A program made the position numbers and the translations under genes. From Beroe forskalii (Eukaryota > Ctenophora > Nuda > Beroida > Beroidae), in NCBI GenBank assembly GCA_011033025.1, contig WFMF01000070.1, forward strand, positions 434,001 through 498,000: a stretch of 64,000 nt of DNA. Direction: 5' to 3'. Of this stretch, positions 1-64,000 are shown in pieces (position 1 is the stretch's first letter; each line of letters begins with the position of its first letter). The notes beneath the pieces were generated by a model, which was given only the letters and a program-made list of their open reading frames with translations, made no database searches and was not told the origin of the DNA.

Positions 1-1563
1 TTCAAGTAGTCGTATGCAAGAAAAGAGTAATATTGACCAATCATTATGATTAGTATTACACACATATTTAGTTGCAAAATGATTACACGCTATATAGTAT
101 ACTTCTTGAATCATGATATGTGTAGTACCTACCTATCGAGTCATAATATGTACCGTAGATTCATCATTCAACAATGTTTTTGTTTTTCTGATAAATTTTC
201 ATCCAACAGTGCATAGTAGTGTAGACTGACAATATATCAGAAAAGCAAAAATTTGATTGCATGGAAATACCTTTATTGTCCATCTCTGCCCTTTGGTCAT
301 GTATGTGCTACTACCTTTACTGTGAGAATCGTAGTACTGTCAAATTGCCCTGATTTTCTACCCCATCTAAATAAACCTTAGTGTCTGTTGTAGGATTCTA
401 GCCCATAAAAATGTGGTAAGAATCGCTGACACGACAACAGTAGCCATCTTCAGGCGGAAGATCGTCGGAAGATCATCTTTACTGTTTCTTACACCTGTGT
501 TAGTCACCTCATTCTCTGAACTGTCGTGTTAACGTTCATACCCAACTGATCAACTGAAGCCGGCTTTTCGTCAGCAGCTTGCCCTTGGTTGAGACTTGAA
601 TCTAATAATATTGTCGTAGCAACCAGTAGTTAGTACTGCCGTGTTCCTTGCTGTCCTATCTTCAAACTCACTTCCTGCTATAATATTTGAGCCATTTGAA
701 TCTTGTAAAGTTGTCGGGTTTATCTTCTTTTGAGCAGCTTGAAAGGGAGTGACCGTCGCAGCTTTCAGAAATCATTATACTATTTTACCTGCTTACTTAC
801 AACAATAGCTTATAGGTCATCATCACAGTTTAATCATAGTTGACATTGTGTTGTGGTTTTTTGTATAAACTTTATTAAAGTGCCATAAATTACTGTCAGA
901 TACATTTATGGGTGTTGTGAAAGCTGAATTACTAAGCGTGAGTGGTACTACAGTATCATTCCTGTGATCTACATTTACACATTCACTGTGTCCACAGATA
1001 TTTATTTAAAAGTTAACATGAATCATGATCATACGTGCAATACAGGATGTAAAATACAATATTACTCAGTATTGTGAGTTGTGACATATATTCAGGTGCC
1101 TTTTTCCACCCTGAATCCTGCTTCCTCTTTATTGCTTGTGTTAGTAAGTACCTACATTACATCATGGGTTGCGAGAAAGTTTAATTTCAATAATGAAAAC
1201 AAAAAGTAATTCAAAATACACAAAACTTTCGGCAGGAAAAACACATATATTACCTTTCACATAGCGTATCTGATAGCGTTTGTTGCGGTGATGTGCCCAC
1301 GTGACGTCATCGCGCCATAACATAAAGGTGCGATTTCTCGCGATCAGAGTAACTTAGAAACACAGGGATTTCACTAAACATATGTTTGCAGTAATGGTAG
1401 ATAAAATAGAACATAAAAAGTGGCACTTTTTCTAGAGTGTACTACCCCTTTAATGTTTTGTTGCGGAGTAATTCAGTACTTAAGTCATCAGTAGTCACAA
1501 AATTACATTCTTCCTTGTCGGTTACAAACTCCACTCCTAATTCACGTATAATTTAAGCGCGCG
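1..1563. other. Intron or intergenic sequence, no gene seen
   Basis: AT-rich sequence left of the first recognised ITPR exon. Given the exon phase it should be ITPR intron. No coding similarity or structured repeat recognised. Confidence 0.5.
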
Positions 1564-1702
1564 GCGCAACATAAGTCGATGTGCGACAGTGCGCGCCCTT
1601 CCCGAACTTAAAAGGCAAGTTCCAAACTAACTAAAATATGCAATTGCCCTTTTTAATGCGGGAAGGGCGTGCACTGTCCGCTGTCGCACTTATATTATGC
1701 TG
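1564..1702. repeat. Hairpin (MITE-like) element next to ITPR exon 1
   Basis: Two arms of about 50 bases, near 1564-1615 and 1645-1702, are imperfect reverse complements (cores GCGCGCCCTTCCCG and CGGGAAGGGCGTGC) around a short AT-rich loop. It ends about 60 bases before an ITPR acceptor. Confidence 0.7.
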
Positions 1703-1763
1703 CCTGATTTGAATATTCGGGAACTACTGCGTCATCCTCCTCCTTATTGCACCTCCTCTACAG

Positions 1764-1872
1764 GTGCAACTGCTGGTGTCACAGAGCGATGTGGAGAACT
1801 ACACGCAGATCAGGACGGACCTTGACAAACTCCGACTCATGGTGGAGAAAAGCGAGCTCTGGGTCTACGTGG
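1764..1872 (+). CDS. ITPR: ITPR exon 1 of window
   Basis: Begins after a CTACAG acceptor and ends at a strong donor (GTAAGT), leaving one base for the next codon. The translation [17 protein letters not shown] followed by VEKSELWVY matches the vertebrate segment just before the second RIH domain (human ITPR1 about residue 1100; numbering from memory). No earlier exon could be recognised in 1-1763. Confidence 0.93.
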
Positions 1873-4800
1873 GTAAGTGATAACCTCCCCCATGTTGGAA
1901 AAAGGGTCGCATTATTAACCCGCTGGAACCTAGGTGGTGATTGGAACCTTATTTCCCGAAATATTTCACTGATAATGATATCTATATGATGTTAAGTCGT
2001 CTACGCAACGTGCTATTAACTACTACACCCAGGACGTAAAGGACCTAAGGGTGACGGCAACCACACGGAAGCCACGCTGGGACCTAAGAGCAGTCACGAC
2101 GCTCCCTCAGTTGCTGCCTCAGAGTGCAGCATTGACATGGAGTCCATGAAGGATCCCCCTCACGAGAGGAACTTCCAGCAGATAATACAGGTAAGTGAAA
2201 TTGTTGGCACGGATCATGGCGATCCATATTGTAGAAAATGTAAATCTTCGATTTGGAGCAATGGCAGATTATGATAGCAGCACATGGAGAGGCTTTTGTA
2301 GGGCAGATTTCATTTGAGTTAAGTGGGTGTAGATAACTGTAGACTTCGTTGGCCACAATTTTTTTCGGTCTAGGGTAGTTTATTGTGTTATTCTGCACCA
2401 GAATCACCTACGTCCTACGCAAGCAATTTTTATCGCTACTATGGACCATGTAGGATTATCTTTTGTAATTCCCCTCAGGCACATATGGCGAAATTTAATA
2501 TTCCTGTACGAGAAGGTCGTAGAGACTTCGTTTTTTGGCTCAAACGAATCGCAATGATCATTTTTTAAATAATTTTGATTGTGAAGTGCTCAGGAAGATG
2601 GTTATACTTATAGTCCAAAAGTGGTTTTTCAGTGTAGCGGTAGTCATATTATAATATGGCTTGAACTATTACTAAATCTAAAAACCAGGAAAAAAAACAG
2701 TACTGAATCTGGATTGATTAGAGGTAGGTAAAATGCTCTTCCGCGGAGGCGCTGTGCCATACGACATGGCCCCTCATAGTCTGAGAGGCAACGGTCGCGG
2801 TTATTCTTTCGAGAACAAGCAATAAGAAAGTAGCTAGGTGATCCCAGAAAGAACTTCCTTGCTAAGGATTTTCTAGCTATTTTTATCTTGCCGGTTCTTC
2901 TAGAAAGTTTATCCCAGCATTAGCTGAAAGTTATAGACCAGACAATATGATCTAGGATAGACTTGCTAGAGAATCCATGATCTAGGATAGTAGGAGAACC
3001 TCTGTAGGAAATACGAGCAAGGCAACACTAGTCAGGAGATCAATACGCGGATATCCTAGCTGGTAAGCAGCCATCAAAGCACCAACATAATGTTTTATTA
3101 TGTTGGAAGAGGGAAATTCAATGAAACAAATAAATCAATGAAACAAATAAATCTAGCTTTTATCTCATTTTGATATATCTACCAGGTTTCCATCCAAAGA
3201 TCCAATTAACAATTTACGTAATGTAGTAATGTACGCATGTCTGTAGAAGGAATTTAAAAATGACAATTTTTCATGTGCCATGTATTATAGGTGTTGAATT
3301 TTCCTAAGCCAGTTTGATTTGGAGTGTTTTTAGAGGAGTCATTCCACAATAAACCGCATTATTTTTTTCCTCAATTCTGAAACGTTTCTTGAATACTGTA
3401 CATTTTGAAGATTGAGAAATATCACAATCAATCTCAGAATGGCATTTCAATTTCGTGTCTGTTGAGGCTTCCTGTGAACTGTGTACTACAGCCGTCATCC
3501 TGCTCTCAAACAGCTGCTGATAAAAATCTTCTTGAAAACTGCTGCTGCAGAGAACAGTTAGCCGGGAGGGGGGGGGTTCCGTTTAAAATGGCATGGAAGG
3601 CATCACGCATTATAAGGGCATGGGGATTGGGTGGGTCCTTCGAACCGGCGATCAGATAGTGTAACTTTTAGGGTAAAATGCAGTAAATCCACTCAATTTG
3701 TTGCAAAATATGTGAGATATTTGTCAAAAATGCCCATTTTCAGAAATTTTGGAAGGTGAAGCTGGATTTTTCGGTTGCTTCTAGCGCTCTTAAGTTAATC
3801 TTATTATGAATTAGGAATCTTAACTTTAAGTTGATAAATTTTTGAGGTGGAGGAATCACATAGAATCTAGACTGCCTATTGAAATCAGGTATGTAACGTC
3901 GTCACGGACTAAAACACGCCCCAAAAGATGACGTGACCACCTGATTTCTAATATCGGCGGTATTATTATATGCCAATTTTTCCCAAAACCAAAAAGGATT
4001 TGGTTGTGATGGTCCGCGGCGGTTATAAGGCGTTCTTTACTGTAAAACCCATGATTAAGAAAGAACTCGACGGTTTAAACTGCTGCAACATCACTTATGA
4101 AATATACAGCATTCACGTACCTTAAATGCATCACAAGTGCCGTTGCGGCAGTTTAAACCGTCGAGTTCTTTCTCATATCATGGGTTTTACAGTAAAGAAC
4201 GCCTTAAAACCGCCGCGGACCATCACAACCAAATCCTTTTTGGTTTTGGGAAAAATTGTACTTATGTTTTTGCCACTTTAAACTTATCAAGTACCTATAA
4301 ATTCGGTAGTATAGTTATTCATTAATTCATTTCCGAAAAAAATAAAATAAAAAACGCAAAATTCACAAAATTGCATACATTTATTTTTATGCGCACTTTA
4401 ATACTATACACTTAATTAGTGCGTTTTTTTCCAAACCACACTAATTAAGTGACGCCGTTCTTAAGTGTACTAAGGTAGGTGATTTTCGCCTTTTTCAAAT
4501 TCAAAAAGAAAATAAGGTTACTTTTGGGAATAAATCAGAACTTCAGAAATTCCAATATCACTGAGGTGATCGATGTCGTAGGATTTCCAGTACAAGATCC
4601 CTTTTATCGAGTCGAGTGTAGAAGTTTTTATTTGGAATTACTGCATTTAAAATATTTTGAACTCTTCTGCTCTGATATAGTTATTGGAATTTGTCTGGGA
4701 ATTTCATATTTTATGCACTGTTAGTAAAATCAGTAATCACTAACCCGCAATTAACTAATTTGGGGGAAATAATTTTGGGGGTACGAAAATATGTCTCGTA

Positions 4801-7800
4801 AATATGTCTCGTAAGGGAACTGGTAATAGAAACAGCATTATTCCCCTTTTCCCATATTATACTTTTCATTCATCTCGAGAGGTCAACTCTGTGCCTTAGT
4901 AAAATGTTACACTCGAGCTTTACAATCCAGTGGTAGGATTCGCGGCGCTTGAGCTCGGTGGCAACAATGATCATTTTAAAATTATCATTGTTGCCACTCC
5001 TGGAAAACCCCTGACTTAAATAATATTATAGGCAATTTAGAATATAAAACCTTAACAAACTTATTTCCAGTGGGGCTTTACTTCATTATCATAGATACCT
5101 TATTGGCCTTCATCTAGCCGGCCTTTTTACCGGCCTTTTTTAACCGGCACTATGGACAAAAATCGAATCAATTTTGAACCATCAATCAAATTTGATCCAT
5201 TTGAGCAAGAGGTAAGGAAGGCATTTCAACCGTCCCCTTGGACATGGACAAAAAATTTTCAAGCAGTTGCTAAACCAAGAAATTTTTTCCTTAAAAGTAC
5301 TCTCGAAAACCAACTTATACCAAGTAAATTGCGTCAAAAACCCCAATCCCGGTCTAATATCACAATTTAGGTCATTATATGTGTTATATAATGACGTTCG
5401 AATGAATTTAACAGCAAATAAGACAAGTAACAAAAGTTTCATCTGACATGAATTAACTTTAATTTAACCGACCCACACTTAAAGCGGCCATTTTTAACCG
5501 GCCCTTTGGACAAAGATCTCAAATTCGTTTTTGCCCTTAAGGGCCGGTTAAATAAGGGTCAAAAAAGAAACAGCGTAATTCCCCATTTCCCATATTATAC
5601 TTTTGATTCATCTCAAGAGGTCAACTCTGTGCCTTAGTAAAATGTTACACTCGAGCTTTACAATCCAGTGGTAGGATTCGCGGCGCTTGAGCTCGGTGGC
5701 AACAATGATCATTTTCTTACAACTATGGAAACGTTATATTATGAAATATGAATGGAGTTGTTCGTAACTTTAGATATGTTGAGTGTTGTGATGCTAGCAA
5801 ACAAGTGCGGTCAAGGTCAGGTGCGAAAGAAAGGAGAGAAAAACAAAGGTTATCAAGACAATGGATGTGGCGAAACAAAAATTAAAAAAGGGGCTAATTT
5901 TCAATAAGAGGAGTGTCCTCACCCTACCAATTTCTAACAGTTAAATTTGATTTGGCTTGTAAGTTACTTGCAACGTGTTATAAGATTTTCCCAAAACCAA
6001 AAAGGATTTGGTTGTGATGGTCCGCGGCAGTTTTAAGGCGTTCTTTACTGTATAAAAACCCATGATATGAGAAAGAACGCGACGGTTAAAACTGCTGCAA
6101 CGTCACTCATAAAATATTCAGCATTCAGTAACTTTAATGCATCAAAAAAGTGCCGTTGCGGCACCTTTGACCTCTAAACATGCGATGTTCAAATTTTGGT
6201 GCAATTTCGGCAACGGGAACTTACTCAAATTATAACGTGAAATATGGCCAATCCATGAAAACATATAGTTGGGGGCTGGCAAGCAAAGTTAACAAAACTC
6301 ACTTCCGATGTCCGGAAGCTCGTTTACTCTAAGGATCGCCGTTCAATGCTCGCCCTCGGGTCCTCGGGCTCGCGCTCGGGCCTTCGGCCCTCGCACTGTT
6401 AGGTCCGCCGTCCAATGCTCGCCCTCGGACCCTTCGGGTCCTCGGGCTAAAATTAAGCATATGAAACAAAGGGTCGTTATTTACTTATTTACTAGCAATT
6501 TGTGGTCCTTATTAAACAATTTTTGTAACTTAAAGTGGTTGGTCTAATTTTTAGTTCAGTTTGACCAGTTACCGGCATTCCGGTATCTGGTGGGTGGGTT
6601 GATGGTTGGGATTCTTGTCCAGATAGGATGATGCTGTCCTCCCACTTACTGCTGAACACCCCCTTCCCCCTCCCCCCAACCCCTCCCAACCCCACTCATG
6701 CCATAACACACTTTTTCGAGCTAGTGGGGGCCAAGGCCCCCCCCCCCAGGATTTTCTCTAGGGGGGGCCTTTTGAAAACTAAGGGGGGGGGGCAAAATTT
6801 ACATGAGCAAATTTTCGATTTTCATAGCCGTAATTTTCACTTTTTTGCATAAACATACAACTAAAATGGAGTTTTATTGCTGGATTTAACTCTAAAAAAG
6901 GTGAATTTCTGGAAAATTTCTGTCTAACTGAACAAAATTTTAACTTCCCTTCGATGTTCACATTTTTGAGAAAATCCTAGGTAGGGCCAAGGCCCCCCTA
7001 AGATTTTTCTAGAGGGGGCCTTTTGAAAACTAGGGGCCAAAGGTGGTCTAATGACCAGATTTCCTCGAGGGACCCTCAATAGACGACCTACAGATAGACG
7101 ACCTACAGATTCGGATTTTAAGAGTGAACACATGCAGCATGATGTATCATGCAGCATGATTTCGTTTCATTCGTATTGATGGGGTGGTTATCGTGTTATT
7201 ATTGTCATTTGAATAGTAAACACTTCAGATGGGCTTAGCGTAGAGAAAATTTGAAATTATTGCCGTCTCATTGATTGACCGTCTCGTGGATTGAATTGCA
7301 CACTCGACTGTGGACTATTGCTTTATGATGAAGCCCCTAATTGACCAATCATCCTTTAAATTTTGTTCCTATGCCAAAGAAGTTAATCCCGTGGCTGTGT
7401 TCGATATTTTATGCCAAGACATCACCGTTAATATCAACATAATAAAATATCTTTAAAGGAAGGAATACGCAGCAAGATGAAGAAGACCCTTTGTATTCTC
7501 CTGCTTTTCGTACTGATACAACTTAACACTCTGGCTGATGGGACTGATGGAGCTGATGGGACTGATGGGGCTGATGGGGCTATGGATGTCCCAGCAACCC
7601 GAGTAAAGCGAAGTGCCTCCCCTAGATATAGGAGGAGGAGGACTTTTGGCAGATATAGAAGGAGGAGGATGTAAAAATAACCCGATTCCGACAGACGATG
7701 CAGCAGATGAAGGGGAGAACTATAACACCGACCGCATAGCCTTTATCAAAACATGAGCTCCTGCAAAGCTTGTCTAAAATAGGCAATACCAACATGGGAA

Positions 7801-10800
7801 ACTGCTTATATAAAACATTAAAACCTACTCGCCTTGAGGCTTGTGCATTGTGCAACCGCCTCGACTTCGTGTCGGCAGTAACGTGCACAGCTTTCAAAGG
7901 CATTATAGTTTATTCTTATATCTACGGTGTTGTGTTGGGCAACTTTTTGATGTCCATGGAGCCAAGAATCAGAGCTTGTGAACTTTTAACAACTTGTAAC
8001 AAGATAAATATATTTTTACTTTTTAGTCTCTTGACATGTTCGTAGATCTTATTAATCCTTGAGTAATTATTTTGTAAATTTATCTGTTCAAAATTCAAAT
8101 TATTTCAAAATTATTTTAAAATTTATACAAATATTATATGGCTAAGCCACACACGAAACGTGGTTAAAACCTGAAAAATAATGCGCTTTTGATGGGAGTT
8201 TCAGACTTCCGGAAGCAAAAGTCATAGGTAATCTGATTCACAGGGCCGATTAAAAAAACGTTATTTACTGGGTATCAATATCAAATTGGGCTAGGATGCC
8301 GAAAAAACGCGTGGTCGCCCGGTTGCTCAACTGAAGGCCCGTTTTAGCCCTTTTAGCATGATTTACTAAATCATGTATTCCTATTAAGCATGATTATTAT
8401 TAATTTTTTTGGATATCGAGGTACTCGCCACGAAGTCCATGGTTAGATAATAGATCCGGACTGTCCTTGGGCTCTTGGCTGTGGGACACACTCAATGTCA
8501 TTAAACCAAGCCCAATATTCAAAACACTTTCATCAATTATTTGATGATAGAGTGTGAACCAATTCCAACACTAACCTTTGGTTGAGTGTTGTTGAAGAAG
8601 AGAAACTGCAAAGGAAAACCATGACTCCACGTTGTATGCAAGCAATTATGGTGCGGTATGATTAAGCATGATTAACTGAATGCATTTTTCTTATTTACCA
8701 ATTATAACACAGAGATATGAACGGATCAAATCACAGCACATCTGTATTATGGTTTGTAGATCAAAATACTCAAATATGAGATACAGATTTCACCGCTACT
8801 ACATACATCTACGTATGATAATGACGCACGTTAATGACACTATAAAGCTATAAGTGGCTTGCGCTTCACGGAAAAACCACTTTTTGGCCTAAAACTTTTT
8901 TCCTGGGCACTATAAGGCATGTTAACTATGAAAATTGTAAAAAACATGGCCATTACGATTCTTTGAGCTCAAAACCAAGTCTCTACGACCTTTCTGGACC
9001 GAGATACAAAATCAACATGTTTAATTTGCAATACATTGGAAAAAAAAACAGTGTTTGGTCTATTACTTTTTCCTGGGCATTTTAAGGCATATTGAACCTA
9101 TGCCTTAAAATGCCCAAAAAAAGTGCAAAACTTTTGCAATTTTAAATTTGCACTTAAATAATAAATGGACAATTTGTTTGAGCCAAAAACGAAGTTTTTA
9201 GGACCTTCCTGGACAGATATATAATGAATTTTCACCATACGTGCCTAAGGAGGATATAAAAAAGGGCGCCTGAAGCTGCACAGGATCCATAGTAGCGATA
9301 CAAATTGTGGTGCTGATTGACATAATAAACGAACCTGAACCGAGAAACTTTGTGGTCAACGAAGTGCACACTCAACTACAACTTGCTACTAGAGTAGGTA
9401 AGACGTGTCATATCATGAACCACAGATGGCAAATGGCATTGTAAGGGCATCAAGGTAGACGGAAACTCTCACTATTTACCATTTTCCAGCTGTTACGTCG
9501 GCTGACAGACCTGTGTGAGTTGAAAGATAAGGACGGATCTGCTATCAAGAACCAAAAGCACGAGCAGAGGCTCCTCAAGAACCTGGGGGCTCACCAAGCT
9601 GTCTTGGACCTGCTGTCTGTACCTCATGATGAGGTGGGGCAGTGAACGCGGGCATTTGACCCCCTAACATATCTCTAACATTGTATCCCGAACAAACACG
9701 CAATGAATCCTGCGACCTAGGAATTGCTTTTGATGTTATTTGTGTTGTTCTACTCTCAAACTTCTAATATATCAGTTTATCCTAACTGTTGCTGCACCTC
9801 AGAAAGACCGGAACATGAAGGATGTCATGACGCACGCGCACTACTTCCTCCAAGCGTTCGTGCGGAACAACCCTCAGAACCAGACCATCCTGCACAGGAA
9901 CATCGACAGGTTCCTCATTCCAGGTGGGTGCACATCATACCCGGGGATTTCTCCTCCTTCGACCAGCTCAAAATTATGCTCTATAACGTAGGTTTGAAAT
10001 TAAGTTTTGGAGCAATTTTGCAAATTTCGGGGCCATTATGAAAAATGGGCAAACAAGTTTAGACTCATATTTTTTGAAAAATATGGCCAAATTAGATTCA
10101 ATCTTTGTATTGGATCTATTCACGCGACACCAGCGCCAAAATGATGGTACAAGCCAACTTCTTTCCATAATCGTGCTTTTCAAAAAGTCAGGATATAGAA
10201 AAAGGGGTGCCAAAGTGCTAAAACCCTATGATTGGCGTCTCTGTTTTAGCCACCTGATACAAACCACCATTCTATAATTCTATGTTTTGACTCATCGTGT
10301 GAAACATGTGGCGCATGAATCAAATTCTTGACAGAGCTTTTTCCAGTGACTTATAGACGAACCCAGGAAATCATATTATCAATTCTTAAGAACGTTCTCA
10401 TGTTGTAGACTCAGCAGAATTTATGTGCTGGAATTGAAGCCAATGTTTGGAATTCCTTTGTAGACTAAGAATAAATAAAAGAATAAGCACTATTTTAACT
10501 TGTGTCTGTGTTTTAACAAGTTGGAAAGAAATGAAATGGAGGAATGTTCCAACATACCTGCACCAGCTGAAAACACACTCTAACTTTAAACATTCGTAAC
10601 TTACATGCAAAGGTGCAAACTATAATCCAAAATATCTGCGGCATATTGTGAACAGCGGGGGAAAATTATAAACCTCAAAATCGTTTTGGACCTCGAAAAC
10701 ATCTTATCAATTCTTTTAGATAGAAACTCGATAGTATCGATATAATGTCAATGTTACGAGATGTCGTATATCTCGCAACTCTTCCCGTCTAACTCAAGTG

Positions 10801-13800
10801 CCGTCCAGGTGTGAACGAGGCTGTGACAGCTACAGCCATCTTCAAGGACAACATGCAGCTGTGTCTGTGTGTGACGGACACCATCATACAGCACTTCGTC
10901 CGGTGCATTGAGAGTGACGGGATGCATGTGGAGTACCTGGTGTTCCTGCAGACTGTCGTCAAGAGTGAGGGACAGTACCTGAAGAAGTGTCAGGACATCG
11001 TCATGCAGGAGGTAAGAGGGGGTAGTGGTGTTTGTTAAGGTATCTTGGGAGAGGTTAATGTCATGCCAATTACATGGGATTCTGCGGATAGGATTCAGGG
11101 GAACCAGAACCAGATAGCTGAGAATTATTCTCAGCAAACCTCAATCTCTCAATTGAACCGTCTCCTTTAACCTCTTTATTCCCTCATGCTCACCATGACC
11201 TGTCTGCAGTTGCTGCAAGCCGGCGACGAGGTGATGCTGCTGTACAATGACAGACAGGCGTTTACCCAGCTCATCCAACTGATGACCGAGTATCGGGAGC
11301 ACCCCACGCTAGATTCGCCCCTACACTACCACATCCAGCTAGTTCACCTGCTGTCTGCCTGCACGGAGGGCAAGAATGTGTGAGTATAGCTATCACAGAC
11401 GCTTTTCTTAGGTCTATTTGTCACTTGAGTTCAAGCGTACGCGCTGTGCACCTCAGTATAAACTTAGAGGAAGCGACTTTTCGTGGAGAGGCGAATACTC
11501 AAAGATGCTAAATGCTTCCCCAAAATTCCATCATGCACCTTTGGGGGGGGGGGATCATGATTTTTTTGTATAATTGTCCAATGTGTACCCTGTTTTCTGA
11601 AGTTGGACAAAAAATTCGTTGGACAAAAAAATACAAATAAATACAAAAATATACAAAAAAATACAAAAAATAGTGAAAAAATTTGTATTGTCATTCAGAC
11701 ATTTCCATCTATGTATTGAGTGGACTAAATCAATAATGAATCGTCTCTTATTACAATTGCATTGTTTTGGTTATTAACAAACCAAACCACATAACATTAG
11801 GGCACACTATGCCTTAGGTCCGCCCTCCCGATGAGGTCCGCCGAAGCTGAACCGCTTTTTGATAAGATTATTGAGTCCCTGTGGGGACTGTTCAATGGAA
11901 TGTTTCAGGATTAGAATGTCAGAGTAACGTTATGAAGTCACAAGTTCAATTTAATCGTGATCAGTGCCTTTTCTAGTGCAGATGGACACTTTCTTACCGC
12001 ATTTTGTCTATTTTGTTCAATTATGTGGTTGCACCAATTATGGGGTGTTGAAGGAATCGGTTGCATTGATGTAACAGCTAAAGCTACAGTGCACAATGTA
12101 ACTGCATTTTACCTACTTCTCTACTTGTATCATTGTATGGAATGGGGAAGTCAGGGATGAGGGACCCCAAATTTCTGTTTTTGAAAAACGCAAATTTGGA
12201 ACCTCTTCGTACCCAGGATCCCTTCAAATATTGGGTCGTCTCAGGTGTGGGCTCCATCATACTACGAGTACGCTAGGGCCATAATTACGGGCAATCCCGT
12301 GTCTAGGGGGCTCTGCCAATATAAGAATATCAATATTTAGTTTTAAGCCCGTGTATCCAAAACAGAAACAATATGTGCTCCCTCAATTTACCAGCCCCAG
12401 TGATAGACTGCTAATTTTATTGTTCACACTCACTCTTTACAGTTGATAACTGGCATAAATTGGGTATGAATCACTGATAATCAGTGATTTATTATCGTTG
12501 TTGAACTCAATTGATAATTCATGGAGTGGGATATAGCAGATCTTTTTTCTTACATCTTATGTCCATGGACATACGACTTAAACTTCGGCCATTTTCAGAA
12601 CTTTGCCTGCGGCCAAAATTTCTGAAGCCTAAATCAATCCCATTTTATTTCATAGGTGTCCTTGTTGACTTAAAGTGGTTTGCAATCGCCAAAATTTAAA
12701 AAGTTGTTAAAATTCCAAAAAAAATCATGATTTATAAATCCTGAAAATTGAAATTTGGCAATTTTCTACCGTTTCTGAGTTTTTTAGTTATTATTTCAAG
12801 AATATGAATATAATCATGATTTTGAACTATCATTCGGATTTTTGGACAATATGTTTGCAATCAGACTTCGGCCTACCAACTGCCGAAGTTTAATTGCTAA
12901 AATTTGTCCAACTTTTTCATGATCAAATTCATGATCAAAGCCGAATTTGACTTTTCATAACCGAAGCCGAAGTCAGGACCTAATAAAATAATAACTTCGG
13001 CTTGATCTTCAAGTGGCCAAAATATCAATTTCGGTCGTTTCATACCTTCAATGTTTTTTTTTTTTTTTTTTTTTCCAATATTTTGATTTTGGATGTAGAA
13101 AGATACTGTAGCTTAAGTTGAATGATTTCCAAATTTTTAAATCCTCTTGTAGGATCGACTTAGTTAAACAAAATCGTGGTTTTGGACAATAAGAAAAAAA
13201 CAAACATATTTTTACACGTTATATAACGGGCCTGATTAATTGTTTTGATGCTGATTATGAGTTTATTAGTGTATTATTTTGACGAGGATCTTGGCAATGA
13301 AAGGATGACTCTTATAAACATTATATAAGAATTATATTTTTTTATTTTTTTTGTATTTTTTGTATTTTTTATGTCCAAAGTGTACCCTATTTTTCAAAAT
13401 TGGACAAAAAATTGTTGGACAAAAAAATACAAAAAAATACAAATAAAACATGATCCCCCCCCCACCTTTCACTCTTTCAGCAGGTTTATGTATAGTATCC
13501 AAAATACCTATGTACCGTTCGTAATTGCTAAACACGTATACCTAGCTGGTCACGTTGCGCGGCGCGTTTCCTCAGAACTGGAAGCGCGCGTAGGGAACTG
13601 GAAGCACGCGTAGGGAACTGGAAGCACGCGTAGCGAACTGGAAGCGCGCGTAGGGGACTGGAAGCGCGCGTAAGGGACTGGAAGCGCGCGTAGGGGACTG
13701 GAAGCGCGCGTAGGGGACTGAAAGCGCGCGTAGGGGACTGGAAGCGCGCGTAGGGAACTGGAAGCGCGCGTAGGGAACTGAAAGCGCGCGTAGGGAACTG

Positions 13801-16800
13801 GAAGCGCGCGTAGGGAACTAGAAGTAGAAGCGCGCGTAGGGAACTGGAAGCGGGCGTAGGGAACTAGAAGCGTGCGTAGGGAACTGGAAGCGCGCGTAGG
13901 GAACTAGAAGCGCGCGTAGGGAACTAGAAGCGCGCGTAGGAGAGACGCTGCGTGCATACGTGCGTCGTGCACCTATGCGGACTTAGGAACGTTCGTAATA
14001 AATCATCACGCGCTGTAGTGCCAAATTCCTGATTTATTACGCACTGTGGTTCATAGTGATTTATTATGGTGCAGTGGAATAATGCATTTGTAATAATGCG
14101 TGATAATTTACTACGCACGAGTACGCGCGCATGAGTACGCGCGCGAAGCGTGCGCTTCTGACTCGCGAACAACGTCTGGCACGATTTGAAGAATGAGTCG
14201 AGTGGTGGACAGTCTCTTGTCGCGCGCGGTGCCTACACTCATCCGCTCCTTAACGCACTACCCCCACTCAGGTACACTGAGATCAAGTGCCACTCCTTCC
14301 TCCCGCTGGACGAGATAGTGCACATCGCCACTCATCAGGACTGTATTCCGGAGATCAAGAGCGCGTACATCAACTTCCTCAACCACTGCTACGTAGACAC
14401 TGAGGTAGGTCTTGTTTGTGTCTTGTCACGTGTATAATGTGTGTTTTGGTGTCAGGAGTCAGACACATAATTTAAAATTTTAAGAAGAGGTCAATCTCAA
14501 CTTTTTTAAGGACGATTGAGATTAACCTCTCCTTTAAACGGCCTGCTCTAAATTGACAGCAGAACTTTTACCGAAGCGCTAATAGTTGATGCCATGAAAT
14601 TACCGCCAATTTCTACCGACAAACCTGATCGGACATTTTATTGAACATTTTCCAAAGTAACAGTTTGCCTATATTACTATGTGATGGGTTAAGGGCGTAG
14701 ACACTATTAAAACATTGGTTTTCAAATGGTAACGAAATGTAAAATCAATCCTAAATAACTTCTGTAAATAAAAATCGCCCACTCATCATAATATGGCGAA
14801 TAACTAATATTTTTAGCCGTGAAATACAAAATACATTCCTGTACCCTTCAAATGTTCAGTGGAGACAGATCTTTATTTCATCGTTATTTTGCTTAATAAC
14901 TTTTGATTCATAGTGACTTAAAAAACTATTAGCCAATTTTGAGGGTACTTGTAGGCGTGCAATAATAAGTAATATTGCACTCCTCACATTGGCTAATACA
15001 CTAAGAGCATGGCAATGGTCATGACGCTAATAAAATTATTGCACTCGGCTTCGCCTCGTGCAATAATTTGGTATTGTCGCACTCGGCCTGCTCCTCGTGC
15101 GACAATACAAATTATTGCACTCGGCTACGCCTCGTGCAATAATTTATATTAGCGCATTCCCAGCCATGCTCTAAGCGTATAATCTCGCCTAGTATAGTAG
15201 TAAAATAGGAGCCAATTTAAAATCGAATAATATTCAAAGTCTAATAATATCAGAAAATTTTCCGGTTTGTAAAAGAATATGAAGCTTCCTTAAAGTGCCC
15301 TTTATATCAATCTGCCTTCTGAAAAAAATTATCGTTTTTACATATAATTTTCTAGGCTTCACCATTTATCAATTATCAAATTATTCAAACAGGACACTAG
15401 ACAGTATATTCACGAAACTGATTTCATTTTCGCTTACTAAGTATGTAATTAACATTCAATTAATAATCGCATCGCGTCCGATCCGAGGTTTTATCTCTAA
15501 AGGTATCGCTGATGAATTTTGATTTCATCTAGTAAAATAAAGCAGAGACGGAATTCTGCAGTGCATTTATGAGTGTTTTCCACACGAAACAAGGGATACT
15601 CTCAAGCATTCTCCCTCTTTCATGGCTCACTCCTCTCTTGTGCCGGCAGACACGCCCTTCTGTAAACTATTCATCATCCTCTGTAGTACACTCTGGAACC
15701 ATAGCGTTGTGTTCTGATAAATGTCCTTTATTGGCCTCCTGCTCCTTCATTTGGTAGGAACTATAAAGCTTAAAGCCCCCTCACTCCGATGGTGTTTAGT
15801 AGATGCTGCTTTATTCGGGAAACATTCGTTTTGTATCAGGAGATAGTGACGCATGAATAAGTTTTGAACCCATGGGAATAGTAAGGTATTACCAGGTTTC
15901 TGCGCCCAGGAGACCGTCATCACTCCTTCACCTTCTCCTTCTCGTAGACCTGGCTGAACTTACCCACGATGATAGTCATTGGCAGCGCCAGGAACACGAT
16001 GCCGAGCGTCAGCACGAAGCTACCGACCATCTTACCGAGCCAAGTCTTAGGGGCGATGTCGCCGTAACCTATGGTGGTGATGGTGACGATAGCCCACCAG
16101 CAGCCCTGCATGATCGACGTGAACTGGGTGTTGGTGGTATGCTCGATGTAGTACATGAGGCTGCCGAAGCTGACGGAGAAGATGAAGAGGAGGAGGACGA
16201 GAAGGCACAGCTCCTTCTTAGCGCGGGCCACCACCTTGATGATCATGATAAGGTCCTGGGAGTGTCTGATGAACTTGAAGACCCGCACGATCCTGAAGAT
16301 CCTGCATACCCGCAGCACTACGTAGCTCCGGTGCTGCTGGACCTCCGGATTATCCACCAAGGCGTCCGTGATGACCGTGTCGTCCTGCACGGCGTCCGTG
16401 ATGACCGTCACGAAGAAGGGCAGGATGGAGAGGATGTCGAGGATGTTGAACATGTTGGTGAAGAAGCCCAGGAGGTTCGGCCACGTACTGAAGCGCACCA
16501 ACAGGTCCGTCGTGAAAAACGATATGACAACGACATTGAGGATTCTAATGGCGTCGTATGCTCTGTGATCTTTGTCTGTAAAGGCAACTCCGATGTTAGG
16601 ATCCGTTTCCAGGACCAGCAAGGTGATTGATGTGCATATGAAGATGATGTCCATTATGTGCCATGCGGTGGCCAGCCTAGAAGACCGCGGGTCCATGAGG
16701 AACTTGTGAACCCTCCTACGCATGAGGTTCCACCCTCCCTTGCTAAAGCAGAGGTCCGAAATGCCTGCCTCGTCTATGGGTATGATGGCATCCTCAGTAG

Positions 16801-19800
16801 CCGCTTTAGGTTCCTCTATCCTGAAGAAATGTCGCTCTTCCTCGTAGATATCCCCGTCTACCGTGACAGGTCGGAACTCCTTGCCTGTCTGGTAGAAAGT
16901 GAGGATTGACTCGAAACACTGACGGTTCCGGTTGAAGTAGTAGGACTTGAGTTCGGGGATCCAGAACTCCTCCCTGTCGGGGGAGCCGAGGAGGGTGTTG
17001 GGGTACCGGTCCAGACACGAGTAGGTCGTGATGTACTGCTTACCACTCACGTTTATGTAGCACAGGTCCGCCAACTTCAAATGGTCCGCCTCTTCTTCCG
17101 TTGCTTTGCCGCCATTCGCTCGCCGCACCTCCTCAGAGTTGTTCCTGAAATAGATGGGGCGTTACGGCGTGTAGAACTTGTGGTTTTTACTAGTGTGGTG
17201 TGTTGAACTGGGATGTGTTACTGGTGGGGCGTGTTGGACTGGGAGGTTTACTGGTGGGGCGTGTTTAACTGCTTAACTGGGGGTTTTACTGGTGTGGCGT
17301 GTTGGACTGGGAGGTTAGGCTGGTTGGGCGTGTTGGACTGGGTGTTTTTACTGGTGGGGCGTGTTTGGACTGGGTGTTTTCACTGGTGGGGCGTGTTGGA
17401 GTGATGGTTTTTGCTGGTGTGTTAGAAAATGGACTATGGGGTTGTAATAGTGTGGCGTGTTGAACTGTTTTTTAATTGGTGTGGCGTGATGATCTGGTGT
17501 GTTCTTTCACATGTGGTGTGTTAATCAATGATTGTCTGATAACCTACCTGAAATCTGAATGGCTCAATGCCAGTTGTGATTGGTGTGACTGACGAATCGT
17601 GAAACTGGTATTTCGGTGCTTTGTGATTTATGGGTCCCTGGGGAGGTACGGGACTTTTTCCCATCCCCAGTAGCCCTGGCATCAGGGACCTCCCAGCGGG
17701 AGGTCCCGTACCGGGGACTCTGTCTAAGGCATAAGCTTGGCAAATCAAATCACTGCCCTGTAGTAACGCTATTCCACGACCATACCTTATGAGTTATGAC
17801 CCTCTCCCTATCATGCTGATATTGCATACTGTGCATATGGATGATATTACATACTATGTTTGATGTTGCATACTAAGACGGGACAATGAAATATCAATTT
17901 GATGTTTAAACAAACCTAGGGCTCGACTTCGGTCTATTTTCCGTGAAAACACCGGGTAACCGGCACTTGACAAGGACAATAAATTGACTAAACATGACGA
18001 ATAAAAGGCAGTGCGGTGCTGTTCTTGGACATCCTCCCTGCAGCTGATATTATTAACATACATGAGTGAGTGTGCCACGCGGCACGTGACCCTGATCCCG
18101 CTCCCCCATTGGCGGAGACAGACACGAGCCTTGCTCGCCCTCGTATGGCTTGCGAGGTGAGCAGATCGGTACAGTACTCAGCACGTGGTTAAACAGTGAC
18201 ATACTCGAGAAGGTGTGAACTTGTGGCACTTCACTGCAACCAGCGCTTATTACTCGTCATACTTTCATCGTTATAAACCCTATTGATGATGTCAGTCGCT
18301 CTACCGCTTAATGTTACTGTCGCGCACTAAGCACCAGGACTATCCGACTATAGGATCCTTGGATCCTGGATCAAAGTTGCGTTGAAGTTGGGAGCTTCAA
18401 TAAATTCGAGTGAGATTGCAGGAAAATGTTTCCAGTCATCTGCCAACTTCCAGGGTATTTACAAAGCTTAGTTTTTTAACCAGGGTAAATATCAAGTGAT
18501 TTGCTTATCGTGAACACAGGCGTCTACTAAATGAGTTAAAGAAAACAATGTTCTGTAGTTATAGGGAGATGACGCCAGCGAACAGGGCCAACAGTTGGCA
18601 TACTGGAGCCTGGAACGATTCATCGCGCGGAAATCTGCCACCTTCATCAATGATGATAACTCGGCCGTCGAGTTATTCTTGAAAGCATGAGAAATGAGAA
18701 TTGACTTGGTTGAAATTTAAAAGTAGACCACAACCTTGAACCAATATAAAATACTTGGAACTTTGGAAAGCGATGAGATGAATTAACAATTAACGTACAG
18801 CGCTTGATTTCCCAGTAATTGGTATGTTCTGTCGTGAACTTTCATCGTCAAAGTCCAGAGTCCAGAATTGCAGCCACTTACTCAGGACTGGCTAAACAAA
18901 CGAATAGAAAACGTCTCTAACAATGGAATGTTTCTGTGAAATGAGTCGCCCTCTGGCCTGAATTCTGGTAATGCCCTTGAATCACTGGGAAAGTGGACCC
19001 GTAGCTAATGCTATTAAGTGGAACGGAGTGGAATGGTATTACAATTAACTCTATTTGTTCTTATTTGATATCCTAAATTTATTAGTTTATTGTGGCTCAT
19101 TCTCGAGGCTGCTAGAGTTGATTAGGTAAAATTTCCTATCGTCTGCTATAACCCATAATGATGTTGGGTGTACACGTACAGAAGGGCATGTACCTGCAGG
19201 GGGCAACTCTGATGTAGTTCAATGGCAATGAGTCCCAAAAGTCCAAAAGTATGTAATTAAAGATACCATGATTCAACAGATTTTCTTAATTTGAAATTTC
19301 ATTAAAACTCATGATGATGAGAAAAGATTTCAAGTTTATTTGAGATTGCACATTCAATATTTCTTTCTAATTCACTATTCTCATGGCAAATCGCAAAAAT
19401 TCCATTCTTTGCAAAACTCTAAACGTTTTGAAATTCAACTGCTCGTTCAAAAGCCTTCAAGATCCCTAGAATAAATGTTAAACGACTTCCAGTTGGAAAG
19501 ACTGTTGAACTCTTTTTTAACGTTCCAAAACAACCCGGAAGAGTTACTCAGTGACTGTTAGAACTCCCTTCTGGCTGCGGTTCGTGAAGTTGTTGTTCCT
19601 GGTGCAGATGTAAAGGAACTTGCCGCCGTTCTTGAACTTGAGGACGTGTCCGAAGTAGCTGGCAGGTGCGTTGTTGAGCTGCTGCTCCATGGCCTCCTTG
19701 TTGCTGGTCACGTAGTGGCTGCCCTCGCAGACCCCGTTATCGGAGTACCCGCAGTAGTACCCGGAAGTGGCGTACCCGATAGCCAGGTCCATGGCGGAGG

Positions 19801-22800
19801 TGTCCGGGTGGCTCACGCTCTCCACGCTATCCCACAGAGTGGTCTGCTCATACGGCATCGGGTAGTGGAGGTCCTCCTTGAGCATCTGCAGGAAGTTGTG
19901 TCTGTCCGTCCCCGTGGTCCCTTCCCCGGCGTCCCCTGTCTGTCCGTCCCCGCCGGGATTGCCGTTGTTGTGCGTGTTGGAGCCCGTCCACTGGATGTGC
20001 AGTAGTTCCTGCTTAGACATGGTCAGCTTGTTGGGCACGAAGTCGTACTCCACCGCCGGGAATGTCTGCACGATGTTGCCTCTCTTACCTCGCACGTTCA
20101 GGTTGTGGAGGATCTTACCCTGCATGCCGTCCACTCGAGGCAACACCTTGAACATGTGGGTCCTGTCCTGGAAGGTCCTGCCGTACTGGTTGGTGTTCAT
20201 AGCCAGTCTGAGTGGCTTAGAGTCCCCTCCGGTCACGTCAATGATAGGATTCTGTTCCACGGGAGACACGATGCCCTTGCTCTGGTCGTGGTTGTAGGTG
20301 CTGTCCGTCCCGTAGTTATCGAACTCATCCGTGGTGATGTTGTACCTGATCCTCAGAGCACAGCGTTTCTCCACCCCGCTGGGGAAGTGGGGCATCTCAA
20401 CCTCTACTCTGGAGGCCTCGCCGTCAGTATCCGGGGAGTTACCCAGGTGGTTTACCCGAGTGAAGGGCGCCTTTTGACAAATGGGCTCAGGGGCCTGGAC
20501 TACGCAGTACTTGTCCTCTGGCTTATCGCTCCTCAGCGGCATCCAAGCTATCTTGTTTCTCTCGTCCTTGCTCTTGTAGGCTTCACATTTTGCTTCGGTA
20601 TCAGCAGTGGATAATATTTCGAGGTAACCGTAGAATTCCACCCATTTGCCTCCGATGTCGGAGTCAAAGCACTTCTTGTTTGCAGATTTGACATGCCAGC
20701 GTACTACCTTTTGGTTACCGTTCTCCTTATTCTTTAAGTAACAACGCTTGCCACCTTTACTAAAAGCCACCGACTTGCACTTCTCCTCTTCGCGGCATTT
20801 GTCCATACATGCCTCGAAAGACTCCACTATTCTGGAGTACAGATCAGCTCCAGCGTAATCTAAGCCATCTATAATGCAGCCGCCTTCTTGTTCGCAGGAT
20901 TCCTTGTCAATGGACCTGCCGTATGTCCTGGAGCTCTGCTCGGGCATCACGCATCTGAACTTGGGGACCCGGTTCTCCGTTCCGCGAGACACACGGTCAC
21001 AATCACTCATGTTTCCAGTGAGGTAGGCGATGTCTATCCAGGGCGTGGTCTGGTATTTGTCCATCATGTCGCTCTGGTGGGTGGGTGCCCAGTAGGGGTA
21101 GTGGTCCCGTTCCTCAGGACACTCGTAGCCCCGTCTGTTGCCGTTGTTGTTCTGCCTGGTTCTCTCGCTCCCCACATACTTCAAACTACCCGTCCCTAGG
21201 TTCTGGTCGGCAATGTAGAGGCCCTTGTTGTTACTCCGGTACCTGCACATGTCGTACCACCACACAGTCTCGTGGAGGCCTCTTGCTGTCTGCACATTCT
21301 TGTAATTCCCGTCCATTCTGTTGTTGTACGCCTGGTTCTTCACGTTGAAGTCGTCAGATGTCCACTCCTGCTCAGTGCCCTGGTTGTAGTTCTGGGTGTT
21401 GGTGTCGGTGCCGTCCCTCATGTAGAAGTTCCGCTCCATGACGTCTGTGTTTCCGTTCCCCTGTCCGGTGGGATAGTCTGACGCCTCTCCCTGGTTCTGA
21501 CACATCATCTGGAACACCACGTTGCAGTTGGTCTTGTGAGTGGTGCCCTGGTTCCCACACCCGTGCTGGTTGGTCCACTCTATGACGAGTTTGCTGGCCT
21601 CCCCTGCAGTGGGCCCACTAGCGTAGTACTGCATCGCGTACTGCTTGGTGTGGTCGTTTCCTGCTGCTGTGGAGTGCTTGTCCCCGGTGTTGTAGCCGCC
21701 CCGGGCGTTGTTCTGCGAGTCGAAGAGCCGGTTTCCGTTAGTCCGTGTCGCTGACTGCTCGTTGAGTCGGTTGTTGGATCCCCGGGGATTGCCTAGGTAG
21801 ACATCCGCCAGGGGGGTTCCGAACAAGCAGCAGCACAGTGCCACCAGTAGTCTCATGCTGTGGGAGGATGGGTTGTTATTGAGGATAAAAATGCTCATCT
21901 AGCAGCAATGTTGAAGTTTCAAGACACTGAAATCGGCTTTAATCACACAGTGATCCCGGGAGAGCTCAGTCATTTCAGAAATAATTCAACAAAAGCGGCT
22001 ACGATAAGATTCTTTTGAGTCTACTTAATTCATTTCTCATGCGATTTCATAGGTTCAAACGCTGGTTGTCGGTGTTAAATTGAGAATAAGCAACAGAAAC
22101 TACAAAGAGAGTGTGACTCATCCACTGGCATACCTTATCGGAAATAATCATCTCGGACATCACAATCACGCTGAGCACCTCAGCGTGAATATTAATATCC
22201 GTGAAATTGATGTTCGTGATTTTTAGGTCCCTGAGAATTAAGTCCAGTATTTCCTCTTTAAATTTGTAGGGTACAAACACCAATTTTCTGACTTCATTTC
22301 TTAAAACGCTCAAATAATAAAATTTTTTTCATGAAATTATAGTTCTTTGGGATCGTTCACATAATATTACGTAATCAATTTTGGCCGATTCATGATTAAT
22401 TAACGAAAAATTTGGAAAAAAAACTCCAATTTAAGTGAAAGAAAATGGGGAAAATCGAACCGAAAATTTCGAAATTTTGTTGCAAATTTGAAGTGGTATT
22501 AATGTCCATGATGTTTTAGGTCAGTGAAACTTAAGTCCGCGATAATTATGTCCGATGAGGTATACCCTTGGTATAGCAATATGAAAGACAGCAAATGAAA
22601 TAAAGCAAACGGACAGATAATTTATGTTACTCAGCAAAAACAAAGATCTCATAACTGAGCTGTGATATATTGGAAGTTAAACAATGCTTCCCAGGTTGAA
22701 CACAATAAGTTTCCCCGGCTTTGAAACACGCGTTAACTACGTCCCACTTCAGAACAATAAATTTCATCCTGAGTCTTGCTTTTTATTAACGCCACTGCCT

Positions 22801-25800
22801 TTCAATCTTTCGCAAAAACTCCATCTACCGCACATAATGAAGTTGTGTCAGAAAGCAAATGGTTGCCATAGCAGCGCAAGACACGCATTGTGACGGAAAT
22901 TGTTATTTCTTTGTCTACCGCGTCACAATGCAAGGAACTAAGAGACGTAGACAATGTCACACCCCTTGTCATGATTGAGTGTTGCCTGATTGCCTCGTTA
23001 ATTGTACATTGTTCTGGGGGCGTGTAACGAGACAGAACCTGTCATGTGACGGGGCACGTGGTGAGTGTGTCGCTATGACATATTATGATATGGACAGGTG
23101 AATCGCCATTGGTGGGATATGTTACTAAGAACTCGTTTCTATGGGCTGAAGGACATTGAAATTGATGATTGAGCCCAGTCGCTCGTAGAACTATCTTTAA
23201 GCCAAGTCTAGGGGACCCAAATCACTGCTTTACTCTCAAAATGTTAGACCTGTGTGGGAACAAAACCCACTTCCTGTTTCATTGGAATAATGGAATTCTA
23301 CTGTTGATTCAGGCCTGAGAGCACACTAGAAATAGCTCAATAGTCGATAAACTATAGTTTGAAATACACCACCAAAACCGTTGGACGGTTGGTCTAGTAA
23401 CCCCCCGCTGGTTTGGATGTGATCAGCCCATTTTGTCTCTTTTCAGGTTCCGTTGTCACATCCAAACCCATGGGGGTTACTAGACCAACCGTCCAACGGT
23501 TTTGGTGGTGATATCGTGACAGATGTATGTAGTTTGAACCCATGTTACTTGCCCAAAGGCAGTTTGACCAACTTGCCCTCACGTAGTCCGAACCCACGTT
23601 ACTAGCCCACACGCAAGTCTAACCCATTAACTCACCCTGACGAAGTCCAAAACTACGTTATTCTAACTTGGAATTACTAGAATTGATATATTTCTTAATT
23701 TCTACAAATCGTCCACGTGAACTCACGTGCTGGAATATAGCAACTAGATCTAATTTCATGCATTAGTCGTATTTGAACTCATTTCAATGCACCAAGTCGA
23801 AAATCCCGTGTAAATATCAATTTTCTTCAAATCCCCTAATTTCTACAAAACGTCTGTGTGTAATCACGTGCATAAATATGGCAACCAGATCTGATTTCAT
23901 GTGCATTAGTCGTATTTAAACTCATTTCAACATAATCAAGTCGAAAATCCTGCGTAAATATCAATTTCTTCAAATCCCTAATTTCTACAAAACGTCCGCG
24001 TGAACTCACGTCACTAGTCCATCGTATATTTCCCCGTTATTCGGACCCCCGTTATTTGGACCCCGTTATTCGGACCCCCCGTTATTTGGAACCCCGTTAT
24101 TGGACCCCCATTATTCGGACCCCCGTTATTCGACCCCATTATTCGGACCCCCGTTATTCGGACCCCGTTATTCGGACCCCCGATATTCGGACCCCGTTAT
24201 TCGGAACCCCGTTATTCGGACCCCCGTTATTCGGACCCACATAATCCGATGAAAACTCTATGAGTTGGAGATGTAAAAGTAGCGCAAAATAGCGTTCTAT
24301 TACAAAATACGCTATTTTAGTGGTTTTACGCGATTTTGATGACGTCATCACAGCACACAAATAAGCTCAAACCAACTTCCCATATAGCCTATAAGACAAT
24401 TCCGCCTTAGTACAACATACTTTGACCGGTCTCATCTCAAGATATGCTGCAGTTCGTGACATATCACTCGTTTAAGTTTTTCTCCTAAAATTTTGAAATT
24501 GATTTTTCGTACCTTAGAAAATCGCGTATATCTCGATGAAAAATCGAGATAGCCCAATGATCCATATGATTTTCTGAAAGCTTTAAATTTCCAACTAACG
24601 ATTTTTCAAAATTTTGAGCTATCGCCTTTCCTTCTTGGTGAAAAATGCGCTCAAAAATGGCCTATTTTCGCTAAAAAAGCAATAAAATTTCGCTAAGTTG
24701 ATGACGTCATAATGACGTGAAAATGACGTCACCAGAACTTCTCTTATAGCCTATAACACTTTCCTATCTTAGATCAACAAAACCTGACCTCGATCATGGC
24801 TCTACCATTTCCCGTTCTTGAGATCTCGGCTTTATAAATTGGGTCCCGAATTATCAGCTCTTATTATTATTATTATATATTACCACCAAAACCGTTGGAC
24901 GGTTGGTCTAGTAACCCCCCGCTGGTTTGGATGTGATCAGCCCATTTTGTCTTTTTCAGGTTCCGTTGTCACATCCAATCCCGCGGGGTTAATAACCAAC
25001 CGTCCAACGGTTTTGGTGGTGATATCTTGACAGATGTATGTAGTTTGAACCCATGTTACTTGCCCAAAGGCAGTTTGGACCCACGTTACTTGCCCTCACG
25101 TATCCTGGAACCCACGTAATTCAGCCCATACGCAAAGCTGAACCCACGTAACTTACCCTGACAAAGTCCATAACTACGTTATTCTAACTTGGAATAACTA
25201 GAATTGATATATTTCTTAATTTCTACAAATCGTCCACGCGAACTCACGTGCTTAAATATAGCAACCAGATCTAATTTCACGCATAAGTCGTATTTGAACT
25301 TATTTTAACGTAACCAAGTCGAAAATCCCGTGTAAATATCAATTTCTTCAAATCCCCTAATTTCTACGAAACGCCCGTGTGTACTCACGTGCTGAAAAAT
25401 GGCAACCAGATCTAATTTCACGTGCATTTGTTGTATTTAAACTCATTTCAACATAATCAAGTCGAAAATCCAGTGTAAACATTAATTTCTTTAAATCCCC
25501 TAATTTCTACAAAACGTCCGCGTGAACTCACGTGCTTCACTAGTTCATCGTATATTTCCCATCCCTATTCACTGTGAGACATGGAGAAACCATTATCAGT
25601 AGACCATCGTATCACAGAATAGGATTACAGTACAATTTTTCGTCATAAACGTAATTTCAATAAATTTGCAGTTCAATTTTTAGGAGCCTCTCACGACCAA
25701 AATCTTCGACCGATCGCCCTGAAACCCGTTTTATAGCTAAATCTTAAGGTCTTTAAGCATCATATCAAAATAAAACATAATCCGATGAAAAATCTTTGAG

Positions 25801-28800
25801 TCGGAGATGTCCAAAGTAGCGCAAAATAGCATTCTATCGCAAAATACGCTATTTTAGTGGTTTTACGCGATTTTGATGACGTCATCACAGCACCCAAATA
25901 GGCTCAAACCAACTTCCAATATAGTCTATAAAAAATTCCGCCTTAGTACAACATATTTTGACCGGTCTCATTTCAAGATACGTCGCAGTTCTTGACATCT
26001 CACTCATTTAACTTTTGTCCTATTATTTGGAGATCGATTTTTCACTGTACCTTAGAAAATCGCGTATATCTCGATGAAAAATCGAGATAGCCCAATGATC
26101 CATATAATTTTCTGAAAGCTCTTTAAATTTGCTAAAAATCATTCGGAAAAATCAGAGAGCTATCTCCTTTCCTTCTTGGTAAAAAATGCGCTCGAAAATG
26201 GCCTATTTTCGCTAAAAATGCAATAAAATTTCGCTAAGTTGATGACGTCATAGTGACGTGAAAATGACGTCACCAGAACTTCTCTTATAGCCTATAACAT
26301 TTTCCCATCTTAGATCAACAAAACCTGACCTCGATCATGGCTCTACCATTTCCCGTTCTTGAGATCTCGGCTTTCCAAATTTGCTCCCAATTATCATGAT
26401 ACATATTATATAGTATTATTATATCACCCTGTGACACTCAAATCTCTAACTTATACCCCTGGCCAGTTTTCTTTTTACCGCGGGGGGTTACCGCCCTGGC
26501 CAGGGCGGGAATTAATATTATACACCCTGTGACACTCAAATGTCTAACTTATACCCCTGGCCAGTTTTTTTTATTCCGCGGGGGGTTACCTCCCTGGCCA
26601 GGGAGGGAATCGTTGGCCACCCCGGCCCACCTGAAATACTCCGCGACTGATAAACGCCTATCGATTCCCAAAGTCAACTTCTGATCCTTTTTGAGTGAGA
26701 AATAGAATTTCATTTTTTCCAAGTTACGAGGTTAATTGTGAATGTTCTCTTTAGTTTATGAACTGATCATCATTCCTCGTTATGAATCACTGAAATTTTG
26801 GCACATAAGATGGCTGGCAACGAGATCTGCGGATCTCGCAAGTTGCACTCTCTCCTTCTCCTAAAACGGCTAATTTGAGTAATTTTGTGTTCGGCAATTG
26901 TGCGAGTGCTTGTAGGATTAAGGAGATAATGACTCAGATAAGGAGGTTAACTACGAGTAGGAGTAATGTGACTTACTACTGCACTTTAGTTATGTCCTCT
27001 CCATTTAACCTGCATATGATGATAATTATTTCAAAGATTATGCCCACGTTGACCACTCTGTGATCGTCCATGAAATTACGAGAATCAGCGGTAATATAGT
27101 ATCTACTTATGATATTTAGATTTTAGGCATACATGGTATCCGAGAATTTAACTCAATGAATTTTTATTAAAAGATCCAGAAAAATATTTTTTAAGCTTGA
27201 AAAAACAGGCACGATATCCAATGGATTGGAATGATAAGGCAGGCCGCTGGCCGAACCGGGATAATTTTGGTACTTAAATACAGCCAACAATTGAATGGTG
27301 ATATTGTACTCACTGTAAGTGAAAGGTAGGTTTTGCTGATCTTCCGCTGTAGCCTCCAGTTTTGAACATGCCTCAGGAATGGCGCCTACAACAGCAACAT
27401 CGTGTGTCGAACTACTGGTCGAATTTTTTTAAGCATTGCGGTGTCGAACTACTGGTAGAATTTATTAAGCATTGCGGTGTCGAACTACTGGTCGAATTTA
27501 TTAAGCATTGCTGTGTCGAACTACTGGTCGAATTTATTAAGCATTGCTGTGTCGAACTACTGGTCGAATTTATTAAGCATTGCTGTGTCAGACTACTGGT
27601 CGAATTTGTTAAGCATTGCACTTGCACTCTTGTAGTCTAAAACTACTGGTTAAATTCATTTCGGAATTTTATGAAGAATCATGGCCAAATTATAACTGTA
27701 TTAAATTTTAAGATTAATATTGCAGGTAGTCAAATTGAGTTATCAATCAATATCTTTTTAAACTCAAATGCTGGATTGGTTCGTCTGTTTCAACTTTCAA
27801 GACAACAACTGTATCTAGTTTCGATGACAACAAATATTTAAACAACCGATTGTCCAAGTGAATGTTAGTAACGAGGTTCGTCTACTGTTTACGTCATAAA
27901 ATTGTGATATCGTATCTCACCAGATCAAAATGACAATAATTGACAGGGGATATATTCAACTTACGAAACACAATCCAATCTCAAGTGGCCATGGCATCTG
28001 AATTTCACTCCAATTATCCCTGGCAACCAATGGTGGCAGCAAGTAGATTACAATATATCTTCGAGCATTGAAGGTATTGTAGACGTCAAGTGAGTCGAAT
28101 GACTACGAAATGCAGCAAGGTCAATGACAGTACGTCAGTAAATACTCTGGACAGCTGTTGTCCGCTACCATGTGACATTACAGAGATTACAGAGACCAGT
28201 GCAGCAGCTCTTGTGCTGTCTACCGAAACATATATATTAGGCAAATCAAAGTGCACAAGCAAACCGTCTGCTTTGTGGAGACTGTACGGGCAGCGGCAGT
28301 ATGTGTGTGTGTGTGTGTGTGTGTGTCGTGAAACATTAGAATGTTATTACTTATTAACTTCCGAACTCAGGGATGATGTTTTGTTAACAGCCCATGGAGT
28401 ACGTGATCTCTGTGTGTCACGTGATCTGCTACCATAACAACAAACACCGAACACACCCCCCGTATAGACTCCCACAGATACAAACACGTACACAAACAAA
28501 CGCTCATGCTCACGCACAAGACCCTGTTAAAGAGTCACTGTTTTATAGTACAAAAAGCCCCCTCCAGTATCGCACTATATTATGATGTGCTCCACTTAAA
28601 CACCGTATTCATTTAAAAATACAAGTTCCCACTTAACAAATGCCTACTGGCATTCTTTAGTTACAAGGTACTACTACAGCAGGGTCCTAACACTAGACAA
28701 TTATACTACACGCCGGTGTGTGCACTAAGACAAGTGTGCGTGTGTGTGCGTGTGTGTGTGTGTGTGTGTGTGATCAAGCTACGAAAAGTAGGTTCCTAAC

Positions 28801-31800
28801 TACGATCATACTTTCATACAAAGACAAGTGTAGTTACGTTATTGACATATGACGGTCCCTTAGCTTACCCAATGCATTCCTTAATTCCTTGTGGAGTAGG
28901 TTACCATCGACCAATCAGAGTGCGAGCCGCCGTTAGCTTGCTCTCTGAGTGGTCAATCGTTATCTATTCTTTGATCAAATTCCTGGCGCGTTCGGTAAGT
29001 GGTTTTGCCGTAGATGATAACTTGACGATCAGGACAAACTGTTCAAAATAAAATTGTGACTTATAAACACGCTCGGAAAGCAGGCACAAGTGTCACGGGC
29101 ACGCCATAAAAAGTACACTTTTTGAGTGTACAAAGACAAGAGTTATGGGTACGCCACATACAGTGCAATCTTACGTGCGTGTACAAAGACAAGTGAGCAC
29201 TCAAATAAATGGTAACAATTATTATAGTCCTCGTGACGGCCACAGCCCATCATCCATACTGTAGGCTCTTAGTACAAGCATTAACCACACACACACTCCC
29301 GGATGAAGCTTGTTTTGTCACCAAACATGTAAACAAAAAGCAGTGTATACATGGCAGCGAGCCGCTTACATTTGTTAATTACTGGCACCGGTACAGTAAA
29401 TTAATTACTGGGCTACCAATTAATAACTGGGCTGGCGATTCGGGGAACTCATGTTTTCTTCACCGGTGATGCGCCCTTCAATAAAGTGGGAAAATAGTAG
29501 GTGTCTTTTTGAAATTCAGCTTGCACAGTTGAAAAAAGCGAAAAGTTGGTACAAATGCACCTAATTTACATTTATGCCATACGTGTGAAGGCATTCGACT
29601 TGCAAAGTGAATCAAAAATTGATTAAATTTACTCTTTTGTTGTTGATCAAAATATACATTTTTGATCCTTTTCTCTGAACTAAGACTCCTGATGACATCA
29701 CAATTCGCACTATCGCACTATTGTGACGTAATAGAATTTCCAGCTTCTGCCGTTAGCAGACTGTGGACGTGTGATAACTGTATCAAGCACCAGCAGCTAC
29801 AACTCTCTCTCTGGTTGATCTGACAGAAATTGACTGATACCCTGAATCTTTTGTTATTATCTTAGCGGTTTCCTAGAACCGAACTATGACTTCTTTTACT
29901 AAATGACGATTCACGGCTTGATCGGCTAATGAACAAAGGAAAGAAAGTAACTATTCTTAAAATGGATAGCTTTTAGGTATCCATACAGCTTGGGCTAGAC
30001 ATTTCATCTTGTAACTTTGTAAGATATCAGTGTAACAAGAGCCATGCCATAATTTGCCGGGTCTTGAAATTATGCGGTTTTTTGAGATTATCGTCCAAGT
30101 TTGCTAGCATCTCTTCTCCACAGCGTTCCACATAACCTGGGTAAATTTCATGCTCCAATGATCACGTATAGCAAGTTGTCTGCATTTCGGCTCAATATTA
30201 TTTTGTATAGAGCTCTGTAGGATGCAATGTACCTACTGTACCTACACAAATTCAAGGTACCTACACGAATTCAAGGTACCTACACGAATTCAAGGTACCT
30301 ACACGAATTCAAGGTACCTACACGAATTCAAGGTACCTACTCGAATTCAAGGTACCTACACGAACTCAAGGTACCGACATGAATTCAAGGTACCTACACG
30401 AATTCAAGGTACCTACACGAATTCAAGGTACCTACTCGAATTCAAGGTACCTACTCGAATTCAAGGTACCTACTTGAATTCAAGGTACCTACACGAACTC
30501 AAGGTACCGACATGAATTCAAGGGACTTACTCGAATTCATAGTACCTACTTGAATTCAAGTACCTACTCGAATTCAAGATACCTACTCGAATTCAAGGTA
30601 CCTACACGAATTCAAAGTGTCTACACGATTTCATGGTTTCTAGGGTTTCCAGAAAACGTGTGAAGTGTTTCAAGTCACCAGAGATATGAAATAAATTGAT
30701 ACGCGCCTATCGGATCCATTTTGGGATTCTTCCCGAGCCCGTGGGATTTGACTGGCTTTTGCCCAACCCCGTAGGACGAGAGTCCAAACCAATATGGACC
30801 CGACCAGGCAAGGTACGTATTATAGACCCGCAGGAAAACGTCAGAGGGTTATAAGACGCCAAGACCTCTAGCTCAAACTATAACACAACAAATGGCTAGA
30901 AACTGCCTGTGAATTAAAGATGACAAACAGTAAACACGCATCAAAGACGATGCTTTATAACTTATTGGCTGGCATATTATTATGTGATTACCATTATAGT
31001 TAGGACCATTATTAGGATCATTGTGGGTTTAAGCCCCGCCCAATATTAGGATCATTGTGGGTTTAAGCCCCGCCCATATATAAAATTGACTGACATTATT
31101 TCTACTACTACTGCAAATTGGCGCTTAAATTGCTGCTAAAACTTCTCCTTCAATCAGTATAACCATGAATATTGACTAGTCATATTTAGGTAGAATATCA
31201 GTGCAAAGTAGCAGTCCACTGACCGTTCCTTGGCGACTCTCTCTGTTCATAAACATCGAACCAGGGTGCCAGCCAAGGACTAAAAGCTTAACAGACCTAT
31301 GCTACAAAGCAAGAGAAAGAAGCGTCTTCTGGTTGTTACAGCATTTGGGCATTTGGTATAGTAGGAAGAGCAAAGATGTCTCTTGAGACAAATTATTGAC
31401 CCCGAAGTCCGCTGCCGAGTGTCGCAGCTGCGATAGTTGGATTTACGCGGGGGACCAATATACATAGTATTGACGACGCTTGTTATCGGTATTCACCATC
31501 AACAAACGCATTTCGTAGTGAATCATGGCTCGTGAACTTTCTGGTAATTCACTGATTTATGGAAAGGCTGTCTTGTAACACGTAGTATTTTATTCCCGAA
31601 ATTCACAACATTTCCTCGATTCCTCAAAATATGATTTCTTGAGTTCCCTCAGCGACCCGTGGCTGAGTAAACACGATTCCATATACGGAACAGTTTCTTA
31701 TGAACGGCGTGAAGCAAAATAAAAGTGCAACAAATATCTTTGAAATCAAAATTAAATGGCAACTTGAAAGTTTTAACACTTTCAGAAATTCATGGACCCG

Positions 31801-34800
31801 TCATATCATGAAGTTTTTGACCCACGTACCTACTTGTTAATACTAAAGTGCTAAATATTTTCACTTAGGTTTAGTTCCAATTCATTGATGAAGTTTTACT
31901 GTTGGCAGTGAAGTACTCAAAATACATTTCAGTCTCCATGTGAGAGACATCAATAATTGTAGCTTTGGCTGTTGTTCTTCAGATGATCATATTATAAAGG
32001 GTTTTAAAGCCCAACCGTCTTAGGAAACGCACCCTACTCCATATAACCTGATTTGGCGTGCACAGATGTTCACAAAACTTCACTGATTGCCCATTATCCA
32101 ACGTGTGCCTAAGTCAAAGTGTCTTTGTTAGGAAATCTATACTTATCATACTAGACAACGGAACACAAAACCAGTTTAAACTGGAGTCAGCTCTACCATT
32201 TTTTGTTTCAAAATACCTCCCAGCTATGGTATTGGCTTGTTATTTTTGGTTATATTTGGCTTGTTTTCTCTCATTTGTTAATGTGAGCCAATGACTGAGC
32301 TGCCGAATGACCATACTAGAGGTGTTTTCAGCATGTTATCTCTGTACAACTTCAGTCAATCACAAGGATATTACTATGGGAAATGATGTGATCTGCTTAG
32401 AAGTTGATGCAACTCACTAGCGCCATCACCCATCACTATGCGTACTGTGAGGAAACATAATGTCGAGTAAATGTAGCCAGCAACTCGGTATGGGTGATCT
32501 CAGATTATTCTGAAATTTTCACAAAAATTTCAGGAATCTCGCACAAGCGAATTCCAACTGTATTTGCAAAGTCGATAAATCAATCTGTTAAAGGATTTCA
32601 ATGATTTGGTCATGAAGATCGCGTAGATTTTTGTTGCAATGCAGAGAAATATCAGTAGGTACGGCAGGGATCGGGTTATAAAAGACAAATTTTGAACAAT
32701 AGAAAAAAATACTCACTATAACTCTCATCAAGCGAACTGACAAACAATTAGAATTCCGTTCAAATGATTTTTAGATTCTTACCCGTAAGCGTTACTGAGG
32801 GCTATGACAGTCGCTTCTTCTATCATAGCGACAGACATGGTTATTCCTCTTCTCTAGATCCCACTTCTTGGTGTCCTTTGATTCTGCTCCCCTTAATCTT
32901 GAGATTGTGCCCCGAGGTCCCTTATCTCGTTCAGGAAGGAAAGGAAGAGGAAGGCAGGACAAAAGGAAGAAAGGAAGGAACCAAACTTCGTATAAATCTT
33001 ACGGACTAATAAACTCTCAAATATGTGGGTTAAGGAACATTAGGAAAGTATAAAGTGGCGTGTAGTATTATTATATGCTGACAAGCCGGGGCTCCTAAAC
33101 TTCTGATACTATCCTGCTGTGCATTTCTAGATGTCGCGCGTGTGCACCAGGCCGCTCAGTGTCGCGTCATTTTATCTCGGTTTAGAATGACGAATTGAGG
33201 ACGCGAAACCGTCCATTATCCGGGCGCGGGATGTGCTTTGTTAGGCAAGCCAATTAATGGTAGACGTGCAGTAAATACGTGCATATTGACAGAATAGTAT
33301 CATAAGTATGTGCCTGTTTTAAACAAACAATTAGGTTCACATATATGTTGTTATTAACATTGTACGTAAGAGGTTTGCCTGGAGCTAGGGACGGTACAGC
33401 TGTTGACACGCAAGCAGGGGAATATGATATGTTTCTCTTATTATGTCTGAGTTCAGTGGCCACGAAATACCACTCTTATAACCGAAGTAAAACTTGGGTA
33501 CAGTAGTTGGCCTAAATTCAGCTAAAAGATCTACTATTCTGATGATTTTCATCCAGTGAAAAAGCTGTATTATCAACGAGTTTTGAGAGACAAAATGCCA
33601 TTGTTCAATTTTTCCCAACATTTCAATTAGCCAGATAGCTAAATAGCATCCAAAAAGTAGCTTCTAAAAAGACTTCTAATCGTGTTCGGTTTGAACGTGA
33701 ACTAGCAAAGTGTGGAGTACTTCAGGCAAAAAATACCAAGGTTCACTAAGCGGCTGCTATATGCAATATGCACTATATCGCAGCAGACGGCGGTCGGACA
33801 AAGTACAATTACAGTAAAGTTCACTATATCCCTCACTTAAATGAAGCTTACAACTATAATAGTGCACGGCGTGTATAGCACTTGCCAAATTTAAAAGCGC
33901 GTGTACTTTTCACAGACGAATTTAAACACATCATCTTTCTTTTTCTCGGGTACAAAGGAATGTGTTAAAAGTGCCTGTAAACTTGCATTAGATTGTGTGG
34001 AGCTCAGTTGAATGAATTCAGCTTTCAGTTGGTGATCACTGCTTCTCAGCACTGATCAAAAGCTCACACAGAGATGATTCGACGATTTGTCAAGGAAGAC
34101 CGTGCTGTCGTAGTTCACAAAATCAAATCAAAGGCATTTGGTTACTTCTTGTGGAAAAGAGAAAATATAAATGACCAAGAAAATTGACAATGCCCAATAG
34201 TCAATACTTAAAAGAAACTAGTACAACAATTTGCAGAAGAAAAGCTTAGTGGTTACCTGCAACCCGATCCTCGATTTGTGATTTAGAGTAATCATGTTTA
34301 ACTATAAACAGGGTACATAAAGCCAGCCAACGTGTGATAGTATCGACGGCAAATGGTAAGCCAATAAGACTATAAAGCTTGGAAACCCTGGTCACATATT
34401 GAGTGAGATAACGTATCATACCCCACAAAATATTTGCACTATTGTCTTATATAAGCTCTCAAATCCAGGATAATCCACTTAGCAGGACAGCACAGTAATA
34501 ATATGAAGGCAGCTTTATTATCCATGTATTTAGTAAGTGCTTATGATCTGGGCAGTGCGCCACATATCATAATATAGATGTAAAACATAATCTCATCTGT
34601 TACACTATCTTTGCAGTAAAACAACTGTTTCTCGGCTCCTTCCGTGCGCCACAACACATTTTATTGTCTAAACAACAAATAAATTTTATATTCTAATATA
34701 TTATATAACTTATGCCTAGAGGAAAGAACTAAAATAACAAACAACGAAAATTCTTGTCATGTGCCTGCAGACTAAAATTATGAAAACATCGGGTGAGAGG

Positions 34801-37800
34801 ATTTTTTGACGAAAAATCGAACTTCATAGGAGCCGAGGATATAATTCACGAAATCATACCATTCTTGCACTCTAGGAAATAACGTGAATTGCATGAAGAA
34901 TAGGTAAGTATGTTTCGTTCTGATGGTAGCGTGAGGTGCCACTTTCCGAAAGACACGATGCCACCTGATATGCGAATTAATGTGGTTATCACAATCTCTT
35001 GATGTGAAACACCAAGTACTATGTTGCTTCTTTTCTTGCGAAAAATGTTACGATTTGCTTCGCTGAGCACTGTCTTAACTCCATGATCCACTCAGGGAAA
35101 ACTATGCTTACTACCGCAGACTTATATACTTCAGTAAATGCTTTATAGCCAGTGGCGGAGGCCACTCCGAGAAAGTGGCTCTTGTGAAAGTGGCACTACG
35201 GGAGGGTGAGCGGCATAGTATGTTTGGAAAATGGAAACTTCTTAAAGCATTTAAAAGGAAGTGACTTTGTCAGCAAGGATGAAAGATATTACCGTCAGAT
35301 TTTAAGCTTTTCACGATATCAGGGGCCTATCAGGGAGCTCGCAAATTCGAGATTCCTCTAGATTTATAAACAAACCACGAATATAAGAACTGTTTTTTGT
35401 CATTAATGATCCACTTTACTCATGGATTCATTTCGTTGAAGACATTGACCAGACAGCACAAAAAAGATCCACTTTTTAGCATCCCTACTTGATTAGATGA
35501 TACTAAAGTTTCGTTAGGATCTCCAATCTCCATTAACGACATTCAACAACAACACTCAACGATAGTAATTTATGACAAGTATGAGTGTGAGTTTGTGTGT
35601 TTTGAAAGATTTATTAACAAAACATACAGATCGGATTATATCGTACAAATCTCGCACATAACGTACGCTTTAAACACTGCCGCTCTATAACTCACGTTGG
35701 TGTCCTGAGCGTGGGTCTGGTGTTGTACGAGTTATAGCTGTACACTTCCGCCTTCATTCCTCATCAGAGACCAGCAGATCGAGAGAGTTAGGTTGGGGGC
35801 AGCAAGAGACGCGCATACGATTTACTAATCCGCAGGAGAATTAGATGAGTGTTTGTTATCGACTTATCAAGAACTTTGTATTACAAGACGGTAACATGGT
35901 CTATAATTTAAACCACGGTTGAGGGCAGCTCTCTTTACTGTCTCTATTTTATAATCGTGATATGCATGATACTCGCTCCATTTTTACTTAATAACTCCAT
36001 TGTTTCCGATAATGGTTTTTATATGGTTTAATAAACTGCATGGAAACGAAATAATTTATTATGGCTCCTGATCGAAAAGGAAGCACGAACAAATGCATTG
36101 TAGTTTCAACAAATTTTATGAATTTTTCTAATAATTTATGGATTTGAAGCATTGAATTTTCTACATTATAATATCTGATTTTCAAAGCAAACTTGGCTAT
36201 TCACCCTAATACATACAACTATGGATAAAAGAGCTTAAATTTAGCCATTGCAATTATGGTTAAAATGTGGAGCGGGTCTTTGGCCACAGAAGCAAATGCA
36301 ACTAAACGTGTTAACTTTAATTAAACTAATGCCTGTTAATATAATTATAATCATTTGTTATTGTCGTTGTGACTTCGCGCAACAAGCAGGCACAAACTGT
36401 AAACTGTTGAAATTTGTTATTGTGTTGATAAAAAAGTGGCTGATCTGGCTTACTGCCACGATAAGATGTGTTACAACAGGAGATACGATGATCATAAAAC
36501 GGACTATCACCAAGATAAGATTGTGAGAAATGAGCTTATCAGTGAATGCACCTTGTTTGATCGTTATAACTCGTGACCGGTTTAAAGCCGAAGATTTAAC
36601 GGTGCACGTATCAGTCCGTAACGGTGAGCGATTTATTTTAACAACAAGTTTTCAACAAATGTTTTGATCGTCAAACCACAGTAAAATCAGTGCAATGCAT
36701 ATCGAATTTTTTTCAGAATAACAAGCCCTCGAATCGATGACTGATGAGTAAAAGGTATTTTATGTTTCTCAAATTTAAATACACAAATAGATTGTGTTAG
36801 GACCCAGGAAAATTTTTTGGATAACCAAGGGACATAGCCTTCCTTAGAAACTATTAGAATCTTTGGGAGATTTGTGAAACGGCTACAATCAAAATGGCAT
36901 TCAACTTGAGATCAGTAGATTCATAATTGTTCAGTAATCCTAGAAACTAAATTTGCGATTGGTTCCATACTGTTTCATTAAAGGTCCCTAAAGTTTGTTA
37001 ATCATAATCTGGCTTTTATCCAAGGATATTATATTTGCACTGTATTATACTTATCCACTTTTGTAATAACCCGAGAATACCAAGCATCAAGGCTGGCCTT
37101 CATGAAAATTGTCCGACCTTCAGATGAACTTTTTAAATTCCAAGAGTTTAATTATTCCACATCAAACATCTCATGAAATTTTGTTAGCATGATCTACTGA
37201 TTGGGTAGAACAGGTTATTTTTCATAGTCTGAGTTCCATGAATATCTGTGATATATATAACATGTTGAACTTCCCTAAAGCGTGCAATAATTGAATATTA
37301 TTAACATTATTTAACAAGTGTTTATGATCCCTGATTAGACTGACTCAGTAAATCTAACATTTCACCCGGTGAATGTCGGTTGATTAATAAGCCAAGGAAA
37401 CCTTTTGTAGTAAGAACCTGTGTGTGAAGCCCATAATTCTCTTGATTAAAGGTATTACGGTGTGCAGGTACGAGACGATTAAAAACTAGCCGAATACCGC
37501 ACTCTCAAAGGACTCGGGACAGCCCTACTTTTGTAAAACATTCACTTTGGACTGAAGATGTCAGTCGTTACAACGTCCTCATTCCTGATGTGATGTTCAG
37601 CTCCTGACAAGTGACACTAGTTCACCCTTGACACCAGTTCAGCCGAGACACCAGTGACCAGTTCACCCTGAACGCCACTTTTTTCCCTAAGCATCAATCG
37701 AATCTTGACACCGATGTTCACTTGAGACCAGATCATCAAGTCACCCGTGACGCTAGTATTCTTTTGGCAGATTGACACTAGTTTGTAATACTTGGCACCA

Positions 37801-40800
37801 GTTTACCCCTTGCACCTATTTACCTTAACGCCAGCTCAAGTATGTCACCCTGGCACCGAATGGAGCTCAAGGCAGCTTATAGACCTGTCAGACTTTCAGC
37901 CTCGTCATGGAATGCATCAAATAGCCATGGCAAACTGCTGAGAAGTGCCGGATAATTGGAATTCACTTCTCAGCACGATAGCCCAAATGTGACCGGGTTG
38001 GCTAATTATCGACTGGAATTATGAAAGGATGATGATTGATTATACAATGTTCCTAGCTAGCTCCGACAAAAGTTCATTTCCAAAAATGAACACTTCCGAG
38101 CCTGAATGTCTATTCAATGCCAATTATAACTGCCCCCCCCCCCCAATGGGTTATTATTATTTTACCTGCTGGGTTGATGGGATCCCCATTACCATGGCTT
38201 AGGGTAATTTCTGGGCTATCATTAAGTTAACAAGATTACTGAAGTTATTACCTGCTGAGTTTGCCGTAAGCCATGCCCTGGAGTGAGATGCCTTGTATTG
38301 ACGTCAGAGCCACCGAGGACCGCCGCCGGCCTGCCACAGACGAGGCACTGCTCGCTAGATTACTCATCCCTCACCACCTCTTATCTTACTCACTTCTCTG
38401 CCTCTTCCTCACTCCTCTTTATCGTGGGTTCTGTTAGCTCCCTCCCACTCCTCACCCACCTCTACCTACACTGAGTGATCTTCACAAATCCTCTTCAGTT
38501 TCAGTGGATATGCAGAATAGTCACAGGATATCCCACTCTATTCCGGGGGATTTTCTCTCCTCACAGCACCGTTCCGCTGATCGTATGATGAATTGGAGTA
38601 GCTGTGGTGGCACACTGATACTGTCTGGTAGAAGGGGAGTGCAGGCCTGATTTGCTAGTAGCGTGGATACAGGCAGGGGATGGAATTGGCGGAATAGATG
38701 GTTGCTACGTTGCGATGGGTGTTTGTCTGTGGATCTTGGGTACTCCAGCTATCCGCTCTGTCTTACGTGACCTGCTCTTTAACACGCTGTGAACCTCCCA
38801 ACAGCAGCTATTAACAAGTCATAGTACGTTATAATAAACAATTAACAATTCATAGCTATAATTACACATAATTATTTGTAATTTAACGAAATGTTCCTTT
38901 AAATGGCTAAGCAAAGTGCTGTTCAATATCAAAGTTCCAAGTCGAAACAGTCCCCGAAAATATGAGTGACAATTTTAGCAATGACGGACGAAGTTTTAAT
39001 AATAATTAGCCTCACTGTACCATTTTATAGACATCAAGCACGACAGCACACGGCAGCTTCACACAGCTCTGGACTTATGAAAAATTTAGAATTAAGTCGT
39101 GGAAACCTTAAAAATCTCAAAATTATCTGCATACCTATTTTCTCTATATAATCTAAATTCGTAGAGTACAGTACTCAACCTTAAAGGCCCCCGACCATGA
39201 AATTTCAAATTTTAATTTTCCATTTTTTATGGCGGAATGTGTTCTTATAGGTAAAGTATGAACAATAAGGGCGAAAATCCGGTTTCTATATGATGCTCCA
39301 AGCCGCTAATAGCTAATTTAGTTACGAAATTCCTCAAAGGGCAGCAGAATTTTCCCAGTAGTACAGCGGATATTTCCCCGAACGTGATGATGATACGTAT
39401 CACATTACAGTGCATGTCGCATGTTATTCTAACAAAATATATGCAGGGCAACAGCGGATATTCAAGCAGTAAATCGAAACGCAATTATTGATCGGTAAAA
39501 ATGATTTGACATACTCGGCAACCACTTAATCTTTTAGACACCATTCCGACCTAAAGACCAAAAAAACGTTGGTCAAAATTGATTGTTCAGAAGTCTACTT
39601 ATGAGGCATCAAAGATAGCCTTTTATTCAAATTATGGTATGTAAACATGGATTCTCTGCTGCCCGACCTATTTTCAATCGCTCATAGCAGCTAAACTAAT
39701 TAGAGTTAGAGGGTGGGACATAGTACATTGTACTTCACGCCCTAAGATCTCTGGAATTAGCCAAAGTCAAAATTTTGCGTTCGGGGGCCTTTAAGTATGT
39801 GCGCGTGGACTCTGTTCTGCTGCTTTAACGCAAACTAGAGAATTTACTGATTCAGCGCAAACTACAGTTCGTTGCGGTAGAATGCAGAAAATTTCATAGC
39901 AACGGAACAAAGGAAAATATAATCCGAAAGTGGTGGTGAACTCGAAGTAAAAATGTATCTATGAATTCTTTGGAAAGACAATACTGTGTTACAAACGGAG
40001 AGAGGAAATAGGTTAAGGATCTGCAGGGTAGGATTGCGCTTAATATAGATCAGAACAGGCAGAGAGAGTGATAAGACGCCACATTTCGAGGAGAAACTGT
40101 AGTAATGATGTACGGGATACATCATTTAATGGGTCGAGTCATTGTGCGCTTTGTAAGAAAGTGTTTCCATTTTCTACACTTTCTGTACTACTCTAGAACC
40201 TAGGGTGTTGAGTCCGGGGAAGGGAGAAAAGGGAAGGAGGAGTGTTAACAATAGCTACTTAAATCAGATTGCTTCATGTCGCGTTGCATCTCGTAGCGGC
40301 TTGTTTAATGCACCGCTGATTCGCCTAACATGAGATGTGTTAACTGTAATAATATTATCGGCTGTTATGGAAGCACAATACTGGCACTAAGCATTGTAAG
40401 GGTATTGCGGATGTGTCAATGAGGTAAAAAGCTGTCTTGCACGCGCACTATAGCTACTATGCCGTTGTGACGAATCAAGAAAACAAGAGGTGAATCGATC
40501 AGATCTCCAGGCTCTACACTGGTACTGGTAGAATTATCAAAAATTCAAATGAAGTAGTACAACTATTATCCGAAAAAGCAGCTTATGATCGAATGTACGA
40601 AGGTATGAACAGAACTATGTACCGATAAATCCATACCGGTCAGATAGTTACCGTAGACTAGAGACAGTGCCTATGTTAGTTACCGGAAACTTTACCTGAA
40701 ATCTTGCAAAGTTCCGGAGCTCCACTATTCGGCTGTTATCACGATTATCACGTGACTTAGCAGCGAATGTGTGAAGTAAATGCCATGTCACGCATTTTCT

Positions 40801-43800
40801 TATCATTATCAAGGGTTAGGATGGTAACCTGATGACGTGTAACCGGATATAGTCATCATGAGTGTCGATATTATAGCCGAGCTGATTGCCGAGGTGTGAA
40901 ATCTAAATCTTGGCTGTATAATCACATACGTATACCTAAATCCCTTACTAGACCCGAGAATCGAGATGGCGAGATACACGTATAATCAGAAAACACGACA
41001 AAGTACAGATTGAAAGGGCAAAATAACTAGAATAATCAGAAAACACGACGAAGTACAGGCTGAAAGGGCAAAATAACTAGAAGGATTCTTCACGACACCC
41101 TCTCTCTCTATTTACAGCTGATGTTAAAGCTTTATTGCAGTAGCAGTCTCGTTTTACTTACGTGTTTCTGTAGTGGGAGGGGAGTGTGCGGTAGCTGGAG
41201 TCAGCAGTAGGGTTTCAGGAATTAGTACCGTACAAAGTATGAAGTTATGTGCATGTGCTCCGATCAGTCACCGTGATTGGTACTAATAATATCCTAATTA
41301 TTATTATTACTACTAATAATACCCGGTGTTATATCGGAAAGGCCACATAATAACGACTATATAGAGCTGGAGCTCAGGGGCATTGCAGTGTCAAGCACCG
41401 CATCATCAGTGAGGGTGAATCTTCTTTATCGTGAAACCATAAAACCCTTTCCAAGTGTGTTTCAGAGAACACTCGTATTTTTAAGGCCCGGTCTCAGTCA
41501 CGGAATAATGGAAAATGAAGGTCGAAGTCTTCCTGATACAGTCCGTAAGACCTGGGCTCTGAACTTCATTTTTCCGGGCCAGGCTGTGGACTGGTCCGTG
41601 AATCAGAGCCGTCCGTTTGACAACTTCCTGTAAGCGCTCAGAGTTCATTCACGGGTTTCTTGGTCCTTGGAAAGTGGAAACTGTTACAATATTTCGAAGC
41701 CCTCTTGATAAGTCAGGAATCTGTGCGGCAGTTCACGCTTCACGGAATTTATTTTAAAAACTCGCAGTCACGCGCGGCGCATGTTCTCCAGCAGTTGCCC
41801 ATGAAAATAGGGTTTAGGGAATCGCTGTAAAATAACTATGTTTTACTCACACGATAGCGGTAGCAGTGCGTTTGAGCCTCTGGATGTCCCTGACAGTCCG
41901 GGCCATGGTGGAGAAGTTAACGGGTCTTGCATTCAGCATGTCGACACAACACTCAGTAAACTACAGCAACTACAACTGTAACATTCATCAACCCACTGTC
42001 CGAGCCCGCACACACGCTCCACAACCAGATTATATGCCATGTTTTGTCCAAGCATTATATATACCTGTGCCGCTCTATTGGCAACTGCCTAAATAGAATA
42101 GGCTCCATCCATTATGAGACAGATATATTCATTTGAAGCAGGACAATACGACGATTTATCCGAACTAATTACTCCTTTGTGACTTGTCGAATGGATGAAG
42201 GCGCACTTGACTTTTGGAGGTGGTTTAATTATACTACAGTGCAGTGGACAGTGTCAAGTATAGATGGTAATGAAAGATTATTTGGGAAAAATCGCGTAAT
42301 TCTATCATAATATGTTGATTACCTCAATAGCCCCAATAATAACCACATTTTGATGGTAATTCGATGGAATAGAAAAGTGTTATTAATGCTTATGAAGGAC
42401 TCGAGTAGCCGTTGTGACTTGAGTCGCAGCACGTGCACAACCTTAGCTCTGTAATACTGCAACTGCTAGATATTTGGATAAGTTTGGTTGCAAAAACGAG
42501 TGGTTTTCGAAACAAATCATATTAGAATATGTTCGACACTATAGTAATTCGGGGCTCGACATTATCACTCCCCGTATTACTACACTTAACAGCCCTCTGC
42601 ACCATATCTCTATTATTATCAGTTATACTCACCGGGCTCGATAGATAGCGAACATCTTCTCCACTCACAGCTTGAGTTGAAAATATTTGGAGGAGACAAA
42701 AGAAAATCTGGTGGCAATACTGAAATCATAGCATGAAAGCCCATGAGCAGCTTTTTTTCAGAAAAAAGTTTAAACATTCCTCCGAGTCATCACGTTTCGG
42801 CAAGAATTTTCCAAATTCCGATGTTATGATGTTTTTACAGACCTTAGACCATTTCAACTTATCAAGGGACTAATTTTCATGGTGTATTTTCCAAGATGAA
42901 TAAAACATCTCATGGTAGTATAATATGGTTATCTATAAATAATATTTATGCTCTCTGAGATTCCTCTGCACTATTAATTCTATTAGAATAAAAAATTTTC
43001 CTGATTGGGGAAGCCAGATTTGGAATCTCTGAACACATTCCCGAAAATTCTTTAAGCAGCCCTGTTAAATTTAGTACCAAGGGATCAGCACAAACCCTAA
43101 TTATATCTTGTATGGATTCAGATGATCTACAACTGTCAGATCGATCACTATCTTAGTATGTATTTATAAGGTTGGCAGACACCTGCCACCAATAGTACGA
43201 GATATGTCTGTCTCTATCAACACGTGTCAATGCCATGATGTCACTGCCATGGTGTCAATACCATGGTGCCACACCATAGTGATTACAGGATCCAGTAGAA
43301 TTTGAAGATTCGGTGTGGAAAACACATGTGCAATACAACGACCAAACAAACTCATAACACACTAATATTAATTATATGAAGTGTTTCTCCTTTGGTGTTT
43401 TAACCTTGCGTGGTACTAACCTGAAGTGTCTCTCCAGGGGTGTGGCAACAGTGTGTAAGACGCTGACATTTGAAATCGTCCGCAGCAGCTGTGCCATTCA
43501 TCTAAGCCTTCGACTACCTCAATTGTAGCATTTAAATGAATATTGCCTTAATCTAATAATTTTTGGAAGTATAAATAAATTATTTGTGAACGTGACGTCT
43601 ATGCCCAAAGGGCCGGGGACGAATATTGACGTCATTTACTCGGTGATCTAACTTTTAAGTAATTGAGCGGACTCGTTCAAGGCTGTCATTCGCGAGGTAC
43701 CGGGTTCGAGTCTTAGCCAACGCTCATGAAAGCGGTGCTAAGCTATTAACCTTGGTAGTCCACCTTTTACCAACGCTTATGAAAGCGGTGCTAAGCTATT

Positions 43801-46800
43801 AACCTTGGTACCTTTTACCATTCTGATACTACTCATGGTGTGGTAGGTCGGTAGGATGTATTTATGGGATGTACTTGTTGGGTGCAATAATTTGATGATA
43901 ATAACGATAATGGCATCGATATCTTATTCACCGCCTCAAATAATTAACACACATCCTATGAATGATTTTTTGAATCAAAGATAGCAAAAGCAACATATTT
44001 ACATAACGTCCAACAATCTGATGTAGTGATCTTTGTGCATTATATCTTTGTTCCATAGCTGTTGAAGGAATGATTTAGTTCAAAACCCAAAATTAAGTTG
44101 TGGGTACTATTTATGAGTTTTATTTTTCTCCATTGTTATACTGCTATTACACTCAATAGTCCGAATAGTTAATGCTTGTACCGCGCAATGGTGGATTTTT
44201 ATAAGAATATTAGTGAGTAATTCCTTCAATAAAATAATTTATCAATTTCCCAGTTAAAGGTCAAATTATTCAGTCAAGCGCAAATATGTCTGCATATTTG
44301 CGCTTAACTGTGCTTTATGTGAATATGCAATGAGCGTGAGAACTTATTTAAACAGGACTTTAGTTCGTTTAAATAACATAATATTTAAGTGAATATTTTA
44401 AACTGCCTTCAAATCATCTTGAAATTGACGGAATCAAATGCATTATTTACGAACTGGAAGTCCTTAGCCACAGAGTCTAGTATAATATTAAGAGGTTTCA
44501 CGGACAAAACAGATGACTGACTGTCAAAAACCGGACGACCATCACACATATAAATACAAGGAAATAACTCTCCAGTACCCGTGACAACACAAGATAAAGG
44601 TGGTGTCGCGCTCGTTACCCCTATCTCATGGCCGCTAACAATTGCTTGCAGCAGCTGCTCCTTGGTCCTGCTACTAATGTCCACAGCACACAGGATTGCG
44701 TGTAATTGTGTCATACCGTACCCGGTGTAATGCCATGTGGCGGTAAGGGATCACCACTCCACCACGCCACCACGGCTCACCACTCCACCACGGCTCACCA
44801 CTCCACCACGGCTCACCACGCCACCACGGCTCACCACTCCACCACGGCTCACCACTCCACCACGGCTCTCATCAGATACCTTAGGAGGTGTATTTGTATG
44901 GGATGAAAATTACGGTGTTTCAAATTTTTGGTAAGTTGAAAATATGGGGGTTTTCTCAATCATTACTCTTGTTAACATATAATAATGACGTAATTTTGAA
45001 CTGTCATGGTGTGAAAAAAATTACAACATTTATAAATAAACCTCTTAAGGTATTCCATTTCAACTGGCTGATATTGTGCTGTGATCATTACTGCCGGCAC
45101 CAGTCACTATAGTGATAAGTAATTGACTTGCTAGTAAAGCACTAAGCAGTGACAAGAAGCTGGTAGTAGCTAGTTCATGGGTGCTCTACAATATTCATTT
45201 CTATCGTACTTCAAAACGAAACAACGAGAACTGCATGAAACTCAGCCATCTTGAATAAAAATTTCGTTAAAAAATACTACAGTATACAGCCTTACCATTC
45301 TAATAAAACAAGACTTAGAAAACATTATTAAACCTATAAGTTTAAACGGAGAAAGCATGTGCTCTGACAGCGATTACCGAACGCTTAAAATCATCATGTC
45401 TTTTGTGGTCCTGGAGTCTACGAAAATAATAGCAAACAAATTCATCAGTTCTGCCGTTAAATTTCAAGTCAGGTATGTAAAAGGCTGGTTTTTATTAAGG
45501 GAGAAGGTTTTTTGAACTTATCGGACTCTTTATTCTAACCTGTCTGTCGTTATTGAGTGAAATTGTTATCTTTACTTTTTATCTCATTATCTACATTTTA
45601 GCTCATTTTACTCGCTATCTCTACTGTTCACCGATTTAACCGTTTTCCTTTCAGGTTGAAATGAAGGAGATCTACACCAGTAATCACATGTGGGAGCTGT
45701 TTGAGAACTTCCTTGTCGATGTTTCCCTGGTGAGTATCAGATTTACTTGTCACTTGTCACTTGTCTTGTCACTTTATGTACCTGTTTGAGTGTCTATGTG
45801 TCTGTTGTCTCTTTAATAAGCCGTATGGGAGTTCAACGTGTATGTTGTCAATGGTCAATGCTTCATCAATTGGGATATCATTACTTTCTATGATTCTCAA
45901 GTGAGTAGTAGTTCATGTTGTCCCTGTGCAAAATTCCCCAAAACTGTCGAATATAACATTCATGCTCCAGTTTTCAGTGCTCATTATATCTCTGATCGTG
46001 AGCCATTACTCAAGTTGTGAAGTATCGATTGTAATATCAAATATGAATGGTATTAGCTGGGGGAGGCGAGAGAATAAGTAGAAAATCAGAAAACAATGCA
46101 GTCGACATTGAGTGAAGCCACCAAGTATTAAGCCCTGTGAAAAGAGGCGAGCCCTTATGTTTGCTGTTGAGAGTGACGCTATTATCACGTCTTGAAGAAG
46201 GGGGTTGATTACGTCAGCACGTCTGTAGTTGCCCCACGCCGAAATGTGGGGTTTAAGCAATCTTCATAGCCTGTAGTCAGCAGCCATATACGCAGTCAGA
46301 AAGTTAAAACAACGTACCCAATTATTCCTCAATTCTCTGACACAGACAACTCAAGGAACAGAGGAAAACGGGGGAACAAGGAAAAACCTTACGGGCTGGA
46401 ATGCTCTTGATTGATTATAAATAAAGCTAGGAATGCAGGACCGTGATTGTAATCATCAAATATAATAATGGAGAAGGCCCTGTAGTCTGTCGTACTTAGT
46501 CATCCTCAGAGCAGCAATCATTTGGACAATTTACTCCGTAAATTTGATTATAATTATGCCGTAGTTATTAGGCAGTTACTAACTTAAGTTAGTATACTTA
46601 TGTAAGTTATTCAATGTCTAAATAAGTAAACATTCGCTTATATTGATTAAGTTCACATTTTAAGGATTTGAACTTATTTTCATTTTCGTTTTTATACAGT
46701 TATACCCAAATAGCAATCTATTAAGCAATCTGCCCATCCGCTTGAATGACAATATAAAACTAGTAGCTGGATGAAATGTGAACGTTGCCTTTTTGGGCAA

Positions 46801-49800
46801 CTATATGCAATCATGAAGTATATATGCAATCATGAACCAAATATCATATAAAACCACTGAACAATAAAACAACGATAAGTTAACAATGGTTTAACAGTTG
46901 ATAAAAGTTCCAACCATAAAATGACAAAGTTTCACTACTATAAAATATGTAACGGACGTGCATATCTAAATAACATGGACTAATATCAAATAATGTTCTG
47001 AGACGTTGTAGAGTTAGTGTCCATACTTAACCGCAAAAGGAGTGCTGTGTTTGAAGCATAATGTGGTGAGGTCGACTTCAGATTAAATAGGTTTGTAATA
47101 AACCTTTAGTTTCGGATGAGACAAGAGCGAGCAGAATCTAAGTTAGTTTCCTTGTAGTGTGTTGTTAATCTCCTGTCATCCTACTTTAAGCCTATTGTTT
47201 AGTGTTTACGTTCATTTGCGGTTAACTCACTCTTAGTCTCTTAGAATTAATCCTCGACTGGGGCCTGGGTCAAAGCGACTTCCCCGGTCCTTCCTAGTCC
47301 AGTCAAAAGTGGCCGGGGCAAATACCTTGCCCGGCCAAAATTTTACCCCTGGCACAAAAAAAATCGTACATTTACCGGATTAAAGTCGGGAATTTTAATT
47401 TAGATTCGATTTCAGAAAAATGGGAAATGAAAAACAATTGAACACATTGTCGATAGGATTAATTTAATTAATTTTTGATATCTGGGGTCCTCCACGAGCG
47501 GAGATAAGCGCCTATAAATACCTAGATGATCGATTTTATTAAGAGTGGTCATGAAACATGAGTTAAGAAGATACTATTTCACACATATCTTTTCTTCTTA
47601 GGAACTTCCTAAATATTTTAGAAATCTTATTATAAACCCTTCCTAAGTCTGCGTTACACTCCATATTTTTGGGGTCTCCATATTTTTGGGGTCTTCCTAC
47701 CTCACTAAGTGCACTTAAATTTCTTCTTAACTTCAAAATATTTAGGTGCATCACTAAGAGGGTTTTTTCATTTTTGTAACCTATTACTAACCTATTACGA
47801 CCATCATTAAGCTAACACTATCAACACTAACCTATCACTATCAACATAAAGCTATCAATATCAACACTACCTATCATTAACCTCTAACTACAACAGGTCT
47901 CCAACAACGGGAGGCCTACGACCCGACACGAGCAAGTGCTCGAGCACTACGTTACAATACCAGTCATGCAGATCATCACCTCCTTCTTCTCTTCTCCCTT
48001 CTCAGACAGCTCCACCAGCCAGGTAACAGAGGTGTGTCACGAGTGCGAGAGAAATGGGAATCTTCCTGGAATTTCCGTCATATATTACGATAATCACAAG
48101 ATTTTCGAAACTTCTGATTTGACATTTCATCGTATCATTTAAAAGTTTTAAACTTGCTCCCTAACATGTACGTGAATGAACATATGACGCAGTATTACGC
48201 ACGTACATTAAATGGCGATCGTGTGGAAATTTCGGTTGGCGCGAGCTCAGAACTCATGCCATTTACGTAACGCTGTGGTCCACTGATCCCAGCGTCAGAT
48301 AAACTCCTAATCATACTTAAATGCTTCAAAGTCTCAACTCTCACTCTATCAATTCTCATCAGCCACATGAAATTCAAGTATTACTGTTGAAACCTTCTTA
48401 AAGAAGTTATATCAGTCGCTATTCACCTTACTAAATCCCAATACCCTCAGTCCCGACAACCAATGTTCATGAGACTGTTGAAAGGCGCATTCCAACTCAG
48501 TCGATGTGATTGGTTATCCGGGGAACAGAAATTCCACGTGGAGAATTGCATCAAAACCCTCTCAGAAATAGGTTTGTTGGGGAATTTTAACCAGATGGCA
48601 CAATAAGTGAGACGATTTCGGAGCGACCAATGAATCATGCGTATAGTAAAATCTGCAGTATGCAAGGCAAGACAGAGCCCATTTTCCTGTTCGAGTACAA
48701 TAAGGCAACATCACGAAATGGTCGTGATGGAGCTCAACGTTTTAATAGACCCTGCGATGGCCTAATGCCCCGTCCGAGAGAGAGAGAAAGAGAGTTGTTG
48801 AAGATGCGCGTTAAATATTTATGGTGGCTCAACTCAAGGGTAGTGTGCCTGTGTGACTCAAAGACCTGGTTCGCCAATATTTGTTTTATCAGAAATATTT
48901 ATTGTAGCAGCTACTTCGGATGATATTTTCTCAGTTTTAAGCACTATGCGCAGATTATGAGCTGATATTTGGAAGCTCTTCATGCCACACACTGGATCCA
49001 CCATTTTGTTGATGCTAGTTGCCACAGATAAACGGCTTTTGAGCATTTGTCATTTTGTCAGTTACCTGTGATCACTTATTCATGTAAAAGGGCAACCTTC
49101 GCAGCCAAATATTGTTGGATATGTCAGAGCATGGCTCCTAAGACCTGCACTCTCTTTACTCTCTTGAGGATAATCCGCAACGGTTCCGGACTGTTTCTCC
49201 AACATAGACTTATTAGCTAACCTACAAACATTTAGGCATTCTAACCAGTACTATAAAATAGTAGTTATTAAAATCAAATTAGCCCCTATTGATACGGCTC
49301 CGTATCACAGACAAACACACATCTCCTGCAGCTAACGAGCGTAAGATAGTGATCACAGCGGACCTGAACGCTCAGATGAGCTCTCTTCTGAGCCGCTCTC
49401 TGCTGGGTAACAGGATCGGTAACAAGTGGATGGACAGAGTGAGGAGTAGACGACCTTCTGGTTTAGGAGGCAGCAGAGACTACAGGACTATCATAGAGGG
49501 ACTACAGGTACAATACTTTACTACTGGGCTATAGAGAGACTACAGGTACAATACTTTACTACTGGACTATAGGGGGACTACCGGTTTGGACTATTATAGT
49601 AGGACTACAGGGTAAAGGACTATTATCGAAGGACTATAACAAGTAAAGGACTACCATATCAAGTAGAGGACTCCTATAGGAGTCCTACAGGCTAATATCC
49701 CTGTGTCCATTGACTCCCCTCCCCAGGATATCGTGTCTCTGTTCGAGGAGGAGATGCGGCCCCAAGTGGAGGCAGAGAAGAGTGTCCTGGTGGACGTGAT

Positions 49801-52800
49801 GCACCGACCTGACCGCCTCTTCCCGGAGGACAGCGAGAGTCGGGTGCAGTGTTCCGGAGGCGGCTTCGTCAGCAAACTCATCAACCACTGCGAGAAGATG
49901 CTGGAGAACATAGACGAGGACCTGATCATCAGGCTCCTCAACACCATCCGCTGCATGATGAAAACCAACCTCCAGTTCACCCCTGATGTAAGTGTCACCC
50001 AGTCTTACTAAGCAGGCGTCCTTTCCAAACTACACTTAGAAACCAGCTCCTTTGTTTTTTCCTATGGAGCCTGAAGGAATGACTGTATAATATGTGCTCA
50101 CCTTTGAATCCTATATTTAGACTAACATTAAAATTATCTGTGAGTGAAACTATAATCAACCCTATTTTGAATCCTGGTTAATTATTAAAACCAATGGATT
50201 AATTAATAATCAGGCTTACATTAATAAATCCCAGGCACTAGCGCTGAGAATGCGTCTGTTACGCCGTTACTATGGAGACAGTGTAGTAGAGAACTCTGGG
50301 ACGGGAATGGACGACCAAGGAAACGATGACGACGGTACGTGGCTTTATATTTTAAAGTCTTAGTGCTCGAGGTATAGTGAACCTGGTAGTTTGACGACGT
50401 TAAATCAAGCGTTCTATGGTCTAGGTACTTAAGAATTTTAGTGACCGGATTCTAGTACATACCATTAAAAGGCGCTAGAAGTAGCTTCATTACCAAATCT
50501 AAACAAATATCGTCAAACATGCTATTCTGTGGGTTGAGCAGTTGTAGTGCAGTCGTTATTTAGAATCTAGATACGTGACTTGTGTAGCCCTTAATGATAC
50601 CTTAAAGATCAAACTGCAGATAAGACCTGTTAAATGTCAGATTTACGATGTTACCAATGTTCAAATTCTGCACATTATTGTCTTAACAATGCGCTCATCC
50701 TGTCCGTAATTATGTCTATTTTCCAAGGATTTTTGTGAAGAGCAAGGCAAACGTGATGTCAACAAGACGTGTCTTGAGTTTCAAATAATCGTCTTTTAAT
50801 TACGCTCAAATAACCTAAATACAATACCCGTATCCATAATGAAGGCCATTTGAGCCTGAGCAGGCCCTGATCGTGCTAATGTCACTGCACCGGTTTTAAG
50901 ATATTATTATGAGTGTCTTCGGCCAATCATAATTCACTATGCGATCACAGTGATCATAATTCTGGGGTTGTGTTGAGACATGACCTGATCCTATATAGTG
51001 ATAAGTATGAACCTAAATCTTGGCTGTATAATCACATACGTCGCAATGACGTCGCAAATAGCAATGACCTGTTTATAACTCTAGCTGCTAGGGTGTCATG
51101 ATTGTAGTGGATCGTAATAAGAGCAAGTGTGCGACTATGCTAATGAATGGGTTGGTAGGTCACCACTTATTGCTTTGTCGGAATGTCAGGGGCGTGTGTT
51201 CTATAACTGTATTGACACATCTCTAAATCATCCATGAAATGCTACATACACTACAGATAAAGGAGAAGTACCCAATAATTTTCATGTTTGTTTCAATGAT
51301 TTCAAGAATTCTATGTCGGACTAATCAGTTAAAATGCTGATGAGTTAAATTGGGAGCACAGTCGATACTGCTTAGAAAAATAGAAAAAAAAGAGTTTTTG
51401 CGGAATTGAAAAACTATACGTTAATTAACCCATCGCAAAAATTCATGGAAAATAATCAATAGAACTGCAATTAAGTAATTGATGAGTAATTTATTTATTA
51501 TCTTTTGAATCAATGGTACAAATACAAATATACCATTGAACCACATCGTTTACATTAGTATTTGTACCAAAAGATAATAAATAAAATACTCGTCAATTGT
51601 AATCATGCGACTCTTATTCAACGACCCGATCCGTGAAATCAATTAAGTAATTAACTTAATATCATCTAATTGCAGCTGATAAGGAGGATGAAGAAGAGGA
51701 CTGGTGTACGAAGATAAAGCAAAGCAACACTGTCAGCGTGGCTAGAGACGACCTCACCCTCTTCCAGGTTCGTTATCCCAAATGGATACTAGGCGGACAA
51801 GAGGCTGGAAACATGCCTTTTGGAAGGCTAAAAGATAGAAATCAGCCAGGTCTATTGGAGCAGCGCGACACTTGCACACCAGGGTGCACCGGAGTGACTC
51901 AGATCATAGTCCTATCGCATGTAATACTAACTCGGGATCACTCACACGGAGCTGTGCGGAGAAAATCTCTTCATTAGTCATGGTGGTCATTGGTCAGTGA
52001 CCCAGTATTTCTCAAAACTTGAGTTTAATTAAGAGCCATCGGATCGTCGTGCGAGGTGTTTCACGTGGCTGCAAAATTCTCAGGATTCAGTCGTTGAAGG
52101 TGGAGCTAGGTGAAGAGGAGAAGTCTCAAAATGTAGTGACAATTTATAGCGCCTCTTCTTATAGCACAAGATGCTCATCGCTGTACAGCTCCTTTGAGAA
52201 TAAGATCGTAAGCAAAATATCTGAAGTGATAGCTAGTTGTTGCCAGCCTGAGGGAAGATGGTCATAATTTGAGAAAAATTTCGATGAATTAGGATCTTTC
52301 GAAGAAACCGACTTACGAACTTACAAAGACTAATAACAAACCATAATAAGAGAGTTGGCTCCTGAAAATAGCTACAGTATGATGACAATTGAACCAGTTA
52401 ATTACTGCTTCAATTAGTGACAATAGCTGTATTACCCATCCATTGTTCAGGCCGTCAAGAGACACATTTCTGTAGGAATGAAATACCAAATTGGTAATAC
52501 TGCAATCTTATTTCAATGGTTTCGCTACCATTTCACCGGTGAATGCAAAGTACTGAAGTAAATCTCCTTCTTTTTGCCATCGGTTTGGAGCCCTGGAACG
52601 ATGGACTGCAGACCAGGCTCGTCACAGGAAGATGGGTAACCCTTCACAGCGTGAGAATTACCCGATCACTCGGATAACAGCTAACGAGTAGAATTAATCT
52701 GATCTCCACTTCTTACTCAGGTGTAATGCTTGCTGGACGAGTAGAATTAATCTGATCACCCCTTCTCACTCAGGTGCAATGCCTGCTGGACGAGTAGAAT

Positions 52801-55800
52801 TAATCTGATCTCCACGTCTCCCTGAGGTGCAATGCTTGCTGGACGAGTAGAATTAATCTGATCTCCCCTTCTCACTCAGGTGCAATGCTTGCTGGACGAG
52901 TAGAATTAATCTGATCTCCCCTTCTCACTCAGGTGCAATGCCTGCTGGACGAGTAGAATTAATCTGATTTCCCCTCCTCACTCAGGTGCAATGCCTACTG
53001 GACGAGTAGAATTAATCTGATCTCCACTTCTCACTCAGGTGCAATGCCTTCTGGACGAGTAGAATTAATCTGATCTCCACTTCTCACTCAGGTGCAATGC
53101 TTGCTGGACGAGTAGAATTAATCTGATCTCCACTTCTCACTCAGGTGCAATGCTTGCTGGAAGAGTAGAATTAATCTGATCTCCCCTTCTCACTCAGGTG
53201 CAATGCTTGCTGGACAGCGCGGGAGCTACGGAGCTCTTCATCAAGCTGGTGATCTCTGCCTCGAGTCCTGCTGTCTTCCACGAGAGTCTGCAGCTGGGTA
53301 TATCCCTACTGGAGGGTGGCAACCCGCTCATCCAGGTAATCAGATTACCTGCAATTCTGACAAGAAGTGCCACCTAGTGCCACGCCTGCTACCCCTGGTG
53401 GCGGGCTACTAATCTCACTTCCTAAGAAGTTTGTATGTTTGATCTAATTTAGCGGCTTAATACGGACCATTTCAGCGTTCATTCCACGAGAGATTTGTGG
53501 GGCAGAACTCGGAGCTGTTCTTCCATACGATCTTCACCAAGATGGAGAAAGCCATCTCTGAGATCAAGAGTTGCCATGCGGTAGCCACCACAGACGTGAC
53601 GGGACAAGGAAACAACAAAGCTAGAGTAGATGACATTCAGGTTTGAAATGATATCAAATACAAAGCTAGAGTAGATGATATTCAGGTTTGAAATAAAATC
53701 GCCTTCGAGCAAAAATACAAACTGGTTGGCACCATGGCTCAACGTGGTGAGTTGTTAATTTCAGGCTAAATACTAAAATGACGCTGCCTTCAAAATGAAG
53801 TCAATATTCACCAGAACTAATTTTAAAGTGCATTACACGGAATGGTGCTAACCGTTCCCATATCACTTATTTGACGTGAATTGAAGCCTGCACTTAAGCG
53901 ACGAAAGGAGTCTCACCGATTTGTGAATTTCTACATCACATATCAAGATAATATTCAAGTGAAGAAGCGTCCAAATATTTTCACATCTTATTTATAGCAT
54001 TCCATTAACAGCTTCTTTATCTCATCTTAACCCACTCACTGCGTTAGATGCATTATATGTGCATATTATGACGTAATTGCGCCCCATGTTGAAAGTCTAA
54101 CCCCCTTCAGGATGCGCTGTCTCAAGCCGCTGCTGCCAGCAAAGCCGCCATGGCCAACCTCCGGAAGCCTGAAGACGATGATCCGCAGTATAAGGAGATA
54201 GGGCTCGAGGGAGTTGGGCAGGAGGTTAGCATCCAGATACTTTTTCACCATGTTGTATTTTATTGGCTGATTTTAATAGAAAGCAGCTACTTAATAATGT
54301 GTAGTCTCGTGAATGAACTGTTGTTTGAACACCAGTTTCTGAACACGTTTCCTGCCCCAGGTGATGGAAATGACTCATGTTCTCCGGTTCCTGCAGTTGC
54401 TTTGTGAAAACCACAACCTCCAACTGCAGAACTACCTCAGAAAACAGGTAGTTACCTGCAGCTGCTTGGAAGTTGTGCAATTGTTTACCTTGTACGGTAG
54501 TGACAGTTATATATCCATATGTAATCATAAATATTTCCTTGTGGGTCACTGACTGCTCGGTCGACGCCCCCTTTATCCCCCTTTTTAGCCTCCTTTTTTG
54601 ACACCTTTTTGCCCCAGGTGCACACCTTTCATGCTCCATTTTAGCCTCTTTTTGAATTTCCCCATTTTGCATCCATCTTCCACCGTCGTTGCAGCATGCG
54701 TTTCCAAGTTGGCTCCTATTTGCCACCTTTGTACCCAGTTTTTGCCCCGTGTGTGTCCAGGTTACATACCTTTATAACCCATTTTAGCCCCTTTTGCACT
54801 CTCTTTGAATATTGCCCCCTTTTTGCAGCCATCTTCCGCCATGGTTTCAGCATGCGTTTCCAGCTTAGCCCCTACTTGCCTCCTTTCAGCCCCCTTTTTG
54901 CCACCTTTGTGCCCCCTTTTTGAATCAATCTTCCGCCATCGTTTTATTGTATAGAATAGAGGAGATATTGGTCTTCATTCATGCAAATTTACATACATAA
55001 CCAAGTCTTGGTAATAGAGTAACGGAGATGTTATGGACTAACAAACTTAGACATCGCAATAATAATGCAAATTTGCCCGCCCTTTCCCAAAATTATATAG
55101 GTATCCGATGAAAATAAGAATTTTCTGGTAAAAAACCCCTTATTATAGACTTATATGCTGCAAAATGAGCCTATGAGCGGGCCGCGCTGCTTTATTTTTT
55201 GTCATATCACCCTTAAAATGCAACTTTTTTCGAACACAAGGAAATATTTTTATTGGAACATAACCTCTCAACCGTTGTCTAGTGGCTATTCATGGGTTGG
55301 ATAGGAACGATTATCAAATATATACAGCTATTAATTAAAGTTTTACCGATAATCCTGAGAATTCTTCAGGAATTTGAGGCTCTACGTGCTCTACTTTCCA
55401 ATCCATTCCGTGCTGGATAGCGAGCACGATATTTTCTTTGGGTGACGGATTTCAGAAGAAATCCGACACCCCATTCTATTGTATGGTGGCTCAGGTGCGC
55501 CAACATGATATTTCGCATTATTTTTTAAAATCAAAATAAACTTCCATCAAAATGAATCTTCAATAAAATTATTTTTTGAATGAGTTAGAGTTTCAATAAG
55601 TTTGAAATTTAAAAAAAAGGAAAATATTCCTTGGCGCATATAACGCCCCGCGTTATTCGCGCCAGTTGGTTTTCAATTCCATTTCAAGTCCAACTGAAAA
55701 TCGAAATGAAATGAAGAAAAATTGTTTGGCGCACTTGAGCCACCACGCTGCGTTATTTGCGCCAGCGTCATTATCATATGTTAACATTGTAGTTACAATT

Positions 55801-58800
55801 ACATGGTCGTAAATCTACATCCTACTTATTAGTTGATATCTAATAATGCCCGTAGCATTCCAAAGCTACGACATACAGCATAAGCACATCAACCAATCGC
55901 TACCTTGCAATCCTATTACGTGACACTCATCCGCCAATCATAGATATGGGTCCCGGTAAAGTGTAGAAGCTGAGGGGTGAGGGTCCGCACTCTGCGGCAT
56001 CAATCATGCAGGCCACCAGCGGGTGAATGAGTGAAGCTTTACCCATTATATTGTGCAAAAGTGAGAATCTTTAAATTATCAAATCGATAATAAATGAATT
56101 AGTAAATGAATTACTAAAAGAACGTTTGACTAATAAGTAATAAACATTAATCAATGAAACGGAAAATCAAGACAAATCATTTTAGTTTCTTCTTGTATCA
56201 GCACTTCAGAGATGTCATTGTCTGTGCAATAATTGGAACATCACAGATATCATGCTCTCTGTCCGTTTACTATCCAGGTATGTAGACCATGACCCCACAG
56301 CTTCTACACTTTACCGGGACCCATATATATGATTGGCGGATGAGTGTCACGTAATAGGATTGCAAGGTAGCGATTGGTTGATGTGCTTATGCTGTATGTC
56401 GTAGCTTTGGAATGCTACGGGCATTATTAGATATCAACTAATAAGTAGGATGTAGATTTACGACCATGTAATTGTAACTACAATGTTAACATATGATAAT
56501 GACGCTGGCGCAAATAACGCAGCGTGCGCCAAACAATTTTTCTTCATTTCATTTCGATTTTCAGTTGAACTTGAAATGGAATTGAAAACCAACTGGCGCG
56601 AATAACGCGGGGCGTTATATGCGCCAAGGAATATTTTCCTTTTTTAAATTTCAAACTTATTGAAACTCAAACTCATTCAAAAATAATTTTATTCAAGATT
56701 CATTTTGACGGAAATTTATTTTGATTTTGAAAAATAATGCGAAATATCATGTTGGCGCACCTGAGCCACCATACTATTGTACACTTGGTACACTTGGAGC
56801 TGCATAATGAATGAAGCATGATCTCCTACCATAACCGGCATGGAATGATCAGGGTACAGCAATTCTGTACTGTGGTTAGTAGATGAAAAGTTCACTCTTC
56901 GGCCGCAATTCACCCATCTTAACCCTGATAATTCGATCACCCACTCGGCCACAATTCACAACTTTTTAAACGCGTCAGACGAATTTGCATAAAATATAAA
57001 GCCTTTGACAGCAGGTCTTTATATCATATAAATGTCGACAGCACAGCTGGAAACATTTAAATGATTCAGAGTGTTCGACTTTGGCTCGCACTCTAAATCA
57101 TTTCTGCAGTGAGTAGGAGCGTCTTAAGTTGTCGAACGGAACGAGAAAAACATTGATTTTCGCGCTCTTAAAGTTATTGCTTTAATCTGGTTTTTCGGTC
57201 ATTACTCCACTTCTTGAGCTCAAAAACGGATCTAAACTTCACACTGAGATTTTGCTTTCATTTAAGTGGGGCCGATTAAATTAAAGGCCAGTTGATTTAT
57301 GTCAGATGAAACTTTTATTACTTAGCTTATTATGTACTGTTAACTTCACTGGACCGTCATTATGTACCACAGATAATGAACAAAATCATGACATAAGACC
57401 AGGATTTGAGTTTTATTTATGCATTTTACATAACTTTAGTTGGTTTTCGTCGCTATTTTTGAGCAAAAAAACTTGGTTTGCAACTGCTTGAAGAATTTTC
57501 GTCCAAGGGGCCGGTTAAAATGACCGGCTAAATAAAGGACATTAAGGAAGATAAACGGTTTGAATCGCTCTATACCTGTCGTGAGACTACTATTCCCTGA
57601 TATGAACATCACCTACCTATTCGGACACAATTCACCATTATAATCCGTTGATCGCGACGATCTCGGCAGGATAACAAGAACTCGTATAACCTGATTAACG
57701 AGACGCTGGAGCTCCTGGACACGCTATGTGGGGGCACTACTGGCGGACTCGGCCTCCTCGGGCTCTACATCAACGAGGGAAACTTCGAACTCGTGGACCA
57801 GTGCCTGTGTACTCTGACGGAGTTCTGCCAGGGTCCCTGCCCTGAGAACCAGGTACGGAGGGGCGGGACACTGCGGGACACATTGGGGCTTCTGCGTGTT
57901 TCATAATGCATTTTCTAATTAATGAAATGCATTTCAGCACTCACTTTCGCTATCACACCATTCTCTTCTATCCTCACGGCTAGCAAAGAAAGAAAATGAT
58001 GTGAATGAAGGGTTAAGTGAATGAAAATACTGTGAATGAAGGGTGAAGTGAATGAAAATGAAGTAAATGAATGATGAATGGCTAATGTCGACTATCCTCC
58101 CAACTTCCGTCTGTTTTCAGACCGCTATAGCTCAGCAGGAGAGCAATGGGATTGACATCATTGTGGCTATCGTTCTGAACGACATAAACCCGCTAGCTAA
58201 GCGCAGGATGAGCCTGGTACTGCAGCTTAAGAACGACGCTGCGAAACTGCTGCTCAGTATAATGGAGAGCAGGCAAGACAGTGACATGGCGGAGCGGATC
58301 ATGCAGAACATCCAGCCTTCCTACCTTATCAACGCGATTAGACAGGCTTTCAACACTGGTAATTGTAACCCTGATAGCGTTTTCAGTTAGCAAAACCATC
58401 TAGATGAAGATTGGCCCTAATGCTATCGAGTAACAAAGTTGACATCAGGACCAATTTTCATCTAGATAACATTACTAACTGAAATCAGGTTGGTCCTGGT
58501 CACTGGACTATAAATAATTTGGGAAAACCCTCTGGAAAGCATAACCCTGGTGTCTCGAAATGTTGAGGCGTGGCTACTTGGGTACTTTTAACGGCGCATG
58601 ACAGCGTGCAAATGTACTTTCTATGCAAAACAAAATGAAGCAAATTTGCCGCAAAACGCGACTAAGCGCGGCGTGATATGTCGCGCCTCAAAAAGATCAA
58701 GAATCGAGATATCACGACCTTATGTTATATGGTTCGCGTACACTTGTATTGTATCTTACGATGATGCTGATTTTTACTTAGGAGACAGCACGGAAGGATT

Positions 58801-61800
58801 AGATCCCTTGGACACAGAGGAAGACATGGGAGATGACGTGGCTACCCCCCATGAAGTAGGACACAACATCTACATCCTGGCTTATCAGTTGAGCATTGAG
58901 TAGGACACAACATCTACATCCTGGTTTATCAGGTGAGAATTGAGTAGGACATAACATCTACATCCTGGCTTATCAGGTGAGCATTAAGTAGGACACAACA
59001 TCTACATCCTGGCTTATCAGGTGAGAATTGAGTAGGACACAACATCTACATCCTGGCTTATCAGGTGAGCATTGAGTAGGACACAACATCTACATCCTGG
59101 CTTATCAGGTGAGTATTGAGTTGGACATAACATCTACATCCTGGCTTATCAGGTGAGCATTGAGTAGGACACAACATCTACATCCTAGCTTATCAGGTGA
59201 GCATTGAGTAGGACACAACATCTACATCCTGGCTTATCAGGTGAGAATTGAGTTGGACACAACATCTACATCCTGGCTCATCAGGTGAGCATTGAGTAGG
59301 ACACAACATCTACATCCTGGCTTATCAGGTGAGTATTGAGTTGGACATAACATCTACATCCTGGCTTATCAGGTGACCATTGATCGGGAGGGTTTTTAGA
59401 CAAGAAACAGTTGGAAAGGTAGCACTGACTCCGTGAGATAGGTTCCTCATCCCGACACAAGAAATACACACAACATAAGGATCTACTGATCTAATCTCCC
59501 GGACAACCCAAGCGTAGCATTGAAATTAAGTAATTTGCAAAGCACTGATCGTCGGGTGAAGGCTGGTTGATGATAGAGATCACTGTCCACCTACCTTCTT
59601 TGTGTCTACTACAGCCCAGCGTTTTACATAATCTCTAGTCCACTGCAGTTCAATGTTCTGTACACTCAGCCAATTAATCTAAACAAATGAGGGCAATAAT
59701 CTTAATGGTTGGGTTGATCACTTTGCGTGATTATATTCTATGATTGATTTTACTGTTACTCTATTGCGCTTACAAAATACTATGGTTAGCACGAAGAAAA
59801 CAAATAATATCATCAACAACTGAGGTGTGGTAGTCTAAATTCCAAATATCAACAGATTTTCTGAAGAAGAAGAAAAGTCATCAAGTTAAAAGAAATGATC
59901 TATAATTGAATAATTGAGCATTATCCAGCTCTTAAAATTCGATTTAAGGGATACGGGTGTCGTAAAGTTTACCTAGATGACTTGAAATGAAGGGTTGAAC
60001 TCTTTTGACAGTAATTTCGGTATTTGGAACACTTTCCAAGGTGAAAGCTAAATGAATAAATGATTCTTCCAACTGTTCCGTGTCCAATGAATTTAAGATA
60101 AGAAATGGATATGAAATAATTCGCTTCCGAGAATCACATTTACAAGGTATCGGGACTAAAGATAGGAGTAATGAAAGATAAGAAAATTCAGATGGTATCA
60201 CTACAAGATACGGTGTACAAGTGAGCCTCCTCCATATATATCATACGATGGAGTATCCTCAGCTGATATAGTGCTGCGGGTGCTCTCTGTTTCACTAATG
60301 TGTAATTCTGTAATGAGAGCGCGCCACTAACTCCCACCAGCCCGCACCCCGGAGTGAAGTGCCTTTTACAGGGCTCATGCTCTGTCTCTTAACTACTCAG
60401 ACATCTTCATATCATGGACAACAGACTGCTATCACAGACATCATACAGACACCAAACACACATCATGCGGACAAAAGTAGTTTGCATATTTAAATGATTA
60501 CATGGCAGGGTATCTTTAGGCATTACATGGCTAAATTCATAATGAACATCAGTAGTCGGTATCGGAGTGTTAGCAAGCGCGACCTCAGTTAACCACATTA
60601 CTTGATCTATGATAGACTGCATGCGACAAGATATGTTTGATTCAACGTAATTATCGATAGTAATAACTCAAACGAAAGGAAACCACTCTATAACCCCATC
60701 CCTCAAATGCCCATCCCCTAGTTGTCAGAGTTCAACAAGGAACTGGCCCACCTACTGTGTCGGGGCTTTGCTAACGAAGCCAACAGACTCTCAGACCCCG
60801 CCCTGGATTACTACTCCAAGAGAACCGCGCAGATCGAGGTTTGGTATTCAGTTTATTAAGGGGACAGGGGTTTTTTTTTAATCTGATTTCCTAATGGTTG
60901 TCATGGTGATTGGTATGTAGTTACCTGGATACCATGATGGTAACTGTGGTAACTGTATCGTTACCATGGTAACATCCCCACGTTACCATGTGAGGTGGTT
61001 ACCACGGTAACACCCCATGTTCCCAGGTGGTGCGGTATGACAGGACGTTGGAACGTATCGTCTTCCAAGTGCCGCCCATCTGTAACTACCTGACCAAGAC
61101 CAGCAAACTGAAAGTTCTGTACACGGCCGAGAGGGACGAACAAGGCAGCAAAGTCACGGACTTCTTCGCACGCACTGACGACCTCTTCAACGAGATGATC
61201 TGGCAGAAGAAACTGAGGGGTGAGTTAACGAGATGATATTATGGCTGAAGAAACTGAGGTCTGAGGGGTGAGTTATCGAGATGATCTGGCTGAAGAAACT
61301 GAGGGGTGAGTTAAAAAACAGGTTACCAGTAAGATAAACAGGCATGAATACTATAGAGTGTTAAACAAACTGCAGCTAGAACTGCCATGTAATTGAAATT
61401 CAAGTACCTACTGCAGCTTAAACAGCTGAATACCAAGTTAGTCAGGCCTGGGTAAGTCGCGTCCCCTGGTACCAAATCATCAGGCGATACCAAATCATCA
61501 GGCGATGATATCAAGTATCCAGTTTGCATCTCAAATTTGAGATATTGCATAACTCTTAAGCCTGAGATTTTATCAAATATTAATAATTTTATCCTAATCG
61601 TATTTGTATTAACTGTTAATTGGAAATGGCACATTTATGATAACTCGATTATCATCATTAAGTTTTTGATAAGATCTTGTAACACCTTAATCGCATTTAT
61701 TTAACCGGCCTTTTTAAACCATCCCTATGCCTATGGACAAAAATGCAATCATTTTAGGACCATTTCAACCGGCCCCTTGGACAAACATTTTCCAATTCAT

Positions 61801-64000
61801 TGCCAATCGAAGAATTTTTGCTTTGAAATATCCATTTTTATATTTAAAGAGACCCAAATCCCTTAAATTGGGTCCTTATCTGTGTTATTCACTGATTTTA
61901 GATTTGAAATACTTTTTCCCGAAGTCGGCAGTATAAATTCTTGTATCCAAAGTGTTACCTGATGGTAGAACGATGGTCACAGTACGCATAAAGTTCACAG
62001 TATTTACATAAACCATTGGCACTCTTTGGACTCCACATTGACATGAGGATTAAGTAAGAAAAAAAATTAAAGTATTAAACTTTGACCTCGGCAAATTCAA
62101 TTACAAAAACAGCACAGTTTCAACATTTCTCCGCAAAGAGTCGACTTCCTATTGCATCTAAACATTGTTTCAGATAACCCGCTACTGTACGCCATCAGTC
62201 GTAACATGCCCTTCTGGGCTAACATAGCCTTCCTCCTGGCTGTCATATGCAACTCTCTGGTGGCTCTCTTCTACCCTTTCCCAGCAGTCGAAACGGAGTG
62301 GATTGGGAGTTCAGGGTTGCTAAAACTGGAATTTGAACCCCTCCAAACCCCTTTGGCCTCATAACTTCACCTGAAGTGAACCTCGTGTACTTTTTCTCTG
62401 TACTTTTCCTTGCCAGTAACCTTCTTTAGTTCCTTGTCTCACCCCGTATTATGACCCCTTTCTCTACCCACTTGTCTTACCCGGCATTCCAACCCCTCTA
62501 CACCCACTCACCCTGCATTCTAACCCCTCTCCCCACCCACTTACCAGGCATTCTAACCCCCTCTCCCAACCCATTTGTCTTACCCACATTCTAACTCATC
62601 TCCCCACCCACTCACCCCACATTCTAACTCCCTCTTCCCAACCACTCACCCCACATTCTAGCCCCCTCTCCCCACCCACTTACCAGGCATTCTAACCCCC
62701 TCTCCCCACCCACTCACCCTGCATTCTAACCCCTCTCCCCACCCACTTACCAGGCATTCTAACCCCCTCTCCCAACCCATTTGTCTTACCCACATTCTAA
62801 CTCATCTCCCCACCCACTCACCCCACATTCTAACTCCCTCTCCCCAACCACTTACGCGCATTCTAACCCCTCTCCCCACCCACTCACCCCACATTCTAAC
62901 TCCCTCTCCCCACTCACTTACCCACATTCCAACCCCTCTTCCCAACCACTCACCCCTCATTCTAACCCCCTCTCCAACCACTAACCCCACATTCTAACCC
63001 CTCTTCCCAACTACTCACCCCACATTCTAACCCCCTCCCCCAACCCACTCACCCCACATTCTAACCCCTCTCCCCACCCACTCACCCCACATTCTAACCC
63101 CTCTCCCCACCCACTCACCCCACATTCTAACCCCTCTCCCCACCCACTCACCCCACATTCTAACCCTCTCCTCAACCACTCACCCCACATTCTAAACCCC
63201 TCCACCCACTTACCCACATTCTAACCCCTCTCCACCCCTCAGCGGAGATCCCCACGTCCATATCAGTGCTCGTGTGGCTGACCCTGGTGGTCCTGGCTAG
63301 TTTATGCTACCTGGCACCTAACTCCAAGCTCATGTCACTTCTAGTGGTAGTGGGTATAGCCCGGCTCAAGCTCTCAGCCGGCATGAACTTTACCCTTACC
63401 TTCCTCGGCTTCTGTCAGGTAAGACAGGGAGGCTTTCTTCGATGGTGTTACTTGAAAATTCTGTGTAAAGCTACGAGTCCTGGCCTACTTGTCGCGTGCT
63501 TCTATACGTTGCGCGTCTTGGAGCCTACCCGGATCTAATCTATACTTCAGTGATAACAACTTCAGATGCGGATGTCCATCCGTTAAGATAAACAGGATAT
63601 CTTCATTCTACATAACCCCATATACCATGCAGGTGGTAGGGAAAGCGATGTACCTGATCAGCTACCTCGGTAACCGAGGTTTTAAGCGAGAGAATCTCAA
63701 GCGGGACGGGGAGTTGCTGTACCACAACGTGTACATGGTACTGTGCATCCTCGGCCTCGTGGTCCACAACTTCTTCTACAGCATACTCATGAGTTTTAGT
63801 GTCTTAGTGGCATCTCCTCTACAACATACTCGTGAATTTTAGTGTCTTAGTGGCATCTCTTCTACAGCATACTCGTGAGTTTTATAGCTTTCTTTACGTG
63901 TCATCCCTAGAAGCTGTTTCGATGCATTTGATTCAATCAGTATAGATATTGAGTATTCGCTGAACTAACTCCCACTTCTCCAGATGCTGGACATTATAAT
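1764..64000 (+). CDS. ITPR: Inositol 1,4,5-trisphosphate receptor gene (partial; 27 exons in window)
   Basis: Tetrameric ER Ca2+-release channel opened by IP3. The window carries the part from the middle of the regulatory solenoid to about TM4; the ligand-binding N-terminus and the C-terminus lie outside. Exons were joined by GT/AG borders and matching codon phase, and each translation was compared with remembered vertebrate ITPR. Diagnostic stretches include KKCQDIVM and CTEGKN (second RIH domain), [34 protein letters not shown] (RIH-associated domain), [19 protein letters not shown] and [11 protein letters not shown]. They also include the pre-channel ERDEQGSK and RNMPFW at the start of TM1. 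Ryanodine receptors lack these. Phase is continuous across every junction except for doubt about three donors (exons 21, 24, 26). Introns range from about 110 bp to 31 kb. Two protein-coding genes and one peptide gene lie inside its introns. Confidence 0.95.
2033..2190 (+). CDS. ITPR: ITPR exon 2 of window
   Basis: Acceptor CACCCAG and donor GTAAGT; 158 bp completes the split codon and ends in phase 0. It encodes the variable acidic linker ([14 protein letters not shown]...) and then ERNFQQIIQ, equivalent to the vertebrate NYRVVKEIL helix that opens the second RIH domain. The linker is poorly conserved, as expected for this segment. Confidence 0.88.
2191..3973. other. ITPR intron sequence, nothing recognised
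   Basis: Left part of the 7.3-kb intron between exons 2 and 3. AT-rich, with small G/C homopolymer tracts (about 3567). No gene or clear repeat seen. Confidence 0.5.
3974..4259. repeat. Hairpin MITE-like element, full copy
   Basis: Long inverted repeat with arms of about 120 bases (outer ends CAATTTTTCCCAAAACC and its complement; inner part with GGTCCGCGGCGG). A related partial copy lies at 5984-6163, so it is a mobile family. No transposase ORF; non-autonomous. Confidence 0.8.
4829..4977. repeat. Direct repeat, copy 1
   Basis: About 148 bases nearly identical to 5568-5715 (shared CTCTGTGCCTTAGTAAAATG and GATTCGCGGCGCTTGAGC). The two copies bracket a 590-base segment with the ACCGGC repeat, as expected from a local duplication or an element with short direct termini. 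Confidence 0.8.
5116..5560. repeat. Dispersed 'ACCGGC' repeat family, copy 1
   Basis: Bounded by TTTAACCGGC-type motifs at both ends and containing ATGGACAAAAATCGAATC. Related copies lie at 57257-57545 (inverted) and 61697-61920. The minus-strand ORF in this copy and the plus-strand ORF in the inverted copy both begin MKLLLL and contain DIRPG, so they are the same repeat sequence, not independent genes. Confidence 0.6.
5568..5715. repeat. Direct repeat, copy 2
   Basis: Second copy of the 148-base repeat at 4829-4977, same orientation. Confidence 0.8.
5984..6163. repeat. Hairpin MITE-like element, truncated copy
   Basis: Shares CCCAAAACCAAAAAGGATTT, GGTCCGCGGC, GAAAGAAC and GTGCCGTTGCGGCA with the full copy at 3974-4259 but lacks the right arm. 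Confidence 0.75.
6330..7045. repeat. GC-rich block and G/C-tract duplication
   Basis: 6330-6450 holds a GC-rich near-duplicate (CCAATGCTCGCCCTCGG type). 6725-6790 and 6980-7035 are diverged copies of a segment with GGGCCAAGGCCCCCC and GGGGGCCTTTTGAAAACTA. No coding sense. Confidence 0.5.
7477..7674 (+). CDS. Small secreted arginine-rich prepropeptide (novel)
   Basis: A 65-codon single ORF starting at a good context (CAAGATGA) inside the 7.3-kb ITPR intron, same strand. Residues 1-20 ([20 protein letters not shown]) form a textbook signal peptide. Residues 21-44 are an acidic, collagen-like triplet spacer ([15 protein letters not shown]) ending in the dibasic site RVKR. The remaining 20 residues, with core [16 protein letters not shown], are ten arginines in two near-identical half repeats. 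A signal, an anionic pro-part, a furin-type KR site and a strongly cationic mature part is the layout of cationic antimicrobial precursors. A neuropeptide-like or DNA-binding role cannot be excluded. No family recognised; no canonical AATAAA seen in the following 370 bases. Confidence 0.6.
   Translation: MKKTLCILLLFVLIQLNTLADGTDGADGTDGADGAMDVPATRVKRSASPRYRRRRTFGRYRRRRM
7675..9489. other. Intron sequence downstream of the peptide ORF
   Basis: AT-rich; may include the 3' UTR of the peptide gene. Contains one strong hairpin at about 9066-9122 (TTTAAGGCAT and ATGCCTTAAA arms). No other gene seen. Confidence 0.45.
9490..9633 (+). CDS. ITPR: ITPR exon 3 of window
   Basis: Acceptor TTTTCCAG; 48 codons in phase 0; donor GTGGGG is weak, but an in-frame TGA follows three codons later, so a donor is needed here. 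[10 protein letters not shown], then [17 protein letters not shown], match the vertebrate RLLRNMGAHAVVLELL segment of the second RIH domain. Confidence 0.93.
9803..9923 (+). CDS. ITPR: ITPR exon 4 of window
   Basis: Acceptor GCACCTCAG, donor GTGGGT, 121 bp, leaves one base. [19 protein letters not shown] corresponds to the vertebrate MRLAHEFLQNFCAGNQQNQ segment, then [13 protein letters not shown] to LLHKHINLFLNPG. Confidence 0.95.
10809..11011 (+). CDS. ITPR: ITPR exon 5 of window
   Basis: Acceptor CCGTCCAG, donor GTAAGA, 203 bp that restores phase 0. [19 protein letters not shown] and [10 protein letters not shown] followed by KKCQDIVM are hallmark RIH-domain stretches of IP3 receptors. 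Confidence 0.96.
11210..11379 (+). CDS. ITPR: ITPR exon 6 of window
   Basis: Acceptor TGTCTGCAG, donor GTGAGT, 170 bp, leaves two bases. [19 protein letters not shown], then [17 protein letters not shown], closely match vertebrate ITPR (FYNDRASFQTLIQ; HLVELLAVCTEGKN). Confidence 0.97.
11540..11665. repeat. Short palindromic element, copy 1
   Basis: G-tract plus GATCATG, then TTTTTTGTAT...TTGGACAAAAAAATAC. Mirrored by an inverted copy at 13345-13460, so a mobile hairpin family. Confidence 0.6.
11666..13344. other. ITPR intron 6, no gene seen
   Basis: AT-rich intron sequence with scattered copies of a CTTCGGCC-type word (about 12570-13040) and a T homopolymer at about 13055. No coding evidence. 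Confidence 0.45.
13345..13460. repeat. Short palindromic element, copy 2 (inverted)
   Basis: Inverted relative to 11540-11665: ends in CATGATCCCCCCCCC; internal AATTGGACAAAAAATTGTTG. Confidence 0.6.
13575..13940. repeat. 20-bp CpG-rich minisatellite
   Basis: About 18 tandem units of GAACTGGAAGCGCGCGTAGG with small substitutions (GGGACTGG, GAACTAG) and one 6-base insertion. Directly tandem, no spacers, so not a CRISPR. Lies 330 bases before ITPR exon 7. Confidence 0.95.
14272..14404 (+). CDS. ITPR: ITPR exon 7 of window
   Basis: Acceptor CCACTCAG, donor GTAGGT, 133 bp, ends in phase 0. [36 protein letters not shown]: nearly identical in spacing to vertebrate ITPR. It is the last exon before a 31-kb intron that hosts antisense genes. 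Confidence 0.97.
15003..15175. repeat. Nested hairpin element (three hairpins within an outer inverted repeat)
   Basis: Three hairpins at 15035-15068, 15071-15108 and 15109-15144 each have 11-12-base perfect arms (AAATTATTGCAC, GTATTGTCGCAC, AAATTATTGCAC) closed by a CTCGG..GCCTC loop. Outer arms (AAGAGCATGGC and GCCATGCTCT; GCGCTAATA-like) enclose them. Confidence 0.8.
15810..15815 (-). terminator. Polyadenylation signal of the Kv gene
   Basis: AATAAA on the minus strand about 105 bases after the Kv stop codon. A second candidate lies at about 15725. Confidence 0.5.
15920..17144 (-). CDS. Shaker-type (Kv) voltage-gated K+ channel, main 3' exon
   Basis: Plasma-membrane K+ channel subunit. 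About 400 residues from one exon. T1 tetramerisation domain at about 22-105 ([21 protein letters not shown]), without the HX5C...CC zinc motif of Kv2-4, so Kv1-like. S1 about 157-173, S2 193-212, S3 222-240. S4 about 268-290 ([19 protein letters not shown]) has the full set of six basic positions. S5 about 304-327, pore with TTIGYGD (351-357), S6 366-391. S6 reads [11 protein letters not shown] where conducting Kv channels have PVP or PIP. No in-frame ATG precedes T1 and a TAA lies just upstream; the sequence CTATTTCAG at 17145-17153 is a good acceptor, so a 5' exon is missing. The first complete codon is N (after one carried base). Ends at TGA with an AATAAA about 105 bases beyond. Antisense inside ITPR intron 7. 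Confidence 0.92.
17190..17510. repeat. Degenerate 28-30-bp repeats upstream of the Kv acceptor
   Basis: About ten diverged units of TACTGGTGGGGCGTGTTGG type. On the minus strand they form C-rich intron sequence just upstream of the Kv exon acceptor at 17145. Confidence 0.8.
17511..19330. other. No gene recognised between the Kv and DD3-3 genes
   Basis: The missing 5' Kv exon should lie here or further right on the minus strand. A good minus-strand donor (CAG|GTAGGT) occurs at about 17544, but the frame with the correct phase has no start codon. Otherwise plain sequence. Confidence 0.4.
19335..19340 (-). terminator. Polyadenylation signal of the DD3-3 gene
   Basis: AATAAA on the minus strand about 205 bases after the stop codon; a plausible 3' end for the single-exon gene. 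Confidence 0.45.
19544..21898 (-). CDS. DD3-3 family secreted protein with inserted PAN/apple-like module
   Basis: An uninterrupted 784-codon ORF. The likelier start is the second ATG (21854-21856), since [17 protein letters not shown] is a signal peptide; mature protein begins [16 protein letters not shown]. This opening, [60 protein letters not shown] and the glycine-rich [19 protein letters not shown] are signatures of the Dictyostelium DD3-3 family, found in many marine invertebrates. Biochemical function is unknown; an extracellular or lumenal role is implied. Residues about 341-410 form a cysteine-rich block (C341, C364, C368, C374, C386, C410; [20 protein letters not shown]) typical of PAN/apple domains. 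It sits inside the family core between CEQEGG and [12 protein letters not shown]. Several N-glycosylation sites (e.g. NMS, NIT, NFT). No introns; antisense inside ITPR intron 7, 2.4 kb upstream of the Kv exon on the same strand. Confidence 0.93.
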   Translation of the reverse strand: MSIFILNNNPSSHSMRLLVALCCCLFGTPLADVYLGNPRGSNNRLNEQSATRTNGNRLFDSQNNARGGYNTGDKHSTAAGNDHTKQYAMQYYASGPTAGEASKLVIEWTNQHGCGNQGTTHKTNCNVVFQMMCQNQGEASDYPTGQGNGNTDVMERNFYMRDGTDTNTQNYNQGTEQEWTSDDFNVKNQAYNNRMDGNYKNVQTARGLHETVWWYDMCRYRSNNKGLYIADQNLGTGSLKYVGSERTRQNNNGNRRGYECPEERDHYPYWAPTHQSDMMDKYQTTPWIDIAYLTGNMSDCDRVSRGTENRVPKFRCVMPEQSSRTYGRSIDKESCEQEGGCIIDGLDYAGADLYSRIVESFEACMDKCREEEKCKSVAFSKGGKRCYLKNKENGNQKVVRWHVKSANKKCFDSDIGGKWVEFYGYLEILSTADTEAKCEAYKSKDERNKIAWMPLRSDKPEDKYCVVQAPEPICQKAPFTRVNHLGNSPDTDGEASRVEVEMPHFPSGVEKRCALRIRYNITTDEFDNYGTDSTYNHDQSKGIVSPVEQNPIIDVTGGDSKPLRLAMNTNQYGRTFQDRTHMFKVLPRVDGMQGKILHNLNVRGKRGNIVQTFPAVEYDFVPNKLTMSKQELLHIQWTGSNTHNNGNPGGDGQTGDAGEGTTGTDRHNFLQMLKEDLHYPMPYEQTTLWDSVESVSHPDTSAMDLAIGYATSGYYCGYSDNGVCEGSHYVTSNKEAMEQQLNNAPASYFGHVLKFKNGGKFLYICTRNNNFTNRSQKGVLTVTE
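21899..23367. other. Upstream flank of the DD3-3 gene, nothing recognised
   Basis: Presumably contains the DD3-3 promoter and 5' UTR, but no convincing TATA or other element could be singled out. Confidence 0.4.
23368..24891. repeat. 1.5-kb tandem duplication, copy 1
   Basis: Begins with a 142-base hairpin (ACCACCAAAACCGTTGGACG and complement as 38-base arms), then a 500-base segment (GTATGTAGTTTGAACCCATG), the 15-bp array at 24031-24240 and an AT-rich part starting ATAATCCGATGAAAA. All but the 15-bp array recur in the same order in copy 2. Confidence 0.85.
24031..24240. repeat. 15-bp minisatellite
   Basis: About 14 units of GTTATTCGGACCCCC with small variants; present only in copy 1 of the 1.5-kb duplication, so it arose or expanded after it. 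Confidence 0.9.
24892..26413. repeat. 1.5-kb tandem duplication, copy 2
   Basis: Same order of hairpin, middle segment and ATAATCCGATGAAAA part as copy 1, diverged by substitutions and small indels. Where copy 1 has the 15-bp array this copy has about 220 unrelated bases (25560-25778). Confidence 0.85.
26425..26612. repeat. 98-bp tandem duplication with internal palindrome
   Basis: Two units starting CACCCTGTGACACTCAAAT; each has CCCTGGCCAG and a later CTGGCCAGGG able to pair. Confidence 0.85.
26620..27397. other. Intron sequence, nothing recognised
   Basis: Unique-looking AT-rich sequence without coding evidence. Confidence 0.4.
27398..27625. repeat. 36-bp minisatellite
   Basis: About six units of CGAACTACTGGTCGAATTTA TTAAGCATTGCTGTGT. 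The period is a multiple of three, which creates chance ORFs on both strands ([12 protein letters not shown] repeats). Confidence 0.9.
27640..30236. other. Intron sequence with (GT)n microsatellites
   Basis: GT repeats at 28306-28326 and about 28735-28771. No gene recognised. Confidence 0.5.
30237..30632. repeat. 19-bp minisatellite with higher-order structure
   Basis: About 20 units of GTACCTACACGAATTCAAG (each with GGTACC and GAATTC at the junctions). The variant CGAACTCAAGGTACCGACAT occurs at 30361 and 30494, exactly 133 bases (7 units) apart, showing a 7-unit block duplication. Confidence 0.95.
30633..37595. other. Intron sequence, no gene seen
   Basis: Seven kilobases of AT-rich sequence. 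Only a two-copy duplication at about 31012-31078 (TTAGGATCATTGTGGGTTTA) stands out. Short ORFs have no protein-like character. Confidence 0.45.
37600..37860. repeat. Degenerate GACACCAGTTCACCC repeats
   Basis: Irregularly spaced diverged copies of GACACCAGTTCACC-like words; an old decayed minisatellite. Confidence 0.6.
37861..43650. other. Intron sequence, no gene seen
   Basis: Contains a 50-bp two-copy duplication at 40983-41082 (AATCAGAAAACACGAC) and a C tract at about 38132. The stretch TCTTGGCTGTATAATCACAT at about 40911 recurs at about 51018, so it is part of a dispersed repeat. Confidence 0.45.
43655..43725 (+). repeat. tRNA-derived SINE-like fragment
   Basis: Box A-like TAATTGAGCGG is followed about 35 bases later by box B-like GGTTCGAGTCT, the internal promoter layout of tRNA-derived SINEs. 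Cloverleaf pairing is poor, so not a functional tRNA. Followed by two copies of GCGGTGCTAAGCTATTAACC. Confidence 0.4.
44409..44714 (-). CDS. Unidentified 101-codon ORF, possible exon or gene remnant
   Basis: The reading frame has protein-like composition ([47 protein letters not shown] at the end) with balanced hydrophobic and charged residues, unlike surrounding AT-rich chance ORFs. The frame stays open for about 13 more codons before the ATG ([10 protein letters not shown]) until a TGA, so the start is uncertain. No clear acceptor lies immediately upstream. I do not recognise the family. It could be a terminal exon of a third antisense gene in ITPR intron 7, a decayed retrocopy, or chance. 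Confidence 0.3.
   Translation of the reverse strand: MTQLHAILCAVDISSRTKEQLLQAIVSGHEIGVTSATPPLSCVVTGTGELFPCIYMCDGRPVFDSQSSVLSVKPLNIILDSVAKDFQFVNNAFDSVNFKMI
44750..44870. repeat. 18-bp minisatellite
   Basis: About seven units of CACCACTCCACCACGGCT. Period divisible by three, so long chance ORFs appear in several frames. Confidence 0.9.
45655..45729 (+). CDS. ITPR: ITPR exon 8 of window
   Basis: Acceptor CCTTTCAG, donor GTGAGT, 25 codons in phase 0. [19 protein letters not shown] is almost identical to vertebrate [19 protein letters not shown], which proves that the gene resumes after the 31-kb intron in the same phase it was left. Confidence 0.97.
45730..47769. other. ITPR intron 8, no gene seen
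   Basis: AT-rich. A short CTTGTCACTTGTCACTTGTC run follows the exon 8 donor. Confidence 0.5.
47770..47896 (+). repeat. CTAAC-rich branch-point-like array before ITPR exon 9
   Basis: The last 125 bases of intron 8 are built of irregular CTATCAACACTAACCTATCA-like words with many CTAAC or CTATCA cores, ending in CAACAG. CTAAC matches the consensus U2 branch point. Confidence 0.6.
47897..48022 (+). CDS. ITPR: ITPR exon 9 of window
   Basis: Acceptor CAACAG, donor GTAACA, 42 codons in phase 0. [20 protein letters not shown] and FSDSSTSQ match vertebrate [20 protein letters not shown] and FSDQST. The intron just before the acceptor is rich in CTAAC-like motifs (see separate entry). Confidence 0.94.
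48451..48571 (+). CDS. ITPR: ITPR exon 10 of window
   Basis: Acceptor ACCCTCAG, donor GTTTGT, 121 bp, leaves one base. [20 protein letters not shown], then [11 protein letters not shown], correspond to vertebrate [20 protein letters not shown] and VESCIRVLSDV. The donor is not optimal but gives the right phase into exon 11. Confidence 0.9.
49332..49507 (+). CDS. ITPR: ITPR exon 11 of window
   Basis: Acceptor TCCTGCAG chosen because G + CT restores Ala and gives [18 protein letters not shown], the counterpart of vertebrate SDVAKSRAIAIPVDLDSQ. Ends [12 protein letters not shown] (vertebrate SRDYRNIIERLQ) at donor GTACAA. An alternative acceptor 21 bp upstream (ATCACAG at about 49310) is possible but breaks the alignment. 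The exon end plus donor is tandemly repeated downstream. Confidence 0.92.
49500..49690 (+). repeat. Tandem 5' splice-site repeat at ITPR exon 11
   Basis: The 38-bp unit GACTACAG|GTACAATACTTT... (49500-49537, 49538-49575) duplicates the last 8 exon bases and the donor. The rest of the 219-bp intron is made of decaying GGACTACAGG and GGACTAT copies. Confidence 0.85.
49727..49987 (+). CDS. ITPR: ITPR exon 12 of window
   Basis: Acceptor TCCCCAG, donor GTAAGT, 87 codons in phase 0. [20 protein letters not shown], then [14 protein letters not shown] and [17 protein letters not shown], match vertebrate [34 protein letters not shown] and GGFICKLIKHTKQLLE. Confidence 0.97.
50235..50334 (+). CDS. ITPR: ITPR exon 13 of window
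   Basis: Acceptor AATCCCAG, donor GTACGT, 100 bp, leaves one base. [17 protein letters not shown] corresponds to vertebrate GEALRQVLVNRYYGNV, followed by a short variable acidic tail. Much shorter than the glycine-rich insert of vertebrate ITPR1. Confidence 0.88.
51488..51590. repeat. Hairpin in ITPR intron 13
   Basis: Arms with TTTATTATCTTTTG and GGTACAAATAC and their complements (GTATTTGTACC, CAAAAGATAATAAA). Confidence 0.7.
51676..51767 (+). CDS. ITPR: ITPR exon 14 of window
   Basis: Acceptor ATTGCAG, donor GTTCGT, 92 bp, restores phase 0. It encodes an acidic linker ([11 protein letters not shown]...) and [10 protein letters not shown], which sits where vertebrates have EMSLAEVQ. Low conservation, but phase and position fit. 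Confidence 0.82.
52685..53215 (+). repeat. 53-bp array of 3' splice sites at ITPR exon 15
   Basis: Nine full decoy units plus a leading partial one and the real boundary. Each unit holds a pyrimidine tract (CTCCCCTTCTCACTCAG) followed by the first 18 bases of exon 15 (GTGCAATGCTTGCTGGAC) and then GAGTAGAATTAATCTGAT. The true exon is the last unit. Most decoy acceptors are identical to the real one; unit 3 has CTGAG instead of CTCAG. Confidence 0.95.
53198..53335 (+). CDS. ITPR: ITPR exon 15 of window
   Basis: Acceptor CACTCAG, donor GTAATC, 46 codons in phase 0. [40 protein letters not shown] match vertebrate VQCHLDKEGASNLVIDLIM and [20 protein letters not shown]. The acceptor and the first 18 bases of this exon are also the core of the 53-bp tandem array directly upstream. 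Confidence 0.96.
53476..53640 (+). CDS. ITPR: ITPR exon 16 of window
   Basis: Acceptor ATTTCAG, donor GTTTGA (weak; next frame codon is TGA), 55 codons in phase 0. [30 protein letters not shown] match vertebrate [20 protein letters not shown] and RMKVAQQEIK. The last 26 bases plus the donor region are duplicated downstream. Confidence 0.9.
53615..53704 (+). repeat. 45-bp duplicated 5' splice site at ITPR exon 16
   Basis: Two units of ACAAAGCTAGAGTAGATGA...ATTCAG|GTTTGAAAT. The first is the exon end and donor; the second lies in the intron. Confidence 0.9.
54111..54224 (+). CDS. ITPR: ITPR exon 17 of window
   Basis: Acceptor CCCTTCAG, donor GTTAGC, 38 codons in phase 0. [20 protein letters not shown] corresponds to vertebrate [20 protein letters not shown]. 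Ends in an acidic linker. Confidence 0.87.
54361..54447 (+). CDS. ITPR: ITPR exon 18 of window
   Basis: Acceptor TGCCCCAG, donor GTAGTT, 29 codons in phase 0. [20 protein letters not shown] matches vertebrate [20 protein letters not shown], the start of the RIH-associated domain shared by ITPR and RyR. Confidence 0.97.
54555..54930. repeat. Diverged pyrimidine-rich duplication in ITPR intron 18
   Basis: Two units of about 170 bases sharing GCAGCATGCGTTTCCA or TCAGCATGCGTTTCCAG and CCATCTTCC, within CCCCTTTTTGCC-type sequence. Confidence 0.7.
55481..56774. mobile_element. Long foldback element (about 490-bp inverted arms)
   Basis: Arms at 55481-55981 and about 56290-56774 are near-perfect reverse complements (outer GTATGGTGGCTCAGGTGCGC; inner GGTCCCGGTAAAGTGTAGAA) around a 310-base AT-rich spacer. 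No transposase ORF, so a non-autonomous foldback or large MITE in ITPR intron 18. Confidence 0.9.
57257..57545. repeat. Dispersed 'ACCGGC' repeat family, copy 2 (inverted)
   Basis: Opposite orientation to 5116-5560; shares the signal-peptide-like ORF start MKLLLL, the DIRPG stretch and CCGGTTAAAA ends. Lies 125 bases upstream of an ITPR acceptor. Confidence 0.55.
57670..57852 (+). CDS. ITPR: ITPR exon 19 of window
   Basis: Acceptor TCGGCAG, donor GTACGG, 61 codons in phase 0. [20 protein letters not shown] and [13 protein letters not shown] match vertebrate [19 protein letters not shown] and LTEYCQGPCHENQ; this glycine-rich turn is diagnostic of ITPR. Confidence 0.98.
58121..58358 (+). CDS. 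ITPR: ITPR exon 20 of window
   Basis: Acceptor GTTTTCAG, donor GTAATT, 238 bp, leaves one base. [20 protein letters not shown], then [18 protein letters not shown], match vertebrate [19 protein letters not shown] and KNNASKLLLAIMESRHDS. Confidence 0.97.
58386..58490. repeat. Inverted repeat after the ITPR exon 20 donor
   Basis: Arms TTCAGTTAG...CATCTAGATGAA...TTGG and complement (CCAA...TTCATCTAGAT...CTAACTGAA) could fold the start of the intron into a stem 30 bases after the donor. Confidence 0.75.
58782..58888 (+). CDS. ITPR: ITPR exon 21 of window (non-GT first donor)
   Basis: Acceptor TACTTAG; 107 bp completes a Gly codon and ends in phase 0. An acidic stretch is followed by [11 protein letters not shown], matching vertebrate [11 protein letters not shown], and exon 22 continues with LSEFNKEL (vertebrate LARHNKEL), so the true junction is CAG|TTG. 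The base after the exon end is T (TTGAGC) instead of G, so the exon-proximal donor lacks GT. Eleven downstream copies of this boundary follow, ten with CAG|GTGAG and the last with GTGACC. Reading on from copy 1 meets an in-frame TAG within 16 bases. Confidence 0.9.
58857..59384 (+). repeat. 44-bp array of 5' splice sites at ITPR exon 21
   Basis: Twelve units of TAGGACACAACATCTACATC...TTATCAG|GTGAGCATTGAG. Unit 1 is the exon end itself (with TTGAGC), units 2-11 have CAGGTGAG, unit 12 has CAGGTGACC. Each unit thus repeats the last 32 exon bases plus the donor. Confidence 0.97.
60722..60838 (+). CDS. ITPR: ITPR exon 22 of window
   Basis: Acceptor CCCCTAG chosen over TTGTCAG seven bases later because it gives [12 protein letters not shown] in phase 0. 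[11 protein letters not shown] matches vertebrate EFYAKHTAQIE. Donor GTTTGG is weak; 39 codons. Confidence 0.93.
60945..61010. repeat. Cluster of GTTACC/GGTAAC palindromes before ITPR exon 23
   Basis: Contains the perfect palindrome GTTACCATGGTAAC (60960-60973) and related GGTTACCACGGTAAC, within the last 80 bases of intron 22. Confidence 0.7.
61027..61219 (+). CDS. ITPR: ITPR exon 23 of window
   Basis: Acceptor TTCCCAG, donor GTGAGT, 193 bp, leaves one base. [17 protein letters not shown], then [15 protein letters not shown] and [12 protein letters not shown], match vertebrate [32 protein letters not shown] and DLFNEMNWQKKL, the linker that couples the regulatory solenoid to the pore. The exon end plus donor is repeated three times. 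Confidence 0.97.
61189..61312 (+). repeat. Triplicated 5' splice site at ITPR exon 23
   Basis: Three copies of AACGAGATGATCTGG..GAAGAAACTGAGGG|GTGAGTT, at 61189, 61227 (with a 10-base insertion) and 61275. The first is the coding copy. Confidence 0.93.
61697..61920. repeat. Dispersed 'ACCGGC' repeat family, copy 3
   Basis: Same orientation as copy 1 (TTTAACCGGCC, ATGGACAAAAATGCAATC, CAACCGGCCCCTTGGACA), diverged in its right half. Confidence 0.55.
62174..62308 (+). CDS. ITPR: ITPR exon 24 of window (TM1; 3' end uncertain)
   Basis: Acceptor [28 protein letters not shown] and LVALFYPF match vertebrate QPVLYWCARNMSFWSSISF and LVAFFYPF, so this is TM1. The next exon needs one carried base, and the only GT giving that phase before the in-frame stop is GGGA|GTTCAG (exon end 62308), a weak donor. 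The stronger-looking GTCGAA at 62287 gives the wrong phase. Confidence 0.85.
62440..63242 (+). repeat. 33-bp branch-point/pyrimidine-tract array before ITPR exon 25
   Basis: About 22 units of CATTCTAACCCCTCTCCCCA CCCACTCACCC type filling the end of intron 24. About 20 keep CTAAC followed by a pyrimidine tract, without an AG until the real CCCCTCAG acceptor. Confidence 0.93.
63243..63418 (+). CDS. ITPR: ITPR exon 25 of window (TM2-TM3)
   Basis: Acceptor CCCCTCAG, donor GTAAGA, 176 bp, ends in phase 0. It encodes the hydrophobic run [17 protein letters not shown] and then [18 protein letters not shown], in the place of vertebrate TM2 and the start of TM3 (LRLIFSVGLQPTLFLLGAF). The intron upstream ends in a long pyrimidine-rich minisatellite. 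Confidence 0.92.
63633..63788 (+). CDS. ITPR: ITPR exon 26 of window (TM3-TM4; non-GT first donor)
   Basis: Acceptor CCATGCAG, 52 codons in phase 0. [24 protein letters not shown] and [11 protein letters not shown] match vertebrate IIFLMSFVGNCG, EFLYHLLYLVI and LFVHEFFYSLL. Exon 27 continues with MLDII (vertebrate LFDLV), so the junction is CTC|ATG. The bases after the exon end are ATGAGT instead of GTGAGT. Two further copies downstream carry GTGAAT and GTGAGT. Readthrough ends at an in-frame TAG inside copy 2. Confidence 0.88.
63773..63884 (+). repeat. 43-bp triplicated 5' splice site at ITPR exon 26
   Basis: Units begin CTTCTACAGCATACTC (63773), CCTCTACAACATACTC (63816), CTTCTACAGCATACTC (63859), followed by ATGAGT, GTGAAT and GTGAGT in that order. 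The first is the exon end. Confidence 0.93.
63984..64000 (+). CDS. ITPR: ITPR exon 27 of window (truncated by window edge)
   Basis: Acceptor CTTCTCCAG followed by MLDII, the continuation of TM4 (vertebrate FFYSLLLFDLVY). Only 17 bases are visible. Confidence 0.75.

Follow-up and report, generated by a model that had tools for sequence, protein, structure and literature searches.

Tandem duplications across six exon-intron junctions of an inositol trisphosphate receptor gene in Beroe forskalii

The DNA analysed here (termed the window) is a 64,000-nt stretch of the Beroe forskalii genome (assembly GCA_011033025.1, contig WFMF01000070.1, positions 434,001–498,000 of the forward strand); all positions given below are those of the window. 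It holds the middle and late portion of an inositol trisphosphate receptor (ITPR) gene on the plus strand (positions 1764–64000, exons 1–27), both ends of which lie beyond the window. Exon boundaries were set by eye and then verified by translation. The rebuilt gene has 26 exons in full and the first part of exon 27, and these form a single open reading frame once joined. The protein encoded by the joined exons 8–26 matches IP3 receptors, the best match being ITPR1 (E-value = 7e-248). Exon numbering is the same in the original prediction on this DNA and in the present model. Intron lengths extend from 136 bp, the shortest, to 31 kb. Relatives of the exon 19–20 protein were sought in viral and prokaryote contigs, with 17 and 31 pattern matches respectively, none of which was confirmed, and an Rfam search at gathering thresholds gave no match.

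Two genes on the opposite strand are nested in the 31-kb intron 7 of ITPR. A Kv-type potassium channel gene is found at positions 15920–17548 (minus strand). Its intron (17145–17547) is largely made up of a 31-bp minisatellite (17166–17419) which ends about 20 bp before the acceptor; this is an acceptor-side array in a second gene. Also nested in intron 7 is a single-exon open reading frame of 784 aa with a PAN domain (19544–21898, minus strand), which by eye displays a signal-like stretch at its start. Intron 18 of ITPR contains a long near-perfect inverted repeat (55478–56777) with arms of 242, 122 and 99 nt that are 95%–99% complementary, and it resembles a folded-back mobile element.

Six ITPR junctions lie inside tandem duplications with units of 38–53 bp: the donors of exons 11, 16, 21, 23 and 26, and the acceptor of exon 15. 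The original prediction had named the same six boundaries and the same unit sizes, and both are confirmed by Tandem Repeats Finder (TRF) together with a separate junction scan. TRF detected five of them (donors 11, 21, 23, 26 and acceptor 15). The donor 16 duplication is not reported by TRF at a score of at least 36 and was detected by the separate scan, which took in the 26 donors and 26 of the 27 acceptors. The features had been placed in the last 20 kb of the gene; because the gene extends past the window, the statement can refer only to the final 16 kb of what is visible.

All of the arrays in ITPR described here are given on the plus strand, and a slash marks the boundary between exon and intron. 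The exon 11 donor array (49493–49585) has 2.4 units of 38 bp and covers 15 bp of exon and 78 bp of intron, and decayed related copies carry on into the 219-bp intron 11. The exon 15 acceptor array (52684–53215) consists of ten 53-bp units with the acceptor in the last copy, exon 15 starting at position 53198. At the exon 16 donor (53615–53694) there are two copies of a 45-bp unit, and the exon ends at 53640. The exon 21 donor array (58855–59383) is formed by 12 units of 44 bp, each with 34 bp of exon and 10 bp of intron sequence; copy 1 reads CAG/TTGAGC and copies 2–12 read CAG/GTGA. The exon 23 donor array (61189–61314) has donor-like copies at 61220, 61268 and 61306. The exon 26 donor array (63775–63884) has 2.6 units of 43 bp, with CTC/ATGAGT in copy 1, CTC/GTGAAT in copy 2 and CTC/GTGAGT in copy 3, and this donor is not preceded by AG. 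The straddling arrays cover 14–34 bp of exon.

The exon portion of the units aligns well with vertebrate ITPR1 in five of the six arrays and poorly in exon 16. One example of residues encoded by a unit and aligned in this way is VQCLLD of exon 15. As the units encode ITPR residues, each array was derived from the gene's own junction and not from an incoming satellite. A comparison of units between arrays showed 14 of the 15 pairs to be unrelated, with the pair from exons 11 and 15 weakly alike (p = 0.01). Introner-like insertions are similar sequence families present at several introns, and such a pattern is not displayed by these units. The possibility that one repeat family gave rise to all the arrays was likewise rejected, since the units are mostly unrelated. 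Within arrays the copies diverge at several sites, and the exon 21 array shows a block duplication in which copies 6–7 resemble copies 11–12, a pattern familiar from natural minisatellites. The six junctions were duplicated separately, each from the exon-intron DNA of ITPR itself; the proposal of repeated junction duplication is borne out both by the ITPR residues held in the units and by the differences between arrays.

Two more arrays do not straddle a junction. The array before exon 9 (intron 8, 47786–47876) has 20/40-bp units with CTAAC motifs and stops 21 bp short of the exon; the array before exon 25 (intron 24, 62485–63233) has C-rich 33-bp units and stops 10 bp short of it. From the array to the acceptor, there are four CTAAC motifs at exon 9 and 20 at exon 25. 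That both introns end in CTAAC arrays had been predicted correctly, except that the exon 9 array falls outside the interval in which it had been placed.

Weaker duplicates were also found. A decayed 38-bp duplication at the exon 23 acceptor (60964–61037) is a candidate for a seventh straddling case, and exon 23 may be duplicated at both ends. When copies of each junction were searched for in its own intron, nine of 52 tests reached the floor p value of 0.0033. These nine are the six straddling junctions, acceptor 25, acceptor 23 and donor 13. In intron 13, the stretch at 50737–50775 lies 400 bp downstream of the exon 13 donor and resembles that donor together with the exon end before it; it is possibly an old copy. 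Similarity to the donor unit persists over the 141 bp past the array in intron 11 (p = 0.0015) and is not shown by the control introns 10 and 12. Moving off the exon, successive copies match a 19-base core at 19, 18, 13, 12, 10, 10 and 10 positions, the last values being near the best-of-many chance level. On the evidence of intron 11, introns may grow from junction copies.

Several comparable systems are known in human genes. Human F7 intron 7 is described as having several near-identical 37-bp repeats at its donor, which lies within the first of them (PMC6627357). According to this review, an oriented scan normally picks only the most upstream repeated donor, and activation of a downstream cryptic donor leads to no functional protein. 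F7 is like ITPR in that the donor is within the first repeat copy; unlike ITPR, it concerns one junction only, and a splice mutation in the F7 first repeat causes disease. In intron 18 of human ABCA7, a 25-bp VNTR is reported to begin at the exon 18 donor GT, and a single retained unit adds 25 bp, which shifts the frame; the array varies between people and affects splicing (PMC5954066). Its position at a donor and the frame shift upon unit retention are shared with ITPR. However, the ABCA7 array starts at the GT, so its first unit has no exon bases. Human CBS is described with a 31-bp VNTR, c.1444_1467+7 (16–21 units), in addition to 844ins68 (PMC2630376). Like ITPR, the CBS VNTR spans a coding-to-intron boundary, to judge from its name, and more than one junction of the gene is affected, but there are two such junctions and not six, and the CBS insertion is a single duplication.

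Minisatellites with a mean unit of 30 bp have been reported at exon-intron boundaries in human segmental duplications, where such repeats account for 27 reported intron modifications (PMC2812944). These cases differ from ITPR in that they involve recently duplicated paralogues, that some of the repeats are kept in exons, and that novel introns are claimed. Direct repeats near splice sites are the subject of a further paper (PMC11782384). The ITPR arrays are of the F7, CBS and ABCA7 kind, with tandem units that hold the junction of an existing intron at six junctions. This kind of array is thus already known from human cases; what stands out here is the clustering of six within a single gene. 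A literature search, largely outside subscription journals, turned up no gene other than CBS, with its two junctions, that was reported to carry more than one straddling array.

The original prediction pointed to duplication of AGGT-containing DNA as a route to new introns. Intron gain via tandem duplication of AGGT-bearing DNA is treated in a review (PMC3443670), and a new intron in potato RdRp is attributed to tandem duplication (PMC4974935). These cases share with ITPR the tandem duplication of DNA that carries AGGT or crosses a junction, whereas a new intron was formed there and none is found in ITPR, nor any array that links two exons. None of the six introns concerned is bounded by two copies of a duplicated segment. 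In all six arrays the far intron end and the neighbouring exon are unlike the unit (p values of 0.16–0.99; for exon 26 the comparison covers the 17 bp of exon 27 inside the window). Formation of new introns from AGGT duplication was therefore rejected for these junctions.

The use of inner copies was considered with respect to both strength and product. In the exon 21 array, the donors of copies 2–11 score 10.2–12.1 and that of copy 12 scores 6.9, with a mean of 9.1 for the 20 donors without arrays. The decoys in this array are as strong as real donors, so the choice of site must be positional. Nine uses of inner copies were translated (from the arrays of exons 11, 15, 16, 21 and 26, including two of the 11 inner copies of exon 21 and two of the nine of exon 15, with the exon 23 array left out). 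Eight of these meet a stop codon and one shifts the frame. The receptor protein results only from the outermost copy among those examined. The 44- and 53-bp units run from GT to AG, and their stepwise removal as mini-introns is conceivable on paper; this was rejected because the shortest intron is 136 bp and such removal is not needed. The arrays represent natural experiments on splice-site choice, with up to twelve near-identical donors at exon 21 and ten acceptors at exon 15.

The reading that we favour, and hold to be on balance probable, is that the junctions were duplicated locally and independently, that the arrays were tolerated since the outermost copy is spliced, and that three donors without GT, described below, were overwritten by RNA reads. 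The process would begin with an exon-intron junction of the gene itself being duplicated locally in tandem, and ordinary minisatellite growth into the intron would follow. The spliceosome would choose whichever copy lies outermost (the first among donors, the last among acceptors), as suggested by the analogy with F7 and by the footprint of altered bases, and all other copies would be plain silent intron. The protein would be unharmed because the outermost copy is spliced, and the arrays would survive because they are tolerated. Consistent with this are the frame that stays open over 26 joins, the match to ITPR, the derivation of the units from junctions, and the human precedents F7, ABCA7 and CBS.

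The original prediction held that chance placement of the arrays on splice signals is unlikely. When whole arrays are slid freely along the window, the five of 40 that straddle a junction compare with an expectation of 3.25 (P = 0.22), and as a statement on the placement of whole arrays the claim therefore fails. A second null, which admits placements covering 34 bp of coding sequence or less, gives an expectation of 1.08 (P = 0.004; P = 0.0005 with a coding limit of 20 bp and 0.011 with 50 bp). The third null considers where the first duplication of a 30–60 bp unit could start harmlessly, either within an intron or over a junction. Here six of 17 arrays with a period of 30–60 bp straddle a junction against approximately 0.5 expected (P = 4.8e-6, post hoc), and in this form the claim is supported. 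The third null was judged the best fit to the biology, but it was picked after the first had shown no excess. All of the P values are post hoc and come from a single gene that was singled out for looking striking.

The count of six in 17 includes the exon 23 array, which was missed by the period scan (probably because of indels) and was added by hand; without it, five of 16 straddle (P = 6e-5). The scan itself gave 17 rows, and since those at 62599 and 63032 are one array, these represent 16 arrays before the addition of exon 23. Leaving out three interior arrays (13575, 30238 and 44760) that are multiples of 18–20 bp units gives six of 14. A whole-window version agrees with the third null (41 arrays, 0.73 straddling expected and six seen, P = 5e-5). 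Two base-shuffled copies of the window had no arrays of the 30–60 bp kind. With an assumed fivefold bias toward junctions P is still 0.015, and with a tenfold bias it is 0.16; a bias of about tenfold would thus be needed for six straddling arrays to be unremarkable.

Relative to interior intron DNA of equal unit size, junction DNA was duplicated more often. Tolerance alone does not explain this, as it predicts about 0.5 straddling arrays among 17 and there are six. The excess may reflect a mutational preference, weak selection or some benefit, or luck in one gene.

One possible source of the excess, which we regard as distinctly less probable than the reading of local duplication and tolerance, is an amplification targeted to junctions. 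Transcription, splicing complexes or the step in composition between exon and intron would make junctions prone to duplication in this lineage, and introns would grow from their ends. This agrees with the excess itself, with the narrow range of the straddling units (38–53 bp, versus 12 to 143 bp in the remaining arrays), with the continued resemblance to the donor unit in intron 11, and with the weak duplicates, taken to be older, at acceptor 23 and close to donor 13. However, the excess is a post hoc one from a single gene and disappears when whole arrays are slid, and introns 1–7, which have 14 splice sites, contain none of the eight arrays. In addition, no motif common to the junctions is known beyond AG/GT, and the exon 26 array lacks even the AG.

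A more far-reaching form of this proposal, rather unlikely in our judgement, is that in this lineage active splice-junction DNA undergoes duplication at a much higher rate than the rest of the intron DNA, perhaps in connection with transcription or splicing, with introns growing from their ends. With each duplication the outermost copy would become the functional splice site, and the old exon ends would be buried in the intron. The ITPR gene would then have been caught in mid-process at six or seven of 52 intron ends, and intron 11 would be largely built in this manner. If the excess is real, it offers a concrete and testable route for the lengthening of introns and for the harmless entry of exon fragments into them.

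At the best-joining boundaries, the donors of exons 21, 24 and 26 do not have GT and read CAG/TTGAGC, GAAA/CGGAGT and CTC/ATGAGT, respectively. The remaining 23 of the 26 donors are GT, and none of the 26 acceptors is without AG. The exons that follow open with TTG (exon 22), CGGAG (exon 25) and ATG (exon 27). The altered first intron bases (positions 58889, 62294–62295 and 63789) are the same as the first bases of the next exon, in the case of exon 24 at the boundary chosen for it. Copy 1 of the exon 21 array departs from the 12-copy consensus only at +1, and copy 1 of the exon 26 array departs from the 3-copy consensus only at +1. The altered donors went unmentioned in the original prediction and are a new anomaly.

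Exon 24 is the weak member of this trio. Its end (62288–62316) shows no good GT donor; the sequence is GAAA/CGGAGTGG, and exon 25 also starts with CGGAG. The boundary at 62293 was chosen to fit the overwriting rule given below, and an alternative at 62308 also keeps the frame. The only in-frame GT, at 62309, has a very poor score of –5.1. A reconstructed donor, GAAA/GTGAGT, scores 2.9, the range for 20 reference donors being 4.4–13.0.

The overwriting rule, which was framed after the altered donors had been seen, takes GT as given at the donor and asks whether the alignment of next-exon bases can be extended beyond a mismatch into the intron and still gain on balance. It fits three of the 26 donors, exactly the three without GT, and none of the 26 acceptors. 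The coincidence of three altered with three predicted donors has a chance of 1 in 2600, or 1 in 300 without exon 24. In a stricter test with shuffled next exons, 1.4% of trials still yielded a gain at all three altered donors, because donors of the GTGAG type are compatible with many partner sequences. The simplest cause, as far as the bases themselves indicate, would be that spliced RNA reads used in assembly correction overwrote the first intron bases. If so, copy 1 of the exon 21 and exon 26 arrays is the donor that was joined to exons 22 and 27. False non-canonical splice sites may in that case exist in other assemblies, and they can be searched for with the same simple rule.

It is improbable that the three donors are genuinely without GT, either because the species tolerates them, with arrays that guide U1, or because the gene copy is dying. 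All three do fall in the eight array-bearing introns (chance 0.02), and the donor consensus is kept after +2. On the other hand, every other donor is GT and the frame is fully open, and the replacing bases are those of the next exon in three of three cases (exon 24 by choice of boundary), which is not expected from random mutation. A dying gene copy was rejected because all 26 joins keep the frame open.

Selection of the arrays as decoys or buffers, which the original prediction had offered, appears more improbable still. Extra U1 and acceptor sites would here raise splicing efficiency or rescue mutations. The strong decoy donors of the exon 21 array are in accordance with this, as are the stretches before acceptors 9 and 25, which are rich in branch-like CTAAC motifs and have few AG (3 in 111 bp and 5 in 758 bp, with the true acceptor counted). 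These AG counts, however, are not below those expected from base composition (1.7 and 3.1, respectively), and the computed inner copies cannot rescue the protein because they bring in stops or a frameshift. AG/GT is not visibly protected either: 0 of 40 cells are changed in the exon 15 array against 1.5 expected, and 1 of 48 in the exon 21 array against 1.6 expected. Selection on decoys was rejected because neither of the two long arrays that straddle junctions shows conservation beyond expectation.

Least probable of all, and very unlikely, is an assembly artefact in which the arrays or their copy numbers are wrong through overlap-joining or RNA-informed correction at exon ends: overwritten donors do suggest that RNA reads touched the assembly and that errors may sit at junctions, but the copies differ at several sites and show block structure in the exon 21 array, correction with RNA reads swaps bases and leaves 10–12 diverged copies unexplained, and interior arrays of a similar kind are present elsewhere in the window.
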